Source: Acidobacteriaceae bacterium (GTDB lineage: Bacteria; Acidobacteriota; Terriglobia; Terriglobales; Acidobacteriaceae). Taken from it: a DNA stretch of 64,000 nucleotides. Positions 1 to 64,000 of this stretch are shown in pieces (position 1 is the stretch's first letter; every line of letters begins with the position of its first letter). Made by a program: the position numbers and the translations under genes. Below the pieces are notes generated by a model. It saw only the letters and a program-made list of their open reading frames with translations. It was not told the DNA's origin and did not search any database. The DNA lies in the NCBI GenBank assembly GCA_025462885.1, contig JAOAPN010000014.1:124001-188000 (forward strand), read 5' to 3'.

Positions 1-1
1 G

Positions 2-415
2 ATCAATCCCGCCGGCAAGATCGTCGGCTACACCATCGGCAACGATATGAGTTCGCGTGACATCGAGGGAGAGAACCCTCTCTACCTTCCGCAAGCGAAG
101 ATGTACGACCGCAGTTGCGCCCTCGGGCCGTGCGTTCTGTTGCTGTCTCAGCCGATCTCGCTTGAGACCCTGATCCAGATCGAAATTCTTCGCGGAGGAA
201 AGCCGGAGTTTGCCGGAAGCGTCCAGTTGACGGAGCTCAAGCGCGATCCCGTGAGTCTCGTGCAATACCTCTTTCGCGACAACAGCTTTCCCAAAGGCTG
301 CTACCTCATGACCGGAACCGGGGTCGTCCCGCCCGACAACATCACCCTTGCGAAGGGGGATGTGGTCCGGATCACAATCGGAGCTATCGGAGTGCTTTCG
401 AACGAAGTGGACTGA
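2..415 (+). CDS. Fumarylacetoacetate hydrolase family protein, C-terminal part
   Basis: The reading frame is open from base 2, so the gene begins before the window; 137 residues remain. The visible part matches the C-terminal catalytic fold of the fumarylacetoacetate hydrolase family: a GYTIGNDMSSRDIEGENPL-like stretch (about residues 9-27 of the fragment), followed by the conserved core with a Lys-Met-Tyr-Asp-Arg segment and a closing VRITIGAIG strand. Family members cleave or dehydrate acidic keto compounds with a divalent metal; the ENPLYLPQAK segment resembles 2-keto-3-deoxy-sugar-acid dehydratases (pentonate pathways) more than aromatic-pathway enzymes. A sugar-acid role would fit the downstream xylosidase and TonB receptor, but that assignment is inferred. 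Confidence 0.8.
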   Translation: MNPAGKIVGYTIGNDMSSRDIEGENPLYLPQAKMYDRSCALGPCVLLLSQPISLETLIQIEILRGGKPEFAGSVQLTELKRDPVSLVQYLFRDNSFPKGCYLMTGTGVVPPDNITLAKGDVVRITIGAIGVLSNEVD

Positions 416-499
416 CCTGCCCCAGGAATTATTTTTGCTGTTGAAGCTTTAAACGCGACTGGCGAAACCTCTCCAGTTGGCCGACTTGTGCCTCAAAAA

Positions 500-530
500 G
501 CAACCTGATGGCAACCTGATAGCAATCAAG
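500..530 (+). repeat. Short tandem repeat, 11-bp period, upstream of the TonB receptor
   Basis: GCAACCTGAT occurs at 500-509 and again at 511-520, and a decayed third copy (GCAATCAAG) follows at 522-530. The period is 11 bp, close to one helical turn. It lies about 200 bp upstream of the TonB receptor start, in the 416-731 gap, which otherwise shows no gene I can support. A regulator binding array is possible but unproven. Confidence 0.4.
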
Positions 531-731
531 GGCATCGCTATACAAGCACTTGTCTTCTAATCCCTGTTAGGAGCTTGGTACTTCAAGCAGCTCAAGCAGC
601 CGTAACTCCCCAAGTCGACCGCAATCGCTGCATCCATCGCGATGTCATCCCAATGAAGCAATCGATCCCGTACATGATGGACCAACGAAGCGCACGACTT
701 CGAGTAACCTTCTTTGCTTTCAGGAGGCAGT

Positions 732-3700
732 ATGCACACCCCGGCCCAACCTCGTAACCTGGCACGCCCCTTCCTAGCCGTCATCTCACTCCTGCTATTC
801 GGGTTCGTGACTCCTGTCTTCGCACAATACGGCGCGAGTCTCTCCGGCACCGTGGTGGATTCCACGCAAGCCGTGATTCCGGGCGCGACGGTGACCCTGA
901 CCAACACCGGAACCAACCAGGTCCTCACCACAACTTCGGGCGAGGGTGGCTTCTATCGATTCGGTTCACTGCCGCTGGGCTCTTACACGGTCGACGTGAA
1001 AGCAACGGGCTTCAAGAACAACAGCACCAGCGTAACGCTGAACGCGCAGAATCCTCGCGACCTGAATCTCACGCTGGAAAGCGGCGGAGGCAGTGAGACA
1101 GTCACCGTAACGGCCGATCAGGTTCCTGCCCTTCAGACCGGCGACGCGAGTATTGGTGCCACCATCAGCAGCGCGGAGATTCAACGCATTCCTACGTTCG
1201 GAGCCAATCCGTATGAACTCCTCCGCACCGCCCCGGGTATCACCGGCGACGCGGCACGTGCCGGCAACGGCACCGCAAACTTCCTGCCCAATGGAGCGGG
1301 TCCCGGCGGCTCTTCTTCGGGCGTCTATCAGACGGAGAATCAGACCCAGATTTCAGCAGATGGCCAGCGCGTCGCCAACAATAACTACATGATCGACGGC
1401 GTCAGCGTGAACTCCCTGAGTCACGGTGGTTCCGCGGTCGTTACGCCGAATACGGAAGCTGTCGGCTCCCTCAACGTCATCTCGACCTCCTACGACGCCT
1501 CGCAGGGACGCAACACCGGCGCGCAGATCATGTCCATCACCAAGAGCGGAACCAACTCGCTTCACGGCTCGCTCTTCTTCCTCTACGACGAGCCCGGCCT
1601 TAACAGCTTCAACAAATGGGGTGGCCCTACCAATGGCCCCCGTCTGAAGGTCACCAATAAGCAACGCACCTACGCCGGCTCTCTCGGCGGGCCGATCTGG
1701 AAGGACAAGCTGTTCCTCTTCGCGTCCTACCAGGGCTTCGGATTGAGTAATACCGGCACCGCGGTGGGATGGGTCGAGACCAGCCAGTATCGGGCTTCCG
1801 TCGCGGCGAATCGGCCCGGCAGCGTTACCTCCCAGATACTGGGTAGCCCGGGAGTTCAGCCGCGCATCACCGGCATGCTCAATCGTGGATGCGTTGACTA
1901 TGCTGCGAATCAAACCATGTATCCCGGCCAAACCGCAAGCACTGGAATCTGGTGCCAGGCCGTCAACGGCGGGATCGATATCGGTTCTCCGACTGCTGGC
2001 GGCGCGAGCCAGATTGGTGTCTATGCGGGCGAGACGCGACCTGCAGGAAAAGGCAGCGCGACCGAGGTTGGGAACGGTCTCGACGGCGTGCCGGATCTGC
2101 AGTACGTTCAACTTACGATCCCGTCGCACAGCCGTGGCAATCAGTACAACGGTCGCATCGACTTCCAGGTCACCCCCAGAGACCTCATCGCGGCGAGCAC
2201 CTACGTCACCAAGCTGGACAGCTACGGCTCTGCCAACGCCAACTCACGGCCGCAGGGCGACAATCCTTTCAAGCCACTCAACTCCGCTGGAACGCTGATC
2301 TATATCCATACCTTTTCGCCAACAGTAATCAATGAGCTGCGCGGCAACTTTACGCGCTTCTTCGATAACGGCATCGCGGACGGCGGCGGCCTCGTAAACT
2401 ATGGCATTCCCGAAGCTCACACCGAGGGAATCCCCGTCAACCAGATCCAGTTCGGACTGCCCTCCGGCACCGGAAGCTTCTTCGCGCAGAACACCTACGA
2501 GATCCGTGACACGGTGAGCAAGACCTTCGGCAGTCACGTCCTTCGTATCGGAGTCGAACTGCGACGTGAGCAGGATAATGACAACACCGTCCTCGCCAAG
2601 GTTCGTCCCGTCTACTCCTTCCGCGGTCTGTGGAACCTTGCCAACGACGCTCCGGTCTTTGAAGGCATTATCGCGAATCCAAACACGGGCGGCCCTCCGA
2701 TCATTGGCAATCACTTGCGTTCGGAGAACTATGCTGTCTTCGTCCAGCATGACTGGAAGGCCACTCCGCAACTTACCATCAACACCGGCCTTCGCTGGGA
2801 GCTGTTTACGCCTCTGCGCAACAAAGACTTCAAGCTGAACTACCCGGTCCTCGGTGGCCCCGGCCGTGAGCTGCTTGATGCTAAATTGGTCGCGAGAGAT
2901 CGTCTCTGGGATACGCAGTATAAGAACTTCGGACCCAAGGTTGGCTTCGCTTATAACCCGACTGCAATGCACGGAAAGGCAGTGCTGCGCGGGGGCTTTG
3001 CGCTGGCTTATAACCACCTCGACTTTGCCTTGTTCAATCCTGCCCAGGAAGATAACGGACCTGGACTGGCTAAGTACGGTCTGTGCTGCGGACAAGCCAG
3101 CGATAACACCAATGGCGCGTCGCCCTTCGCAGGGGGCACCATTAAATACGCGGTTGGCACGAGTAACTCTCCTACGAGTTATCCAATTAATCCAGCCCTT
3201 GCCACCGGTGTGGGAGCGAATGGCTTTCCGAAAACGTTCAACGGAGTCAGCCCAACTATCGAAGCTTACGGCGCATTTCCAAATACCAAGCTTCCATATA
3301 GTATCCTTTACTCTCTCGAAACGCAGGTCGAACTGCCGTCGCAGCTAACTGCGACGATCGGATATGCAGGCAGCCTAGGACGCCACTATGCGCGCCTCGT
3401 CTACCAACCTTTCCTGTATGCGACGAATAGCAGCTCGCCCGGAATCTACATGGCTCAGACTGACTCTGTCATGAGCTACAACGCCATGAACATCCAGTTG
3501 CGGCGGCGCATGAAGAATAACTTCACCGCGTCGGTCAACTACACCTACTCCAAGAGTCTCGACCAGGTCTCAAACGGCGACCTGGCCAACTCGAATGCCA
3601 ACCAGACCAACCCGGCAAACAATGCGTCCGAGTACGGTCCCTCCGACTACGACTCACGGCACCGCGTTACAGCAACCGCCTTGTGGGAGTTGCCGAATAT

Positions 3701-4250
3701 TCACTCGGACAAGCAGCTTGTTAAAGCGCTGGTAAACGGATGGCAGATCAATGGTATTGCGACCTATCACACCGGCTTTCCATTTACCCCTGTCACCAAC
3801 GACCTTAATTCACTCCCGACAACCCCAACCTCTGCGACCATCAATCCGGTTCGTCCGCTGCAATACTTCGGAGGTGCTGGAACCAGTTGCTCCACTGACG
3901 CGTTCAAGAGTGGAACAAACTTCCCGGGCGGAGGGACGGCCTTCTTCAGCACCACACTTCCTGCGGGAAAGGCCTATACCCCAGGCATCGGGCGTAATAG
4001 TTTTCGTGGGCCTTGCTACGTCGATGTAGACATCAGCGCAGCCAAGGAGTTCCGCTACGAAGCCTTTGGTCACTCGACCATGCTTCGCTTCCAAGCTAAT
4101 GCAATCAACGCCTTCAACATTTTGAGCCTCCAACCGCTCACTAACGGGAATGCAAATGCTGGCTCCAACATCAACAGCGCCACTTTTGGCCAATCGCAGG
4201 GAGCCAATGCTGGACGAGTTATAGAATTTCTCGCTCGATTCCAATTCTGA
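732..4250 (+). CDS. Oar-like TonB-dependent receptor with carboxypeptidase-regulatory domain
   Basis: This is an outer-membrane receptor of 1172 residues, the length typical of acidobacterial Oar-like proteins. I start it at ATG 732, not at the in-frame ATG 714, because AGGAGG sits at 722-727, four bases before 732, and a clean signal peptide (residues 1 to about 31, ending VFA-Q) then begins the protein. A carboxypeptidase-regulatory-like beta-sandwich follows (about 36-115, SGTVVDSTQAVIPGATVTL), then a plug and a long beta barrel ending in the aromatic FQF expected of outer-membrane barrels. Such receptors are thought to take up large ligands such as oligosaccharides. The downstream GH39 and glucoamylase-like genes on the same strand suggest a plant-glycan substrate; this is inferred. 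Confidence 0.9.
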   Translation: MHTPAQPRNLARPFLAVISLLLFGFVTPVFAQYGASLSGTVVDSTQAVIPGATVTLTNTGTNQVLTTTSGEGGFYRFGSLPLGSYTVDVKATGFKNNSTSVTLNAQNPRDLNLTLESGGGSETVTVTADQVPALQTGDASIGATISSAEIQRIPTFGANPYELLRTAPGITGDAARAGNGTANFLPNGAGPGGSSSGVYQTENQTQISADGQRVANNNYMIDGVSVNSLSHGGSAVVTPNTEAVGSLNVISTSYDASQGRNTGAQIMSITKSGTNSLHGSLFFLYDEPGLNSFNKWGGPTNGPRLKVTNKQRTYAGSLGGPIWKDKLFLFASYQGFGLSNTGTAVGWVETSQYRASVAANRPGSVTSQILGSPGVQPRITGMLNRGCVDYAANQTMYPGQTASTGIWCQAVNGGIDIGSPTAGGASQIGVYAGETRPAGKGSATEVGNGLDGVPDLQYVQLTIPSHSRGNQYNGRIDFQVTPRDLIAASTYVTKLDSYGSANANSRPQGDNPFKPLNSAGTLIYIHTFSPTVINELRGNFTRFFDNGIADGGGLVNYGIPEAHTEGIPVNQIQFGLPSGTGSFFAQNTYEIRDTVSKTFGSHVLRIGVELRREQDNDNTVLAKVRPVYSFRGLWNLANDAPVFEGIIANPNTGGPPIIGNHLRSENYAVFVQHDWKATPQLTINTGLRWELFTPLRNKDFKLNYPVLGGPGRELLDAKLVARDRLWDTQYKNFGPKVGFAYNPTAMHGKAVLRGGFALAYNHLDFALFNPAQEDNGPGLAKYGLCCGQASDNTNGASPFAGGTIKYAVGTSNSPTSYPINPALATGVGANGFPKTFNGVSPTIEAYGAFPNTKLPYSILYSLETQVELPSQLTATIGYAGSLGRHYARLVYQPFLYATNSSSPGIYMAQTDSVMSYNAMNIQLRRRMKNNFTASVNYTYSKSLDQVSNGDLANSNANQTNPANNASEYGPSDYDSRHRVTATALWELPNIHSDKQLVKALVNGWQINGIATYHTGFPFTPVTNDLNSLPTTPTSATINPVRPLQYFGGAGTSCSTDAFKSGTNFPGGGTAFFSTTLPAGKAYTPGIGRNSFRGPCYVDVDISAAKEFRYEAFGHSTMLRFQANAINAFNILSLQPLTNGNANAGSNINSATFGQSQGANAGRVIEFLARFQF

Positions 4251-4265
4251 CCCGTTGAACTGTGT

Positions 4266-4301
4266 TGAAGCCCTTGGGAACCCAAATCCCTAGGGGCTTC
4301 A
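4266..4301 (+). terminator. Hairpin after the TonB receptor gene
   Basis: An imperfect long hairpin pairs TGAAGCCC at 4266-4273 and the bases after it with GGGGCTTCA ending at 4301. It starts 15 bases after the receptor stop codon and is followed by a short T-containing stretch. It is probably an intrinsic terminator or an mRNA-end stabiliser that separates the receptor from the xylosidase gene. Confidence 0.6.
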
Positions 4302-4357
4302 TCTAATTAGCCTGCGGAACTAAAGCTGCGGAATATCCAGCCCGCCCGGAGACGCCG

Positions 4358-5992
4358 ATGAAGTTGCTTCACCCCGCACTGCTCGCAGTAGCCTCGCTGG
4401 TCGCACCGTTGGTCGCTGGGACTGTCAACGCGCAAAGCACAATGCAAAATACTCCCCCAGCAAACGTGAACCTAACCAACGTAACCATCGATGCGAAGGC
4501 CGCTACGACCCCCTTCCCGCATTTCTGGGAGACGACCTTCGGGTCGGGTCGTGCCGTTTTGTCACTGCGCGAGAGCTATCGTAACGACCTGCGTGCCGTA
4601 AAGGACGTCACTGCATTGAACGCCGTGCGATTCCATGGAATCTTCATGGACGATGTCGGCCTCTACGATCCGGACCGTAAGGTGATTCAATTCGCTCAGA
4701 CTGCAAATCTCAAGTTGAATGGCGAGCCGGCAGCAAGTGGCGATTACAACTTCTCGTATGTCGATGAAATTTACGATGGCCTGCTGGCGAATGGCGTTCG
4801 ACCGTTCGTCGAATTGTCCTTCATGCCGAAGAAGATGGCGTCGGATCCGGCGGCGCTGCATGCGTTCTGGTACAAGCAGAACGTGTCGCCACCGAAGGAC
4901 TACACCCTGTGGGACAACATGATCACGGCGTTTGCGCAGCATCTGATCGCGCGTTACGGAATCGATGAGGTCTCGCATTGGTCGTTCGAGGTCTGGAATG
5001 AGCCGAACATCGATTTCTGGGCGGGGAATCCGAAGCAGCCGACGTATTTCACGCTGTACGATCACACCGCGCTGGCGCTGAAGAAGGTGGACAAGCGGCT
5101 GCGTATCGGCGGTCCTTCCACGGCGCAGGCCGCGTGGGTAGCTGCGTTTCTCAAGCATTGCAAGGACGACAACATTCCCGTCGACTTCGCCTCCAGCCAC
5201 GTTTATGCGAACGATACGGCGAAGGATGTGATGGGGACCGACGAGCAGATTCCGCGCGACAAGATGGTCGCTCGTTCTGTCCTTAAGGTTCATAACGAGA
5301 TCGTCGCTTCGCCTTTCCCGAAGCTGCCCCTGATCTTCTCCGAGTACAACGCAAGCTATGCCAATGAGCCGAATGTCACGGACTCGATCTACATGGGGCC
5401 GTGGTTCGCGACGAATATTGCACAGTGCGATGGGCTTACCGAGTCGATGAGCTACTGGACTTTCTCGGATGTGTTCGAGGAGCAGGGCGTGGTTCGCACC
5501 CCGTTCTACGGAGGCTTTGGTTTGCTGTCGGCGGACAGCATTCAGAAGCCTGCCTTCAATGCATTTGCCATGTTGCATCGTCTCGGGACGCAGCGCTTAA
5601 AGGTGGAGAGTGATTCTGTGCTGGCTACGCGCGGCGAAGATGGTGGGCTTGCGCTGGCTCTGTGGAACTATGCTGCTCCGGTCGGAACGGGAGCGAACTA
5701 CACGCCGGAGAATGGCAATGCCGGGCCGTCGAAGTCTTTCGTCGTGAAGCTGGATCATGTAGCACCGAACGCTGCGGTTACGATCCAAAGGCTCGATGCC
5801 GATCATGGCAACGTGATCAAAGCCTATGACGCAATGGGGCGTCCCGACTTTCCTTCGCGGGAACAGATTGTGGCCTTGCGGGCTGCCGGCAAAGCTGCGG
5901 ATCCGGAAAAGTCTCACCTGCAGAAGGGTGTACTTACGCTCTCGATTCCACCGCAAGGACTTGTGCTCATTACGATTGCAAATGGTCGATAA
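4358..5992 (+). CDS. GH39-family beta-xylosidase-like glycoside hydrolase, exported
   Basis: This 544-residue protein has a Sec signal peptide (about 1-25, ending VNA-QS) and a (beta/alpha)8 clan GH-A hydrolase domain of the GH39 type. The acid/base is the Glu in WNEPN (residue 215) and the nucleophile is the Glu in the IFSEYNA segment (residue 329); their order and spacing are right for a retaining GH39 enzyme. The known activities of the family are beta-xylosidase and alpha-L-iduronidase, and the bacterial context favours beta-xylosidase acting in the periplasm on xylo-oligosaccharides. A beta-sandwich tail (about 400-544) follows. It is likely co-transcribed with the glucoamylase-like gene 87 bp downstream. 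Substrate specificity is inferred. Confidence 0.85.
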   Translation: MKLLHPALLAVASLVAPLVAGTVNAQSTMQNTPPANVNLTNVTIDAKAATTPFPHFWETTFGSGRAVLSLRESYRNDLRAVKDVTALNAVRFHGIFMDDVGLYDPDRKVIQFAQTANLKLNGEPAASGDYNFSYVDEIYDGLLANGVRPFVELSFMPKKMASDPAALHAFWYKQNVSPPKDYTLWDNMITAFAQHLIARYGIDEVSHWSFEVWNEPNIDFWAGNPKQPTYFTLYDHTALALKKVDKRLRIGGPSTAQAAWVAAFLKHCKDDNIPVDFASSHVYANDTAKDVMGTDEQIPRDKMVARSVLKVHNEIVASPFPKLPLIFSEYNASYANEPNVTDSIYMGPWFATNIAQCDGLTESMSYWTFSDVFEEQGVVRTPFYGGFGLLSADSIQKPAFNAFAMLHRLGTQRLKVESDSVLATRGEDGGLALALWNYAAPVGTGANYTPENGNAGPSKSFVVKLDHVAPNAAVTIQRLDADHGNVIKAYDAMGRPDFPSREQIVALRAAGKAADPEKSHLQKGVLTLSIPPQGLVLITIANGR

Positions 5993-6079
5993 AGAAGATA
6001 AAGAAATAGACCATCGGAAAGGCGGATTTGTGCGTCTACTTAACAAGGCCCTGCCTGGAAAGACCGGACGACTGTACGA

Positions 6080-7426
6080 ATGAAAGATTCTGCCTTGCAA
6101 TCCATCTCGCGCCGGAGAGCTACTCTGCTCATGGCTGGCGCTGCGCTCTCTACGTTTGCTTCGCCGGGGGACGCTATTTCGCAACAGGCTAAGACGCGCC
6201 GCCGCGCGGCCGCTCCGGAGGGCGGACTGTCCGCGCTGGATATCGCATTTCTGGACGAGATGCAGCGGAGCGCGTGTCTTTACTTCACCGAGCAGAGTGA
6301 TCCCGCGAGTGGCCAGGTGCTGGATCGGGCTGCGAACAAGACTTCGACCGGCAATCTCGATCCTCGACCCGCGGCCAGTATCGCGGCGACGGGCTTCGGG
6401 CTGACGGCGCTTTGTATTGCCGACAAGCGGGGCTATCGTGCGCCGAATACGGACGACGATTTCGCTTTGAAGCAGGTACGGTCGACGCTGAACTTCCACC
6501 TGAACAACATGCCGCATGAGCGTGGCTTTTTCTATCACTTCAGCAACGTTCGGTCGGGACGGCCGCTTTCGTTCAGCGAAGTCTCTTCGATCGATACGGC
6601 GATCTTCTTGTGCGGTGTGCTGACCTGCCGTGCGCATTTCAATGACTCGACGGTGAATTACCTGGCGACTCAGCTTTACAATCGCGTGGATTGGCCGTGG
6701 ATGTTGAACGGTGGCAGCACCTTCTCGATGGGATGGATGCCGCGCTCCGGCTTTCTGGCGTTGCGCTGGGACCACTACTGCGAGTTGATGATGCTGTATC
6801 TGCTGGCGATCGGGTCGCCTACGAACCCGATCTCTCCGGAACACTGGGCGAACTTCCGCCGACCGCGGATGAAGTACAGCACCTACGACTACATCGGCGG
6901 ACGCGATCCGCTGTTTGTGCACCAGTACTCCCATGCGTGGTTCGACTTTGGTCATAAGCGCGATGCGTTCGCGAATTACTTTAACAACTCGGTGACAGCG
7001 ACGCGGGCCCACAAAGAGTGGTGCATGTCGTTGAATCGCGGCTATGACGACGACTACTGGGGCGTCTCGGCTTCGGACTGGCAACATGGCTACACTGCCT
7101 GGGGAGGCCCCCCTCTGATGGGGCCGGTGGATGGCTCCGTGGTTCCGGCGGCGGTTGCGGGCTCGCTGCCGTTCCTTCCGACGGAGTGCATGCGGGTGCT
7201 GCGCTCGCTGAAGGAGAAGTTCGGCAAGGACGCGTGGGGACGGTACGGTCCGGCGGATGCGTTTCACCCGGATCAGCTTTGGTACGACCCGGATGTTCTG
7301 GGGATCGATCTGGGGATTAGCCTGCTGATGGCGGAGAACCTTCGTTCGCGGTTCGTCTGGGATACGTTTATGTCGAATCCCGAAGCACAGGCTGCCATGC
7401 GGCTTTGCGGGTTCAAGGCTGACTAG
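6080..7426 (+). CDS. Glucoamylase-like (alpha/alpha-barrel) protein, Tat-type leader
   Basis: This is a 448-residue protein. Its N-terminus has a twin-arginine-like leader (SRRRATLLMAGAAL, residues 10-23) followed by a hydrophobic stretch, so export to the periplasm is likely. The rest (about 50-440) matches the glucoamylase-like alpha/alpha toroid found in cyclic beta-1,2-glucan processing proteins and in free-standing bacterial homologues: an early SACLYFTEQ helix, a repeated Asp-rich region, the HQYSHAWFDF segment near residue 280 and a SDWQHGYTAWGGPP segment near 330. Free-standing members are thought to act on beta-glucans, but the substrate is not settled. It follows the GH39 gene closely, which supports a shared glycan-utilisation role. 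Confidence 0.8.
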   Translation: MKDSALQSISRRRATLLMAGAALSTFASPGDAISQQAKTRRRAAAPEGGLSALDIAFLDEMQRSACLYFTEQSDPASGQVLDRAANKTSTGNLDPRPAASIAATGFGLTALCIADKRGYRAPNTDDDFALKQVRSTLNFHLNNMPHERGFFYHFSNVRSGRPLSFSEVSSIDTAIFLCGVLTCRAHFNDSTVNYLATQLYNRVDWPWMLNGGSTFSMGWMPRSGFLALRWDHYCELMMLYLLAIGSPTNPISPEHWANFRRPRMKYSTYDYIGGRDPLFVHQYSHAWFDFGHKRDAFANYFNNSVTATRAHKEWCMSLNRGYDDDYWGVSASDWQHGYTAWGGPPLMGPVDGSVVPAAVAGSLPFLPTECMRVLRSLKEKFGKDAWGRYGPADAFHPDQLWYDPDVLGIDLGISLLMAENLRSRFVWDTFMSNPEAQAAMRLCGFKAD

Positions 7427-7436
7427 GCCCCCCCAC

Positions 7437-7700
7437 TGTTTTTATGTAAAGTCCTTCGGATCAACAATATACAGAGGGTGGCTCTCTCCAAAGTCTTGCA
7501 GGCAAAGGAGTTGCGGGTAAAGTCTTGTCAGGCATAGGCTTACGGGCGATGCTGCCAGGGTGGGCGCTGCTTTTCTCATTTTTTCTTTCTGTATCTATTT
7601 TAGTGAGTGGACATAACTAAAATGCCACTTTTATTTATTTTTTATCTGCTGATGGAGCTAGAGTTACTGTGTTTTGCGAGGCTTCGAGGGCTTGACAAGT
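7437..7700 (+). repeat. Dispersed noncoding repeat, copy 1
   Basis: This stretch is repeated, diverged but in the same order and orientation, at 49155-49400. Shared landmarks are GTAAAGTCCTT (7446), two AAAGTCTT-headed subunits exactly 29 bp apart (7490 and 7519), a pyrimidine-rich tract, the block CATAACTAAAATGCCACTTT (from 7612), and a TTGACA-like hexamer near 7692. Its T-rich tracts contrast with the GC-rich neighbourhood. It fills the gap between the convergent genes ending at 7426 and 7714. No known gene or RNA family was recognised. It could be a structured RNA, a short mobile element, or a carrier of a 26-codon or longer ORF starting at 7622. Confidence 0.7.
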
Positions 7701-7713
7701 TGGAACTGGCTTT

Positions 7714-8319
7714 TCAGTCGACTCGCATGTTGGCGTCCACGTCGAGGATGAGGGATTGTCCCTGGACGAGGAGGGAATGGAGTTTGAGGGAGCTGAGGGA
7801 GAGAGCGTAGCCGGTGGTTTCAGCGGAATGGAGGAGGAGCTTCCGCATCAGGTCGGCGGCGTTGACCTTCATCTGGGACGGCAGTTTGCGGGAGAGGAAT
7901 GGGACGAGGAGGAAGTTGAGCTCGCGGGATTCGGAGAGACTTTCGATGCGGGCGTCGCGGAAGCCGACGGATTCGCCTTGGGCTTCGGGGATGAAGGAGA
8001 CGTCGGCGTCGGTGTTGAAAGGGACTCCGACGCAGGTGCCGTAGACGGAGGTCCCGATCTTGGCTCGGGTATGGACGTGGACGACGATGCGGTCGTCCTT
8101 GAAGGAGATTTTAGGGGAGTCGGCGTAGACGTAGCAGGGGGAGGCAGCGTCGCCGCGCATGTAATAGCGACCGTCCCCGGCGTCGAAGAGCTGGGCTTTG
8201 AGGGTGCGCTCGATGGCCTGCGCTGAGACCTTCACCTCAATGGCCCGGGCCTGGGGGGATGCGAGCAGGAAGAGTGACAGGGATGCAAGCAGGAGGCGTG
8301 CGGGGAGCGCGGACGTCAT
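7714..8319 (-). CDS. Exported protein of unknown function
   Basis: This is a 201-residue protein with a clear signal peptide (residues 1 to about 26, ending ARA-IEV). I chose the ATG at 8319 because it puts the signal peptide at the very N-terminus; an in-frame ATG at 8337 adds six residues (MLYPRC) and cannot be excluded. The mature protein begins with an amphipathic helix (KVSAQAIERTLKAQLF) and is then mostly beta strand, with two Cys (CYVYAD and GTCVGV) that could form a disulfide in the periplasm. The layout is reminiscent of lipid-binding bactericidal/permeability or SMP-type folds, but I do not recognise the family. Conserved acidobacterial hypothetical; no function assigned. Confidence 0.6.
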   Translation of the reverse strand: MTSALPARLLLASLSLFLLASPQARAIEVKVSAQAIERTLKAQLFDAGDGRYYMRGDAASPCYVYADSPKISFKDDRIVVHVHTRAKIGTSVYGTCVGVPFNTDADVSFIPEAQGESVGFRDARIESLSESRELNFLLVPFLSRKLPSQMKVNAADLMRKLLLHSAETTGYALSLSSLKLHSLLVQGQSLILDVDANMRVD

Positions 8320-8431
8320 GCATCGAGGATAGAGCATTGTGCCTGCAGGGTTATTCTCGGGGGATTGAGTACTTCGTTCGCATGGGGCGAACTTCCATGC
8401 GGAACACTACACGAACTTCTGCTGCGAGACA

Positions 8432-9031
8432 CTAGACGGAGGCTTCCGCGGTGCTTTGTTTTGAGAAGAGTTCTCTTGCTGCGGTGATGCACTGAGCCAG
8501 TCCGAAGCTGAGGAGATAGCCGAAGATAAGCCAGGCGATCTCCCGTGGTTCGCGTTCGGTCTCGGCGGTGACGGCGACGCAGGAGTATCCGATAGCGAAG
8601 GCCAGGGCTGCGATGGAGGCGGCGTAGTTCCAGATGCTTGCGCCTCGTGTGTGGGCGTGCCTGGCGATGATGCACTCGACGATGGCCGTGAAAAACGCCT
8701 GTGCGGCGATCATGTAGAGAAACCAGTGCAGGTGCACCTTGTCGTAGACCAGGGAAAGCAGGGCGACTCCGAAGGAGACACCGAGGATGCCCTGGACGCG
8801 AAGGGTGAAAGCCTCGGTTTTGGAGGGCAGCATGAAGCTGCTGATGAAGACCAGCGCGCTATCGAGAATTGCGTAAACCGAGAGGCAGAGGGCCGAGATG
8901 ATGACTGCAAAGGGAAGAAAGAGCAGCGTCGCGGCCAGGTCGGGAATGACGATGGCTCCGCTTCCGACTGCGAGTGCGAGGAGACCGCGAATGAGGTTGG
9001 TGACCCAGAAATGTAAATCCCGGCTATTCAT
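8432..9031 (-). CDS. Multi-pass membrane protein, HdeD-like
   Basis: This 199-residue protein is built almost entirely of hydrophobic segments; I count six likely transmembrane helices starting at about residues 12, 35, 80, 103, 134 and 165. Its length, its six helices in two similar halves and the short loops resemble the HdeD/DUF308 family of acid-stress membrane proteins, but the sequence match by eye is weak. There are no catalytic motifs. It lies on the same strand as its downstream neighbour, with about 110 bp between them. The 278 bp upstream (9032-9309) hold no gene I can support. Confidence 0.55.
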   Translation of the reverse strand: MNSRDLHFWVTNLIRGLLALAVGSGAIVIPDLAATLLFLPFAVIISALCLSVYAILDSALVFISSFMLPSKTEAFTLRVQGILGVSFGVALLSLVYDKVHLHWFLYMIAAQAFFTAIVECIIARHAHTRGASIWNYAASIAALAFAIGYSCVAVTAETEREPREIAWLIFGYLLSFGLAQCITAARELFSKQSTAEASV

Positions 9032-9309
9032 CGCTGGTGGGCTCCCCGGAGACCGTTTGCCGTACCTGGAGGTTCCTTACGCCGCAGGCGCAAGAAGGGC
9101 ATGGACTCTGTCGACACTATAGCCCCCGCGGGTGTCTGGACTGAATTCTGGGCTGAAGCATGACCTGATTCCGACTGCATCTGTCGATTGTAGTGTGACG
9201 TATGTCGTGGCGGTTTATTCGCGGGCGAGCGTAGAGTGTCCCATGTTCTGGAGTTTTGGCGAAAGGTTGGGAGAAGGCTCTGTGAGAGGTTGAACAGTTT
9301 CGCTGCTGC

Positions 9310-10548
9310 TTACATCGCGGGGGCTCGACGGACCCAGAGGAGAGGCTGGCGGATGGGGAAGGTGAGTTGGAGAATGGGGTTCGTGGGGTCGGAGGGGAGG
9401 CTCTTCCAGAGGTCGACATACTCCGGGCGGCTGTAGGCACGACCGGCGAGGAGCAGGCTGGGCTGTCGCAGGGGGAGCGCGGTGAAGAGGGTCGTGTCGG
9501 CACGGTACGGCCAGGCGCCACGGTTGAGGATGTAGGGGAAGTGGTGGGCGATGGCGACGCGCATGCCAGGGCCGTCCTGCAGCTCATACTCCCACGCGCT
9601 CTCGAAGCGGGTGGAGAGAAGATCGCAGATGGCGGCGAGCATATCCAGGTTGAAGAGCGAGTTGCGGTAGGGCAGCGATGAAGTGACCTCTCGCGGGAAG
9701 CTGCCGTTGGCGACCATCTGGGCGCGGAGGGTGGTGGTACGGAAGAAGTGACGGAGCTGGATCAGGCCGATGATCTCGTTGGGTGGCGGTGTAAGTGGGG
9801 CGAGGGACGAGGTCGGCTGGGGGATTTTTCGGACGCCGGCGTTAGGGAGAGGAACGAGTCGTGCGTAAGCGGCAGCCTGGAGGAGCCAGGAGGTTCCGTG
9901 GTGGCTGCGTTGATCGCGGGCCAGCAGCGCGACACGGGCGCTGCCAAGCCATTCCAGATAGGCGGCGAACCATGCGTAGATGGCAGTGAGGTCTGCTTCG
10001 GGGAGAGCTTCGGTGCGGGTCAGGAAGCTGACGGCCTGGGCTACTTCGGCGAGGTGGACGGTTTCGAGAATTCCTTCGAAGCGAGGCTCTTTCGATCCGC
10101 GTATGAGTTGCGCGTAAGGGAGTTGTGGCGCCATGCGGTGCGCGGGATCCACGAACCAGGCGCGAAGATGGGCGGCAGCGTGGGTCGCGTAACGGAGGTC
10201 GTTGGTCAGGACGAAGGCAGCGGTGAGGGCGGGTACCTGGATGCTGAAGTTGAGGAGAGCTTCGCTGTGAGCGGTGAAAGGCTGGGCTGTTGCACCGGTC
10301 TTTGCATCCGGGGTTGATTCGGCGGCTTCGGAGTAGAAGTCCTGCGGCGTGCCGGGGCTTTGGGAGGCGGGGAAGCCGGTGATGGTGGCCGGAGGCTGGG
10401 TAAGGAAACGGTTGGCGGCGGCGAGGATGCGATCGCGGTCGATGGCGGCCACGTCGGCGCGGGCGCTGGGAGCCTGGGCGCGGAGCTTGCCGGGGGCCAG
10501 GAGGGCGAGGGCGGTGGTCGAGCAGAAGTGTCTGCGGGTGAGACTCAT
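9310..10548 (-). CDS. Alginate lyase-like (AlgL/heparinase-fold) protein, Tat exported
   Basis: This is a 412-residue protein with a twin-arginine leader (TRRHFCS, residues 4-10) and hydrophobic core, so it is probably a folded periplasmic enzyme. The alpha/alpha-toroid alginate lyase domain (PL5-like) spans about 60-390, with the LPYAQLIRGSKEPRFEGILE segment at 143-162 that corresponds to the family's substrate groove. The family's catalytic Asn-Asn-His motif appears here as SHHGTSW (215-221), so the His is present but the neutralising Asn is not obvious. The TonB receptor gene diverges from it 128 bp away, which suggests uptake of a polyuronate or similar polymer. Activity is uncertain because of the altered motif. 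Confidence 0.75.
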   Translation of the reverse strand: MSLTRRHFCSTTALALLAPGKLRAQAPSARADVAAIDRDRILAAANRFLTQPPATITGFPASQSPGTPQDFYSEAAESTPDAKTGATAQPFTAHSEALLNFSIQVPALTAAFVLTNDLRYATHAAAHLRAWFVDPAHRMAPQLPYAQLIRGSKEPRFEGILETVHLAEVAQAVSFLTRTEALPEADLTAIYAWFAAYLEWLGSARVALLARDQRSHHGTSWLLQAAAYARLVPLPNAGVRKIPQPTSSLAPLTPPPNEIIGLIQLRHFFRTTTLRAQMVANGSFPREVTSSLPYRNSLFNLDMLAAICDLLSTRFESAWEYELQDGPGMRVAIAHHFPYILNRGAWPYRADTTLFTALPLRQPSLLLAGRAYSRPEYVDLWKSLPSDPTNPILQLTFPIRQPLLWVRRAPAM

Positions 10549-10676
10549 GGTTGTGTGCTCCGCGGAAGAGTATCACGGGCAGGCGCATGGGGGCGGATTT
10601 GAGAAACGATGCCGATTGGAGCGGTGTAAGCGATGCCATTCGACAGTGCATGGGGGAGTAGCGATAAGCTGAATGT

Positions 10677-12932
10677 GTGCAAAACATCCTGAAACACATT
10701 CGATGGAGCGTGGCGTGGTGTGCCTGCGTGGGCGGCGGTTCAGTCGCATGGGCGCAGAGCCGTAGCGTGCAGGTCTGCGTGGTCGATCAGAGTGGGCGGG
10801 CGATTGCGGATGTGAAGGTTCGGGTGGCCGGGGTGGATGGCGTGAGTGATACGACCGGATGTGCGCGCCTGGCGGTGGATGCGGGGACGGGGCAGGTGGT
10901 TCAACTGACGCGGAATGGGTTCGATCCGGTGACACGGAGTTTGGGAGCAAACGCAAAATTTACGGTTGTCATGCAGCCGGAGACGCGACGTGACGTGGTG
11001 GATGTTACGACGGCTCGAACTCCGCTGGACCTGGACGCGACGGCGAGCAGTGTGCGGACGTTGTCGGAGACACAGTTGGATGAGGCTCCGGGACTGGCGC
11101 TGGATGACAAGCTGCGGCAGGTGGCAGGATTTCAGTTGTTTCGACGGACGAGTTCGTGGGTGGCGAACCCGACGACGCAGGGGACTTCGTTACGCGGGTT
11201 GGGGTCAACGGCGGCGAGCCGGACGCTGGTGCTGAGCGATCAGGTTCCGTTGAACGATGCGTTTGGCGGATGGATTCATTGGAATGAGGCTCCACAGCTT
11301 GCGGTAGCGGGGGTGGAGTTGATGCGCGGCGGCGCCTCGGATCTTTATGGTTCGAGCGCGATTGGCGGCGTCATCGATGTGGCTTCGGTGCGGCCGGAGA
11401 AGAACGGATTTATCGTCGACCTATCGGGCGCGAGCCGCAATACTTCGCTGGCGAATGGCTTGCTGACGCTGGGAGTGGGAAAGACACAGGCCCTGGCGGC
11501 GGTTACGGCGTTCCGGACGGATGGGTATACGTTGATCGCCCCGGAGGTGCGCGGGCCGGTGGATGTTCCTTCGAACGTTCACTCGCAGAGCGGAAGGATT
11601 GAGTTGCGGCATTCACTGGGAACGGACGATGGACTGTTTCTGCGTGGCAATATTTTGAATGAGGCGCGGAGCAATGGAACTCCGGTGACGACGAACGCGA
11701 CGCGGTTGTGGCGCTATGTGGGCGGGGGCGACTGGTCGTTACCGGGATCGGGACGGGTGCTGGCGCGGGTGTATGGGACGCAGCAGGGCTATCGGCAGAG
11801 CTTTTCGTCGGTGACAACGGGCCGCGCATCGGAACGGCTGACCCGGTTGCAGCGTGTGCCGACGCAGCAGCTTGGCGGGTCCGTGCAGTGGGCGCAGAGC
11901 TACAAGACGCTGACGTTTGTGGCGGGCGGCGACTTGATGGATACGCGGGCCACGGATGACGAGACTCCGGTGACGAATAATCTGCTGCAGCCGAAGATCA
12001 GCATCAGCGCGCGGCAGCGGCAGGGTGGAGTGTATGGCGAGGTGCTGTGGCAGCCGGCGAACTGGTCGTTTGCCTTCTCGTCGCGCGTCGACCGGTTTCG
12101 CAGCTTCGATGCACGGCAGGTGGTGAGTGGAGTTCTGACGACTCTGCCGGCGACGGATGAGTTCGTGTACGACCCGAGACTGGGCATTGTGCGGAAGCTG
12201 GGTGGCGGCGTTTCGCTGACGGCCTCGGGCTTCAGGGCGTTTCGCGGACCTTCCATGAACGAGCTTTACCGCACGGGCCAGGTGGGTCAGCAGACGACGC
12301 AGGCGAATCCGAACCTGCGGTCGGAGCGGGCGACGGGATTCGAAGTGGGAACACTGTTTTCGCAGCATAAGCTGGGCACGCTGCGGACGAGCTACTTCTG
12401 GACACAGGTGAATCGGCCAGTGGCGGCGGTGACGTTGAGCACGACGCCGACCAGCTCTCTGCTGCAACGGCAGAACCTGGGGCAGCTTACGAGCAAGGGT
12501 TTTACGGTGGAGGGCGAAGCGAAGCCGCTGCGCTGGATGAACATCACGGCGGGCTATCAATATGCGGATTCGACCGTAACGAAGTTCCAGGCTGACCGCA
12601 CGCTGGAGGGCAAGTGGACGGCGCAGGTGGCGCGGAACAGCGCGTCCGCGCAGGTGCGGATGGCGCAACCGCGGCTTGGCGTACTGAGCCTGGACATTCG
12701 TACGAGCGGGCAGCAGTTCGACGACTCGGCCAACCAGTTTCGACTGGCCCCGTACGCGCAGGTCGATCTATATGCGGAGCACGGCTTTGGCCATGGACTG
12801 CGGGCCTACACGTCGATCCAGAACCTGGGCGGGGGAACCATCGAGGCGGGCAGAACACCGATCCTGACGCTGGGGATTCCGCGGACGATCTCGATTGGGA
12901 TCAAGATGGGATCGAGCGGGATGCGGAACTAG
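10677..12932 (+). CDS. TonB-dependent outer-membrane receptor
   Basis: This is a 751-residue receptor of normal TonB-dependent size. It starts at GTG 10677, since a signal peptide (about 1-26, ending AWA-QS) follows at once and no better start is in frame; the ribosome site is weak. A short carboxypeptidase-regulatory-like domain (about 30-100) precedes the plug (about 115-225, with the QVAGFQLFRR and TSLRGLG segments) and a beta barrel to the end. The domain order matches vitamin/siderophore-type receptors with an added N-terminal domain. It diverges from the alginate-lyase-like gene, so the two may share a control region at 10549-10676 and a substrate. The ligand cannot be read from the sequence. 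Confidence 0.9.
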   Translation: MQNILKHIRWSVAWCACVGGGSVAWAQSRSVQVCVVDQSGRAIADVKVRVAGVDGVSDTTGCARLAVDAGTGQVVQLTRNGFDPVTRSLGANAKFTVVMQPETRRDVVDVTTARTPLDLDATASSVRTLSETQLDEAPGLALDDKLRQVAGFQLFRRTSSWVANPTTQGTSLRGLGSTAASRTLVLSDQVPLNDAFGGWIHWNEAPQLAVAGVELMRGGASDLYGSSAIGGVIDVASVRPEKNGFIVDLSGASRNTSLANGLLTLGVGKTQALAAVTAFRTDGYTLIAPEVRGPVDVPSNVHSQSGRIELRHSLGTDDGLFLRGNILNEARSNGTPVTTNATRLWRYVGGGDWSLPGSGRVLARVYGTQQGYRQSFSSVTTGRASERLTRLQRVPTQQLGGSVQWAQSYKTLTFVAGGDLMDTRATDDETPVTNNLLQPKISISARQRQGGVYGEVLWQPANWSFAFSSRVDRFRSFDARQVVSGVLTTLPATDEFVYDPRLGIVRKLGGGVSLTASGFRAFRGPSMNELYRTGQVGQQTTQANPNLRSERATGFEVGTLFSQHKLGTLRTSYFWTQVNRPVAAVTLSTTPTSSLLQRQNLGQLTSKGFTVEGEAKPLRWMNITAGYQYADSTVTKFQADRTLEGKWTAQVARNSASAQVRMAQPRLGVLSLDIRTSGQQFDDSANQFRLAPYAQVDLYAEHGFGHGLRAYTSIQNLGGGTIEAGRTPILTLGIPRTISIGIKMGSSGMRN

Positions 12933-12945
12933 AGCCGCAGGCTAA

Positions 12946-13533
12946 TTAAGCTCGAAGGGCGTAGGCGATGAGGGTCTCGCCGTGGAGGTTGTGGGCGGCG
13001 TTGAAGGCTTCGTTGCTGGCAGTTTCGAGGGCGGGGACGGTGGGGTCGAGCTCGCAGGCGGCGATCTCTTCTGTGGAGGCGTGGATGAAGCAGAGCTCGC
13101 AGGTGGCGAGATTGTCTTCCTCGGTGCGCATGGGTGGGCCGAAGGTGCGGCACAGGATCGGGCGCGACTCGTAGAGATCACAGGTGCCGGTGGCGGGGTC
13201 CAGGACGGGGCAGGGTTCGTCGTTGGCGAACTCTTCAAAGAGGATGGCGGCTTCGTAGTCTTCGTTGAGGATTCCGGTGGCGACTTCGCCGGGGAACCAG
13301 GGATCGAGGCGGGTGAGGGATTCGGCGACCCGGGCGTGGATGCGGGCGGCTGTTTCTGGGTCGGTATGGTCGAGGGCTTGGAGGCCTTCGCGGAGGCGGG
13401 CTGCGTCTTCGAGAGCGATGGGGAAGACTCCGACGCAACATTGGTAGCAGCCGGGTTTGCAGACGAGATGCGGGCCGGAGCGAGCGACGGAGTCGGCCAG
13501 GGCGGCGTCTACTATTTGGATGAGGGTTGGCAT
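12946..13533 (-). CDS. YkgJ-type cysteine-cluster protein
   Basis: This 195-residue cytoplasmic protein has the Cys pattern of the YkgJ/Fli zinc or iron-binding cluster family: C25, C29, C32 and C33 (CKPGCYQCC), then a central CPVLDPATGTCDLYESRP segment, and RPILCRTFG. These Cys are expected to hold a metal or Fe-S cluster; the biochemical role of the family is unknown. I use the ATG at 13533 because the conserved region starts soon after it; an in-frame ATG at 13590 would add 19 residues of poor quality. It ends 14 bp from the stop of the convergent TonB receptor gene. Confidence 0.75.
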   Translation of the reverse strand: MPTLIQIVDAALADSVARSGPHLVCKPGCYQCCVGVFPIALEDAARLREGLQALDHTDPETAARIHARVAESLTRLDPWFPGEVATGILNEDYEAAILFEEFANDEPCPVLDPATGTCDLYESRPILCRTFGPPMRTEEDNLATCELCFIHASTEEIAACELDPTVPALETASNEAFNAAHNLHGETLIAYALRA

Positions 13534-13681
13534 GGGATTTGGCTGAAGGTCGCGCTTTGCGCGATGCCCACCCATGCGATGAAGCTGCATGAATGGGGCA
13601 CCCGGCTTGTCTGGAAGCGATCCGGAGCGCAGAGACCTTGCTTCTTGATTATCGCTGATTTGGGGAGACGCAACTGCGAAG

Positions 13682-14746
13682 TCAGGGGATGATGTGGTCT
13701 TCGCGGAGGCGGGTGAAGAGGTCGAGGAAGCTGTCGTCGGTGGGTTGGTAGTCGAGGAAGCCGAGTTTGCGGCTCTTGCTCATGTCGGTGACGACCTCGA
13801 TGGGGCGGCCGAGATCGGCGTCCGTGTGCCAGGCGGAGGCGAGGTGGTCGAGGTTGGGTTCGACGAGGTGGTGCGCGGTGGCGAGGGTGCGCCAGGCTTC
13901 GGCAGCGTATTCGAGTTGTTTTTCCAGCGGCGTGATCTCCGCAGGGAAGGGTGCGGGCTCCAGCTCGAACCATGTGGCGATGCGGGACCACATCCAACTC
14001 CAGCGGAAGACGTCGCCGTTGACGACGTTGAAGGCCTGGTCGGAGGCGCTGGGGGTGGTGGAGGCCCACTCCAGATGGCGGGCGAGGAGGCGCGCGTCGG
14101 TCATATCGGTGAGGCTGTTCCACTGGACGGCCGAGCCGGGAAAGATGAAAGGGCGGCCGGTCTCGCGGCACAGAGAGGCGTAGGCGGCGAGGGTGACGCC
14201 CATGTTCATGGCGTTTCCGAGAGCGTAGCCGATGATGGTGTGCGGGCGGTGGACGCTCCAGGTAAAGTGCTGCCGGGCAGCGGCAGCGAAGACCTCGTCC
14301 TCCTGCGCGTAGTAGAAGTTGTCGATGTCGAGACGAGGCTGTTCTTCGCGGAAAGGTGTGGCCGGAAGCGTGCCTTTGCCGTAGGCCTCGAAGGGCCCGA
14401 GGTAATGCTTGAGGCCGGTGACGAGAGCCACGTGCTGGACGGATTCTGCTGCACTGGTGGCGGCGAGAAGGTTCCGCACCATCGCGCTGTTGACGCGGAT
14501 GTTTTCTTTCTCGGTCGGCTGACGGAGCCAGGTGGCGATGAAGATGTGGGTGGGTTTGAGTTCCGCGAGGGCGGTGTTGAGGGCGGCGGGATCGAGCAGG
14601 TCAGCCGCGATGAAGTTAACGCCTTCGAGGCCGGGGGAGGGGCGTCGGGCCAACCCGTACACCTGCCATCCTTTGGACAGCAGGTGCTGGGCGAGATTAT
14701 TTCCTACGATGCCGGTGACGCCGGCAATCAATGCGATGTTGGACAT
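13682..14746 (-). CDS. PRISE-like (progesterone 5-beta-reductase/iridoid synthase-type) SDR
   Basis: This 354-residue NAD(P)H-dependent extended SDR has the features of the PRISE group rather than of ordinary epimerases: the nucleotide motif GVTGIVGNNL (9-18), ARRP (33-36), the catalytic Lys in TGLKHYLGPF (K113) and NFYYAQED (143-150) with the catalytic Tyr. PRISE enzymes reduce the C=C bond of small enones and are used in plants for cardenolide and iridoid synthesis; bacterial relatives reduce general enones. It ends 149 bp before the Cys-cluster gene and starts 12 bp after purB, so it may be co-transcribed with purB. The native substrate is unknown. Confidence 0.8.
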   Translation of the reverse strand: MSNIALIAGVTGIVGNNLAQHLLSKGWQVYGLARRPSPGLEGVNFIAADLLDPAALNTALAELKPTHIFIATWLRQPTEKENIRVNSAMVRNLLAATSAAESVQHVALVTGLKHYLGPFEAYGKGTLPATPFREEQPRLDIDNFYYAQEDEVFAAAARQHFTWSVHRPHTIIGYALGNAMNMGVTLAAYASLCRETGRPFIFPGSAVQWNSLTDMTDARLLARHLEWASTTPSASDQAFNVVNGDVFRWSWMWSRIATWFELEPAPFPAEITPLEKQLEYAAEAWRTLATAHHLVEPNLDHLASAWHTDADLGRPIEVVTDMSKSRKLGFLDYQPTDDSFLDLFTRLREDHIIP

Positions 14747-14758
14747 TCTGTTTAGATG

Positions 14759-16060
14759 CTACGGATGCAGCACTCGATTGAAGATGGCGTCCACATTGGC
14801 GAGTTGGCGGTGATAGTCGAAGGCGTGGTCCAGCTTCTCGGGGGAAAGGCGGGCGGTGATCTCCGGGACTTTGGTTACTTCGTCGCGGAAGACGAGTTCA
14901 TTCTTCCAGGAGTTCATGGCGTGGGTCTGGACGAGGCGGTAGGCGTCTTCGCGGGACATGCCGGATTCGGCAAGGTCCAGGAGCAATTGACCGGAGAAGA
15001 TGAGGCCGCCGGTGGATTCGAGGTTGCGAAGCATTCGCGCTGGGTAGACGAGCAGCTTGGCGATGAGGTTGTCGGTCTTGGCGAGCAGGTAGTCGGCCAG
15101 GATGGTGGAGTCGGGCAGGATGACGCGCTCGGCGGAGGAGTGGGAGATGTCGCGCTCGTGCCAGAGGGCGATGTTCTCGAAGGCGGTCTGAGCGTTGGCC
15201 CGGACGACGCGGGCGAGGCCGGAGATCTGCTCGGAGGTGATGGGGTTGCGCTTGTGAGGCATGGCGCTTGAACCCTTCTGCTTCTCGGAGAAGAACTCTT
15301 CAGCTTCGCGGACCTCGGTGCGCTGGAGGTGGCGGACTTCGGTGGCGATCTTATCCAGGGTGGAGCAGAGAATTGCGAGGGCGGCGACGTAGGCGGCATG
15401 GCGGTCGCGCTGGACGACCTGCGTGGCGACGGCTACCGGTGTGAGGCCGAGGGCCTTGCAGATGGCTTCTTCGTGCTCGGGCTTGAGGTGGCCGAAGGTG
15501 CCGACGGCTCCGGAGAGCTTGCCGACGCGGAGGTCTTCGGCGGCGGCGTCGAAGCGGGTGAGGTTGCGCTGCATCTCGGAGTACCAGAGCAGGAGCTTGA
15601 GGCCGAAGGTGGTGGGTTCGGCGTGAACGCCGTGGGTGCGGCCGATGATGGGAGTGTGTTGGAACTCGATCGCGCGCTTCTTCAGCGTCTCGGAGAGCCT
15701 GACGATACCGGCGCGGATGATCGCGGAGGCTTCCTTGAGCTGGAGGGACTGGGCGGTGTCGACGACGTCGGTTGAGGTGAGGCCGTAGTGGAGCCAGCGA
15801 GAGTCTTCCGGAGAATTGATGTGCTCGGCGACGGTGGTGGTGAAGGCGATGACGTCGTGGCGGACTTCGGCTTCGATCTCGTTGATGCGGTCGACCGTGA
15901 AAGCGCCTTTGTCGCGGATGGCGTCGGCGGCGGACTGGGGGACGAGGCCGAAGCTGGCCAGGGCCTGCGAGGCGGCGGTTTCTACGGTGAGCCAGCAGCG
16001 GTACTTATTTTCGTCGGACCAGATTTGGCCCATTTCCTTGCGGGTGTAGCGCGCGATCAA
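14759..16060 (-). CDS. purB: Adenylosuccinate lyase
   Basis: Catalyses two fumarate-releasing steps of purine synthesis (SAICAR to AICAR, and adenylosuccinate to AMP) in the cytoplasm. The product is 433 residues, normal for the short bacterial PurB. The fumarase/aspartase signature GSSAMPHKRNP lies near residue 262-272, and the GRTHGVHAEPTTFG segment carries the general acid His. The start is TTG at 16060: AAGGAG is six bases upstream (16067-16072) and the protein then begins with the conserved IARYTRKEMGQIWS. The longer ORF from 16096 adds twelve residues without such a ribosome site. A PRISE-like reductase gene follows at 12 bp. Confidence 0.93.
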   Translation of the reverse strand: MIARYTRKEMGQIWSDENKYRCWLTVETAASQALASFGLVPQSAADAIRDKGAFTVDRINEIEAEVRHDVIAFTTTVAEHINSPEDSRWLHYGLTSTDVVDTAQSLQLKEASAIIRAGIVRLSETLKKRAIEFQHTPIIGRTHGVHAEPTTFGLKLLLWYSEMQRNLTRFDAAAEDLRVGKLSGAVGTFGHLKPEHEEAICKALGLTPVAVATQVVQRDRHAAYVAALAILCSTLDKIATEVRHLQRTEVREAEEFFSEKQKGSSAMPHKRNPITSEQISGLARVVRANAQTAFENIALWHERDISHSSAERVILPDSTILADYLLAKTDNLIAKLLVYPARMLRNLESTGGLIFSGQLLLDLAESGMSREDAYRLVQTHAMNSWKNELVFRDEVTKVPEITARLSPEKLDHAFDYHRQLANVDAIFNRVLHP

Positions 16061-16120
16061 GTTAGGCTCCTTGGTTTGAGACTTTAAGTCTACCAAGATC
16101 GCGCGGCAGAGCGTTTTCAG

Positions 16121-16378
16121 TTAGGGGTGGGAGACGCCTAGCAGGGTGGACATCTCTTCGTAGAGGAATCCGCGGCCGGCTTTGTAGGGCTGGATCCACT
16201 TGCCGTCGATGACGAATTGAGGGATGGCGCGCTTGCCTACGTTGGATTCAACGGCGTAGGCGGCACCGGGGACCTGCTCGATGTCGATTTCGGTGTAGGG
16301 GAGGTTGTGCTTGTCGAGGAACTTTTTAGCTTCGCGGCAGTCGCGGCACCAGGATGCAGAGTAGACCGTTATGTCCAT
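16121..16378 (-). CDS. Glutaredoxin-like protein
   Basis: This 85-residue protein has a thioredoxin fold with the active site CRDC (C11-C14) near the N-terminus and the cis-Pro motif in RAIPQFVIDG (about 50-59). It is the size of NrdH/mycoredoxin-type glutaredoxins that reduce disulfides or mixed thiols in the cytoplasm. The Arg-Asp between the cysteines is uncommon but occurs in this group. It lies between an SDR gene and purB on the same strand, with a repeat element on its upstream side (16411-16475). The physiological partner is not evident. Confidence 0.85.
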   Translation of the reverse strand: MDITVYSASWCRDCREAKKFLDKHNLPYTEIDIEQVPGAAYAVESNVGKRAIPQFVIDGKWIQPYKAGRGFLYEEMSTLLGVSHP

Positions 16379-16410
16379 AGGGATAGTTTACCGGGGCTTG
16401 ATGGATTTGT

Positions 16411-16475
16411 GGGTGTCCTGCCGGACGGGCCCGCTACGCGCGGAGCGACCACTTCGTGGTGGGTATACCTTTCTT
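16411..16475. repeat. GC-rich palindromic intergenic repeat (TCCTGCCGGACGGGC family), copy 1
   Basis: The gap between the SDR stop and the glutaredoxin start holds GTGTCCTGCCGGACGGGC (16413-16430), a run with the self-complementary CGCGCG core, and ACCACTTCGTGGT (16449-16461), a perfect short hairpin. The first block recurs at 27362-27376 in the icd-mdh gap. It has no ORF and is best explained as a dispersed repeat. Confidence 0.55.
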
Positions 16476-16480
16476 TTTAT

Positions 16481-17254
16481 CTATTGTTCGTGGTAGTTGC
16501 GGAGTAAGCCTCCGTCTACGACGTAGGTGCTGCCGGTGATGTAGGCGGCTTCGTCGGAGGCAAGGAAGGCGGCGAGGGAGGCTACGTCGTCGGTGGTGCC
16601 GAGGCGGCCCAGGGGGATGTTGGCGAGGAGGGCGTTCAGCTTGGGCTTGTCCTCCAGCAGGGACTTGTTGATGGGGGTAGAGATAGCTCCGGGAGCGATG
16701 TTGTTCACGGTGATGCCGAGAGGGCCTAGTTCCACTGCGAGGTTGCGCATTAGCATGCGGATGCCTCCCTTTGCCGCGCAGTAGGAGGCGAAGTTGGGAA
16801 AGACCAGGTCCTCGTGGACGGAGGAGATGTTGATGATGCGGCCGGTGGTTTTGGTGTCGCGGAGCTTGCGAACGAAGGACTGGGTTAGGAAGAAGACTCC
16901 CCTGAGGTTGATGTCGAGGACTGTATCGTAGTCGGCTTCGGTGACGTCCCAGAAGGCGGCCTTCTTCTCAATGCCGGCGTTGTTGATGAGAATGTCGCAG
17001 CGGCCGAGTTGGGAGTAGGTATCGTCGATGAGTTTCTGGGTGTCGGAGGTCTTTGCCACGTCCGCCTGAACGATGATGGCCTTGCCGCCAGCAGCTTCGA
17101 TGGAAGCCCGCGTCTCGTCGGCTCCGTCAGAGCCGGAACGATAGTTGATGACGACGGTTGCGCCTTCGGAGGCGAGGCGAATGGCGATAGCCTGGCCGAT
17201 GCCGGAGGAGGAACCGGTGACGATGGCGACTTTGCTTGTGAGACAAGAGGGCAT
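16481..17254 (-). CDS. Short-chain dehydrogenase/reductase (glucose 1-dehydrogenase-like)
   Basis: This is a 257-residue classical SDR. The cofactor motif TGSSSGIG is at 13-20, NNAG at 91-94, and the catalytic triad is S144 or S145, Y158 and K162 (YCAAK). The tail ends with the ITGSTYVVDGG segment typical of tetrameric classical SDRs. The nearest named relatives by motif are glucose 1-dehydrogenases and 3-oxoacyl-ACP reductases; the absence of neighbouring fatty acid genes makes the former group more likely, but the substrate cannot be determined. It lies 40 bp downstream of tadA on the same strand, and the pair may be co-transcribed. Confidence 0.8.
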   Translation of the reverse strand: MPSCLTSKVAIVTGSSSGIGQAIAIRLASEGATVVINYRSGSDGADETRASIEAAGGKAIIVQADVAKTSDTQKLIDDTYSQLGRCDILINNAGIEKKAAFWDVTEADYDTVLDINLRGVFFLTQSFVRKLRDTKTTGRIINISSVHEDLVFPNFASYCAAKGGIRMLMRNLAVELGPLGITVNNIAPGAISTPINKSLLEDKPKLNALLANIPLGRLGTTDDVASLAAFLASDEAAYITGSTYVVDGGLLRNYHEQ

Positions 17255-17294
17255 GGGGAACCTTTCCGTGTGGTCAAGCTATTGAGGTGACTTC

Positions 17295-17852
17295 TTAGCG
17301 GCTTTCTTCGCAGCCTTCTTCATTGTCATCCAGGTCGCTACCGGGCCGCTCGCCTTGAGGGTTAGGATGCGCGAGGGCGGCGGGGCGCTGGCGACGGGCA
17401 CGGAAAAAGTTCTGCAGCAGGGCGCTGCAGTCTTCGGCGAGCAGGCCGGAGGTGACTTCGACCTTGTGGTTGAGCTGGGGGTGGTTCATCACGGAGAGCA
17501 CAGAGCCGCAGGCCCCGGCTTTGGGGTCGGGTGCGGCGTAGACCAGGCGGGCGATGCGGGCGTGGAGGATGGCTCCGGCGCACATGGCGCAGGGCTCCAG
17601 GGTGACGTAAAGGGTGCAGCCGGTGAGGCGGTAGTTGCTGAGAGCGAGGCCGGCGTTGCGGAGGGCTACGATTTCGGCGTGAGCGGTAGGATCGTGGTCG
17701 CGGAGGACGCGGTTGTTGCCGCTGGCGAGGATGTCTCCGGTGGGAGAGACGATGACGGCGCCTACCGGGACTTCGCCGGCGAGCTCGGCGGCGTGGGCCT
17801 CGGTGATGGCGGCGCGGAGGAAGACGAGGTCGGAGGTGGAGGGCTCAGTCAT
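17295..17852 (-). CDS. tadA: tRNA-specific adenosine deaminase
   Basis: Converts adenosine 34 to inosine in the anticodon of tRNA-Arg(ACG). The product is 185 residues; the deaminase core needs about 150, so there is a C-terminal extension (about 150-185) rich in charged residues. The zinc site is complete: HAE with H58 and catalytic E60, and PCAMC with C88 and C91. The GAILHARIARLVYAAPDPKAG segment is the usual tRNA-binding strand of TadA rather than of guanine deaminases. It sits between the SDR gene and htpG. Confidence 0.92.
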   Translation of the reverse strand: MTEPSTSDLVFLRAAITEAHAAELAGEVPVGAVIVSPTGDILASGNNRVLRDHDPTAHAEIVALRNAGLALSNYRLTGCTLYVTLEPCAMCAGAILHARIARLVYAAPDPKAGACGSVLSVMNHPQLNHKVEVTSGLLAEDCSALLQNFFRARRQRPAALAHPNPQGERPGSDLDDNEEGCEESR

Positions 17853-17893
17853 CTCGTCTAGTTTAGCGGGATGACTGAGCTTCCGGCTCCAGG

Positions 17894-19759
<1,866 letters not shown>

Positions 19760-19818
19760 AAATGTTCTGGTTCCTTCGATCTTAAAAATAACAAATAGTG
19801 GATGTGGATTTGGATGGG

Positions 19819-20118
19819 CTAGTACTGCGAGTGCTGGCCGAAGTAGTGTTCGATCCGGGCGGCCACGGACTCCAGTGCAGGTCGCCGGGTTACGAGATCC
19901 GATTCGGTGGGAGCGAAGCTTTTGTGCCAGATGCCTTCGAGGATCGGTATGAGGGTGGCGGGATGGATCTCAGTGGAAGGGAGGTGCTGGATTGCGCCGA
20001 GGAGGAGGGCTTCTTCGGGTTCGTACTCGTCCGCGGGAGCGCCCTTGGCGATGAGACCTTCGATGTCGGCGGTGCGGAGGATGTCCTGAACAGATTCAAG
20101 GTCGGGGCGGGGTGGCAT
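19819..20118 (-). CDS. Small conserved hypothetical protein
   Basis: This is a 99-residue acidic protein without signal peptide or membrane segment. It looks mainly helical (DLESVQDILRTADIEGLI, PEEALLLGAIQHLP, HPATLIPILEGIWHKSF). The codon use is like the neighbours. It lies 15 bp downstream of the HD-domain gene and 59 bp upstream of htpG on the same strand, so it is probably translated from a shared message. The family was not recognised. Confidence 0.55.
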   Translation of the reverse strand: MPPRPDLESVQDILRTADIEGLIAKGAPADEYEPEEALLLGAIQHLPSTEIHPATLIPILEGIWHKSFAPTESDLVTRRPALESVAARIEHYFGQHSQY

Positions 20119-20133
20119 GGTGTTCCTTTGGAG

Positions 20134-20736
20134 CTAATAGAGGTTGGGACCGGCTTCGGATTCCAGTGCCTCTATGAAGTGTTTCATGGCGGCGATGCGA
20201 GGTGCAGCCAGGGCCTTCGAGGATTCGAGTTGCAGCTTCGAGGGGAGGGTGGCCAACTGGTGCTTCAGGGCGGTCAGGGCGTCGGTGAAGGTGTGGAAAC
20301 GGGTGTCGCTGCCGAGCTTGGGCAGGGTGCGGGTGATGCCGATGGCTCCCAGAAGTTCGAGGATGTCGGCGTCGCGGGCGATAGTGGCTTCGATGGTGCC
20401 GGGGGTGTCCTGGGGCTGGTGGGTGCGGATGACTTCGAGGACGGCTGGAATTTTCCCCTGGGGAAAGCCTGCTTCGGCGAGGATCACAGGGGCTTTGGCG
20501 GTGATGTAGGCTACGTGGTCCCAGGATTTTAGAGCTGCTTCGGATTCGGGACGGTGGCCGATGAAGACGCCGAGGTCGTGGAGAAAGACTGCGGCGAAGA
20601 CCACGTCGTCATCGTAGGTGAGGCCCTGTCCGATTTGCCGGGTGAGGGCGTAGAGGCGGGGCTGATGGCCGTATTTGTGCGGCGGGTTGGCGTTGGTTTG
20701 GAGGTACTTCTCAATGGCTTCGCGATAGTTGCTCAT
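20134..20736 (-). CDS. HD-domain phosphohydrolase-like protein
   Basis: This 200-residue protein carries a compact HD domain: a first His near 20-24, the HD pair at H53-D54 (FLHDLG), later His near 74 and 106, and the closing Asp in RDADILE (about 122-124), which together form a divalent metal site. The family includes nucleotide phosphohydrolases and unassigned metabolic enzymes. The first four bases of the gene overlap the last four of the agmatine deiminase gene (ATGA at 20733-20736), so it is translationally coupled to it. A role near polyamine metabolism is suggested only by that coupling. Confidence 0.75.
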   Translation of the reverse strand: MSNYREAIEKYLQTNANPPHKYGHQPRLYALTRQIGQGLTYDDDVVFAAVFLHDLGVFIGHRPESEAALKSWDHVAYITAKAPVILAEAGFPQGKIPAVLEVIRTHQPQDTPGTIEATIARDADILELLGAIGITRTLPKLGSDTRFHTFTDALTALKHQLATLPSKLQLESSKALAAPRIAAMKHFIEALESEAGPNLY

Positions 20737-21857
20737 GCCGGTTCCTGCTGGGTCATACAGTGGAGTGTGCCGAGGCCCCAGACCAGGTCGACGGCGTGGA
20801 TGCCGATGACTTCGCGGGTGGGGAAGCAGTTGGCGATGATGTTGAGGGCGTGGCGGTCGTGCGGGTCGTTGAAGGTGGGCACCAGGACGAGGTCGTTGGC
20901 GATGTAGAAGTTGGCGTAGCTAGCGGGCAGGCGCTGGCCTTCGAAGACGACGGGGTTCGGCATGGGAAGCTCGACGATGTCGAAGGACTTTCCTGCGTTG
21001 GGTCCGTGGTGGACGCGGGCGGAGCGGAGGCGGTCGAGGTTTTCGGCGAGGGGAAGGTGGTTCTCATCGCGGTGGTTCTTTTCGACGGCGGTGAGAATAG
21101 TGGTTTCGCCTACGAAGCGGGTGATATCGTCGACGTGGCCGTGGGTGTCATCGCCGGCGCAGCCGCGGTGGAGCCAGATGGTCTGCTCGATGCCGAGGTA
21201 TTCCTTGAAGGCTTTTTCGAGGTGGTTGCGGGTCTCTTCGACGGTGCCGAGGCCGGGGTTGCGTTCCTGGACCTCGGAGAGGAGGCACTCTTCGGTGGTG
21301 AGGAGGATGCCGGCGCCGTTGGTGTCGATGCTGCCGCCTTCGAGAACGAGGCGGTGCGGGTCGCGATGCGGGAAGGTGACCTGGGCGCAAAGCTCCGTCA
21401 TGCCGTAGTGCTCGGCGATGTGGTGCGGGATGAGGTTGTCGCGGCGCCAGTTGTCGTATTTGGCCCAGGCGTTGAACTTCCAGTTGGTGATGGCGAGGTC
21501 GCCGGTGGGAGCGCCGGTCTCGGCGTCTTCAGGCTTGAGGGCTTTGACGAAGATGGGGCCGGAGTCGCGCAGCCAGACGCGATCGGAGGGCCACTGGTGG
21601 AAGTGGAGGCGGGCGAGGTTGGCTCCGGCGCGGCGGAGCATCCCGGTGGCGCGGTTCTCGGCAGGGAGATCATTGACCAGGATGTGGACGTCTTCGACCT
21701 GCGAGAGGTGGCGGACGATCTCGCAGTAGACCCAGGGGATAGGCTGGAACTTTCCGGGCCAGTCTTCGGAGTTATGGGGCCACGCGATCCAGGTTGCGGC
21801 GTGGGGGGCCCATTCGGCGGGCATGCGGTAGGTCAGCGGGTTCGGCGCAGTCGTCAC
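20733..21857 (-). CDS. aguA: Agmatine deiminase
   Basis: Hydrolyses agmatine to N-carbamoylputrescine and ammonia. The 374-residue product has the pentein fold of the family: the N-terminal MPAEWAPHAATWIAWPHN, the central HGHVDD catalytic motif (about 235-240) and the active-site Cys close to the C-terminus (C367 in LHCMTQQEP). The stretch before that Cys reads GLGT where GGGN is common, which I take as family variation. The N-carbamoylputrescine amidase gene lies 83 bp upstream on the same strand, completing the route to putrescine; the HD gene overlaps the end. Confidence 0.9.
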   Translation of the reverse strand: MTTAPNPLTYRMPAEWAPHAATWIAWPHNSEDWPGKFQPIPWVYCEIVRHLSQVEDVHILVNDLPAENRATGMLRRAGANLARLHFHQWPSDRVWLRDSGPIFVKALKPEDAETGAPTGDLAITNWKFNAWAKYDNWRRDNLIPHHIAEHYGMTELCAQVTFPHRDPHRLVLEGGSIDTNGAGILLTTEECLLSEVQERNPGLGTVEETRNHLEKAFKEYLGIEQTIWLHRGCAGDDTHGHVDDITRFVGETTILTAVEKNHRDENHLPLAENLDRLRSARVHHGPNAGKSFDIVELPMPNPVVFEGQRLPASYANFYIANDLVLVPTFNDPHDRHALNIIANCFPTREVIGIHAVDLVWGLGTLHCMTQQEPA

Positions 21858-21901
21858 AACACTATTTTAGAGCGCGTGGGGAACGGCGTCCGCCGGGCAC
21901 T

Positions 21902-21931
21902 GCGGATCTTGATAGTAGATTCAAGATCCGC
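21902..21931. repeat. Perfect inverted repeat between the two agmatine genes
   Basis: GCGGATCTTGA at 21902-21912 and TCAAGATCCGC at 21921-21931 form a perfect 11-bp stem with an 8-base loop. It lies in the 83-bp gap between the amidase stop (21941) and the agmatine deiminase start (21857). No T-run follows on the minus strand, so an mRNA processing or stability element, or an operator, fits better than an intrinsic terminator. Confidence 0.55.
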
Positions 21932-21940
21932 GGCGGCTAG

Positions 21941-22882
21941 TTAGTCGATGAAGCGGCTGGTAATGCCTCCGTAGGCGTCGATGCGGCGGTCGCGGAGGAA
22001 GGGCCAGTTGCGGCGGGTGTCTTCAAGGAGCTTGAGGTCGATCTCGGCGGTGAGGATCTCTTCCTTGTCGTGGCTGGCCTGGGCGATGACGCGGCCGAAG
22101 GGGTCGGCGATGAAGCTGCCGCCCCAGAACTCGAGGCCTGCACCTTCGGGGCCCTTCATTTCAACTCCATTGTGGATGACGTCGCCGTGCTCGAAGCCGA
22201 CGCGGTTGACGGCTCCGACAAAGACTCCGTTGGCGATGGCATGGGCGCGCTGCATGGTCTGCCATGCGGAGTACTGGGCGTCGCCGTACTCAGCCTTCTC
22301 GGAGGGGTGCCAGCCGATGGCGGTGGGGTAGAAGAGGGTATTGGCGCCGCGGAGGGCGGTTTCGCGGGCGGCCTCGGGGTACCACTGGTCCCAGCAGACG
22401 AGGGTTCCGATGCGGCCGTGGGTGGTGGTCATGGCTTTGAAGCCGAGGTCGCCGGGGGTGAAGTAGAACTTCTCGTAATAGAGAGGGTCATCGGGGATGT
22501 GCATCTTGCGGTAGATTCCAGCGATGTTGTCTGGATGGGTGGCGGGGTCGAGCTTGCCGTCTAGAATGGCGGCGGTATTGTGATAAAGACCTGCGGCGCG
22601 GCGCTCGAAGAGGCTGGCGATGATGACGATGTTGTGCTCGCGAGCGATGGCTCCGAGACGCGCGGTGGAGGGGCCGGGGATGGACTCGGCGGTGTCGAAG
22701 AGGGAGTGCTCCTCGCGCTGGCAGAAGTATTGAACGCGGAAGAGCTCGGGGAGGCAGACGATGTTGGCTCCGAGTTTTGCGGCGTCGAGCACGCGGTCGG
22801 CGGCTTTATCGAGGTTGGCGGCGGTGTCCGGCTCGCAGGACATCTGGATGAGGGCGATTTTTTTATTTTTGATGGAGGTCAT
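21941..22882 (-). CDS. aguB: N-carbamoylputrescine amidase (nitrilase family)
   Basis: Releases putrescine, CO2 and ammonia from N-carbamoylputrescine. The 313-residue product has the nitrilase triad: E46 (LPELF), K126 (RKMHIPDD) and C163 (LVCWDQWYPE); the DQWYPEAAR wording is that of the carbamoylputrescine group. I use the ATG at 22882 because the conserved KIALIQMSC strand follows directly; the in-frame ORF extends to 22990 but the extra 36 residues look noncoding. It is followed by agmatine deiminase, its pathway partner. A possible small gene overlaps its start by 20 bases. Confidence 0.9.
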   Translation of the reverse strand: MTSIKNKKIALIQMSCEPDTAANLDKAADRVLDAAKLGANIVCLPELFRVQYFCQREEHSLFDTAESIPGPSTARLGAIAREHNIVIIASLFERRAAGLYHNTAAILDGKLDPATHPDNIAGIYRKMHIPDDPLYYEKFYFTPGDLGFKAMTTTHGRIGTLVCWDQWYPEAARETALRGANTLFYPTAIGWHPSEKAEYGDAQYSAWQTMQRAHAIANGVFVGAVNRVGFEHGDVIHNGVEMKGPEGAGLEFWGGSFIADPFGRVIAQASHDKEEILTAEIDLKLLEDTRRNWPFLRDRRIDAYGGITSRFID

Positions 22883-23096
22883 CTGTTGTCTCAATTCCGT
22901 TCCCTGTGTAGTAGACAGGTGTTCCGTTCTCACCGCGATAGGCAATGCCAAGTTCGGCGTCCCACGGACCGTCCCAGGCCGGGGATTCAATGTCTCCTAG
23001 TATTTTGACGGTTCCACGCATGCAGCCGAAGATAGGGTGACGCCTATTCCTATGCGCAAGAAGCTGCATAAACCGAAATTTGTCACGATTTGGCAC
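22863..23096 (-). CDS. Possible small protein, antitoxin-like
   Basis: The frame encodes up to 77 residues. From residue 25 it reads MRGTVKILGDIESPAWDG and then an acidic tail, which recalls small bacterial proteins used as antitoxins for PIN or RelE-type toxins, but I cannot name a family. Starts at residue 1 (23096), 10 or 25 are all possible and no strong ribosome site decides between them. No toxin gene follows: the next gene is the amidase, whose start it overlaps by 20 bases. It may be an orphan antitoxin, a relic, or a chance ORF. Confidence 0.35.
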   Translation of the reverse strand: MPNRDKFRFMQLLAHRNRRHPIFGCMRGTVKILGDIESPAWDGPWDAELGIAYRGENGTPVYYTGNGIETTDDLHQK

Positions 23097-23463
23097 TCAT
23101 TTCAGTCTAACTTCAATTGCTGAATGAAATTCGCCAGAACAGCGGCGCCAGCATTCACCTCAGAGCCTATATCAGCGACGCATGCCGGAACGTTAGAGAG
23201 ATCGTTCCGGCCTTTCCATCTGCGCATCTTGGAGATAGTCAATACAGCCATTTCGAATTCACCAAGGACTGCGTCCACGCTACTACAGGCTCTTGAAGGG
23301 ACTGGCTTCGGCGGGTAAGTCTTTTTTGCTGTGGATTTTTCTGGTAGTTTGGAAGTGTCGGATTGCCACTCCACGTCGAGCAGGCGCTCCCTGAAGCACA
23401 ACTGAACATCATCCCCCGCCGATGTGCGGACCAAGTGTATTTTCATGCAGAAGGAGTGGCATT
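23097..23463. other. Intergenic region upstream of glutamine synthetase
   Basis: These 367 bp separate the possible small ORF from glnA. ORFs occur on both strands (minus 23102-23446, plus 23124-23318) but lack recognisable domains and ribosome sites. The GC content is lower than in the flanking genes. I expect the glnA promoter here but no sigma-54 element with correct GG-N10-GC spacing was found. Confidence 0.4.
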
Positions 23464-24891
23464 TTGAGCGAATTTCGTGATTTTCTGGAGCTTTCGTATT
23501 CCGAACTCGAGGACTTGAACCTGGCAGCCAAAGAACAGCGCAGAAGGCGCGTTCCAGCCGAAGTGATTCAAGACGAGCGGATCAAGTATCTGACCGACGA
23601 GCGGCGGATCAAGGCCGTGACCGTGGTGTTCAGCGACCTGGAAGGCCGGCTGCACATGCTGGACTACGACAAGAAGTTCCTGGTGAAGAGCTACGACAAC
23701 CTGACGTTCGACGGGTCTTCGATCCGCGGCTTTACGGCGCAGCGCGAGAGCGATCTGCGGCTGGGCATCGATTGGAGCGCGTTTTACTGGGTTCCGGCGG
23801 ATGTGTTCGGCGCGGGTAAGGTCCTGGTCTTCGGCGAAGTGATCGACAAGAACGGCGAGCCCTACTCGGGTGACCTGCGCGGCGTGCTGAAGAAGTACTC
23901 GCAGGAGCAGTTTGCGAAGAATGGCTACACGTTGAATGCGGCGAACGAGATTGAAGGCTTCCTGTTCGAGGGAATCGATGCGGAGCGCAGCTTCCACGAG
24001 ACGGGCACGTTCGAGTATGTAAACAAGGGTGGCTACTACCACTCGCTGCCGGGCGATCCGCTGCGTGAGTTTATCGATACGACTGCGGAAGTACAGCGCG
24101 CGATGGGCTTCGAGAACGAGAAGGACCACCCTGAGGTTGCGCCTTCGCAGTTCGAGATCAACTACACCTACAGCGAAGTAGTTGCGGCTGCCGATCAAAT
24201 TCAGCTTTATAAGCTGATCTGTCGTCAGGTAGCAACGCAGATGGGTATGACGGCCTGCTTCCTGCCGAAGCCTGTGACGGGCGTCAACGGCAGCGGCATG
24301 CACACGAACGTTTCGGTGACCAAGAATGGAAAGAACCTGTTCTGGGATCCGAAGGGCGAAGAGAAGATCTCACGCATGGCGTGGCAGTTCACCGACCGCA
24401 TCCTGACCCACGGCAACGATCTTTGCGTTCTGTTGAATGCGAGTGTCAATGCGTATCGTCGCCTGGATCCTCACTTCGAAGCTCCGAACCAGATCAAAGC
24501 TTCGGCGACGGACCGTGGTTCGATGGTTCGTATTCCCATCGGCAACGAGAAGAGCTCGCGCGTTGAGGTTCGTTCGGTGGGACCGGATGCGAATCCCTAC
24601 ATGGTGCTGTACTCGATCTTCAAGACGGGTCTGGATGGCAACATCTCGAAGATGAAGAACCTGCGCCAGGCGGATCGTTACCTGCCGGACAACATCTACT
24701 CCGCGCTCGAGGACTTTCGCAGCGCCGAATGGACGACGGAGATCCTCGGAGAAGACGTGAAGGGCCGCTACGCGGACCTGAAGCAGGCTTCGGCGGACCG
24801 TTGTGCACGCCTGCTGGGAACGATAGTGAAGCCCTCCGAGGTCCAGTTTCACCACGATGTCTACAACCAGTTGCTTTGGAACATTTTCTAA
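23464..24891 (+). CDS. glnA: Glutamine synthetase, type I
   Basis: Makes glutamine from glutamate, ammonia and ATP in the cytoplasm as a dodecamer. The product is 475 residues. It starts at TTG 23464, since AAGGAG at 23451-23456 is seven bases upstream and the conserved N-terminus follows. Visible landmarks are FDGSSIRGF (near 80), EIEGFLF with metal-binding Glu, the PKPVTGVNGSGMHTN segment (ATP/ammonia site) and NAYRRLDPHFEAPN. The adenylylation Tyr motif (NLYDLPP) of enterobacterial enzymes is absent; the corresponding stretch reads RYLPDNIYSAL, so control by adenylylation is unlikely. It stands alone, followed by a terminator at 24911. Confidence 0.93.
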   Translation: MSEFRDFLELSYSELEDLNLAAKEQRRRRVPAEVIQDERIKYLTDERRIKAVTVVFSDLEGRLHMLDYDKKFLVKSYDNLTFDGSSIRGFTAQRESDLRLGIDWSAFYWVPADVFGAGKVLVFGEVIDKNGEPYSGDLRGVLKKYSQEQFAKNGYTLNAANEIEGFLFEGIDAERSFHETGTFEYVNKGGYYHSLPGDPLREFIDTTAEVQRAMGFENEKDHPEVAPSQFEINYTYSEVVAAADQIQLYKLICRQVATQMGMTACFLPKPVTGVNGSGMHTNVSVTKNGKNLFWDPKGEEKISRMAWQFTDRILTHGNDLCVLLNASVNAYRRLDPHFEAPNQIKASATDRGSMVRIPIGNEKSSRVEVRSVGPDANPYMVLYSIFKTGLDGNISKMKNLRQADRYLPDNIYSALEDFRSAEWTTEILGEDVKGRYADLKQASADRCARLLGTIVKPSEVQFHHDVYNQLLWNIF

Positions 24892-24910
24892 GAGCGCTGC
24901 GAGGATGTTG

Positions 24911-24946
24911 AGAGAGGGCCGGCTATCCGCCGGCCCTTCTCTTTTG
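24911..24946 (+). terminator. Intrinsic terminator after glutamine synthetase
   Basis: AGAGAGGGCCGGC (24911-24923) pairs with GCCGGCCCTTCTCT (24929-24942) around a 5-base loop with one bulge, followed by TTTT. It lies 20 bases after the glnA stop. Confidence 0.85.
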
Positions 24947-25014
24947 AGCTGACGCTTTTGAGTTGACGTTGGGATTGCGATGCGGCACTCTACTCGCGTG
25001 TTGAGGTGAATGGT

Positions 25015-25788
25015 ATGGATGTTCGGGATGATTTGAAGCCGGCGGCTGCGGTGCTGGGTGTCTGTGTGATGGTCGGCTTGATTGTGGGTGGATGGCTGCT
25101 GGGTGGTCAGATCAAAGCGATGAAACTGGGAGACCGTTATGTGACGGTCAAGGGTCTGGTGGAGCGGACGGTGAAGTCGGATACGGCGATCTGGCCGGTG
25201 AGCTTCAAGGAGGCTGGGAGTGACCTGCCGCAGGTGTTTGCGAAGAGTGAAGAGGACAAGCAGGCGGTGCTGAAGTTCTTTTCCTCCCAGGGGGTCACCC
25301 CGCAGGAGATCTCGGTGGGGCAGATCCAGGTGACGGACAAGCTGGCGAACGAGTACGGCGGCAATAACGCCGGGCCACGCTATATCGTGCAGCAGACGGT
25401 GACGGTGGCGTCGGGCGACGTGGACAAGATTGCGAAGGCGGGGCAGAAGACGGCGGAACTGGTGCAGGCCGGAATCGTGGTCGGCGGAGGTTTTGGGCAG
25501 GGAATCAAGTATGTCTTCAACGGGTTGAATGCTTTGAAGCCGGACATGATTACGGAAGCTACGCGCAATGCGCGGGCTTCGGCTGACCGCTTTGCCGCGG
25601 ACTCGGGGAGCCAGGTCGGGTCGATTCGGTCGGCCAACCAGGGCGTGTTTTCGATTTCGGCAGCGGACGGAAGCCAGGGCGGTGGCGGCGAAGTGGGCGA
25701 GGGCGGCGGTGGTGGCGGCAATGCGGATGCCAGCATCATGAAGAAGGTTCGGGTGGTAGCGACCGTGGACTACTATCTCATGAAGTAA
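25015..25788 (+). CDS. SIMPL-domain membrane-anchored protein
   Basis: This 257-residue protein has one N-terminal transmembrane segment (about 13-33) that anchors a periplasmic SIMPL domain (YggE/BP26 type) spanning about 40-255. The VTVKGLVERTVKSDTAIW strand and the later Ala-rich helix (EATRNARASADRFAAD) are the usual ends of that fold. A Gly-rich loop near 225-240 is unusual for the family. SIMPL proteins form rings or channels linked to oxidative or envelope stress, with no enzyme activity known. I use ATG 25015 because AGGTG lies six bases upstream; a GTG at 25006 is the alternative. The gene seems to be monocistronic. Confidence 0.8.
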   Translation: MDVRDDLKPAAAVLGVCVMVGLIVGGWLLGGQIKAMKLGDRYVTVKGLVERTVKSDTAIWPVSFKEAGSDLPQVFAKSEEDKQAVLKFFSSQGVTPQEISVGQIQVTDKLANEYGGNNAGPRYIVQQTVTVASGDVDKIAKAGQKTAELVQAGIVVGGGFGQGIKYVFNGLNALKPDMITEATRNARASADRFAADSGSQVGSIRSANQGVFSISAADGSQGGGGEVGEGGGGGGNADASIMKKVRVVATVDYYLMK

Positions 25789-25938
25789 AAATGTCTCGGG
25801 ACCATGTTCGATATTCGGAGCAGGTTGGGCGATGTTCGAATCTTGAGACGCTTGAGGCGTTGACCTCTTCGTTTTGGGGATGTTAGGTTCGTCTCCTGCA
25901 CGATTCGATCCTGATATCGCGAGACGGAGATTAAGTTC

Positions 25939-27345
25939 ATGCAATCGAGCTATAACGGAATTCCAGTGCCGGTCGACGGCCAGCCCATCGAGTACGCCAA
26001 CAATGCCTTCAAGATTCCGGATCATCCGATCATTCCATTTATCGAGGGCGACGGTACGGGGCGGGACATCTGGAAGGCCTCGCAGCGCGTGTTCGATGCG
26101 GCGGTGGAGAAGGCCTACGGTGGCAAGCGCTCCGTGAAGTGGTTTGAAGTGCTGGCTGGGGAGAAGGCCTATCGCCAGACCCAGAACTGGCTGCCGGACG
26201 ACACGGTGAAGGCGACGATGGACTTCCGTGTGTCGATCAAGGGACCGCTGACGACGCCGGTAGGGGGCGGAATCCGCAGCTTGAATGTGGCCCTGCGGCA
26301 GTTGATGGATCTGTACCAGTGCGTGCGGCCGGTGAGGTACTACGCTGGCGTGCCGAGTCCAGTGAAGCATCCGGAGAAGCTGGATGTCGTGATTTTCCGG
26401 GAGAATACCGAGGACATCTATGCGGGCATCGAATTCCGTGAGGGAACTCCGGAGGCTGCGAAGTTTATCGCCTTCGTGAACGACGATATGTTGAAAGGCA
26501 CGAAGAAGAAGATCAGGCTGGACTCGGGCGTGGGGGTGAAGCCGATCTCGATCACTGGTTCGAAGCGACTGGTGCGGGCATCGATCCAATATGCGCTGGA
26601 TAATGGGCGCAAGACGGTGACGCTAGTGCATAAGGGCAACATTCAGAAGTTCACCGAAGGCGCGTTCCGCGAGTGGGGCTACGAGGTGGCTTCAGAGGAG
26701 TTTCGCGAGCAGACGGTGACGGAGCGGGAGAGCTGGATCCTCGGGAACGTCGAAGCGAATCCGAAGCTCACGCCGGAGGAAAATGCAGCACTGATTGAGC
26801 CGGGGATCGAGTTCGCGGCGAAGGAGTTTGGCGAGGGTGTAATCGCCGAGGTGAAGCAGGTGATCGCTTCGATTGGCGGCTCGCACGGCGGAGGCAAGTG
26901 GAAGCAGAAGATCCTGGTCAATGACCGGATCGCAGACTCCATCTTTCAGCAGATCATTCTGCGGCCCGAGGACTACAGCATTCTGGCTACGACCAACTTG
27001 AATGGCGACTACATCTCGGACGCAGCGGCCGCGCAGGTCGGCGGACTGGGTATCGCTCCGGGGGGGAATATCGGCGATGGATACGCTGTCTTCGAGGCGA
27101 CCCACGGCACAGCTCCGAAGTATGCGGACAAGGATGTGATCAATCCGGGTTCGGTGATCCTGTCAGGGGTGATGCTGTTCGACTTCCTGGGCTGGACGGA
27201 GGTAGCTCGGATGATCGAATCGTCGTTGGAGAAGACCATCGCGCAAAAGTTCGTCACATACGATTTCGAGCGCGGCATGGAAGGCGCAACCAAGGTCAAG
27301 ACCAGCGAGTTCGCCACCCACATGATCTCCAACATGGGACACTAG
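25939..27345 (+). CDS. icd: Isocitrate dehydrogenase, NADP-dependent
   Basis: Oxidatively decarboxylates isocitrate to 2-oxoglutarate in the TCA cycle. The product is 468 residues, slightly longer than the 416 of E. coli, with the extra length in the N-terminal region and an internal insert. Visible motifs are [12 protein letters not shown], the substrate loop [14 protein letters not shown] with the Ser that is the phosphorylation target in E. coli, [13 protein letters not shown], and the coenzyme end segment [19 protein letters not shown]. It is followed 162 bp later by malate dehydrogenase on the same strand, with a hairpin repeat in between. Confidence 0.95.
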
Positions 27346-27347
27346 CC

Positions 27348-27400
27348 GTGTCGGGCGTAGGTCCTGCCGGACGGGCGTAGGCGCCTTTGGCGCGATTTTT
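27348..27400 (+). repeat. GC-rich intergenic repeat (TCCTGCCGGACGGGC family), copy 2, with terminator-like end
   Basis: TCCTGCCGGACGGGC at 27362-27376 matches the block at 16415-16429. It is followed by a short hairpin GCGCC-TTT-GGCGC (27381-27393) and GATTTTT ending at 27400, which can serve as the terminator of icd. Confidence 0.6.
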
Positions 27401-27507
27401 GCTGGTTTGGTGCGGTATTCGTTCTCCTGTGACTGACGTATGGCCAGTGGCTTCTTTGTGGACTTAGAATTGTTGTGCAGGTTGAAACGATTTCTCGGGA
27501 GAGTTGA

Positions 27508-28437
<930 letters not shown>

Positions 28438-28475
28438 AAACAGAAGCCGGCCGCGGATTGAGACGGATGAACGAT

Positions 28476-28504
28476 AAGGCCCGCTCGGTGAGCGGGCCTT
28501 TTTT
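28476..28504 (+). terminator. Intrinsic terminator after malate dehydrogenase
   Basis: AAGGCCCGCTC (28476-28486) and GAGCGGGCCTT (28490-28500) form a perfect 11-bp stem with a 3-base loop, followed by TTTT. The same stem core recurs at 29361-29396 on the far side of the methyltransferase gene. Confidence 0.92.
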
Positions 28505-28529
28505 AGGATGCATCGGTCATGCGTGATGA

Positions 28530-29291
28530 TTATTTTCTTGCGATTACGACAGGTTGATAGAACGATGTTTCTGAGGGTTCGAGCCATTGAACGGTTGTGA
28601 ATCCAGCCTCCTGTAATGAAACAGTGAGATCGTTTCGCAATAAGGCGTGATAACGCGAGACGTAATGCTGAACAATCCATTGCGTAGACGTTTCCAGAGA
28701 TATGTAGAGATGAACGTCGTATTCGTTGCCATCCCAATCCCAGATCTGATGAACGATGCGTCGCTGGCCTTGAATTCCATAGAATGATGGAGCTTGTATT
28801 GCTGGGCGCGTTTGGATCAGGTGATCGTAATCCCGAATAGTTGCTACCAATATGCCGCCAGGTCTTAGTTTGCCAGCCATCTCGCGCAATGTCTGATCGC
28901 GGTCTTTCCTAATAAGCAGGTGAGGCAGGGCGTTGTCTGCAGCCAGAACAACGTCAAAGCCGTCTTCTCGGACAGGACTTAGATTGCGCATGTCTGCTAT
29001 GTAAAACTGAATCTTCAAACCCCGTAGAACGGCCTCTTTCTCAGCTCGCGCGACAGATGCACGGCTAAGGTCCGAGCCTATGAGATGGTGTCCCCTCATG
29101 GATAAGCCGAGGGTCTGTGTCCCTATTCCGCAGGCACAGTCGAGGACACGAGGTGCGACCCGATTTGCATATTGCTCCAACAGTGGACCGAGAATTGCAG
29201 CCTGTTTGTCGATGCTTCGATTCCAATCCTCGAAGATCAGATGGTAGTAGTCAGCCAAATCGTCGTAGAAGGTATCGGTCGCTGCGTCCAT
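28530..29291 (-). CDS. Class I SAM-dependent methyltransferase
   Basis: This is a 253-residue cytoplasmic protein with a Rossmann-type methyltransferase core: motif I VLDCACGIGTQTL (about 50-62), the acidic residue after strand 2 (IGSDLSRASV), DVVLAADNALPHLL (motif IV) and a following LRPGGILVATIRD strand. The C-terminal part is beta-rich and may form the substrate lid; the substrate is unknown. I start at ATG 29291; the frame opens at 29318. The gene is visibly richer in A/T at third positions than its neighbours and is isolated on the minus strand between two hairpins with the same core, which suggests acquisition from elsewhere. Confidence 0.8.
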   Translation of the reverse strand: MDAATDTFYDDLADYYHLIFEDWNRSIDKQAAILGPLLEQYANRVAPRVLDCACGIGTQTLGLSMRGHHLIGSDLSRASVARAEKEAVLRGLKIQFYIADMRNLSPVREDGFDVVLAADNALPHLLIRKDRDQTLREMAGKLRPGGILVATIRDYDHLIQTRPAIQAPSFYGIQGQRRIVHQIWDWDGNEYDVHLYISLETSTQWIVQHYVSRYHALLRNDLTVSLQEAGFTTVQWLEPSETSFYQPVVIARK

Positions 29292-29360
29292 AGTCTTTCC
29301 GGTAAACGAAGATACCATGCTGTGGACAGGAGGCAGCCGCAGATGAGTTTTGCTTCACGT

Positions 29361-29396
29361 CAGAAGGCCCGCTCGCTGAGCGGGCCTTCTGATTTT
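29361..29396. terminator. Terminator-like hairpin beside the cyclophilin gene
   Basis: AGAAGGCCCGCTC (29362-29374) and GAGCGGGCCTTCT (29378-29390) form a perfect 13-bp stem with a 3-base loop; GATTTT follows on the plus strand. It lies just downstream of the cyclophilin stop (29411, minus strand). Its core equals the mdh terminator at 28476. Confidence 0.75.
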
Positions 29397-29410
29397 ATGG
29401 CAAATGTAGT

Positions 29411-29932
29411 TTAAGCGACGCGCTCGATGGTGACGGACTCGAGGACGACCGGAGTCTTGGGGCGATCCATGCCGTCGCGGGAGACTTTGCTGATCTTCTC
29501 TGCGATGTCGTAGCCTTCGACGACTTCACCGAAGATGGTGTGTTTGCCGGTGAGCCAGCTGGTGTCGGTGGTGGTGATGAAGAACTGGCTGCCGTTGGTG
29601 TTGGGGCCGGAGTTGGCCATGGCGAGCTTGCCGGGCTGCTGGAAGCCGTGCTTGGAGCCCTTGGTCTCATCGGCAAACTTGTAGCCGGGGCCGCCCATGC
29701 CGGTACCTTCGGGGTCTCCGCCCTGGATCATGAAGCTGGGAATGACGCGGTGGAAGACCGAGCCGTCGTAGAGCTTGTCGCCCTTCTTGCTGCGGCTGGT
29801 CCAGTCCTTGGTGCCTTCGGCGAGGCCGATGAAGTTGGCTACGGTCTGGGGGGCGTCGGTCTCGAAGAGTTCGCAGACGATGATGCCTTCGGTGGTTTTG
29901 AAGGTAGCGTAGGTGCCGGGCTTGGTTGGCAT
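29411..29932 (-). CDS. Peptidyl-prolyl cis-trans isomerase, cyclophilin type, cytoplasmic
   Basis: This 173-residue cyclophilin has no signal peptide, so it is cytoplasmic. The catalytic region is intact: [19 protein letters not shown] (about 60-78), the [16 protein letters not shown] core and the GKHTIFGEV segment. It speeds up proline isomerisation in folding proteins. A second cyclophilin gene with a signal peptide lies 77 bp upstream on the same strand, giving a cytoplasmic/periplasmic pair that may have arisen by tandem duplication. Confidence 0.9.
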   Translation of the reverse strand: MPTKPGTYATFKTTEGIIVCELFETDAPQTVANFIGLAEGTKDWTSRSKKGDKLYDGSVFHRVIPSFMIQGGDPEGTGMGGPGYKFADETKGSKHGFQQPGKLAMANSGPNTNGSQFFITTTDTSWLTGKHTIFGEVVEGYDIAEKISKVSRDGMDRPKTPVVLESVTIERVA

Positions 29933-30009
29933 TTCGATGTTCTCCTGAAAAGACAGTTGTTAGTGGTGAGTTGGTAGTAAAGGCGTGTGTCTTGGCCTTT
30001 GAAAAATGG

Positions 30010-30801
30010 TTACCGAGGGGTTGGCGTTGGGGATGGCATGGCTGCACCGGTCGGAGTGGGGGTCGAGGAAGGGGCTGGTGCGGGCGCGGGCGTTGCGATG
30101 ACTGGCTCGGGCGGCATGGGCTGACCTTCGCGAACGATCGTGATGTGGTGGATCACGACGGGGATGTTGGGTTTATCGTCGGCGTTGCGCGCTACCCGGG
30201 CGATGGAACCGACGAGCAGCACGGAGTGGGCGTCGCACTGGCCGAAGATGGTGTGCTTGCCGTTGAGTTGGGTTACTGGCTCTTCGGTGATGAAGAACTG
30301 GGAGCCGTTGGTGCTGGGGCCGGAGTTGGCCATGGCGAGGCGGCCTGGCTCGTCGAAGGTGAGCGAGGGGTCGAACTCATCCTGGAAGAAGTAGCCGGGG
30401 TCGCCGGTGCCGTTTCCGGCACGGTCTCCGCCCTGGATCATGAAGCTGGGGATGACGCGATGGAAGGTGGTGGTGTCGTAGAAGGGCTTCTTGTGGACTT
30501 TTGCGAGGGTGGTGGGATCGGTCCAGTCCTTGGTCCCTTCGGCGAGACCGATAAAGTTGGCGACGGTGATGGGGGCCTGGGCGTCGTAGAACTTGCAGGT
30601 AAGGCGGCCCATGGTGGTGTCGATGACAGCGGTGGGGCCGGTGGGGATCACCGGAGCCTTAGCCTGGCTGGTAGTGCTGGGAGCATCCGGAAGCTGGTCG
30701 GCTGCAGCAGGAGCTGCGGGCGGAGGCTGCTGCGGCGCGGGCGTCTGTGCTGCTATGGGTGCGGCAAGGGCGAGAACGACGGCGAGAGTACGGAAGATCA
30801 T
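30010..30801 (-). CDS. Peptidyl-prolyl cis-trans isomerase, cyclophilin type, exported
   Basis: This is a 263-residue cyclophilin with a signal peptide (about 1-18, ending IAA-QT) and a Pro/Ala-rich linker up to about residue 50; the isomerase domain covers about 65-240 with [17 protein letters not shown] and [12 protein letters not shown], and a Pro-rich tail ends the protein. The Met at 30801 is chosen because it gives an uninterrupted signal peptide; the open frame extends to 30852. It should act in the periplasm as a folding helper. The downstream gene is the cytoplasmic paralogue. Confidence 0.88.
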
Positions 30802-30886
30802 GCGTTGAACAGCTCCATAGAAGAGGCTATCGCACTGGGCGGGGGGACGCAAAGGGCGACAGCCTCATTCGCACGGAGAGAAAGCG

Positions 30887-31444
30887 TTAGACAAGTCTCC
30901 GAACGAGGCTGCGGACGAGCTCCAGCGAGCCTCCGTAGACGACGTGGGCAGCCCAATGTTGCAGATGGTCGGTCGAGGCCGTCTCAGTGGGAGGCGGTGA
31001 GAGGCGGAGCGCAGGGACGGCGACTTCGTCGGCTCCAAGGAAGAGCAGGGTGCCGAACGCGGTGCCGCCGCCGGAGGTCACTTCGGGCAGCACTTCGGCG
31101 GTGACAGCGTAGGCCACGCCCATCAGGGTTCCAAAGGTGTAGTGGACGGCCTGCCCGGCGGTCTTCTTTGTCTCTTTCTGAAGCGGCTTGCCGGCGACTT
31201 CGGCGATCTTGCGAGCAACGATTTCGGTGGATCCTTCCTGCTCAGCGGCCTGCATCTCCTGCTGGGCCTGTTCATGGGCGATCTGCCAGGGAGATTCTCC
31301 CTCGGCCAGCTTCTGGTGCTTTTCAATGGCCTTCTGGCTGGCGGCGGACAGCTTCAGGAACTGATCCATGATGAGGGTGGCGGCGATGCCCGCAGCCAGG
31401 CCGGTGACGACGCCGCGCAGAATGGATGGTTTTTGTTTCTTCAT
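30887..31444 (-). CDS. YagU/DUF1440-like membrane protein
   Basis: This 185-residue protein has an N-terminal membrane helix (about 10-27), a charged coiled-coil-like middle (about 30-95), and two further hydrophobic helices (about 108-125 and 128-142), followed by a C-terminal helix. The layout and the HYTFGTLMGVAY wording fit the DUF1440 (YagU) family of inner-membrane proteins, which have been linked to acid tolerance in E. coli but have no known biochemical function. It lies 85 bp upstream of the exported cyclophilin, on the same strand. Confidence 0.7.
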   Translation of the reverse strand: MKKQKPSILRGVVTGLAAGIAATLIMDQFLKLSAASQKAIEKHQKLAEGESPWQIAHEQAQQEMQAAEQEGSTEIVARKIAEVAGKPLQKETKKTAGQAVHYTFGTLMGVAYAVTAEVLPEVTSGGGTAFGTLLFLGADEVAVPALRLSPPPTETASTDHLQHWAAHVVYGGSLELVRSLVRRLV

Positions 31445-31600
31445 GTGTACCTCAGATCTTTTGATGCAGATTCCCGCCGCTGGCGGATACTCTTCGGCGC
31501 AGGAAGCATCTCATGGAAGTTGTTGCGTTTAAGTTAGAGATGGTGTGTCAGCAAGTGGCCCCAGACAGAAGATCTGGTCAAGGTTCCAAGGAGAGATTGA

Positions 31601-31897
31601 ATGGCAAAGTATGCGTTGTATGCGGAACTCAAGGCCCGTCCGGGCAAACTGGCCGAGGTAGAGGCTTTCCTGAAGCAGGGCGGCGAGATGGCACAGGCCG
31701 AGAGCGGCACCATCCACTGGTTCGGCTTTAAGGAAGATAAGCCAGGTGTCTTCGGAATCTTCGATACCTTCGACGACGAAGCGGGCCGCGACGCTCACCT
31801 CACCGGGGATATTGCGAAAGCCCTCTTCGCGAAGGCGGACGAGTTTTTTACCGAGCCACCCGTGATCCACAAGATCACTTTGATCGCAGAGAAGTAA
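31601..31897 (+). CDS. Antibiotic biosynthesis monooxygenase (ABM)-fold protein
   Basis: This 98-residue ferredoxin-like protein belongs to the ABM/YgiN group: an N-terminal strand KYALYAELKARPGKLAEVEAFL, the central SGTIHWFGFKEDKPGVFGIFDTF and the C-terminal VIHKITLIAEK strand. YgiN-type members oxidise quinols, while others degrade heme; the His expected at the centre of the fold is here H37 or so in TIHWF. It is likely a dimeric cytoplasmic enzyme, substrate unknown. GGAGAG precedes the ATG. The gene stands alone and converges with the dipeptidase gene, 12 bp away. Confidence 0.75.
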   Translation: MAKYALYAELKARPGKLAEVEAFLKQGGEMAQAESGTIHWFGFKEDKPGVFGIFDTFDDEAGRDAHLTGDIAKALFAKADEFFTEPPVIHKITLIAEK

Positions 31898-31909
31898 GGC
31901 GATCAAACT

Positions 31910-33073
31910 CTAACGATTGGAATCGGCGGCCGCCTGCACTGCGTTGAAGACGCGGAGCAGGTTGCCGCCGAGTAGTTTGTGCAGATCGTCGGCGGAGTAC
32001 CCGCGAGCGTGCAGTGCGGCGGTGACCTTGGGAAGGTCGGCGGCAGAATCGATCTCTTCGGGAAGCGATGGGATGCCATCGAAGTCCGTGCCGATTCCGA
32101 CGTGGTCGATGCCGGCGGTACGGGCTATGTGGTCGATGTGATCGATAAGGGATTGGAAGGGCGCACGGGGAAGCTTCGCGGCGAAAGCCTTGTCGATGCG
32201 GTCCGATGCGCTGTGCGGAATGGGGCGATTTGAGCCAGCGTGTTCAGCGGCCAGGGCCTGGTGGGCCATCATGCGTTCGGGGCGCTGGGCGGTCCAGGCG
32301 GCGCGCCACGTCTCGTCGATGAAGGCGGGATAGAAGTTCACCATGACGACGCCGTTGTTCGCAGCGACAGCGCGAAGCTGTTCATCCGTAAGGTTGCGCG
32401 GTGCTGGAGTGAGGGCGCGGGCGGAGGAGTGCGACGCGAGGATCGGGACGCGGGTGGTATCGAGCACATTCCAGAAAGCCTTGTCGGAGACGTGGGAGAC
32501 GTCGACCATCATCCCCAGGCGGTTCATCTCGCGGACTACATCGCGGCCGAAGTCGCTCAGCCCGTTGTGGTGGGGAATTTCGGGGTCTTCGATGTCGCCC
32601 GAGGAGTCAGCCCACTCGTTGGAGTTCGCCCAGGTCAAGGTCATATATCTCACCCCGAGCTGGTGATACAGGCGAAGCAAAGCTAGAGAATTCTCGATCG
32701 AATGGCCACCCTCGATGCCGAGGAGTACAGCAAATTTATTCTCCGCTCGTGCGGCGTGAATCGCGGCGACGGTGGTGCAGAGTTGGAGCTGGTCCGGATG
32801 CTTGCGGACCTGTTCCAGAACGCTGTCGAGCAGGACGAGGGTGCGGTGTGCGAAGCGTCCCTTCCATTGAGTCGGCTCGACCCAGAGGGCAAAGAAGGTC
32901 CCGGCGAGGTTTCCCTGACGTGCCGTCTCGAGCGAGAGGTGGCCCCCGTCGAGAGGTCCGGTGAACTCCCAGGCGTCGTCGGCGAAGCGTTGCGGCGTGT
33001 CGACGTGGGTGTCGAGAAAGAGAGCTGCCTTGTGGATCGCGAGGGGATCGGACGTATCGAGAGCATCGATCAT
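31910..33073 (-). CDS. Membrane dipeptidase (peptidase M19)
   Basis: This is a 387-residue zinc dipeptidase of the renal dipeptidase family, which cleaves dipeptides including some with D-residues. The metal ligands are visible: the HVDTP motif near 23, the Glu in GIEGGHS (near 121), His in MMVDVSHVS, His in ILASHSSARA, and the Asp in GIGTDFDG. No signal peptide precedes them, so a cytoplasmic location is likely in spite of the family name. I use ATG 33073, ten codons into the open frame, because the preceding residues are not conserved. It diverges from a small gene on the plus strand. Confidence 0.88.
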   Translation of the reverse strand: MIDALDTSDPLAIHKAALFLDTHVDTPQRFADDAWEFTGPLDGGHLSLETARQGNLAGTFFALWVEPTQWKGRFAHRTLVLLDSVLEQVRKHPDQLQLCTTVAAIHAARAENKFAVLLGIEGGHSIENSLALLRLYHQLGVRYMTLTWANSNEWADSSGDIEDPEIPHHNGLSDFGRDVVREMNRLGMMVDVSHVSDKAFWNVLDTTRVPILASHSSARALTPAPRNLTDEQLRAVAANNGVVMVNFYPAFIDETWRAAWTAQRPERMMAHQALAAEHAGSNRPIPHSASDRIDKAFAAKLPRAPFQSLIDHIDHIARTAGIDHVGIGTDFDGIPSLPEEIDSAADLPKVTAALHARGYSADDLHKLLGGNLLRVFNAVQAAADSNR

Positions 33074-33190
33074 TTTTATGATTCTACAAGTTGATGAGGG
33101 CATGGAGGTTGTGAACTTCAGGCCTGCGTCGAGTTACGTACGGGCAACGCGGGATGGGGCGAAGCCATCCTTAGTAGGCAGAGGTGATGT

Positions 33191-33394
33191 ATGGCACAAG
33201 GAATCAATGCAACGAAGACCGGCGCACGTCCTTCCCATGAAGCGATCGAGAATAAGCCCGGCAGCGCGACGCAGGTCGGCAAGACCGAAGAAGAGAAGCT
33301 GGACCACGTTGCGATGGAAGGTGCCAAGCGGGCATCGAACCGCATCCACTCCAACGAAGAGACTACCCCCGGAAACACGATCTTCTCGAAGTAA
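33191..33394 (+). CDS. Small hydrophilic hypothetical protein
   Basis: This 67-residue protein is rich in Lys, Glu, Ala, Thr and Asn with no predicted membrane segment or globular core (ATKTGARPSHEAIENK, TEEEKLDHVAMEGAKRASN). Its composition is like small disordered stress proteins. It has its own space, a downstream terminator (33417), and codon use like real genes here, so I believe it is expressed. The family is not recognised. Confidence 0.6.
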   Translation: MAQGINATKTGARPSHEAIENKPGSATQVGKTEEEKLDHVAMEGAKRASNRIHSNEETTPGNTIFSK

Positions 33395-33416
33395 TCACAC
33401 CAGTATTTGCAAAGCG

Positions 33417-33449
33417 AAAGGCCCGCCGAATGTTTCGGCGGGCCTTTTT
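33417..33449. terminator. Bidirectional intrinsic terminator
   Basis: AAAGGCCCGCCGAA (33417-33430) and TTCGGCGGGCCTTT form a 14-bp perfect stem with a 3-base loop, followed by TTTTT-like sequence on the plus strand and preceded by A-rich sequence. It lies between the small gene (plus) and formaldehyde dehydrogenase (minus). Confidence 0.92.
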
Positions 33450-33470
33450 GTCTGCTGCTGCTTCTACTGG

Positions 33471-34670
33471 TTAGTTTGCGGAGGTTCCGAGCAGGCCGTG
33501 GGGATCCAACACGAACTTCTTCGCTACGCCTGCATCGAACGCCTTGTATCCCTCAGCAGCTTCACTTAGAGGGATGACCGTAGCGTTGACGATCTTTGCG
33601 ATGGAGATGCGGTCGTGGAGAATAGCCTGCATCAGTTGTCGGTTGTATTTCAGGACAGGGGTCTGTCCGGTGGCGAAGCGGTGGGATTTTGCCCAGCCCA
33701 GGCCGAAACGGAGCTTGAGGTTCCCGGTCTTGGAGGCTTCGTCCGTGGCACCTGGGTCCTGCGTCACATAGAGGCCCGGAATGCCGATGCCACCTGCGGC
33801 TCGAACGACGGTCATCAGCGAGTTGAGCACAGTCGCCGGAGCTTCTTCGCCATCCTTGCCCTGCGCCTTCGCTTCGAATCCGACGGCGTCGACAGCGGCG
33901 TCAACCTCGGGCTTGCCCACGACAGCGGCGATCAACTCGCCCAGATCGTTACTCTTGGTGAGGTCGATGGGGGTGAAGCCTACGCTCGCGGCGTGCTTCA
34001 ACCGGTCGGGATTCATATCGCCGATCATGACCAGGGCGGCACCGAGAATCTGGGCCGACGCCGCGGCGGCAAGTCCTACCGGACCGGCACCGGCGATGTA
34101 GACGATGGAACCGACGCCAACGCCGGCTGTAACGGCTCCGTGGAAGCCGGTCGGGAGGATGTCCGAGAGCATGGTGAGATCTTTGATCTTCGCCATAGCC
34201 TGCGCTTTATCAGGGAACTTGATGAGGTTGAAGTCCGCATAGGGGACCATGACGTACTCAGCCTGACCGCCGACCCATCCGCCCATGTCGACGTAGCCGT
34301 AGGCTCCGCCGGCGCGACCGGGGTTTACGTTCAGACAGACGCCCGTCTGTTGCTCTCGACAGGTGATACAACGTCCGCAGGCCACATTGAAGGGCACGGT
34401 AACGAGGTCGCCGATGCTGAGGTATTCGACGTCTGAGCCGATTTCGATGATCTCGCCCGTAATCTCATGGCCGAGCACCATGCCGGTCGGAGCGGTGGTG
34501 CGGCCGCGCACCATGTGCTGATCGGACCCGCAGATGTTGGTAGAGACGACCTTCAGGATGACGCCGTGGTTGATCTGCTTGCCTGCTGGATTCTGCATCT
34601 TGGGGAAGTCGATGGACTGCACTTCGACTTTGTTCTGCCCCATGAAAACTACTCCGGTATTTTCTGCCAT
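33471..34670 (-). CDS. fdhA: Glutathione-independent formaldehyde dehydrogenase-like zinc enzyme
   Basis: This 399-residue medium-chain zinc dehydrogenase resembles the glutathione-independent formaldehyde (dismutating) enzyme of Pseudomonas: ICGSDQHMVRGRT (catalytic Zn Cys near 47), GMVLGHEITGEI (Zn ligands His-Glu), the structural zinc site CGRCITCREQQTGVC (near 98-112), and AGAGPVGLAAAASAQ (NAD binding). The long insert and the PTGFHGAVTAGV segment fit that group better than ordinary alcohol dehydrogenases. It would detoxify formaldehyde or short aldehydes in the cytoplasm. The GlcG/HbpS-like gene lies 226 bp upstream on the same strand. Confidence 0.82.
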   Translation of the reverse strand: MAENTGVVFMGQNKVEVQSIDFPKMQNPAGKQINHGVILKVVSTNICGSDQHMVRGRTTAPTGMVLGHEITGEIIEIGSDVEYLSIGDLVTVPFNVACGRCITCREQQTGVCLNVNPGRAGGAYGYVDMGGWVGGQAEYVMVPYADFNLIKFPDKAQAMAKIKDLTMLSDILPTGFHGAVTAGVGVGSIVYIAGAGPVGLAAAASAQILGAALVMIGDMNPDRLKHAASVGFTPIDLTKSNDLGELIAAVVGKPEVDAAVDAVGFEAKAQGKDGEEAPATVLNSLMTVVRAAGGIGIPGLYVTQDPGATDEASKTGNLKLRFGLGWAKSHRFATGQTPVLKYNRQLMQAILHDRISIAKIVNATVIPLSEAAEGYKAFDAGVAKKFVLDPHGLLGTSAN

Positions 34671-34896
34671 TTGTTTTTACCTCTGGGCATTGGACGCCGG
34701 ACGCCGTTGGAAGGAGGTTCGGTGCAACACAAAGCCGTTGCGCGCGGGGCGGGTCTTTTCTTGGATGGCACAGAATTCGTCGGTCCTCCCGTTGATCGGC
34801 GCGGAGTTTTGCCTGCGACCATCGGGAGCACCGTGCGAAGCCCAACACACGTCATGAAATGACCGCCGCCCGCGCAGGGCGCTTTCAGCAGGATTC

Positions 34897-35292
34897 TTAG
34901 AATGCTGCTACGCCAGCTTCGGCCACCGCGTGATCCTGCACGCCGGAACCGCCGCTGACACCGATTGCGCCGACCACTTTGCCGTCTTTCTTGATGGGAA
35001 TGCCGCCGGCGAAGATCATGACCTTGCCATCGTTCGAGGCGTTGATGCCGAAGAACTGCTGCGTGGGCTGGGAGTTGTCGCCCAGGTCCTTGGTGGTGAT
35101 GTCGAAGGCGCGCGACGTCCAGGCCTTCTTCTGCGCGATATCGATGGAGCCGAGCCATGCATTGGTCATGCGCTCAAACGCGATGAGGTTGCCGCCGGCA
35201 TCGACTACAGCAACGTTCATGGGCTGGCCGAGTTCATCGGCCTTCTTCTCTGCTGCTGCGAGGATGCGGCGGGCGTCTGCGAGTTGAATCAT
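34897..35292 (-). CDS. GlcG/HbpS-family heme-binding-like protein
   Basis: This 131-residue protein has the GlcG/HbpS (DUF336) fold: an N-terminal amphipathic helix (ADARRILAAAEKKADELG), NVAVVDAGGNLIAFERM, the AFDITTKDLG helix, GGIPIKKDGKVVGAIGVSGG and the terminal QDHAVAEAGVAAF helix. Some members bind heme or sense redox state; others are found beside glycolate or aldehyde oxidation genes. It has no signal peptide. It precedes the formaldehyde dehydrogenase gene on the same strand, which suggests a linked role in aldehyde or redox metabolism, but that is inferred. Confidence 0.82.
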   Translation of the reverse strand: MIQLADARRILAAAEKKADELGQPMNVAVVDAGGNLIAFERMTNAWLGSIDIAQKKAWTSRAFDITTKDLGDNSQPTQQFFGINASNDGKVMIFAGGIPIKKDGKVVGAIGVSGGSGVQDHAVAEAGVAAF

Positions 35293-35341
35293 GGTGTCTC
35301 CTTGTTGGGTCGAAGCTTACTTAATCATTGGATGCGTATCG

Positions 35342-36343
35342 CTATGGGGTGAACTGCGGCGGGGTGAGCTGTGGCGCGATGCGCGGGTTGAGGATGGGGC
35401 GGAACGAATCGGCCTGCGGAGCGACCGTCCGCCAGCCATAGGTTTCATAGTGCCAGCGGGCAGCACCGCCGGAGAGTTCGAATACGGTAAAGCCCTCGGG
35501 AGTTCCGAGGATCGATCCCTTCCACCAGTTGCCGCAGACGGCTCCGCTGGTAATGAAGGGGATGTTGCGCCAGTAGACCACTTCGTTAAGGTGCGTGTGA
35601 CCTTGCAGGACAGCGATCACATTTTTACCCTCGAACAACGGTAGCACCTCGAAGGCATTGCCGAGCAGGTAGGTATGGAGCGCAGGGTTGGAGTTCCCCT
35701 TGTACGGCGGAGCGTATTGAGGGGCGGCACTGACCAGGGGAACGTGGCTGGTGACGATGATGGGAGTTCCAGCCGGGGTGGCGGCCAGGTCCTGCTTGAG
35801 CCATTCCAGTTGGACGGGGTCGATGACAGCGTCGAAATCGCGGTTGGGAGTGATACCGATCGCGTCGAGCAGGATGAAGTGGTAGCCGCTGTGGTCGAAG
35901 GAGCGGTAGGTGCGGGTGTTGAAGCGCTGCTCGAAGGCCTTCTTGCCATACAGGGGATCGGTGAGGGCGATCCCGGATTTGGGGTCGCGACCAAAGACAT
36001 CGTGGTTGCCGAGTACGTGATGAACGGGAATGCCGTCGAGCGCGTGCTCGGTCTTCTGGTAGAGATCGAGCAGCATGAGCGAGCGCTCGCGGGGAACCTC
36101 GGTGAGATCCATCACGTGATCGCCACCCTGGATGCAAAGGTCGGGCTTCAGCGACTTGATCTTGCGCAGCGCGAGGGCGGTGCCTTCGTTGGCGGAGAGC
36201 TCCGGCTGGTTGTGGGTATCGGTAAAGAAGATAAGGCGGAGGTTGCCGGGAGTGGCAGCCTTCTGGGCGTGAAGAGAAAGGGCCGGGTAAGTGGCGGCGG
36301 CTGCGGAGAGCGCAATAAAGCGGCGGCGGGATAGATCCGTCAT
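35342..36343 (-). CDS. Calcineurin-type metallophosphoesterase, Tat exported
   Basis: This 333-residue enzyme has a twin-arginine leader (SRRRFIALSAAAATYPALS, from residue 5) and the complete metallophosphoesterase motif series: the FFTDTHN, GGDHVMD, LGNHDVFG, ITSHVP-like (VTSHVP) and QGHTHLNE elements that bind a dinuclear metal centre. It is expected to act in the periplasm on phosphoesters, possibly of the ICC or purple acid phosphatase type. It is followed on the same strand, 49 bp away, by the GlcG-like gene, and starts 38 bp after the end of the succinate dehydrogenase operon. Confidence 0.88.
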   Translation of the reverse strand: MTDLSRRRFIALSAAAATYPALSLHAQKAATPGNLRLIFFTDTHNQPELSANEGTALALRKIKSLKPDLCIQGGDHVMDLTEVPRERSLMLLDLYQKTEHALDGIPVHHVLGNHDVFGRDPKSGIALTDPLYGKKAFEQRFNTRTYRSFDHSGYHFILLDAIGITPNRDFDAVIDPVQLEWLKQDLAATPAGTPIIVTSHVPLVSAAPQYAPPYKGNSNPALHTYLLGNAFEVLPLFEGKNVIAVLQGHTHLNEVVYWRNIPFITSGAVCGNWWKGSILGTPEGFTVFELSGGAARWHYETYGWRTVAPQADSFRPILNPRIAPQLTPPQFTP

Positions 36344-36381
36344 GCAATCATGCTATCGCACGGGTTGCATGACGGGCATTG

Positions 36382-37137
36382 CTATAGCGTGAAGAAGTCC
36401 TTGACCCCTTGGAAGATCACGTCGCGGCTGACGTCCGAAATCGCTTCGGTAAGCGGCAGTTGCTTCGGGCAGGCTTCGACGCAGTTCTGGGCGAAGCCGC
36501 ACTCCTGGACTCCACCGTCGCCGGCCAGGGCGCGGAGGCGTTCTTCCTTCAGCACTGCACCTGCGGGATCCATGTTGAACAGCTTGACCTGCGCGATGGT
36601 GGCGGCGCCGACGAAGTTGGTCGAGTCATTGAACTGCGGGCAGACCTCCATGCAGATGGTGCAGGAGATGCAGTTCGAGAGCGGGTAGCGCTGCTCCTGG
36701 ATCTGCGGGATCTGGCGCGGGCCGGAGCCGAGGTCGTAGGTTCCATCGATCGGAACCCAGGCTTTGACCGCCTTGAGATTCTCGAAGAGGACGGAGCGGT
36801 CCACCGAGAGATCGCGAACGATAGGGAACTTCGAGAGCGGGGCGAGCGTGATCGGCTCATCGCCGCTACGGAGCTTGTCGACCAGGGCGGAGCAGGCCAT
36901 GCGCGCCTTACCGTTGATGAGCATCGCGCAGGAGCCGCAGATCTCTTCGAGGCAGTTCGAGTCGTAGGTGATGGGAGTGGTGGCCTGACCGGTGATGGTG
37001 GTCGGGTTCAGCGCGATTTCGCCGAGCAGCGAGGTGATGTTCATGTTCGGGCGGTAGGGAACCTCGAACTTCTCGGTGACAGCGGGGGAGTCCGGGCTGG
37101 CCTGGCGCTTGATCTCGACTTTGATGATGCTTGGCAT
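36382..37137 (-). CDS. sdhB: Succinate dehydrogenase iron-sulfur subunit
   Basis: This 251-residue subunit carries electrons from the flavoprotein to the membrane quinone site. The N-terminal [2Fe-2S] region has CLEEICGSCAMLINGKARMAC (with its spaced Cys) near 57-78; the C-terminal part has CISCTICMEVCP and CGFAQNCVEACPKQLP for the [4Fe-4S] and [3Fe-4S] clusters. It is the last gene of sdhC-ORF-sdhA-sdhB. The 119-bp gap before it contains a hairpin repeat (37158-37249), unusual inside such an operon. Confidence 0.95.
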   Translation of the reverse strand: MPSIIKVEIKRQASPDSPAVTEKFEVPYRPNMNITSLLGEIALNPTTITGQATTPITYDSNCLEEICGSCAMLINGKARMACSALVDKLRSGDEPITLAPLSKFPIVRDLSVDRSVLFENLKAVKAWVPIDGTYDLGSGPRQIPQIQEQRYPLSNCISCTICMEVCPQFNDSTNFVGAATIAQVKLFNMDPAGAVLKEERLRALAGDGGVQECGFAQNCVEACPKQLPLTEAISDVSRDVIFQGVKDFFTL

Positions 37138-37157
37138 GGTTGTTGCCCTCAGAAATC

Positions 37158-37249
37158 TATGTGTCGGGCCTTCAGCCCTCTTGCTTTTCTTCTGCGTTCA
37201 CCTAGGCCTTCGGCCCAGGCTGGTATAGGTCGCGCCTATGGCGCTCTTC
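37158..37249. repeat. Hairpin repeat (GGGCCTTCAGCCC / GGCCTTCGGCC family), in the sdhA-sdhB gap
   Basis: GTGTCGGGCCTTCAGCCCTC (37161-37180) is identical to 49444-49463, and AGGCCTTCGGCCCAGGCTGG (37204-37223) is nearly identical to 49487-49505. A further small palindrome (GGTCGCGCC, 37228-37236) follows. The copy on the other side of the window lies in a convergent gap, so these are dispersed repeats; here one interrupts the spacing between two co-transcribed genes. Confidence 0.75.
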
Positions 37250-37256
37250 TTAGACC

Positions 37257-39026
37257 TTAGCTGCTGGAGTAGACACGGGGGCGCGGTTTGATGTGGCTGG
37301 TGTCTACGTCCTCGTAGGTGATGCTGGGTGCGCCGTCGACGAAGGCGGCCTTGGTGGTCTTGAGGAACTGTTCGTCGTTACGGTTGGGGAAGTCCGGCTT
37401 GTAGTGGGCTCCACGGCTCTCGTCGCGGAGACGTGCTCCTTGAACAATGACGCGGGCCAGTTCGAGCATGTTGTAGAGCTGGCGCGCGAACGCAAAGCTG
37501 GTGTTGGCCCACTGGCTCTTGTCGGAGAGGTTGATGTTCTTTGCGCGGTGCAGAAGTTCGACCAGCTTGGCGTCGGCTTCATCCAGTCCACTGTTATATC
37601 GGACAATTGTCGCGTGCTTGGTCATGGTGTCGCCGAGCTCGCGCCAGATCTTGAAAGGGTTCTCCGTGCCGGATGACGACAAAAGGCTTTGGTTCTTTTC
37701 TTTTTGCCGTTGCAGCTCGGCTGCGTGGCCGCCGTCGCCTTCCTGCGCGGGCAGGGCCTTGGCGTAAGCAACCGCCTGTGGCCCAGCGACGAAGCCTCCG
37801 TAGATGCACGACAGGAGCGAGTTTGCTCCTAAGCGATTCGCACCGTGGATGGAGTAGTCAGCCTCGCCGGCGGCGAAGACTCCGGGGATGTTGGTCTGCT
37901 GGTTGAAGTCGACCCACAGGCCGCCCATGGTGTAGTGGACGCCGGGGAAGATCTTCATCGGGACTTCGCGGGGATCGTCGCCTACGAACTTCTCGTAGAT
38001 TTCGAGGATGCCTTCGAGCTTGTGGAGACGCTCCTTCGGCAGGTGGGTGAGGTCGAGGTAGACCATGGGCTGGCCGTCGATGCCCATGTTGTCTTCGTAG
38101 ACGATCTTGAAGATCTCGCGGGTGGCGATGTCGCGCGGGACCAGGTTGCCGTACTTGGGATAGCGCTCTTCGAGGAAGTAGTAGCGGTCGGCCTCGGGGA
38201 TGGATTTCGCGACGCGCTTTTCGCTGCGGTCACGCGGAACCCAGACGCGACCGCCTTCGCCGCGAGCGGATTCGGACATGAGGCGGAGCTTGTCTTCGCC
38301 GGGGATCGCGGTCGGGTGGACCTGGATGAACTCGCCGTTCGCATAGAACGCACCCTGCTGATACAGCGCGGACTGGGCCGAGCCGGTGCAGACCACCGAG
38401 TTGGTGGACTTGCCGAAGATGGCTCCGTTGCCGCCGGTGCAGATGATGATGGCTTCGGCGGGGAAGGTGCGGGTCTCCATGGTGCGGAGGTCCATCGCGG
38501 TGATGCCGCGGCAGGCACCCTTCGAGTCGAGCACGGAGGAGAGAAACTCCCAGCCCTCGTACTTGGTGACCTTGCCCTCGGACTCGTAGCGGCGAACCTG
38601 CTCGTCGAGCGCGTAGAGCAGTTGCTGTCCGGTGGTAGCTCCCGCAAACGCTGTGCGTTGGTATAGCGTGCCGCCGAAGCGCCGGAAGTCGAGCAGGCCT
38701 TCCGGCGTCCGGTTGAAGGGGACGCCCATGCGGTCGAGGAGGTCGATGATGGCCGGGCCTTGCGCGGTCATGTTCTTGACCGGGGTTTGGTTGGCGAGGA
38801 AGTCGCCGCCGTAGACGGTGTCGTCGAAGTGCTTCAGGACGGAGTCGCCCTCGCCCTTGAGATCCTTGGCCGCGTTGATGCCGCCCTGCGCGCAGACGGA
38901 GTGCGAACGCTTGACCGGAACGATGGAGAAGAGGTCGACGGTGCCGCCTGCCTCGGCGATCTTGATGACGGCTGCAAGTCCGGCGAGTCCGCCGCCTACT
39001 ACGATGATTCGGGGTGATGCTGCCAT
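37257..39026 (-). CDS. sdhA: Succinate dehydrogenase flavoprotein subunit
   Basis: This 589-residue FAD subunit oxidises succinate to fumarate. It has the dinucleotide motif VVGGGLAGLAA (9-19), the FAD-linkage region RSHSVCAQGGINAA (about 40-53, His being the covalent FAD residue), the active-site HPTAIPG and GGLWVDFNQQTNIPGVFAAGE. The sequence style is of the Bacillus/epsilon-type enzyme, consistent with a single 5-helix cytochrome b subunit and no SdhD. It follows the small membrane ORF by 14 bp and precedes sdhB. Confidence 0.95.
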   Translation of the reverse strand: MAASPRIIVVGGGLAGLAAVIKIAEAGGTVDLFSIVPVKRSHSVCAQGGINAAKDLKGEGDSVLKHFDDTVYGGDFLANQTPVKNMTAQGPAIIDLLDRMGVPFNRTPEGLLDFRRFGGTLYQRTAFAGATTGQQLLYALDEQVRRYESEGKVTKYEGWEFLSSVLDSKGACRGITAMDLRTMETRTFPAEAIIICTGGNGAIFGKSTNSVVCTGSAQSALYQQGAFYANGEFIQVHPTAIPGEDKLRLMSESARGEGGRVWVPRDRSEKRVAKSIPEADRYYFLEERYPKYGNLVPRDIATREIFKIVYEDNMGIDGQPMVYLDLTHLPKERLHKLEGILEIYEKFVGDDPREVPMKIFPGVHYTMGGLWVDFNQQTNIPGVFAAGEADYSIHGANRLGANSLLSCIYGGFVAGPQAVAYAKALPAQEGDGGHAAELQRQKEKNQSLLSSSGTENPFKIWRELGDTMTKHATIVRYNSGLDEADAKLVELLHRAKNINLSDKSQWANTSFAFARQLYNMLELARVIVQGARLRDESRGAHYKPDFPNRNDEQFLKTTKAAFVDGAPSITYEDVDTSHIKPRPRVYSSS

Positions 39027-39040
39027 GTGATCCTTCTCCG

Positions 39041-39343
39041 CTATCTATTTCCTGCAGTTGTTCCAATTGTGCTGAACATACCAATCATCGCTATTACGAA
39101 CCCAACTAAACCGATGGTGAGACCGATGATGTATCTCTTCCTTAACGCGCTTATAGGAGTGATCGATCTGTGCAATTGCCAAAGCTGTTGAAATTTTCCT
39201 AGATGCCATCCATACGGATTAATTAGTGTTCCGGAGAGCCTATTCGAATTGACCTCGTCCAGCATTTTTTCTGTCACACTATGGGTGAGCCAAGCAGCCA
39301 CCCAACCGCAGATGAGAAATATGCCGAAGCAAATCCACGACAT
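39041..39343 (-). CDS. Small membrane protein inserted in the sdh operon
   Basis: This 100-residue protein has two hydrophobic segments (about 3-19 and 73-91) with a charged, loop-like middle. It lies between sdhC (gap 2 bp) and sdhA (gap 14 bp), and GAGGTG is about 9 bases upstream of its ATG. It lacks the heme-ligand His pattern of SdhD, and the sdhC type here does not need an SdhD. Its DNA is clearly richer in A/T than the genes on both sides. I do not recognise a family. It may be an accessory subunit or a passenger gene. Confidence 0.65.
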   Translation of the reverse strand: MSWICFGIFLICGWVAAWLTHSVTEKMLDEVNSNRLSGTLINPYGWHLGKFQQLWQLHRSITPISALRKRYIIGLTIGLVGFVIAMIGMFSTIGTTAGNR

Positions 39344-39345
39344 GT

Positions 39346-40149
39346 TTAGCGCACCTCACCCGGCTGTGCGGGATTCGTAGATCCGGCGGGAACTGGGCTG
39401 GGAGTCGGTAGGGATATGCTTGCAGGCTGCTCTGGCAGGACATCTTCCGGAGCGTTCGGATATTTATAGACGACCGAATAAATACTGATAAGCCCCATCA
39501 AGCAGAGCGCAGCACCAAACCCAGCGCAGACATAACCGAAGCGTTTGCGAGCCTTATCGCCGGGGGTGATGCCCCACTTGGCGGCGAACAGCCAAATCCC
39601 GTAGGCGAAGTGCCAGGTCGTGGCGATCATCGCGACAACGTAGATGGCGAGCATCCACGGATTCGACAGCTCTACCTGGACCTTGTGGAAGGCGGCGCCG
39701 GGGTGCTCCGGTAGTTGAACCCCGAGGAAGCGTTGGCGCAGGACGTGCTGAATAATGTAAGCGAAGGCGATCAGGCCGGTGACACGCTGGGAGATGTACA
39801 TCCAGTTGCCGGCCCAGGGGTAGACGTTGACGTTCGAGCGGCCGCGGAAGGCGATGAACACGCCATAGAGAGCGTGGAAGGCCAGCGGGATGAAGATGAG
39901 GCCCCACTCCAGTACGCGGACCAGCGGGAGCGAGTTGAGGAAAACCACCTGCTTGGCGTAGGCCAGCGGACCGTTCCAGGTCTCGAAGTTCGAGACGATG
40001 TGTTCGACGAGGAAAGCGCCGATGGGAATGATGCCGGAGAGCGAGTGCAGCTTGCGCCAGAGAAAGGAGTTGCCCTGACCCGCGCGGAGGGGCTGCACTC
40101 CCTTGATGCGGGTTGAGGATGCGGGGGCTGGCGGTGCGGTGGTGGCCAT
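39346..40149 (-). CDS. sdhC: Succinate dehydrogenase cytochrome b subunit (b558 type)
   Basis: This 267-residue membrane subunit has five transmembrane helices (about 42-60, 88-108, 124-142, 170-190 and 212-230), and His residues in LHSLSG, FLVEH, ALYG, QHVL and WHFAYG that fit di-heme b ligands of the Bacillus-type enzyme. It anchors SdhAB and passes electrons to menaquinone. AAGGAG lies five bases before the ATG. The Pro-rich C-terminal tail (about 240-267) is an added feature. It is the first gene of the operon; a 14-bp direct repeat lies 19 bp upstream of its start. Confidence 0.92.
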   Translation of the reverse strand: MATTAPPAPASSTRIKGVQPLRAGQGNSFLWRKLHSLSGIIPIGAFLVEHIVSNFETWNGPLAYAKQVVFLNSLPLVRVLEWGLIFIPLAFHALYGVFIAFRGRSNVNVYPWAGNWMYISQRVTGLIAFAYIIQHVLRQRFLGVQLPEHPGAAFHKVQVELSNPWMLAIYVVAMIATTWHFAYGIWLFAAKWGITPGDKARKRFGYVCAGFGAALCLMGLISIYSVVYKYPNAPEDVLPEQPASISLPTPSPVPAGSTNPAQPGEVR

Positions 40150-40167
40150 GAGAACTCCTTGAGGCTT

Positions 40168-40197
40168 GGCTTTCAGTACGGGGGGCTTTCAATACGG
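40168..40197 (-). repeat. Direct repeat upstream of sdhC
   Basis: GGCTTTCAGTACGG (40168-40181) and GGCTTTCAATACGG (40184-40197) differ at one base and lie 16 bp apart, just upstream of the sdhC start codon in the leader. This could be an operator for a regulator of the succinate dehydrogenase operon. Confidence 0.45.
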
Positions 40198-40388
40198 ACG
40201 CAGGCACGATCTGCCGTGGGCTTCCTAAACGTGAGGCTATTACAAGTGGACGAACGAAACTCGGCCGCAGGCTGATTATTCCGCCGCGCTGGAACGACCG
40301 TCAAGGAAAGTGACGTGGTTTGTGCGGTTATCGCTACGTTTGTGCGAAATTGTTGTCCAGCATGAAAACACAGAAGATGCTGTGCCGT

Positions 40389-41021
40389 TCAATCCGTGGG
40401 ATTCAACTTCCGGAGAAGGGCAGCGAGGGCGCGTCCGCGATGGCTCAGCCCGAGGCGTGTCGCCGAGTCGAGTTGCGCCATGGTGCAGCCGTGCTCCGGC
40501 AGATAGAAGAGAGGGTCGTAGCCGAAGCCGTCCGTCCCTTGCGGTGCGAGCAGGATGCGGCCTTCGACGGTGCCATCGGCAGTGTAGAGGACTTCACCGT
40601 CACGCGCGGCGGCGAGGACGCAGTGATAGCGGGCAGAGCGCTCCTCCTCCGCCGTGTTCGAAAGCGCCTCCAGCAGACAGAGGTTGTTGCGGGTGTCGAG
40701 GCTTTGGCTGGGGAGCTCGGGGAATGAGAGATCGTCGGCGTACCGGGCGGAGCGCATCCCGGGCGCTCCAGCCAGAGCATCCACCTCCAGGCCGGAGTCG
40801 TCAGCCAGCACGATCTGGCCGGGTGCACGCCGCGAGTAGAAGCGCGCCTTGAGGATCGCGTTCTCGCTGAAGCTCGGCTGGTCCTCTGCCGGAGCAGGGA
40901 TCGCGCTGAGGCCGGGGAGCGGGAGAATCTGAATCTGCGTAGCTCCCTGATTCGAGCCGCTGGCGGCGGTGGCAAAGTCGCGAAGCTTGCCGGGATTGGA
41001 GGTGGCAACGTAGAGAGTCAT
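40389..41021 (-). CDS. rdgB: Non-canonical purine NTP pyrophosphatase (RdgB/HAM1)
   Basis: Hydrolyses dITP, dXTP and ITP to monophosphates, keeping damaged purines out of DNA. I use the ATG at 41021 because the family N-terminus ([14 protein letters not shown]) follows directly, giving 210 residues, the usual size; the open frame upstream is not conserved. Other landmarks are [23 protein letters not shown], the [15 protein letters not shown] segment and the [10 protein letters not shown] end. It diverges from yjbQ, with 87 bp between starts. Confidence 0.93.
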
Positions 41022-41108
41022 ACAGGTGTGCTTAGTATAGGTTCTGTGAGCATCGCGACTGGCATTGGGGAACAGCCTGCGTCGCCAACGGAAATCAAAG
41101 GAGACAGC

Positions 41109-41540
41109 ATGGCAGGGATGAAGGCGCACACGGAGTATCTGACGATCACCACGGACGAGCGCTACGAGATGGTGCATCTGACCCCGAAGGTCGAAGAGAT
41201 CGTACGGCGCAGCGGGATCGACGATGGCCTGTGCTTCGTCTCACCGATGCACATTACGGCGGCCATTTACGTGAACGACAACGAAGACGGCTTGATCGAG
41301 GACATCGGTCTCTGGCTTGAAAAGCTGGCTCCGCGATGGCCGGGGTACAAGCATCACCAGACCGGAGAGGACAACGCCGACGCCCACCTGAAGGCGCTCC
41401 TGCTGCATCATGAGACGACCTTGCCCGTGACTCGCGGCCGCCTCGATCTCGGTACCTGGCAGAGGATCTTCTACGCCGAGTTCGATGGACAGCGCGCGAA
41501 GCGGATCATTGTGAAGGTGCTGGGTGTCGTAAAAGAATAA
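41109..41540 (+). CDS. yjbQ: YjbQ/UPF0047 family protein
   Basis: This 143-residue protein has the conserved His/Glu pattern of the YjbQ family (secondary thiamine-phosphate synthase-like): [51 protein letters not shown] and [13 protein letters not shown]. The His cluster is thought to bind metal. I start at ATG 41109, which has GGAG at an ideal distance; an in-frame ATG at 41028 adds 27 unconserved residues. The last 35 bases overlap the end of motB on the opposite strand. Confidence 0.85.
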
Positions 41541-42282
41541 TGTCGACCCGGCGGTTCTGCGCGCGGCCCGCTGCTGTGGCGTTCGAGGTTGCCGGATGGT
41601 ACTCCGCGTAGCCGGCGGCCGAGAGATCGGCAGGCGAGACTGTACTGTGTTCGAGCACCAGCCTCGCGATCGCGGTGGCGCGCGCCGTGGACAACTCCCA
41701 GTTCGATACGAACTGCGCCGTGTGGATTGGAACATTATCCGTATGCCCTTCGATGCGGAGAGGTGCCATAGGCAGGCTTGCGGCCAGCTTTGCCAGCAGC
41801 GCAAGGGAGTTGGCGCGCACATCGGCTGAGCCGGAGGGGAAGAAGCCTGCCTCCCTGAGCGAGATGACCAGGCCCTCGGGGGTCGAGCGCATGGTGATGC
41901 TATCCAGCGGGAGCTTCGGAAAGGCTGTGCTTTCGCGAAGAAGCTTCTGGATATGGGCGGCAATCCCAGCCTCGCGTATGGCCTCTGCCGCAAGATCTGC
42001 CGCACCGCTGGTGGGCAGCGGTGGTTGGATCGGAGCAGGTGTGCCATTGCTGGAGGCACCGGCTGTGCGGTCGAGTGGCGGGGTTTTGGAGTGGGCCTCG
42101 AAGGCCCCCATCGGAGTGAAGGCGGTCTGCATGGCGGCGGCAAGCTGCGACTGCTTTTTTCTGTCTGCCTGGCTGGAGGCGAAGAGCACCACGAAGAAGG
42201 CGAAGAGCAGTGTGATGAAGTCCGCGTACGAGACCAGCCAGCGCTCGTGGTTGACGTGCTCGGGATGTTTCTTCCGGCTCAT
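41506..42282 (-). CDS. motB: Flagellar motor stator protein MotB
   Basis: This 258-residue inner-membrane protein has the MotB plan: a cytoplasmic N-terminus, a single helix with the proton-carrying Asp in [18 protein letters not shown] (about 18-35), and a C-terminal OmpA-like peptidoglycan-binding domain (about 120-250, with [10 protein letters not shown] and [16 protein letters not shown]). It overlaps motA by four bases (ATGA), so the two are translationally coupled. It belongs to a flagellar cluster with flbD, fliC, fliD and fliS. Its 3' end overlaps yjbQ by 35 bp. Confidence 0.92.
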
Positions 42283-43064
42283 ACGGTCACCTCGTTGCTT
42301 CTCGAAGCGGTTGCCGGCCTGGAATCGAAGAGGAAGGTGCGGAGCTTGGTCTCGATCATTCGCGGGTTCATGCCTTCCAGGATGGAGATCACGCCTTCGA
42401 GCATCATCTCCTTGATCCTCTGTTCTTCGCGGTGGCGAAACTTGAGCTTGCCGGCAGCAGGCAGGCAGATGAGGTTCGCGAGCGCAACACCGTAGATCGT
42501 AGCGACGAAGGCGGTGGCGATGCCCCGACCCACCTCGTCGATATTGTCGAGGTTCTTCATCACCTGGATCAGGCCCAGCACCGCTCCAATAATTCCTACC
42601 GTTGGTGAGTATCCACCGGCGGCCTCGAAGACGGCGGGAATCTTCTCTTCGATCTCGGAGGTGTTATCGAGCTCGAGCTGCATGATCTTGCGGACCTCAG
42701 CGGGCTCGGTCCCATCGACGGCGAGCATCAGTGCCTGCTTGAGGAACGGGTCGCGAACCATGTCGAGATCGGAGTCGAGCGAGACAATGCCCGACTTGCG
42801 CGCCTTGTTGGCGAACTCGACGAGCTGCGCCAGGATGGCTTCGCCGTCTTCCGCTTTGTGCAGGAAGACCTTGACGACCTGCTTGCAGGCGGCGAGGAAG
42901 ATGCTCATCGGGAACTGCAGCATCACGGCTCCAGCCGTGCCGCCAATGACGATCATGGCGGCCGTGGGTTGGGCGATCTGAGTGATGCTGCCGCCTTCCA
43001 TCATCATGCCGGCGAGAATGCCGATGAGGGCGAGCAGAATTCCACCGATGCTGGCGATATCCAT
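42279..43064 (-). CDS. motA: Flagellar motor stator protein MotA
   Basis: This 261-residue protein has four transmembrane helices (about 5-22, 32-50, 150-170 and 182-200) with the cytoplasmic loop between helices 2 and 3 that contacts the rotor; PTVGIIGAVLGLIQVM carries the Pro expected near the channel. Together with MotB it forms the proton-driven stator. motB follows with a four-base overlap. It is preceded by flbD at 30 bp on the same strand. Confidence 0.92.
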   Translation of the reverse strand: MDIASIGGILLALIGILAGMMMEGGSITQIAQPTAAMIVIGGTAGAVMLQFPMSIFLAACKQVVKVFLHKAEDGEAILAQLVEFANKARKSGIVSLDSDLDMVRDPFLKQALMLAVDGTEPAEVRKIMQLELDNTSEIEEKIPAVFEAAGGYSPTVGIIGAVLGLIQVMKNLDNIDEVGRGIATAFVATIYGVALANLICLPAAGKLKFRHREEQRIKEMMLEGVISILEGMNPRMIETKLRTFLFDSRPATASRSNEVTV

Positions 43065-43094
43065 AAGGAGTCCTTGGATGCTGCGTTCGAACGT

Positions 43095-43373
43095 TTAGCG
43101 CTGCGGCGTGGAGTCGGAGATGAGTTGAGTAAGCGTAGAAGCTTCATGCGCGGATCGTGCGGTTAGAGCGGGCAGCGCCTCCGGCCATGCTTCGCGCAGG
43201 ATCGCGGCACGATGGGCGCGAGTGCGGCGGCCCACCTCATCGCAGGCTTCGAGGACGACGAGCTTCTCGCCTGTAATCAGCGTAAGAACGGTATCGGGCG
43301 AGGACTCCGCATACTTGATGAGATCGCAATTGACATCGAGACGGCTGCCGTTCAGGCGGGTGAGTTCGATCAT
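43095..43373 (-). CDS. flbD: FlbD-family flagellar protein
   Basis: This 92-residue protein opens with MIELTRLNGSRLDVNCDLI, the typical start of the FlbD (DUF/FlbD) small flagellar proteins, followed by LTLITGEKLVVLEACDEV. FlbD-like proteins are found beside motAB in many flagellar gene sets; the exact role is not known. The C-terminal part (about 60-92) is a helix with no conserved motif. It leads the motAB unit and diverges from fliC across a 249-bp region. Confidence 0.8.
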   Translation of the reverse strand: MIELTRLNGSRLDVNCDLIKYAESSPDTVLTLITGEKLVVLEACDEVGRRTRAHRAAILREAWPEALPALTARSAHEASTLTQLISDSTPQR

Positions 43374-43535
43374 GGGAAGCCTTCCTTCTTCTGGTCTCTA
43401 TCGGCGGGGAATGCGACTGCAATAGCTTCCGGCTTCCGAGGTACTTTCGTTTCGAAGTCACTCATGCCGTCCGCCGGTGAGCCGATGAGGTGTGAGAACG
43501 CGGAGCCTTCCGCAAGGTGACCTGGAGTTTGTAAC

Positions 43536-43548
43536 TGCCATCGTGGCA
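43536..43548. repeat. Short inverted repeat in the flbD-fliC control region
   Basis: TGCCA-TCG-TGGCA is a perfect 5-bp inverted repeat, 75 bases upstream of the fliC start in the divergent 43374-43622 region. It might be part of a regulator site; no sigma-28 or correctly spaced sigma-54 element was seen nearby. Confidence 0.3.
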
Positions 43549-43622
43549 TTACAAAAGACTTGCAGGCCGACACCCGAGACAGGCAGCGCGGTACTTCAAT
43601 CCAACACTCAGGAGCGTCTCCC

Positions 43623-44459
43623 ATGTCATTGGGCATTTTGACCAACGTCGCAGCAACTTACGCGCAGAACAACTTGAACCAGACCCAGACCAGTCTGCAG
43701 GGCGTACTGCAGCAGCTCTCTTCTGGTTCTCGCATCAACAGCGGTGCCGACGATGCTGCCGGCCTCGCAGTTGCGGACGGCCTGAAGGCGAACTCCGCAG
43801 CACTGACACAGTCTGCACAGAACGCGCAGAACGGCGTCGGCCTGCTGCAGACGGCGGACGGTGCGCTCTCGCAGGTGACGAACCTGCTGACCCGCGCGGT
43901 CACACTTGCCACCGAAGCATCCAACTCCACCCTGAATACGGCACAGCTCTCGGCCGCGAACACCGAGTTTCAGTCCATCGTTACGGAGATCGGCAACATC
44001 GGATCGAAGACCAACTTCAACGGAAATTCGGTGTTCTCGGCGACGGCTGCTTCGATCGTCACGACCGACGGTACGACGTCCGGGACGACGACCTTCGCTC
44101 CTGTCGTTGGTGTTCTCACCGGCACCAGCATCGGCGGTACGACCGTCACGCTCGGCGCCGATGTGCTGACCAGCAACACGGGCGCAGCTTCGGCCCTGAC
44201 GGATATCACCGCCGCCATTGCCGCCGTGGCAGCACAGCGCGGCACGATCGGTGCCAGCATCAACCAGCTCAACGCGGCTGCGAACGTGGCCAGTGCGGAG
44301 AGTGTCAACCTCAGCTCAGCTGAGGCCAGCATCCGTTCCACCAACTACGGTCAGGCGACCAGCGACCTCGCGAAGTTCCAGGTCCTGAGCCAGACCGGTA
44401 TCAGCGCACTGGCGCAGGCCAACAGCGTGCAGCAGGAGATTCTCAAGCTGCTGCAGTAA
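43623..44459 (+). CDS. fliC: Flagellin
   Basis: This 278-residue flagellin is the filament subunit. It starts at ATG 43623, with AGGAG at 43610-43614; the open frame begins at 43560. The D0/D1 domains are conserved: NLNQTQTSLQGVLQQLSSG with SRINSGADDAAGLAVADGLK near the N-terminus, and the C-terminal QLNAAANVASAESVNLSSAE and ANSVQQEILKLL helix. The middle (about 140-195) is a short, Thr/Gly-rich region, so D2/D3 are nearly absent and the protein is short. No close paralogue is in the window. It is followed by a stem-loop and by fliD. Confidence 0.93.
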   Translation: MSLGILTNVAATYAQNNLNQTQTSLQGVLQQLSSGSRINSGADDAAGLAVADGLKANSAALTQSAQNAQNGVGLLQTADGALSQVTNLLTRAVTLATEASNSTLNTAQLSAANTEFQSIVTEIGNIGSKTNFNGNSVFSATAASIVTTDGTTSGTTTFAPVVGVLTGTSIGGTTVTLGADVLTSNTGAASALTDITAAIAAVAAQRGTIGASINQLNAAANVASAESVNLSSAEASIRSTNYGQATSDLAKFQVLSQTGISALAQANSVQQEILKLLQ

Positions 44460-44473
44460 AACCCACGGAAGTC

Positions 44474-44510
44474 TGCCGCCAGGGAAGCCTCCTGGCGGCA
44501 AGCTTCTTTA
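44474..44510 (+). terminator. Stem-loop after flagellin gene
   Basis: TGCCGCCAGG (44474-44483) and CCTGGCGGCA (44491-44500) form a perfect 10-bp stem with a 7-base loop, followed by AGCTTCTTTA. It probably terminates or stabilises most fliC transcripts ahead of fliD. Confidence 0.7.
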
Positions 44511-44628
44511 ACCAGGTTAGGTTTTGCTAATGCGTTGGCTCGATGCATTGGCCTGGCGATTGCATACGCAAGAGGTATCGCAGGAGCCTCAACGCGGCAC
44601 TGGCGGCGCAGCATACGGGAGAGACGGC

Positions 44629-45990
44629 ATGGGTACGGTTGGACTCAGTTTCGGATCGGCAACAAGTGGTGCGGGGTTCGATGTAGCATCGACCGTCACC
44701 CAGATATTGGCAGTCCAACAGGCGATTGAGACTCCGTGGAAGACACAACTGGCGTTGCTGAAGTCGCAGGATACGATCTTCACGACGCTTGGGACCGATC
44801 TATCTGCGTTGAGCACAAGCCTCCAATCGTTGACGGACTTCTCCGGCGTCATGTCGCAGAAGCAGGGTTCGAGTTCGGACGCAAATGTTCTGAGTCTGAC
44901 TGCCGCAAACCCGACAGCCGTAGCGGGCAGTCACACTGTCGTCGTCACTTCGCTGGCCCAGGTCGCCTCGCAGTACTCGGACACTGTGACGAACGCAACT
45001 GACGCGCTCTCGGGCAGCATCACGATCCAGGTCGGTTCGGGCGCAAGCCAGACGGTTACGGTCGACAGTTCCAGCAACACCCTGGCAACACTCGCCGCGG
45101 CCATCAATACGGCAGGCATCGGCGTTACCGCGAGCGTGATCTCCGATACGAAGGGGTCGCGCCTCTCCGTGGTCAGCAGCACCGGCGGCGCGGCGGGTGC
45201 GCTTACGGTCAGCAGCGCATTGTCCGATGACACCACGAGTACGGCACTCGCCTTCAAGGTCGGGCAGGCGGGAGCGGACGCGCAGCTTACGGTCGATGGC
45301 GTAGCCCTGTCCAGCGCCACCAACAAGGTCAGCACCGCGATTCCGGGCGTGACCTTTCAGTTGCTTTCGGTGTCCGCCAATCCGATCCAGGTGGAGATTA
45401 CGAACGACAACAGCGCGGTTGAAACTGCACTCAGCGCCGTCGTGACGGCGTACAACGCGGTGGTGAAAGACATCAAGACGCAGGAAGGAAAAGACTCCAC
45501 CGGTGCTGCCGAGCCTCTGTATGGAAGCCCTACGCTCGCTTTGATTCAGAGCCAGCTCAACGCGGCGTTGCTGGGAGGCGCAGCCAGCGGCGCGATCACG
45601 AATGTTACGCAGTTGGGGTTGACCACCGGTCAGGATGGAACGCTCACGCTGGACAGTACGACGTTGGAATCGGCGTTGGATAACAACTTTCTCGACGTCA
45701 CGGGCTTTCTTCAAAATGCGGGAGGCTTTGGCCAGATCATGGCCAAGACGCTCAACTCGCTGGGCGTCGATTCCGTCCAGGGCGCGGTCTATCTCGCGCA
45801 ACAGGAGAACACCGCCCAGGAGGCCTCGCTCAACAAGAACATCAGCGATCAGGAGGCCCGGATCGCGGATCAGAAGGACAGTCTGACGACCGAGTTGAAC
45901 CTCGCAAATCAGATCCTGCAATCCATTCCGACGCAACTCGATTCGTTCGACAAGCTCTACAGCGCCATAACTGGTTACAACGCCAAATAA
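44629..45990 (+). CDS. fliD: Flagellar filament cap protein FliD
   Basis: This 453-residue protein is the filament cap (hook-associated protein 2). Its N-terminal region has the GLSFGSATSGAGFDVASTVTQI and helical D0-D1 pattern of FliD, the central part is Ser/Thr/Val-rich beta domains, and the C-terminus is the long helix NKNISDQEARIADQKDSL seen in FliD. I use ATG 44629, which has GGGAGAG four bases ahead; the open frame starts at 44524 without a ribosome site. It lies 169 bp downstream of fliC and 11 bp upstream of fliS. Confidence 0.88.
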   Translation: MGTVGLSFGSATSGAGFDVASTVTQILAVQQAIETPWKTQLALLKSQDTIFTTLGTDLSALSTSLQSLTDFSGVMSQKQGSSSDANVLSLTAANPTAVAGSHTVVVTSLAQVASQYSDTVTNATDALSGSITIQVGSGASQTVTVDSSSNTLATLAAAINTAGIGVTASVISDTKGSRLSVVSSTGGAAGALTVSSALSDDTTSTALAFKVGQAGADAQLTVDGVALSSATNKVSTAIPGVTFQLLSVSANPIQVEITNDNSAVETALSAVVTAYNAVVKDIKTQEGKDSTGAAEPLYGSPTLALIQSQLNAALLGGAASGAITNVTQLGLTTGQDGTLTLDSTTLESALDNNFLDVTGFLQNAGGFGQIMAKTLNSLGVDSVQGAVYLAQQENTAQEASLNKNISDQEARIADQKDSLTTELNLANQILQSIPTQLDSFDKLYSAITGYNAK

Positions 45991-46001
45991 GAGGAGTGAC
46001 G

Positions 46002-46472
46002 GTGAGCAACGAATATCAGGAGCAATCGCTCGCGGGAGCAACGGGCATCGAGCTGGTGGTAGCGCTGTATGACGCGGCCATCCGCTTTCTTTATCGAGCG
46101 ATGCAGTGTGTGGAAGACGAAGACGTCCACGGCCGACGCAAGGCAGTGAAGAAGGTCGTCGACATCTTTATGTATCTCCAGGCCCGGCTGCGTCCGGATG
46201 TTGGTGCAGCACCGGCGGCGGCGCTCTCGGACTTCTACGCCGCCATGTTTACGCAGACGCTGGAGGCCTCGCACTATGCCTCGGTGGAGCAGTTTCGCGA
46301 GGTGATCGCCAACGTCCTGAATGTCCGGGATGCGTGGGTCGTGGCGGCTCGCGATCCGGAGGCGGGCCGGGTACTGCCGCGTGAGTTGCGCACACGGGAA
46401 GAGCGATTTGTTCCGGCTTCGGCAATCGCTCCGAATGACTGCGAGGCGACTGCTTCGCGTTGGCTTGCTTAG
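46002..46472 (+). CDS. fliS: Flagellar export chaperone FliS
   Basis: This 156-residue helical chaperone binds flagellin's C-terminus in the cytoplasm and prevents premature polymerisation. The start is GTG 46002, five bases after GAGGAG at 45991-45996. The helical pattern GIELVVALYDAAIRFLYRAMQC and DFYAAMFTQTL is that of FliS; the tail (about 120-156) is extra and not conserved. It follows fliD with an 11-bp gap, in the usual fliD-fliS order, and its end is convergent with an ABC transporter gene. Confidence 0.88.
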   Translation: MSNEYQEQSLAGATGIELVVALYDAAIRFLYRAMQCVEDEDVHGRRKAVKKVVDIFMYLQARLRPDVGAAPAAALSDFYAAMFTQTLEASHYASVEQFREVIANVLNVRDAWVVAARDPEAGRVLPRELRTREERFVPASAIAPNDCEATASRWLA

Positions 46473-46503
46473 CTGTTTGGATGGTGACGACAAGCAAGTA
46501 CCA

Positions 46504-46578
46504 AGGCGCCCTAACGCCGGGCAGGCACCACGGGGCCTTCGGCAGGACCTTCGTGGTGTACTGGACGCTTCGCGTAAA
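46504..46578. repeat. GC-rich palindromic repeat (GCCGGGC / GACGCTTCGCGTA family), copy 1
   Basis: GGCGCCCTAACGCCGGGC begins at 46505 and GACGCTTCGCGTA at 46564; both blocks recur with few changes at 59437-59490. Between them are short palindromes including CACCACGGGG and CTTCGTGGTG. It lies in the convergent gap between fliS and the ABC transporter gene (46473-46608), with no ORF. Confidence 0.65.
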
Positions 46579-46608
46579 GATCGACTTTATAGAGATAGGT
46601 AATCGGCT

Positions 46609-48360
46609 CTAGGTGGTGACGGCGATCTCTTCTTCGAGGCGCTGTTTCTCGTAGAGGCTGGTGTAGTAACCGTTGCGGGCGATCAATTCGTCGTGCGTGC
46701 CGCGCTCCGCGATGCGACCGGCTACGAGGACAGCGATCTGATCGGCGTTGCGTGCCGTCGAGATGCGGTGCGAGATGAAGATGGTGGTTCGGCCTTGCAT
46801 CACGCGGCGCAGGCCGGAGAGGATCTGTTCTTCGGTGTAGGTGTCGACGCTTGCGAGGGCGTCGTCGAGGATCAGGATGCGCGGGTTGCGGATGACGGCG
46901 CGGGCGATGGCAGTGCGCTGCTTCTGACCACCGGATAGAGTGAGGCCGCGCTCGCCAACCATCGTGTCGAAGCCCTTGGGAAACTCGAGGATTTCGGTTG
47001 CGATGTGGGCTACGGTGGCGGCCTCTTGAACATCCGCATCAGTCGCTTTGGGGACGCCGAAGGAGATGTTCTGGCGGATGGTCTCAGAGAAGAGGAACGT
47101 CTCCTGCGGGACAAAGCCGATGTTGTTACGCAGCGTGCCGAGCGGGATATGGCGAATCGGCTGGCCGTCGATTAATACGCTACCTGGCGTGGTGTCGAGG
47201 ATCCGCGGGATGAGGTTGACCAGCGTGGACTTTCCCGATCCCGTCGGACCGACGATGGCCAGCGACGTTCCGGCTGGGATCTCCAGGTTGATGTCTTTGA
47301 GGACGTTCGGGCCGCCTGGGAAGGCGAAGGTTAGACTGCGCAGCGTGACGGCACCAGAGAATGGCTGTTGCGTCTTCGAAATGAGTGCCGGGTCATCGGC
47401 GATGTCCGGCTTCTGCTTCAGCAGTTCGTCGATGCGGACGACCGAGGCGGTTCCGCGCTGGAAGAGATTAACGACCCAGCCGATGGCGATCATGGGCCAG
47501 GTGAGCTGCACCATGTAGACGAAGAAGCTGGTGAACTGTCCGACCGAGATGCGATGCGCGACGACCTGTGGACCTCCGACGAGCAGCGTGATCATCAGCG
47601 AGAGGCCGAGGACGAATTCGAGTGTGGGCCAGAGCATCGCCATGAGGCGGACGAGCAGCAGCGAGCGGCGAATGTATTCCTGGTTGGCTGTCTCGAAGGA
47701 GGCGATCTCGGCATCTTCCTGGGCGAAGGCGCGGATGAGGCGAGCGCCGGAGAAGTTCTCCTGAGCCTTAGACGAGATGTCGGAGAACATCGCCTGGATG
47801 CGCTCGAAGCGGGTGTGAATGCGCGCGCCGAAGTACTGGACCAGCACGGAGGCGATCGGCAGAGGTCCAAAGGCCCAGAACGTAAGCCAGGGGCTAATGC
47901 GGATCATGAAGGGCAGCGCGGCTGCGGTGAAGACGATGGTGTTCGCGCTGTACATGATGGCGGGGCCGAGCAACTGGCGGACAGCGGCAAGGTCATTCGT
48001 CGTGCGGGCCATGATGTCGCCGGTCCGATGCGTATGGTAGAACCCGGTCGATTGACGCTCGAGGTTGGCAAAGAGGTCGTTGCGGAGATCGAATTCGATC
48101 TCACGCGATGCGCCGATGATGACCTGACGATTGATATAGAGGAAGATCGCGGCGACGATCGCTACGGCCAGCAGGCGGAGGGAGTGGAAGACGATCTTCT
48201 GCCTGGTGACTCCGTGGCGCATGTCGTCGATGGCGTGGCCGATGACCAGCGGCATCAGGACTTTGGAGAGGTTATAGATGATGACGGCGACCCCGCCCCA
48301 GGCGAGGGACTTCCAATAGCGCCTGAGGTAGGGGTTGAGGGGTCGGAGTCTTTCGAACAT
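46609..48360 (-). CDS. ABC exporter half-transporter (MsbA/MdlB type)
   Basis: This 583-residue protein joins a six-helix membrane domain (about 15-310) and an ATPase domain (about 340-575), as in lipid or drug exporters. The ATPase has GPTGSGKST (Walker A), LSGGQKQRTAIARA (signature), ILILDDALASVD (Walker B) and the final His in FISHRIST. As a half-transporter it should work as a dimer; no second half lies beside it, so a homodimer is likely. The substrate is unknown. It is followed (convergent) by the repeat-containing gap beyond fliS. Confidence 0.9.
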   Translation of the reverse strand: MFERLRPLNPYLRRYWKSLAWGGVAVIIYNLSKVLMPLVIGHAIDDMRHGVTRQKIVFHSLRLLAVAIVAAIFLYINRQVIIGASREIEFDLRNDLFANLERQSTGFYHTHRTGDIMARTTNDLAAVRQLLGPAIMYSANTIVFTAAALPFMIRISPWLTFWAFGPLPIASVLVQYFGARIHTRFERIQAMFSDISSKAQENFSGARLIRAFAQEDAEIASFETANQEYIRRSLLLVRLMAMLWPTLEFVLGLSLMITLLVGGPQVVAHRISVGQFTSFFVYMVQLTWPMIAIGWVVNLFQRGTASVVRIDELLKQKPDIADDPALISKTQQPFSGAVTLRSLTFAFPGGPNVLKDINLEIPAGTSLAIVGPTGSGKSTLVNLIPRILDTTPGSVLIDGQPIRHIPLGTLRNNIGFVPQETFLFSETIRQNISFGVPKATDADVQEAATVAHIATEILEFPKGFDTMVGERGLTLSGGQKQRTAIARAVIRNPRILILDDALASVDTYTEEQILSGLRRVMQGRTTIFISHRISTARNADQIAVLVAGRIAERGTHDELIARNGYYTSLYEKQRLEEEIAVTT

Positions 48361-48407
48361 TCTTATTGGAGCCTCTGGGTTTGGAACTGCCTTTGGATTA
48401 GAGGCGG

Positions 48408-49079
48408 TTAGTTGCCCTGAGGGTTCGGGGTTGTTTGCGGAGCCGTGCCGGAGGGCGGCGGGGTGGCGGAGTTATCCGGTTTCGCAGGTTCAGGCTCAGG
48501 CTTCGCGGTGGCTGGAGTCGGCGGTGCGGGCGGCGTGTCGGACTGGCCTACCAGTTCGATGTCGAAGATCAGGTCGGCTTTGGCGGGGATTACGGGCGGT
48601 CGGCCTGCTTCGCCGTAGGCAAGTTGATAGGGAATGTAGAGGCGGCGCTTGCCTCCGACGTGCATGTCCTGGAAGCCGGTGTCCCAGCCCGGAATCACCT
48701 GGTGAGCACCGTACGGGAAGGAGATCGGGGTGCCGCGATCGACGGAGGAGTCGAACTTGGTGCCGTCGGTGGTCCAGCCGGTGTAGTGAACGGTGTAGTA
48801 CTTGCGGGGCTCCGCGAGAGGGCCGGTTCCGATGACGGTATCGACGTAGCGGAGCGAGTAAAGAGGTTTCGGGGTTCCAGTTACTGCGGGGACGTTGGGC
48901 GGCGTGTCTTTCGGGTCGGCGACTGTGGTCGCGGCGACGGGTTTCTTCGCGGTTGTCGCGGTTGTCGCGGTGGTGGTGCGATGGACGGGTGTGGCTGGCT
49001 TTTTGGGGGCGGCGGTTTGGGCGGTGGCGGCGGTGGTCAGGGCCAGGGTGAGGAAGAGGGCAGTGCGGTTGTGAGTCAT
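48408..49079 (-). CDS. FKBP-type peptidyl-prolyl cis-trans isomerase, exported
   Basis: This 223-residue protein has a signal peptide (about 1-20), a long Thr/Ala/Lys-rich linker to about residue 70, and one FKBP domain (about 75-180), with YTVHYTGWTTDGTKFDSSVDRG and the conserved VIPGWDTGFQDMHVGGKRRLYIPYQLAYGE. A Pro-rich tail ends the protein. The low-complexity linker resembles those of other exported foldases in this window (the cyclophilin at 30010). It should act in the periplasm, possibly on outer-membrane proteins. It lies 47 bp upstream of the ABC transporter gene, on the same strand. Confidence 0.88.
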   Translation of the reverse strand: MTHNRTALFLTLALTTAATAQTAAPKKPATPVHRTTTATTATTAKKPVAATTVADPKDTPPNVPAVTGTPKPLYSLRYVDTVIGTGPLAEPRKYYTVHYTGWTTDGTKFDSSVDRGTPISFPYGAHQVIPGWDTGFQDMHVGGKRRLYIPYQLAYGEAGRPPVIPAKADLIFDIELVGQSDTPPAPPTPATAKPEPEPAKPDNSATPPPSGTAPQTTPNPQGN

Positions 49080-49154
49080 CGTTTGTCTAGTTTAGGACGG
49101 AATCGGTCGGGTGGGAGGCTTTTGTGTGTCCAGTCCCCCACCGGGGGTACCTTT

Positions 49155-49400
49155 GCGTAAAGTCCTTATTTTCATGTAGATGACGTATTGGGTGGCGCTA
49201 AAGTCTTCCAGATAAAGGGGTTATGGGTAAAGTCTTCTGCCAGCGTCAGTTACGGCAAGAGGCTCTGTAGTGTCGTCTGTTTTATGGCTACTTCTATTGT
49301 AGGGAACCCTCCATAACTAAAATGCCACTTTTTTATATTTTTTATCTATTGATGGGGCTTGGGTTACTGCGATTCGGGTCGGTTTTGGGGGTTGACAGCA
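49155..49400 (+). repeat. Dispersed noncoding repeat, copy 2
   Basis: It shares a fixed order of landmarks with 7437-7700: GTAAAGTCCTT (49157), AAAGTCTT-headed subunits 29 bp apart (49200 and 49229), a long T-rich tract, the block CATAACTAAAATGCCACTTT (from 49312) and a TTGACA hexamer near 49393. The spacings between landmarks match within 10 bp, while the bases between differ, so it is an old and constrained pair. It includes a frame starting at ATG 49322 whose first 26 codons align without gaps to that of copy 1. Confidence 0.7.
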
Positions 49401-49440
49401 ATTTTTGGGCTGTTCTGAGTCTGAAGTTGGCTGAAGGCAT

Positions 49441-49632
49441 TATGTGTCGGGCCTTCAGCCCTCTGGTTCGCGGTGTCTCTCACCTGGGCCTTCGGCCCAG
49501 GCTGGTATGTGTCGGGCCGTTGGCCCTGAGTTCCCGGAACGGGCTTTCAGTTCAATTTTGCGGGTCTATCTAACCTGGGCTTCGGCCTGGGCTGGTATGG
49601 GATGTGCCGTTGGCTGAGTTCTGGGAACGAAC
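49441..49632. repeat. Tandem pair of hairpin repeats (GGGCCTTCAGCCC family)
   Basis: The unit CCTGGGCCTTCGGCCCAGGC (from 49483) with the following TGGTATGTGTCGGGCCGTTG and GAGTTCCCGGAACG is repeated, with about 20% difference by eye, from 49573 to about 49632. An 8-bp stem (CCTGGGCC-TTC-GGCCCAGG) forms in the first unit. The start of the block, 49444-49463, equals 37161-37180 exactly. It belongs to the same family as the element in the sdhA-sdhB gap. Confidence 0.7.
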
Positions 49633-49647
49633 AATAGACTCAGGACG

Positions 49648-52077
49648 CTAGGTGGGGGTGCGGAGGAGGAGGTAGGCGCCGGTGATTCCGAAGAGGAGGT
49701 CGGGGGACCAGGCGGCGAGGAATGCGGGGAGGGTGTTGACGTTGCCCATCGCTCCGAAGAGGCCGTCGACGACCCAGTAGGCGATGGCGAGGCCGATGGC
49801 GGTGGCGATTCCGGCGAGGCCTCCGCGTTTGCCCATGGAGAGGGCAAAGGGGATGGCGAGGATGGCCATGACCAGGGTGATGAGGGGGTAGGCGAGCTTG
49901 CGGTTGAGCTGGACGGCCAGGCGCTTGGTGTCGAAGCCGGATTGTTTGAGGTCGGAGATGTAGCGGGAGAGTTCGCCGTAGTTCATCTGCTGGGACTGGA
50001 GGTCCTCTTTTTTGAAGTAGGTGGGCTGCTCATGGATCTCGGGGAAGGTGGCGACGGAGAAGGGCTGGAAGCTGGCCACGGTCTCGCCGGAGAAGGTGCG
50101 CTGCCAGCCGTTTTCGAAGTCCCAGCGGGAGAGGCGGTCGCTCCAGCGGGCGGAGGTGGCGAAGATGCGGCGGGTGAGGACGAAGGAGTTGGGGTCGAAC
50201 TCGAAGACGGTGAGGTTGGCGAAGACGTTCTTATCCGGGTCGAAGAACTGGTAGTAGAAGATCCGGGTCGGGGTGGCGGAGTTGTGGGCGGTGGGGTCGG
50301 GCGAGGTCGCCGAGTTGGACTGGCCGGAGATCCACTTGCGGTCGGGGCGCAGAAAGGTCTGGGCGGGTTTGCCTTTGATGATGGAGCGGAGAGCTTCCTG
50401 GCGACGGTTGGCAGCCGGGAGGTAGAGGTCGTCGAAGGCGAAGAGGGCGGCGGAGATGAGGAGCGCGATGACCAGAATGGGCGCGACGACGCGGTAGAGG
50501 CTGATCCCCGTGGCCTTCATGGCGGTGAGCTCGGAGGAGCGGCTGAGTGCGCCGAGGGTGACTAGCACGGCGACGAGGGAGCAGAGCGGGGTGACGTTGT
50601 AGAGGATGTAGGGGATGAGGTTGAGGAGATAATCGCCTACGGTAACGAGCGGGGTGCGGTTGCGGATGATGTCGCCGATGAGCTCGAAGAAGGTGAAGAT
50701 GATGAAGAGGCTGGAGAAGGCGGCGAGGATCAGGGCGAAGCTGGTGAGGTACTCGCGCATGACGTAGTCGTCGAGGATGAGCGGGAAGCGGGTGCCGAGG
50801 ATGCCGCGCAGACGTCGCAGGACGGTGGCGACATTGGGTGGGCTCAGGGCGGAGTCGGCATCTTTGCGGGAGGTGATGCGGGCGATCTGCTTGTTGATGC
50901 CCTGACCGATGGCTCCGAAGAGGCCGAGCGCGATGCCGCCGCGGGACATCTGGTACAGCAGCAAGGCTCCGGCGGCGGCGAAGATGAGGTTCGCGCCCCA
51001 GACGCCGAGGAAGGGGCTGAGTTTGCCGGTCTTGGCGAAGGCCACTCCGACGGAGGAGAGGAAGTAATAGATGAAGACCAGCAGGATGGTGAGGACGAAA
51101 CCGGTCGACTTGCCGCCGCGCTTGGAGGACAGGCCGAGAGGCACACCGACCAGCATCAGGACGAGGCAGGCGAAGGGATAGGAGAAGCGCTTGTTGAACT
51201 CGATGCGATAGATGCGGGAGTTGCGAGCGGTGGGATCGGTGTCGGGGAGGCGGCCGCGGCGGATGAGCTCGGCGACGGGAAGCGCGAGGATGGGGGTGTC
51301 GGAGCGGCCGAGGCGGGTGTCTTCCTGGGCGCCGGTTTGGATGGGGAGGTCGTTGGTGGCGAAGGTGGAGATGTTGTACTGGTTCGGATCGGTGGCCGAG
51401 GTGGAGTGGTTTCCGCCATTGATCAGGTGCAGGCGAATGGACTGGAGGGCCGGCTGGGAGTTTTCGGCCTGTTGAGTGCTGTTGACGACGACGGCCTGGT
51501 CGGCGGTGGTGATATTTGGGTTGCCGGGCTGGGTGAGGTCGGCGAGGAAGACATGGTGCCAGAGGGCAGCGCCGGCGGCGGGGCGGACGTCCTGGATGTA
51601 GAGGACATAGTTCTTGAAGTCTTCGTAGAAGACGCGGGGCTGGATCTCGAAGGAGGCCTGCGAGGATTTGAGCGAGCTTTCGAGGCTGAGGAGAGACGCG
51701 GCAGAGTAGGGCGCGATGTAGAGGGAGTTGACCAGACCGAGCAGGAGGGCGGCGGTGGAGACGATGGAGATGATCTTGACGAAGTCCAGGGCACCCATGC
51801 CGGAGGCGCGCATGGCGGTGATTTCGGAGTCGGCGGCGAGGCGGGAGAGGCCGAGCAGGATGCCGACCAGGACGGCCATGGGGATGGTGAGGGTGAGGGC
51901 GTTGGGAAGGGTGTAAAGGAAGATACGAGCGACGTCGGCCAGGGAGGCGGAGTCGCGGACGACGAACTCGAGGATCTTGCCGAGGTCGCGCATGAAGAGG
52001 ACGAAGGTGAAGAGCACTCCGCCGAGCAGGGCGTGCGAGGTGACTTCGCGGAGGATGTAGCGGGTGATGATGCGCAT
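49648..52077 (-). CDS. Fused LptF-LptG lipopolysaccharide export permease
   Basis: This 809-residue protein contains two complete LptF/LptG (YjgP/YjgQ) permease modules in tandem. The first begins IITRYILREVTSHALLGGVLF and spans about 1-400; the second begins DDYVMREYLTSFALILAAF near 440 and runs to the end. Each has the six-helix pattern (three N-terminal, three C-terminal) around a periplasmic beta-jellyroll domain. In Lpt systems LptF and LptG are separate proteins that pair with two LptB ATPases to lift LPS out of the inner membrane; a fusion would give the whole permease as one chain. LptB, LptC and LptA are not in the window. Confidence 0.88.
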   Translation of the reverse strand: MRIITRYILREVTSHALLGGVLFTFVLFMRDLGKILEFVVRDSASLADVARIFLYTLPNALTLTIPMAVLVGILLGLSRLAADSEITAMRASGMGALDFVKIISIVSTAALLLGLVNSLYIAPYSAASLLSLESSLKSSQASFEIQPRVFYEDFKNYVLYIQDVRPAAGAALWHHVFLADLTQPGNPNITTADQAVVVNSTQQAENSQPALQSIRLHLINGGNHSTSATDPNQYNISTFATNDLPIQTGAQEDTRLGRSDTPILALPVAELIRRGRLPDTDPTARNSRIYRIEFNKRFSYPFACLVLMLVGVPLGLSSKRGGKSTGFVLTILLVFIYYFLSSVGVAFAKTGKLSPFLGVWGANLIFAAAGALLLYQMSRGGIALGLFGAIGQGINKQIARITSRKDADSALSPPNVATVLRRLRGILGTRFPLILDDYVMREYLTSFALILAAFSSLFIIFTFFELIGDIIRNRTPLVTVGDYLLNLIPYILYNVTPLCSLVAVLVTLGALSRSSELTAMKATGISLYRVVAPILVIALLISAALFAFDDLYLPAANRRQEALRSIIKGKPAQTFLRPDRKWISGQSNSATSPDPTAHNSATPTRIFYYQFFDPDKNVFANLTVFEFDPNSFVLTRRIFATSARWSDRLSRWDFENGWQRTFSGETVASFQPFSVATFPEIHEQPTYFKKEDLQSQQMNYGELSRYISDLKQSGFDTKRLAVQLNRKLAYPLITLVMAILAIPFALSMGKRGGLAGIATAIGLAIAYWVVDGLFGAMGNVNTLPAFLAAWSPDLLFGITGAYLLLRTPT

Positions 52078-52161
52078 TAGAGGTGGAAATTAATCTCGTA
52101 CCCAGTTTAGCGCGGCTGCCAAAACTGAGTACGAGCCTTATTCGGGTCAGTTGGCGACAGG

Positions 52162-53877
52162 TTATTGCGAGAAGAGGAGCCGATCGCGCTCTGCCTGGCT
52201 TTTTGCGACGTAGGAGCTGTCAAACCATGCCTTCGGTTCGCCACTGATCGCGATGGGCTTGTGCAGGGTGAGGGCTTTGTCCGTTGCTGCTGTGCTATCG
52301 AGTGCGGTTGCTTCTTTGAGGCGTTCGCGGAAGTGGAGGTGATCGAAGATGGTGACTGCCTGGATGGCGTAGACGATGGCGACCCTCTGGTCCTGGATGC
52401 AGATCAGGTTGTCTCCGTTGCCGGATTCTCCCGCAGGAGAGAGGTTGGAGGAGCCGGTGAAGACTTTGGCTGTAGGGAGATTGAAGTCTGTGACGACAAA
52501 TTTGTTGTGCTCATTGATGCCGGAGCCTCCACTCCACTCAGCCTTGAAGGGCGGGGGGGCGTTGCTGGCGAGCGCTGCAAACGAAACGACCCCCTGGCTG
52601 CCGTCTGGCTTATCGATGATGAGTGAAGATTCCCGGTCGGAGATGCCGTAGCTGAAGAGGTCGCGCTTCATGAGACTGTCAACGGCATCGCGGACCAAGC
52701 CGGAGGTCTGATAGAGAAAGGCGATGGCGAAGAAGACAGAGGACTCCGCATTGTCGATGGCCTGGGCTACGGGTCGCAGCGAGAGTTCGGTATCCGTATG
52801 CGGTGAGAAGCAGAGCTGAAGGGGTGGATTGTCCGGGATGGCAATGGAGTGCCATTGGCCTGCGAGGGGGTTGGTTGCGAAGCTTGCGGTGCTGTTGAAG
52901 GCGATATCGAAGTATTGGCTGAAGAGAGAGGCCGCTTCCGGTGTGGAAAGAACGAGGGTGTTGTTGGCCTGGATGTAGATGCCGCGAAAGCTGAAGTTGG
53001 TCGAGCCGAAGAGCACTTTGACCGGCGTTCCTCCGGCCTTCTTCACGATCAGGACCTTATTGTGCTGGAGCTTGACGAAGTGGGTGCGTTTGACCGCGGC
53101 ACCTGCCGTCGTGAGTATGCCCGCGGCGGCAGACGGCGCACTTTGGGCAGGCTTATGGGTTCCGGAGTCGTCGATAAGGATGCGCAACCGGCCGCCGATG
53201 GCCTTGAGCTTTTCGAGGATCTCGGGTTCGTCAAAGTCGTAGGCGAAGACGTCGAGGAGGAGAGTCTTGTCTGCGATGACTTCGTCGAGGATGCCGAAGA
53301 GAAGGTCGTAGGCCTCAAAGCCAAGCCACTCATAGACGCCGGCAGGGGCGGTCGATTTGTCGAAGTCCAGGCCGGAGGTTCCCTGGGGAGGCAGGATGTG
53401 GGTGTTGCCGCCAAATTTATCGAGGTAGGCCTGCGAGGAAGCAAAACCCCGAGTAAAACCTACTTCGAGGAAGTCGGCGTAGATCTCCGATTCGAGGCTG
53501 ATCTCGACGTCGACGGTATCGCCGGAGACAAGGGTGTCGTCTGCCGGCATATGCTTCTTGGTGATGCGGTACGTATAGGTTCCTGGCTTTGGATTGTAGG
53601 GAAAGTGGGTCCAGCGGAACTTCTGGAAGGGGGCGTCGGTGGACGGGAAGTTGCGATAGCCGGAGACGGCCTCGGTAGCGGGCTTGTCGTAGGAAAAAGC
53701 GAGACGATTGCGCAAGGGTTGGAATTTCATTTGCCCGGGACTCTTGACCTCGATGGAGAAGCCGACGAAGTCGGGCTCCGGGTCTTCGACATTCATGCCG
53801 ATGAGACACATGCGCTGGCCGCGCCAGAGCTTGGCGGTGAGACCGCCGCTGGTTTTGGAATTGGTAAAGGCAGACAT
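52162..53877 (-). CDS. Phospholipase D-like protein with one degenerate HKD motif
   Basis: This 571-residue protein has an N-terminal beta-sandwich region (about 1-135), then two phospholipase D half-domains. The first HxKx4D motif has His 272 and Lys 274 (LQHNKVLIVKK) but Lys 279 in place of the Asp; the second is canonical (NEHNKFVVTD, H457, K459 and D464), and both are followed by the family's GSTNFS / GSSNLS segments. Family members cleave phosphodiesters of lipids or nucleic acids, or are synthases. No signal peptide is seen. Substrate unknown. The gene is alone on the minus strand; the gap after it toward GH2 (53878-54147) holds a terminator. Confidence 0.75.
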   Translation of the reverse strand: MSAFTNSKTSGGLTAKLWRGQRMCLIGMNVEDPEPDFVGFSIEVKSPGQMKFQPLRNRLAFSYDKPATEAVSGYRNFPSTDAPFQKFRWTHFPYNPKPGTYTYRITKKHMPADDTLVSGDTVDVEISLESEIYADFLEVGFTRGFASSQAYLDKFGGNTHILPPQGTSGLDFDKSTAPAGVYEWLGFEAYDLLFGILDEVIADKTLLLDVFAYDFDEPEILEKLKAIGGRLRILIDDSGTHKPAQSAPSAAAGILTTAGAAVKRTHFVKLQHNKVLIVKKAGGTPVKVLFGSTNFSFRGIYIQANNTLVLSTPEAASLFSQYFDIAFNSTASFATNPLAGQWHSIAIPDNPPLQLCFSPHTDTELSLRPVAQAIDNAESSVFFAIAFLYQTSGLVRDAVDSLMKRDLFSYGISDRESSLIIDKPDGSQGVVSFAALASNAPPPFKAEWSGGSGINEHNKFVVTDFNLPTAKVFTGSSNLSPAGESGNGDNLICIQDQRVAIVYAIQAVTIFDHLHFRERLKEATALDSTAATDKALTLHKPIAISGEPKAWFDSSYVAKSQAERDRLLFSQ

Positions 53878-54090
53878 GGCTTTCCTCTTTCGGATGAGTT
53901 GAGGCGGTAGCAGACGTAAAGGTCTGTTCGCCTCCAGAGAGACTTTGCGCTGGTAATCCTGATTGACGGCTGGGAGAGAGGAAAGGGCCGAGTGACCGCT
54001 CTGGGTCGGTGTCTGTGGCGTGACTGTATCGCGAGCAGGTTCGCAAGTGCAAGTGAATTTTCGCGTTGCAACGATAAGGATGGACAGAGC

Positions 54091-54131
54091 AAAGAGATGG
54101 CCTGAAACGGTGTGCGTTTCAGGCCATTTTC
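54091..54131 (-). terminator. Intrinsic terminator after the GH2 gene
   Basis: TGGCCTGAAACG (54098-54109) and CGTTTCAGGCCA (54115-54126) form a perfect 12-bp stem with a 5-base loop; T-rich sequence follows on the minus strand (TCTCTTT) and on the plus strand (TTTTCTTC). It lies just beyond the stop codon of the glycoside hydrolase gene (54148). Confidence 0.88.
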
Positions 54132-54147
54132 TTCAGAGAGGGTGTTT

Positions 54148-56004
54148 CTATTCCGCTTTGCCTACGGAGTGATCTTTGTAGGTTTTCTGGAAGAGAGTGA
54201 AGGCGGCTTTCTTCTTGCCGTCTTCGGCGATGAGGCCTTTGCGGTTGAAGCCGTCCTGGAGTTTGGGGATGTTGCGGGTGGGGGAGCGGAAGTCCATCAG
54301 GACCCAGGGGGTCATGCCGCGGAGCTGGGGGATCTTCTTCATCATGGTGAACTGGTGCTCGATGACGTAGACCTGCTGCTCTTCGGTCCAGCGCTGGTTG
54401 TTGGCTCCGTGGTTGCCCTGCTTGGCTTCGGCTCCGAACTCGCTCATGATGACGGGTTTGTTGGGGAAGCTCCACTGGATCAGGTCGGCGTCCTCGGGGG
54501 TCATCTCGTACCAGCCGATGTACTCGTTCTGGCCGACGACGTCGAGGGCGGCGGTCAGGGGATCATTGCCGTCCATCTTGTGGTCGATGATCTTGGGTCC
54601 GATGATGGCGGAGGTGATGGGGCGGGTGGGATCGAGGCTGCGGGCCTCGTTGGCGAGGTCGGTGAGGAACTTGGTGCGGGTGGGGTTGTTGGGGGTCTCG
54701 TTCGAGACCGACCAGAGGATGACGGAGGCCTTGTTGCGGTCGCGGCGAATCATCTCCTTGAGCATGAAGACGTCCTTGGCATAGACCTCGGGCTTCTGGA
54801 AGGAGATGTGCTGCCAGTTGGGGATTTCGGACCAGACCATGGTGCCGTTCTTGTCGGAGGCGCGGGTCATGCGCTCGTCGTGGGGATAGTGGCAGAGACG
54901 GACGAAGTTGGCGTTCATCTCCTTGAGGTAGGAGTAGATGGTGGCGACATCCTGATCGGTGATGGCGCGGCCACTGCGGACGGGAGCTTCGGCGTGCATG
55001 TTGGCGCCCTGCAGGAAGATGGCTTTGCCGTTGAGGAGGATGCGGGTGCCGTCGACGCGGATGTCGCGGAAGCCGATGTCGTCGGTGAGCTTGTCTTCAC
55101 CAGAGGCTAGTTCCACTTTGTAGAGCTTAGGAGTCTCGGGCGACCAGAGGCTGAGCCGGGCGGCCTTGACGGTGAAGGGGGCATTGCCCTCGGCGTCGGT
55201 CTTGAGGGTGGTCTTGACGCCGGCTTCGGGGATGCTGACGGTGACGGCGGTGCCGGCGGGGGCGTCGAGGACGTGGACGTAGCCGGTGAGGGTGATGTTG
55301 CCGGCCTGCCAGGTGGCGCCGTGCTCGAGGTGGACGTCGTAGTCGTCGATGAAGGCCCTGGGGACGGTGATGAGGGAGACGTCGCGGGTGATGCCGCCGT
55401 AGTTCATCCAGTCGATGCCGACGGAGGGAATGCCGTCGACGAGGCGGGTGGCGTCTACTGCGACGACGACGAAGTTCGAGCCGGGATGGAGGACGGTGGT
55501 GGCTTCACAGTCGAAGGGGGTGTAGCCGCCCTCGTGGTCGCAGATGCGTTTGCCGTTGACCCAGACGTGGGAGCGGTAGTTGGCAGCTCCGATGTGGAGG
55601 AAGGTGCGGGTGCCGGCTTTGGGCTGGAAGTCGAAGTCGCGCTGATACCAGAGAACGCCCTCGTAGTTGAAGAGCTTCGGGTCCTGGGTGTTCCAGTCGC
55701 CGGGTACGTTGAGGGTGGGGGCGGTGGCGAAGTCGTACTCAAGGTTGTGCGGGCCGACGATGTTGGGGTGGGTGTTGAGAGCGTACGAGTTGTCGTTGAT
55801 CTCGCCCTTATCGTTATAGAGAGCGCGGCCGGGGGACTGGTCGACCAGGTAGTGCCAGGGACCGTTGAGGCTGGTGACGGTGCGATGGTCGACGCCGACG
55901 AGCAGGGTCTGGAGGGGCTTCTGGGCGAGGGCGGTGGAGACGAGGGTGAGGGGCAGCAGAGTGGAGGCGAGAAGCTTGACGCAGCGGTTCAGAGAGGCGC
56001 TCAT
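54148..56004 (-). CDS. Glycoside hydrolase family 2 protein (beta-glucuronidase/beta-galactosidase-like)
   Basis: This 618-residue exported enzyme has a signal peptide (about 1-27, ending ALA-QK), the GH2 sugar-binding domain (about 60-220), an immunoglobulin-like domain (about 225-320) and a catalytic TIM barrel. The acid/base is Glu 436 (SVSNETPNNP) and the nucleophile is Glu 522 (IMSEFGAEA). The NET wording, with N before the acid/base Glu, fits GH2. The length and the missing C-terminal LacZ domains favour beta-glucuronidase or a small galactosidase. A terminator follows its stop codon. Confidence 0.85.
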   Translation of the reverse strand: MSASLNRCVKLLASTLLPLTLVSTALAQKPLQTLLVGVDHRTVTSLNGPWHYLVDQSPGRALYNDKGEINDNSYALNTHPNIVGPHNLEYDFATAPTLNVPGDWNTQDPKLFNYEGVLWYQRDFDFQPKAGTRTFLHIGAANYRSHVWVNGKRICDHEGGYTPFDCEATTVLHPGSNFVVVAVDATRLVDGIPSVGIDWMNYGGITRDVSLITVPRAFIDDYDVHLEHGATWQAGNITLTGYVHVLDAPAGTAVTVSIPEAGVKTTLKTDAEGNAPFTVKAARLSLWSPETPKLYKVELASGEDKLTDDIGFRDIRVDGTRILLNGKAIFLQGANMHAEAPVRSGRAITDQDVATIYSYLKEMNANFVRLCHYPHDERMTRASDKNGTMVWSEIPNWQHISFQKPEVYAKDVFMLKEMIRRDRNKASVILWSVSNETPNNPTRTKFLTDLANEARSLDPTRPITSAIIGPKIIDHKMDGNDPLTAALDVVGQNEYIGWYEMTPEDADLIQWSFPNKPVIMSEFGAEAKQGNHGANNQRWTEEQQVYVIEHQFTMMKKIPQLRGMTPWVLMDFRSPTRNIPKLQDGFNRKGLIAEDGKKKAAFTLFQKTYKDHSVGKAE

Positions 56005-56187
56005 GGTGTCAGGGTCCTTCCGGTTTGGTGCCGGTTTGTGGGATCAGCGGGGTGGGAGCAAACGTGTAAAACGCTGTGGGGTCGCTAGTTGCGGCGGGAG
56101 AAGTCTAGCATGCGGCATATACGGAAATGAAGCTGCGGTAGCGATCTAAGGTGACAACTTATTGCAGCGGGGCTCGTCTTAAGGGAG

Positions 56188-56841
56188 ATGAGTGAGCCCG
56201 GATTGATGCGAAATGATGTTGGTGGTGGCCGAAACAATGCGTCTGCGGGGCGGATGCGTTGTGGGCTTTCTGGATTGCGTCTGGGACGTTTGGCGCTGAT
56301 GGTTGGGATTGGATTTTCTGGGTGGAGCGGGTTACAGGCGCAGCAGAAGCTGGTGGTCGATTCGGCTAAGAGCGAGGTTCATTTCACGCTGGTGGACACG
56401 CTCCATACGGTACGTGGAACGTTTCATGTGCAACAGGGTGAGGTGGACTTCAACCCCAGCACGGGTGAGGCGGGTGGGAGCATCGTGGTGAATGCGCTGA
56501 GCGGGACCAGCGGCAATTCGATGCGGGACAAACGCATGAAGAAGGACGAGTTGAAGACGGAGAGTTTTCAGTCCGTGACGTTCGCTCCAAAGCGCTTTAC
56601 GGGCGCGTTCCACACGAGTGGGGATTCGGCTCTGCAGGTGCATGGACTCTTTACCATGCTCGGAACGACCCACGAGATTGATGTGCCCATGCAGGTCCAG
56701 GTGAGCGAGGAGCAACTGCATGCGGTAGGCAGCTTTGCGATCCCTTATGTAAAGTGGGGCTTGAAGGATCCGAGCAGCATGATGATCAAGGTGAACAAGG
56801 AAGTCCAGATCGATCTGCTGCTGGTGGGGACGCTGCGCTGA
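56188..56841 (+). CDS. YceI-family protein, exported
   Basis: This is a lipocalin-like beta-barrel of the YceI family: VDSAKSEVHFTLVDTLHTVRGTF near the start of the mature part, DFNPSTGEAGGSIVV, SGNSMRDKRMKKDEL, and the HGLFTMLGTTHEIDVPMQV segment; family members bind isoprenoids in the periplasm. A hydrophobic signal segment ends at GLQAQQ. Three in-frame ATGs are candidates for the start (56188, 56206 and 56254); the third best fits a short signal peptide, the first lies right behind AAGGGAG. The total is 217 residues from the first. Confidence 0.82.
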   Translation: MSEPGLMRNDVGGGRNNASAGRMRCGLSGLRLGRLALMVGIGFSGWSGLQAQQKLVVDSAKSEVHFTLVDTLHTVRGTFHVQQGEVDFNPSTGEAGGSIVVNALSGTSGNSMRDKRMKKDELKTESFQSVTFAPKRFTGAFHTSGDSALQVHGLFTMLGTTHEIDVPMQVQVSEEQLHAVGSFAIPYVKWGLKDPSSMMIKVNKEVQIDLLLVGTLR

Positions 56842-56848
56842 GAGTGAA

Positions 56849-57064
56849 TCAGGGGCAGGGTTTAGTGGGGAAGTGCTGGTCCTGTGGGGCGCTGCTCTCG
56901 GAGAAGTAGCAACGGAGCATTCCGCAGGAGACCGCAACCGCGCCGCCGATGATCAGGAAGATGGTGCCCTTTGATATCTCTCCGGAGACGTAGGGGATCA
57001 GAAAGACGACGATTCCGGCGTACATGATGATGGTGAAGACGTAACGTAAGGTGCATCTGGACAT
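56849..57064 (-). CDS. Small two-helix membrane protein
   Basis: This 71-residue protein has two hydrophobic helices (about 9-25 and 33-53) with short tails. A strong AGGAGG lies seven bases before the ATG at 57064, which supports it as a real gene. It ends just 7 bp from the convergent YceI gene. The tail (about 55-71) is Ser/Pro-rich and ends with two Cys in the whole (C48 and C52 and near the C-terminal end). No family was recognised. Confidence 0.65.
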   Translation of the reverse strand: MSRCTLRYVFTIIMYAGIVVFLIPYVSGEISKGTIFLIIGGAVAVSCGMLRCYFSESSAPQDQHFPTKPCP

Positions 57065-57174
57065 GACGTGCCTCCTTTGAAAGAGGGCCGCTCAGGCGCA
57101 GGTTGACGGCAATACGCCCGATGCACAGAAATGTACTCCTGCTTGGGGATTTGCGCCAGAGAGAACAGAGGGAT

Positions 57175-57588
57175 TTATGGATTTTGAACTGTTAGGCCCG
57201 GAATAAGGCCGAAGTGGCGGCTGTTATGGGTGACCACGGCGAAGTTGAGCGATAAGGCCGTTGCTCCGATGGCGAGATCCTGAAAAGCAATCGCGATATC
57301 CTGTGCAGCCTGTTCTCCCTCGATACGCCCCAACAAACGTGCGATTGATTCACTGAGTGGATGGATTACTATCTCGCGGCAGATCTGGTCCACATACTGG
57401 GCGCGTCGCCGCATCTGCTGTTCTGACCTGGCTCGATAGATTCCGTGGGTCAACTCCGCCACGGTGATGCTGGAGATGCCTATTTCGGAGTCTGCACCAT
57501 ATCGCTTGAGTTGTTGAAGGACAGCCGAAAGAGAGATGCTTTGACGCTCTGCGCTAATCAGGAAATCTGTATCAAGGATCAATCCCAT
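57175..57588 (-). CDS. PIN-domain toxin (VapC-like)
   Basis: This 137-residue protein has the PIN nuclease core: Asp in LILDTDFLI (near 6-8), the Glu in SSITVAELTHGI (near 45), the Asp in the IAFQDLAIGATAL region (near 104) and a late NFAVVTHNSRHF, which is the full acidic set of VapC toxins. VapC cleaves RNA, often tRNA, unless held by its antitoxin. It overlaps the antitoxin gene by 10 bases and follows it, the usual order for vapBC. It may stabilise a chromosomal region or act in stress. Confidence 0.85.
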   Translation of the reverse strand: MGLILDTDFLISAERQSISLSAVLQQLKRYGADSEIGISSITVAELTHGIYRARSEQQMRRRAQYVDQICREIVIHPLSESIARLLGRIEGEQAAQDIAIAFQDLAIGATALSLNFAVVTHNSRHFGLIPGLTVQNP

Positions 57589-57866
57589 GCAGAGGTATCA
57601 CGCGGCTTGCGGCTGGCGATGATCTCTTTCATATCACTGGCGTATTCCTCGTCCATCAGGATCGGCTGGCCGGTCGTCTTCTCCTGCGCTTCGAAGCGAG
57701 TGATGAGCTCCGAAAGACTTCTTGCCTTTGGACGACCGGGGATGCGTAGGACTGCGATCGTTTCGTTCCCCGAGTCGATGAGGATCTCTTCGCCCACGCC
57801 GAGATGGTCGATCAGGGCGCGGACCTCCGGGGAGAGCTCTGTGACCGAGATGTGATTGGTGGACAT
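57579..57866 (-). CDS. Antitoxin of the VapBC-type pair
   Basis: This 95-residue protein has an N-terminal DNA-binding-like region (NHISVTELSPEVRALIDHLG) of the Phd/YefM type and a C-terminal helical tail (EEYASDMKEIIASRKPRD) that should wrap the toxin. It precedes the PIN toxin with a 10-base overlap, so the two are translationally coupled. Antitoxins of this type usually repress their own promoter in complex with the toxin. Confidence 0.8.
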   Translation of the reverse strand: MSTNHISVTELSPEVRALIDHLGVGEEILIDSGNETIAVLRIPGRPKARSLSELITRFEAQEKTTGQPILMDEEYASDMKEIIASRKPRDTSAWD

Positions 57867-57898
57867 AGCAAGATGATATCGCGAAGGTGGCTACAGGA

Positions 57899-58654
57899 CT
57901 AGGGATTTGCGAGGAAGCGATAGCCGATGCCGCGGACAGTGACGAGGTGCTGGGGGTTGGCGGGGTCGTCTTCGATGTAGCGGCGGAGGCGGACGATGAA
58001 GTTGTCGATGGCGCGGGTGTCGGTGTCTTCGTGGACGCGCCAGACCTGTTCGAGGATGTCCTTGCGGGAGACGATCTGGCCCTCGCGGTCGGTGAGGTAG
58101 CGGAGGAGGTCGGCTTCCATCAGGGTGAGGTGGGTCATGCGGTTGGGAGCGATGAGTTCGAGGGTGTCGAAGCGAATGGTGCGGTGATTGAAGCTGTAGG
58201 GGGCGGGTGGGGCGGCCTCGGGCTGGGCGGCTTCGCCGATGGGTTGCGGCGTGCCGGGTGCGAGGGATTGCCATGCCGTGCGACGGAGGAGAGATTTGAG
58301 ACGGGCGAGGAGAATGTTCAGGTCGAAGGGTTTGGGGAGGTAGTCGTCGGCTCCGGCTTCGATACCTTCGAGGATATCTTCGGGGCGGGAGCGGGCGGTG
58401 AGCAGGAGAACGGGGGTGTAGACGCCGGTGTCGCGAAGCGTGCGGACGATGGTGAAGCCGTCGGTTCCGGGGAGCATGCAGTCGAGCAGAACGGCTGCGG
58501 GTTTCTCGGGCGGGGCGAGGAGCCATGCCAGGGCGGCATCGCCGTCGGCTTCGTGGTGGGTTCGGTAGCCTTCGGCCTGAAGATTGAAGAGAAGTCCCTG
58601 GGCGAGGTGATCTTCGTCTTCGACGATGGCGATGAGGGGAGCAGTGTTTTCCAT
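57899..58654 (-). CDS. OmpR-family response regulator
   Basis: This 251-residue protein has a receiver domain (about 5-120) with the acidic pair E12/D13 and the phosphoryl-accepting D58 (VLLDCMLPGTDG), and a C-terminal winged-helix DNA-binding domain (about 150-250, with LTLMEADLLRYLTDREGQIVSR and TVRGIGYRF). It should bind promoters as a dimer when phosphorylated. The histidine kinase that fits it lies at 59498-60436 on the same strand, with a MarC-type gene between them. A VapB-type antitoxin gene follows in a divergent/nearby position. Confidence 0.88.
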   Translation of the reverse strand: MENTAPLIAIVEDEDHLAQGLLFNLQAEGYRTHHEADGDAALAWLLAPPEKPAAVLLDCMLPGTDGFTIVRTLRDTGVYTPVLLLTARSRPEDILEGIEAGADDYLPKPFDLNILLARLKSLLRRTAWQSLAPGTPQPIGEAAQPEAAPPAPYSFNHRTIRFDTLELIAPNRMTHLTLMEADLLRYLTDREGQIVSRKDILEQVWRVHEDTDTRAIDNFIVRLRRYIEDDPANPQHLVTVRGIGYRFLANP

Positions 58655-58682
58655 GGCTTGCGTTCGGCTCTGAGGTAGGTTT

Positions 58683-59390
58683 CTATGCCTGGTGGATGAC
58701 GCTGATGAGCAGTGGGGCGAGGCCGTTCCAGGCGATCTGGACGCCGATGCAGAGAAGGATAAATGCTATGACGCGAAGAATTCCATGCGCGGTGGAAGGC
58801 GAGATGGAGCGGGTGATACGCGGCGCGTAGGCGTAGCTGAGATAGACGGTTCCGCTGAGGAGGATGACGGCCAGCATGGTTCCTGTTTGCGCGACAACGG
58901 TGTCGCTGATACGGCCCTGGCGGACATGGGCGCTGAGGGTCAGCATGACGACGATGCAGCCGGGACCGGCGGTGACGGGAAAGGTGAAGGGGTAGAAGGC
59001 CTTCTGCTCTAATGTGCCGCTGATCTCGCTTTCTTCGGCGACGGCTGCCGCTGCCTGGATCTTTTCGGCGTTGGGCTGGATGTCTTTCTGGTTGAGCAGG
59101 GACCACGCCATTGCGGCGATGACGAGACCGCCGGAGAACTGGACGATGGGGAGCGAGATGCCGAAGAAGGCGAGGATGGTGGAGCCGACCAGGTCGATGA
59201 CGGCGAAGAACAGGACGGTGTTGATGGCGATGCGGCGTGCGAGGGCGCGATAGACCTGCGGCGGCGCCGAGCCGACGAGGCCGAGAAAGATCAGGGCCGA
59301 GCCGAGCGGATTGATAAGAGGCAGCAGCGCGCTGAAAGTGAGCGCGAAGTGCTTCCAGAGGAGGAGGAGCACCCTCCAGGGTTCAGACAT
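58683..59390 (-). CDS. MarC-family integral membrane protein
   Basis: This 235-residue protein has six hydrophobic helices (about 12-30, 44-62, 70-92, 142-160, 176-195 and 208-228) and the LLPLINPLGSALIFLGLVG segment of the MarC family. MarC was once named for multidrug resistance; that link is now doubted and the function is unknown. It lies 28 bp upstream of the response regulator and downstream of the kinase, in the same direction, so it is probably transcribed with both. Confidence 0.85.
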   Translation of the reverse strand: MSEPWRVLLLLWKHFALTFSALLPLINPLGSALIFLGLVGSAPPQVYRALARRIAINTVLFFAVIDLVGSTILAFFGISLPIVQFSGGLVIAAMAWSLLNQKDIQPNAEKIQAAAAVAEESEISGTLEQKAFYPFTFPVTAGPGCIVVMLTLSAHVRQGRISDTVVAQTGTMLAVILLSGTVYLSYAYAPRITRSISPSTAHGILRVIAFILLCIGVQIAWNGLAPLLISVIHQA

Positions 59391-59436
59391 GGTGGGTTGA
59401 TTGTACTGCGCGCTTCAGGACAGCCAAGAGCTAAGT

Positions 59437-59490
59437 GCGCCCTGACGCCGGGCGGGCGCTACTTCGTAGGGTATTGAACGCTTCGCGTAG
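59437..59490. repeat. GC-rich palindromic repeat (GCCGGGC / GAACGCTTCGCGTA family), copy 2
   Basis: GCGCCCTGACGCCGGGCGG (from 59437) and AACGCTTCGCGTA (59477-59489) match the ends of the element at 46504-46578, while the middle is shorter (GCGCTACTTCGTAGGGTATTG). It lies in the gap between the histidine kinase stop and the MarC start (59391-59497), so it splits what would otherwise be a tight operon. Confidence 0.65.
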
Positions 59491-59497
59491 GAAACGA

Positions 59498-60436
59498 CTA
59501 GGCGGCAGAAGGCGATGCGGGTGCGGGGCCGGAGGGATTGGTAAGCGGCAGGGTCAGGGTGAGGGTGGTGCCGAGGCCGGGGCCGGGGCTGGTGGCGACG
59601 GCGTCTCCGCCGTGCTGGCGAGCGATGTTGCGGACCAGGAAGAGGCCGAGGCCAGTGCCTTTGATCTTGAGCATGTCGCGGCCGGGGACGCGGTAGAAGC
59701 GGTTGAAGATGCGCTTGAGCTGGTTGGAGGGGAGTCCGATACCGGTGTCGGTGATACGGATCGAGACCCAGGTATAGCGCGTGATGGAGAGAGAGCAACT
59801 GACGTGGACGCCGTTGGGGGAGTACTTGACGGCGTTGTCGAGCAGGTTGAGCAGGGCGGCGCGGAGGTCCTCGGGAATGCCGGTGGTGTGGAGGCGTACG
59901 GCTCCGGGTGTGGGGGTGATGACGATGGCCTCCGGCGGCAGGTTGTGGCGCTGGAGGGCGATGGCGACGCAATCCGCAAGCAGGGATTCGAGGTCGATGA
60001 GGACGCGGTTTTGTTGGCGCGCGCGCTGGCCGAGTTCTCCGGCTTTAAGGACCTGCTCAACGGTGGCGAGCAGGCGGTCCGAGTCGGAGAGCATGATCTT
60101 GTAGAACTGCTGCTTCTGCTCCTCGGTAGTGGGGCGGCGCTGGAGCGTCTCGAGGTAGAGGCGGATGCTGGCGATGGGGGTCTTGAGCTCGTGGGTGACG
60201 GCGTTGAGGAAGGAGTTCTGGCGCTCGTTGCGGCGGACCTCGCGGACCAGAAAGATGGTGTTGAGGACGACTCCGGCGATCAGCAGGCCGAAGAGGATGG
60301 TGCCGAGAACGGCAAGCGCGACGGCACGTTCGTTGCGGATGATCCAGCCGATGTTCAGAGTAACGGCGACGCCGACGAGGAGTACCCCGAGGGTGATGAA
60401 TAAAGCGATGGCTCCGCGGCGTCGAGTGATGTTCAT
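59498..60436 (-). CDS. Sensor histidine kinase
   Basis: This 312-residue kinase has two N-terminal transmembrane helices (about 9-30 and 40-64) with almost no periplasmic loop between them, so it is likely to sense the membrane or an internal signal. The phosphoacceptor is H82 (THELKTPIAS), followed by a dimerisation helix, the N box (LLNLLDNAVKYSPNG), G1 (ITDTGIGLP) and G2 (GTGLGLFLVRNIA). The response regulator gene two genes downstream is its likely partner; a MarC-type gene lies in between. Confidence 0.88.
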   Translation of the reverse strand: MNITRRRGAIALFITLGVLLVGVAVTLNIGWIIRNERAVALAVLGTILFGLLIAGVVLNTIFLVREVRRNERQNSFLNAVTHELKTPIASIRLYLETLQRRPTTEEQKQQFYKIMLSDSDRLLATVEQVLKAGELGQRARQQNRVLIDLESLLADCVAIALQRHNLPPEAIVITPTPGAVRLHTTGIPEDLRAALLNLLDNAVKYSPNGVHVSCSLSITRYTWVSIRITDTGIGLPSNQLKRIFNRFYRVPGRDMLKIKGTGLGLFLVRNIARQHGGDAVATSPGPGLGTTLTLTLPLTNPSGPAPASPSAA

Positions 60437-60481
60437 CGGTTAAGAAAGTATAGTGGGTGGGATGTTTCGAGGAGGGGACCG

Positions 60482-60703
60482 ATGCAGGTGAAGATGACGC
60501 AGGGCGAGTTCGATGCGGTGACTACGCGGTTGAAGAGTTCGCAGGGGATCGAGTTGAACGGTCCGCAGGGGACGATCGAGAAGATGGGTGTGAAGGCAAA
60601 TTACGCCTACGACGGCCAGACCCTGACCGTGGATCTGCTGGAGAAACCGTTCCTCGTGACGCGGGAGTATGTAGAAGAGAAGTTCAAGGAGTGGCTGGCA
60701 TGA
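60482..60703 (+). CDS. Small conserved hypothetical protein
   Basis: This 73-residue protein starts at ATG 60482 behind GAGGAGGGG (60471-60479 region), a strong ribosome site. It is a small alpha-beta protein (MTQGEFDAVTTRLKSS, then NGPQGTIEKMGVKANYAYDG, then EEKFKEWLA) with no recognised motif or signal peptide. Its stop overlaps the start of the NIPSNAP gene (ATGA at 60700-60703), so it is translationally coupled to it. It is divergent from the histidine kinase gene, 45 bp away. Confidence 0.65.
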   Translation: MQVKMTQGEFDAVTTRLKSSQGIELNGPQGTIEKMGVKANYAYDGQTLTVDLLEKPFLVTREYVEEKFKEWLA

Positions 60704-61140
60704 ATCGTCGGAATGCACTGCAGATGATGGGGGCGGCAGCGGTTGTGCCGTTCGTGACGGAGCCTGCGCTGTTGGCGGCTACGAGTGTTGGCGCGGAAGA
60801 GGCTGGGACCGGCATCTATGAACTGCGGACTTACACCGCTTTTCCGGGCAAGCATGCGGCGTTGCTGGAGCGCTTCGGAAAATATGAGATGGCGATCTTC
60901 GCGCGGATGGGAATGCCGGGCGTTGGGTTCTGGGTTCCGGATGAAGAGCCCGGCAAGAGCACCAAGCTGGTGTATATCCTGCGCCATAAGAGCCGAGAGT
61001 CCGCAAAGGAGAACTGGGCGAGGTTCCAGAAAGATCCGGAGTGGATCAAGGTGAAGGCGGAGTCGGAGAAGAATGGTGTGCTGGTGGAGGTGCACGACAT
61101 TTTGTTTTTGGATTTGTTGCCGTTCTCGCCGAAGGTTTAG
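60700..61140 (+). CDS. NIPSNAP-family protein with Tat-like leader
   Basis: This 146-residue protein has a twin-arginine-like start (MNRRNALQMMGAAAVVPF) and then one NIPSNAP domain, a ferredoxin-like fold of about 100 residues: YELRTYTAFPGKHAALLERF, the MPGVGFWVPDEE segment and the LVYILRHKSRESAKENWARF strand/helix. The biochemical role of NIPSNAP proteins is not known. It is likely exported. It follows the small gene at 60482 with a four-base overlap and is terminated by the hairpin at 61313. Confidence 0.8.
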   Translation: MNRRNALQMMGAAAVVPFVTEPALLAATSVGAEEAGTGIYELRTYTAFPGKHAALLERFGKYEMAIFARMGMPGVGFWVPDEEPGKSTKLVYILRHKSRESAKENWARFQKDPEWIKVKAESEKNGVLVEVHDILFLDLLPFSPKV

Positions 61141-61219
61141 GCGAGTCGGAATAACGGCAAAAGCGCAATACAGGGGTCCTGACGGGTACCGATGTGCTGA
61201 CTGGTCTGCTACTAAAACA

Positions 61220-61256
61220 AAATACAGGGTCCTTCACTTCGTTCAGGATGACGGGC
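61220..61256. repeat. Short dispersed-type repeat (CAGGGTCCT..AGGATGAC)
   Basis: AAATACAGGGTCCTTCACTT with the following CGTTCAGGATGAC (61220-61252) has the form of a short intergenic repeat common in bacteria of this group; a partial version, AATACAGGGGTCCTGACGGG, lies at 61167-61186. The two share the start of the unit. Neither encodes a protein. Confidence 0.45.
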
Positions 61257-61312
61257 GTTTCGTGTGGTTGATCACGGGAATTTTCGTATGGTTTTAGACT
61301 GTGAAGCAAGAG

Positions 61313-61347
61313 AAAGGCCGTCCTCCGATGTGGAGGACGGCCTTTTT
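61313..61347. terminator. Bidirectional intrinsic terminator
   Basis: AAAGGCCGTCCTCC (61313-61326) and GGAGGACGGCCTTT (61332-61345) form a perfect 14-bp stem with a 5-base loop, flanked by T-runs (TTTTT at 61342-61347). It separates the convergent NIPSNAP (plus) and desaturase (minus) genes. Confidence 0.92.
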
Positions 61348-61364
61348 ATGCGCAGGGGCGGGGT

Positions 61365-62360
61365 TTAGACGCCGGCTGGCTTTGGGTTGTTCTTGTCGTA
61401 CTGGGCGATCTGGATCTTCTGGGCCAGGCCGACCTTGCTTAGAAGCCAGATGCAGTAGTAGTTCACGTCGAACTCATACCAGGCCAGGCCGTGGCGCGCG
61501 CTGACGGGGTGGGCGTGGTGGTTGTTGTGCCATCCTTCGCCGCCGGTGAGGAGAGCGACCCACCAGGTGTTGCGGGAGTCGTCCTTGGTCTCGAAGCGGC
61601 GCTTGCCCCAGAGGTGCGTGGCAGAGTTGACGAGCCAGGTGGCGTGGAGGCCGACGGTGACGCGCAGGAAGGTTCCCCAGAGGAGCATTCCGACGGCGCC
61701 GACGACGCGATGGCCGGGCGTTGCAAGAACGGCACCGAGAGCGACCTGCAGAAGGCCGGTCACGACCAGCGGCACATAGTGGTACTTGCTGAGCCAGACA
61801 TGGACTGGATCGCGGGTCAGGTCGGGAGCGTAGCGGCCGAGCAGGGCGGTCTCAGAGTGCAGCGCGCGACCGGAGAGAATCCAGCCAGCGTGAGCCCACC
61901 AGGTGCCGTCGTGTGGGGTGTGCGGGTCGCCTTCGTGGTCCGAGAACTGGTGATGGACGCGGTGGGTGGCGACCCAGAAGATCGGTCCGCCTTCGAGCGC
62001 GAGGCAGCCGCAGATGCTGACGAAGTACTCGACCCACTTGGGGGTCTTGAAGCCGCGATGGGTGAGGAGGCGATGATAGGCGACGCCGATCCCGATATTG
62101 ATGGCGAAGAAGTACATCACGAAGAAAGCAGCCAAATTCTTCCAGGAGAAGAAGAAGAGGGAAGCGATGGCACCGACGTGGAAGAGGCCCATGGCGATGG
62201 ACGTGATCCAGTTGATGCGGCCCTGCTGGTGCTCGCGGCCCATGCGCAGATCCTGCTTGATCTTCTGCGTGACCTCGGCGACAGCGGGCACGCCGTGCGG
62301 CTTGCTGGCTGGCTTGGTGGCTACCTTATTTTCCTGGGGAGTAATTGTGGTCGGTGTCAT
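61365..62360 (-). CDS. Membrane fatty acid (acyl-CoA/acyl-lipid) desaturase
   Basis: This 331-residue protein introduces a double bond in membrane fatty acids. The three His boxes of the di-iron desaturases are complete: HRLLTHR (near 101-107), HRVHHQFSDH (near 138) and HNNHHAH (near 270). Four hydrophobic helices sit around them. By pattern it is a delta-9-type acyl-CoA or acyl-lipid enzyme, acting at the inner membrane. I set the start at ATG 62360, just before MTPTTITPQ; the open frame runs far upstream to 63410 but overlaps another gene and shows no similarity. Confidence 0.92.
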   Translation of the reverse strand: MTPTTITPQENKVATKPASKPHGVPAVAEVTQKIKQDLRMGREHQQGRINWITSIAMGLFHVGAIASLFFFSWKNLAAFFVMYFFAINIGIGVAYHRLLTHRGFKTPKWVEYFVSICGCLALEGGPIFWVATHRVHHQFSDHEGDPHTPHDGTWWAHAGWILSGRALHSETALLGRYAPDLTRDPVHVWLSKYHYVPLVVTGLLQVALGAVLATPGHRVVGAVGMLLWGTFLRVTVGLHATWLVNSATHLWGKRRFETKDDSRNTWWVALLTGGEGWHNNHHAHPVSARHGLAWYEFDVNYYCIWLLSKVGLAQKIQIAQYDKNNPKPAGV

Positions 62361-62558
62361 GGCTTCGATTCTTCCTTCTGTCCCTGTAACGGATGGACAT
62401 CTTTGCTGCTGTAACGACGCTAACAGGGGTCGGGGGTAAGTGGGTGTAAGACTTTTGTAATGGGAGCTTTGCCTCATATCCTCCTGCCATGGGCATAGAC
62501 TGTAATGCGCCTGCAATGATGAAGTTGGTAGGGTGGTGTGTGAGTTTGGAGGCTGTAA

Positions 62559-64000
62559 ATGCGGATCGCTTTGGCTGCGGGTATGTGTCTTGTGGGTAGC
62601 GCGGGGTTTACGTTGGGGCAGGCGATTGATTTGCCAACCAGCAAGCAGATTGTGCGTCCGGTGCCGGGAGGGCCGCAGCGGCTGAACAGTCTTCCCATGT
62701 CGATGGCGGTGTCGCCGGATGGTCGCTACATCGTGACGGTAAACGCCGGCTACGGGACGTATGAGTCGCAGTACATGCAGTCGCTGGCGGTGCTGGATAC
62801 GCAGACCGGTACGGTGAGTGATTTTCCGGATGACCGGACGCCGTTGAAGGCGAAGCAGACGCTGTATTCGGGCCTGGCTTTCAGCGGGGACGGGAAGCAT
62901 GTGTACGCGAGTATGGGGTCGGAGACGGACCCTCTGGGCGATGGAAAAGACAAGACCGGGAGCGGCGTGCTGGTATATGGATTCGATGGGGGAAGGATCG
63001 TTCGCGAGCGGATGATGTCTCTTGCGCTGATCCAACTTGCGGCGGGGCGGAAGACGCGGATGATCGGCGGGATGGAGGGAGATAAGGCGATTCCGTTTCC
63101 GGCGGCGATTGCGGTGTTGAAGGCGGGCAAGGGGGCAGGGGAACGGCTGCTGGTGGCGGGAAATCTTTCGGATGATGTGCTGCTGATGGATGCCGTGAGC
63201 GGTGCTGTCCTGAAACGGTTCGATGTGTCGGAGAACGAGGCCGTGCCATCGGTGTATCCGGAGGCGCTGGCGGTGTCGAAGGACGGGACACGGGCGTTTG
63301 TGGCTTTGTGGAATGCGAGCGAAGTCGTGGAGTTGGACCTGGTGAAGGGAACGGTCGGGCGGAAGCTGGCGCTGCTGAAGCCGGTGGGCGCGACGGCTGC
63401 GGGTACGCATCCCTGTGCGTTGGAGATTGCTCCGGATGGCAGGACGATGTACGTCGCGCTGGCGAATCGCGATGCAGTGGCTGCGGTGAATGTCGGTGGC
63501 CGCGAGTTTTCAGTGAAGGGCTACTTCGATACGCGACTGCCGCGGCAGACCTACTTTGGCGCGGAGCCGGAGGCGCTGGCTCTAAATGCGGCGGGCACGA
63601 GACTGTATGTAGGAAACGCGATTACGGATGCGGTCGCGATCTTCGATACGGCGAAGCTGACGAAGAAGGCGGTGCGGCGCGGCATGGTGGAGCCGATGGG
63701 TTTTGTGCCGACGGAGTGGATGCCCATGGCGATGGGAATGGCTGGCGGCAAACTATATGTGGCGACGGCCAAGGGTAAGGGTACGGGGCCGAATGGCTCT
63801 CCGCAGCGTCCGGCGAAGGGAATCAAGAAGCCGGGTGCTTCGACGTATATCGGCACGCTGCTGTATGGTTCGCTGGCGACGCTGGATATGACGGCGATGG
63901 AGAAGGAGCTGCCGCGCTGGACGGCGGAGGTTCTGGAATCGAATCGCATGAAGGCGGCGGAGGAGAAGATTCAGTTTGCGGCTTCGGCATCGGGGGCGGG
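62559..64000 (+). CDS. Exported beta-propeller (YncE/YVTN-like) protein, N-terminal part
   Basis: The gene runs off the end of the window; 480 residues are visible. It starts at ATG 62559 with GGAGG at 62548-62552, and begins with a signal peptide (about 1-20, ending TLG-QA). The visible part is a beta-propeller of repeated blades (MAVSPDGRYIVTV, LAFSGDGKHVYASM, LAVSKDGTRAFVAL, LEIAPDGRTMYVAL, LALNAAGTRLYVGN), ending in GASTYIGTLLYGSLATLD. In related acidobacterial proteins such a propeller is joined to a C-terminal alkaline-phosphatase-type phosphoesterase domain, which would lie beyond the window; this is inferred. It diverges from the desaturase gene. Confidence 0.82.
   Translation, partial: MRIALAAGMCLVGSAGFTLGQAIDLPTSKQIVRPVPGGPQRLNSLPMSMAVSPDGRYIVTVNAGYGTYESQYMQSLAVLDTQTGTVSDFPDDRTPLKAKQTLYSGLAFSGDGKHVYASMGSETDPLGDGKDKTGSGVLVYGFDGGRIVRERMMSLALIQLAAGRKTRMIGGMEGDKAIPFPAAIAVLKAGKGAGERLLVAGNLSDDVLLMDAVSGAVLKRFDVSENEAVPSVYPEALAVSKDGTRAFVALWNASEVVELDLVKGTVGRKLALLKPVGATAAGTHPCALEIAPDGRTMYVALANRDAVAAVNVGGREFSVKGYFDTRLPRQTYFGAEPEALALNAAGTRLYVGNAITDAVAIFDTAKLTKKAVRRGMVEPMGFVPTEWMPMAMGMAGGKLYVATAKGKGTGPNGSPQRPAKGIKKPGASTYIGTLLYGSLATLDMTAMEKELPRWTAEVLESNRMKAAEEKIQFAASASGA

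What the first reader, a model, noticed from the sequence alone, without database searches (positions are those of the whole stretch)
7437..49400. An ordered noncoding element present twice, 42 kb apart, with a 29-bp internal period
Two regions (7437-7700 and 49155-49400, same orientation) share, in the same order: GTAAAGTCCTT, two AAAGTCTT-headed subunits exactly 29 bp apart in both, a T-rich tract, CATAACTAAAATGCCACTTT, and a TTGACA-like hexamer. First-motif-to-subunit distances are 42 and 41 bp, and second-subunit-to-ATG distances are 103 and 93 bp, while the bases in between differ. Fixed order with diverged filler suggests selection on the short blocks, as in a structured RNA, a regulator array or a small mobile element. 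The A/T content is well above that of the neighbouring genes. I do not recognise it as a known class.
Basis: seen in the sequence. Interest (0 to 1): 0.7.

Follow-up and report, generated by a model that had tools for sequence, protein, structure and literature searches.

The report
Repeats marking DNA strand-bias start points
The two copies belong to a family of about 270-letter stretches repeated dozens of times in genomes of a family of soil bacteria, and most of those tested lie where a one-directional imbalance between the two DNA strands begins, as if a DNA-copying process started there.

Summary
The two regions are 2 of 37 dispersed elements in this genome (33 with both halves); two relatives have 66 and 55 left halves. 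The left half occurs in 33 of 37 same-genus genomes, 85 of 200 family genomes (26 of 62 genera) and 0 of 24 outside the family. Anatomy: a left block (C-run, three units, 29-bp period), a variable middle and a right block (reverse-strand -10 box, AACT core, GGGGCTTGACA end). No conserved RNA fold was found and no Rfam match. The blocks are under selection.

The surprise is polarity. The element's + strand is the locally G-rich strand at 33 of 37 and 60 of 60 sites in two genomes. In long stretches GC skew steps up at 10 of 12 elements and, most clearly in this genome, fades rightwards over 25-45 kb. Divergent neighbours sit closer than convergent ones in two of three genomes. Most likely it is a cis site where rightward DNA synthesis starts or restarts. 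The association is strong; the mechanism is inferred. No precedent was found.

The parts
7430..7543 (+). Copy 1, left block: C-run at the left end, unit 1 (GTAAAGTCC..., from 7446), units 2 and 3 (AAAGTCTT at 7490 and 7519, 29 bp apart)
   Evidence: 62.8 bits, E 1.0e-16
7544..7593 (.). Copy 1, variable middle (T-rich; no strong hairpin by eye in this copy)
   Evidence: gap between the two blocks
7594..7698 (+). Copy 1, right block, ending in TTGACA (7692-7697)
   Evidence: 83.7 bits, E 3.6e-23
7597..7602 (-). Copy 1, -10-like hexamer TAAAAT read on the minus strand, 12 nt from the AGTT core (AACT on +, 7615-7618)
   Evidence: 30 of 32 measurable own-genome copies score >=4 of 6; null 17%
49135..49253 (+). 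Copy 2, left block: CCCCCACCGGGGG, unit 1 (from 49157), units 2 and 3 (AAAGTCTT at 49200 and 49229, 29 bp apart)
   Evidence: 68.5 bits, E 1.8e-18
49254..49292 (.). Copy 2, variable middle
49293..49398 (+). Copy 2, right block, ending in TTGACA (49392-49397)
   Evidence: 87.9 bits, E 1.7e-24
49296..49301 (-). Copy 2, -10-like hexamer TACAAT on the minus strand
7430..43000 (+). Domain of positive GC skew that begins at copy 1: -0.09 over 5 kb before it (2-kb gap left out), +0.27 over 5 kb after it, near 0 by 43-46 kb
49135..64000 (+). Second domain of positive GC skew, beginning at copy 2 (0.05 before, 0.30 after) and running to the window's end; the rise starts about 3 kb left of the copy

Best explanation
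It is a cis-acting, polar DNA element, not an RNA gene. SHOWN: each copy has a direction; the strand that reads left block to right block is locally G-rich (and on average T-rich at third codon positions); skew steps up at most tested elements and falls with distance to the right, clearly in this genome and less clearly in two others; in two of three genomes neighbours are spaced as if each copy governs tens of kb on its right only. INFERRED: the element is a site at which DNA synthesis running rightwards is started, or a broken fork is restarted, so that the + strand is the leading strand from there on. The lagging-strand template (same sequence as +) is exposed as single strand and loses C to T over evolutionary time, which leaves G>C and T>A. 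The 29-bp units would bind an unknown protein (iteron-like), the T-rich right block would be the opening region, and the minus-strand -10 box with the hairpin that often follows it would make a very short RNA (primer or regulator). Divergent pairs 5-8 kb apart would act as two-way starts.
For: Orientation equals local skew: 33 of 37 elements in G000 and 60 of 60 fetched (of 66 distinct) in G014, element +-300 bp left out, with positive skew for genes of either direction; 48 of the 53 other genomes for which a best-hit locus was fetched. Step at 12 elements in three 400-kb stretches: mean 0.221, reached by 0 of 20,000 circular shifts; it survives restriction to 1-kb bins of 57-66% GC, 0.249 after against 0.035 before, 11 of 12 elements. 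Fall in G000 C10: 0.28 at 0-5 kb, 0.23 at 20 kb, 0.07 at 30 kb, 0.02 at 45 kb. Skew is largest at codon position 3 on average over gene directions, with T>A there on average, so mutational. Spacing: divergent medians 14.6 and 24 kb, convergent 157 and 88 kb in G014 and G024; pooled with G000 the label permutation gives 0 of 5,000. In G133 (another genus) two elements are followed by positive skew (0.13, 0.08) although the skew before them is slightly negative (-0.05, -0.04) and they point towards dnaA. Elements point away from dnaA in 15 of 18 scored in G171 and 27 of 36 in G014 C1, by simple left/right on the contig. Selection on the blocks.
Against: No replication data were available; skew is an indirect, slow record. 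Two of 12 elements show no step (G014 C1 22.9 kb and 102.3 kb). The fall with distance is clean only in G000 C10 (and two bins there at 50-55 kb, n=2, rise again); in G014 it goes from 0.28 to 0.10-0.15 by 25-35 kb with upstream values of 0.08-0.22, and in G133 it is nearly flat. In G014 skew already rises 2-3 kb left of the element and only 41 of 60 have right above left within the fetched 6.5 kb. Gene direction is not wholly without effect: in G000 skew is lower where the left gene is co-oriented. Some upward shifts have no detected element (G014 C1 near 160, 176, 216 and 356 kb; G000 C10 near 228 and 336 kb; by eye). G012, with no detected element, still has patches of skew to -0.30, more than G133, which has elements, so it is no clean negative control. 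The divergent/convergent contrast is absent in G000 (95 against 95 kb). DnaA-box-like words are rare in elements (4 in 37, 1 in 60). No trans-acting protein was identified; no bacterium is known (recalled) to use dozens of start sites.
Confidence: 0.42

Rival explanations
1. Passive marker. The element is a non-autonomous mobile or dispersed repeat that settles in one orientation relative to local fork or strand polarity (as single-strand transposons do, recalled); skew and its steps come from something else, and inversions have carried both along.
For: Positions are mostly not shared between species: only 6 of 37 G000 loci share a neighbour on the same side and orientation with 60 G014 loci, and in the 20 relatives where both genes flanking copy 1 were matched they are never adjacent (4 candidates scored per genome). 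Middles vary freely in length and sequence.
Against: No transposase, target duplication or terminal inverted repeats noticed by eye (not searched for by program). 33 of 37 elements keep both blocks and many invariant columns, unlike decaying MITEs. Does not by itself explain steps at elements or convergent pairs being spaced wider than divergent ones.
Confidence: 0.22
2. Polar barrier rather than start: a leftward-moving fork, nuclease or polymerase is stopped or switched at the element (Ter-like or Chi-like), so the leftward process, or the repair synthesis that follows it, is confined to the right side.
For: Gives the same skew geometry (step at the element, falling to the right). Units of 29 bp and the core TAACTAAA recall terminator sites (recalled, not a test). 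A reach of tens of kb is of the order of helicase-nuclease processivity (recalled).
Against: No Tus (PF05472) and no RTP (PF02334) in 21 genomes, controls positive. If leftward forks were the main process, the sign would be the reverse of the usual G-rich leading strand.
Confidence: 0.17
3. Start site for a one-way DNA packaging or transfer process (gene-transfer-agent or conjugation-like), with one strand repeatedly passing through a single-stranded state.
For: One-way over tens of kb, with spacing that would cover the chromosome; allows polarity against the main fork direction.
Against: No packaging or relaxase gene was looked for; purely by analogy.
Confidence: 0.08
4. Start of very long rightward transcription (or a regulatory promoter array); the non-template strand is exposed and mutates.
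For: Right block ends in a perfect -35-like TTGACA facing right.
Against: No -10 follows TTGACA in 36 and 56 copies (0 with >=5 of 6; mean score at or below the shuffled null). The clear -10 lies on the minus strand and faces left. Genes within 4 kb to the right are more often antisense (75 anti, 43 co in G000; 96 and 67 in G014) and skew is positive for genes of either direction.
Confidence: 0.06
5. A structured RNA family.
For: Compact, intergenic, conserved blocks; hairpin of -12 kcal/mol or better in the middle of 23 of 37 and 34 of 60 copies.
Against: 0 conserved pairs in 37 and 31 aligned copies; no Rfam match. The middle hairpin is not conserved in sequence or presence. A very short minus-strand RNA remains possible as a part.
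Confidence: 0.05

Closest known systems
Eukaryotic skew N-domains with master replication origins (e.g. PMC3320577; search listing and start of abstract seen; details recalled)
   Same: Sharp upward skew jumps at start points and gradual decline between them; jumps read as origins.
   Different: Eukaryotic, two-way, megabase scale and not defined by a conserved sequence (recalled); here one-way, tens of kb, and marked by a conserved 270-bp element in a bacterium.
Strand-biased bacterial words: Chi, KOPS, architecture imparting sequences (PMC5993296, PMC3269016; search listing and starts of abstracts seen; details recalled)
   Same: Orientation follows the G-rich (leading) strand; may act in repair or segregation.
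   Different: Those are short words (8 bp for AIMS) at very many sites; this is a bipartite 270-bp element at about 40-65 sites with a skew step at most of those tested.
Replication terminators Ter/Tus and Ter/RTP
   Same: Polar, intergenic, units of about 30 bp in the RTP case (recalled); an AACTAAA-like core (recalled).
   Different: Neither protein is present in 21 genomes tested; copies are spread over many contigs of the genome.
Plasmid iteron origins
   Same: Tandem ~20-30-bp units beside a T-rich tract (recalled).
   Different: No Rep gene noticed alongside; dozens of chromosomal copies; function untested.
REP/BIME and MITE repeats (PMC2817692, PMC3733652; search listing and starts of abstracts seen)
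   Same: Dispersed, intergenic, many copies per genome.
   Different: 270 bp, two blocks with fixed order, no terminal inverted repeats noticed, close relation to GC skew.

Membership tests
Rfam structured RNA (incl. Acido-1, Acido-Lenti-1) | Match to a covariance model | tested here: not met
   No match at gathering score on the elements in the window scan (the only hit is Acido-Lenti-1 at 37201-37245, elsewhere); 0 matches at E<=1 on both copies
Rfam structured RNA (incl. Acido-1, Acido-Lenti-1) | Covarying conserved stems | tested here: not met
   0 pairs on 37 left and 31 right blocks
Tus-Ter terminator | Tus protein in the genome | tested here: not met
   PF05472 in 0 of 21 genomes; E. 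coli control rings
RTP-Ter terminator | RTP protein in the genome | tested here: not met
   PF02334 in 0 of 21 genomes; B. subtilis control rings
Polar fork barrier in general | Arrest of forks from one side | not testable with these tools
   needs fork mapping
DnaA-type chromosomal origin | Cluster of DnaA boxes | tested here: not met
   TTATNCA(C/A)A 4 times in 37 elements of G000 (0.366 per kb against 0.007 in flanks, so denser, but far too few for clusters) and once in 60 of G014 (0.056 against 0.014); one DnaA C-terminal domain hit per genome in 10 genomes
Replication start or restart site (any protein) | Skew step with the G-rich strand leading away | tested here: met
   10 of 12 elements, 11 of 12 in 1-kb bins; indirect
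Replication start or restart site (any protein) | Nascent DNA or copy-number step at the site | not testable with these tools
   no sequencing of growing cells available
MITE / non-autonomous transposon | Terminal inverted repeats or target-site duplications | tested here: inconclusive
   None seen by eye in the ends of 38 left and 36 right blocks; no program was run for it, and old copies could have lost them
MITE / non-autonomous transposon | Empty sites in relatives | tested here: inconclusive
   Flanking genes of copy 1 are not adjacent in any of 20 relatives in which both were matched, so no empty site could be read; copy 2 was not tried
sigma-70 promoter facing right from TTGACA | -10 box 16-18 bp after TTGACA | tested here: not met
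   0 of 36 and 0 of 56 copies with >=5 of 6
sigma-70-like promoter facing left in the right block | -10 box at fixed place | tested here: met
   30 of 32 measurable in G000 and 43 of 46 in G014 with >=4 of 6, null 17-19%; no TTGACA-like -35 at 17 bp seen by eye

The most novel reading that the evidence does not exclude
Bacteria of this family carry dozens of sequence-defined, one-way DNA synthesis start (or fork restart) sites spread over the chromosome, in addition to the dnaA origin, and divergent pairs of them act as extra two-way origins, so that fork direction is set locally and can even run against the main replichore.
Probability: 0.25. Interest if true: 0.97.

Novelty: categorically new. 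Interest (0 to 1): 0.86.

Why it matters
Textbook bacterial chromosomes show one skew switch at the origin and one at the terminus (recalled). In the stretches read here skew is broken into polar domains of tens of kb, most of which begin at a conserved 270-bp element found across a family of soil bacteria. Whatever the mechanism, a short cis sequence is tied to strand-asymmetric mutation over tens of kb; that is directly testable and would bear on whether bacteria can use many start or restart sites, and on how mutation differs along their chromosomes. The models also give a handle for finding the protein.

Tried and rejected
Structured RNA: folding of both block alignments gave no pairs and Rfam none. 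Rightward promoter at TTGACA: no -10. Tus and RTP: absent in 21 genomes. DnaA boxes: too few. Transcription as the cause of skew: skew is positive for genes of either direction and genes to the right are more often antisense. Acquired low-GC DNA as the cause of low skew on the left: the step survives in GC-matched bins. Empty-site test for mobility: not possible for copy 1 because gene order is not kept. Gene content between divergent pairs: ordinary-looking genes in three pairs read by their first residues (one pair holds what look by recall like aspartyl- and histidyl-tRNA synthetases; no family scan was run on them), nothing shared seen. A negative control, G012 without detected elements, was inconclusive. 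No autonomous version with a transposase was noticed; in one locus each of G017 and G008 the blocks lie about 650 bp apart, read by eye only.

Literature: (search listings and starts of abstracts only; two searches returned no paper; keyword passages of PMC3174227 and PMC7074687, mention GC skew only in connection with genome maps and a cumulative-skew figure). No report of this element or of such skew domains in bacteria was found in those searches; subscription papers and preprints were not held.

Limits of counts: at most 60 and at most 18 candidates per genome were scored, so counts per genome there are lower bounds and weak hits may be lost. For one search the rows used were 66 of 72 hits in G014 and 55 of 58 in G024 (the others are antisense overlaps or a second fragment of the same element) and 37 elements in G000. 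In one search the G171 list is the 18 scored hits only. 60 of the 66 distinct G014 elements were fetched. One search covers the 53 genomes for which a best-hit locus had been fetched, not all with hits. Gene calls in scripts are a simple codon-composition heuristic, not a published gene finder.
Full report
All motifs are at the stated places, with 29 bp between the two AAAGTCTT heads in both copies and 103 and 93 bp from the second head to the ATG. Both copies are intergenic: copy 1 lies between the ends of a predicted glucoamylase-like gene (6080-7426, +) and an unassigned ORF (7714-8337, -); copy 2 lies between an FKBP-type isomerase gene (48408-49079, -) and an LptF/LptG permease gene (49648-52077, -).

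HOW MANY COPIES. With copy 2 as DNA query the own genome (G000, 5.26 Mb) gives 39 match rows at E<=10, itself included. Two sequence-only models were built from aligned left blocks (37 sequences) and right blocks (31 sequences). On G000 they give 35 distinct left and 35 right blocks; 33 pair up in the same order and orientation about 40-245 bp apart, 2 lefts and 2 rights stand alone, so 37 elements. In relatives the left block occurs in 33 of 37 genomes of the genus and 0 of 24 from other families; the right block in 27 of 61 genomes. In a family-wide sample 85 of 200 genomes and 26 of 62 genera have the left block, although the model came from one genus. G014 and G024 have 66 and 55 distinct left blocks. 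The nearest named relatives of a neighbouring protein are Granulicella and Edaphobacter; the length of G014's largest contig equals that of an Edaphobacter lichenicola M8UP30 contig.

ANATOMY. Left block: a C-run, often followed by a G-run, then unit 1 (in several copies an inverted repeat such as GTAAGTC...GACTTAC), then units 2 and 3, 29 bp apart in 31 of 32 measurable copies (37 examined) in G000 and 45 of 49 (60 examined) in G014. Middle: variable, with a hairpin of -12 kcal/mol or better in 23 of 37 and 34 of 60 copies. Right block: a minus-strand -10 hexamer (mostly TAAAAT or TACAAT in G000, TATACT or TATAAT in G014), in 30 of 32 and 43 of 46 measurable copies against 17-19% by chance, 12 nt from an AGTT core in 27 and 37 of these; then a lineage-specific stretch; then GGGG(C/G)TTGACA. 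A GG-preceded TTGACA follows the left block within 420 bp in 56 of 60 G014 copies against 9 of 480 control windows. Nothing like a -10 follows TTGACA. The core of the right block is lineage-specific (ATGCCACTTT in G000, GACTCATTTA in G007, ATACGCCACGCG in G014), as if it co-evolved with a partner (inference).

SELECTION, NOT RNA. In 25 own-genome right blocks that differ from their consensus by 22% on average, 27 of 107 columns never vary, against 0.22 expected if mismatches fell at random; in 28 left blocks 19 of 110 against 0.003. RNAalifold finds no pair in either alignment, and Rfam has no match on the copies.

THE POLARITY. Window skew is about -0.1 before copy 1, +0.25 to +0.3 after it, falls to 0 at 43-46 kb and rises to about +0.3 at copy 2 (5-kb means -0.09 to 0.27 and 0.05 to 0.30). 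Leaving out the element and 300 bp on each side, the element's + strand is G-rich at 33 of 37 loci in G000 and 60 of 60 in G014; the skew is positive for genes in either direction (0.12 co, 0.18 anti in G000; 0.19 and 0.22 in G014), though in G000 it is lower where the left gene is co-oriented. The best-hit loci fetched from 53 other genomes give 48 of 53; the five misses all lack a TTGACA end, and all 31 that have it are positive (counted from its rows). At third codon positions the skew is 0.19 and 0.38 in G000, 0.33 and 0.47 in G014 for co- and anti-oriented genes; averaged over gene directions this is the largest of the three positions, and T exceeds A there on average, so it is mutational.

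STEPS AT ELEMENTS. In 400 kb of G000 and of G014 skew steps up at most elements; in G014 its sign flips several times, with element direction following. For 12 elements in three stretches (including G133, another genus) the mean step is 0.221 and no circular shift of 20,000 reaches it; 10 of 12 steps are positive. In 1-kb bins 11 of 12 are positive, and this holds in bins of 57-66% GC. In G000 the mean falls from 0.28 to 0.02 over 45 kb (two bins at 50-55 kb, n=2, are 0.08 and 0.14); in G014 from 0.28 to 0.10-0.15 by 25-35 kb; in G133 it stays near 0.04-0.11. Over shorter distances right exceeds left in 32 of 37 (G000) and 41 of 60 (G014). Skew begins to rise 2-3 kb left of the element in G014.

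SPACING. Adjacent divergent elements are close (median 14.6 kb in G014, 24 kb in G024; several pairs at 5-8 kb), convergent ones far (157 and 88 kb). G000 alone shows no difference (95 and 95 kb; 2 divergent and 6 convergent pairs). Pooled over the three: one-sided Mann-Whitney p=5e-4, label permutation 0 of 5,000, under 15 kb 8 of 25 divergent and 1 of 22 convergent. This speaks against simple insertion-then-inversion, which has no reason to space convergent and divergent pairs differently.

RELATION TO THE MAIN ORIGIN. One dnaA hit per genome in all 10 tested. Elements point away from it in 15 of 18 scored in G171 and 27 of 36 in G014 C1, by simple left/right on the contig, but in G133 both elements in the stretch read point towards dnaA along the shorter way and are followed by positive skew where the skew before them is slightly negative. 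So the polarity appears to belong to the element, not only to the main forks.

CONTROLS THAT WERE WEAK OR AGAINST. G012, a same-genus genome without detected elements, has 8% of 4-kb bins with skew beyond 0.2, against 41% and 48% in the G000 and G014 stretches, but G133, which has elements, has 0%; amplitude is therefore no test. Two of 12 elements have no step. Some upward shifts have no detected element, by eye, and genome-specific models found no strong extra ones in the G014 stretch. Positions are mostly not shared between species: 6 of 37 loci share a neighbour on the same side and orientation (14 locus pairs share any), and the genes flanking copy 1 are not adjacent in any of the 20 relatives where both were matched; two close genomes (G171, G218) do show several hits at near-constant offsets.

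READING. A one-way process reaching tens of kb begins at, or up to a few kb left of, the element and exposes the + strand. Rightward DNA synthesis (start or restart) fits the sign (leading strand G-rich), the reach, the spacing and the anatomy (tandem units, T-rich tract, short promoter with a frequent hairpin). A polar barrier gives the same geometry and is the nearest mechanistic rival; a passive oriented repeat is the nearest deflating one. What is shown is the association; what acts on the element is unknown.

Noticed in passing
window 37201-37245 (+): Acido-Lenti-1 RNA (RF01687, 39.9 bits, over its gathering score) between two minus-strand ORFs; unrelated to the element.
   Followed up: no
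window 49430-49620: Short G+C-rich palindromes of the type GGGCCTTCAGCCC and CCTGGGCCTTCGGCCCAGG just right of copy 2; the same kind appears near other copies and inside the middle of L016. Perhaps a separate REP-like repeat family.
   Followed up: no
L008, L004, L006, L009 (middles): Several middles hold nearly the same hairpin GGCCCGGCT...AGCCGGGCC, which could read as a terminator; others have unrelated hairpins or none.
   Followed up: partly
G000:C10 300-385 kb (L232-L236): An island of lower G+C (50-58%) with little GC skew in most bins and no detected element; looks like acquired DNA.
   Followed up: no
L021, L055, L077, L084, L093 right of TTGACA: In some lineages conservation seems to run on past TTGACA (about nGCGATTTTGCTGGGTTTTTG), so the right end may be longer there than in the window's genome.
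   Followed up: no
L101 (G021:C23), 141-246: A small-genome relative keeps a right block without a recognisable left block: elements may be decaying in small genomes.
   Followed up: no
G014:C2 1267590-1274877 (L188, L205): A divergent element pair on a contig without a dnaA hit; from 616 to 1268 kb 12 of 13 listed elements point left, from 1275 to 2033 kb 9 of 10 point right: a second origin-like point, or an assembly or inversion effect.
   Followed up: partly
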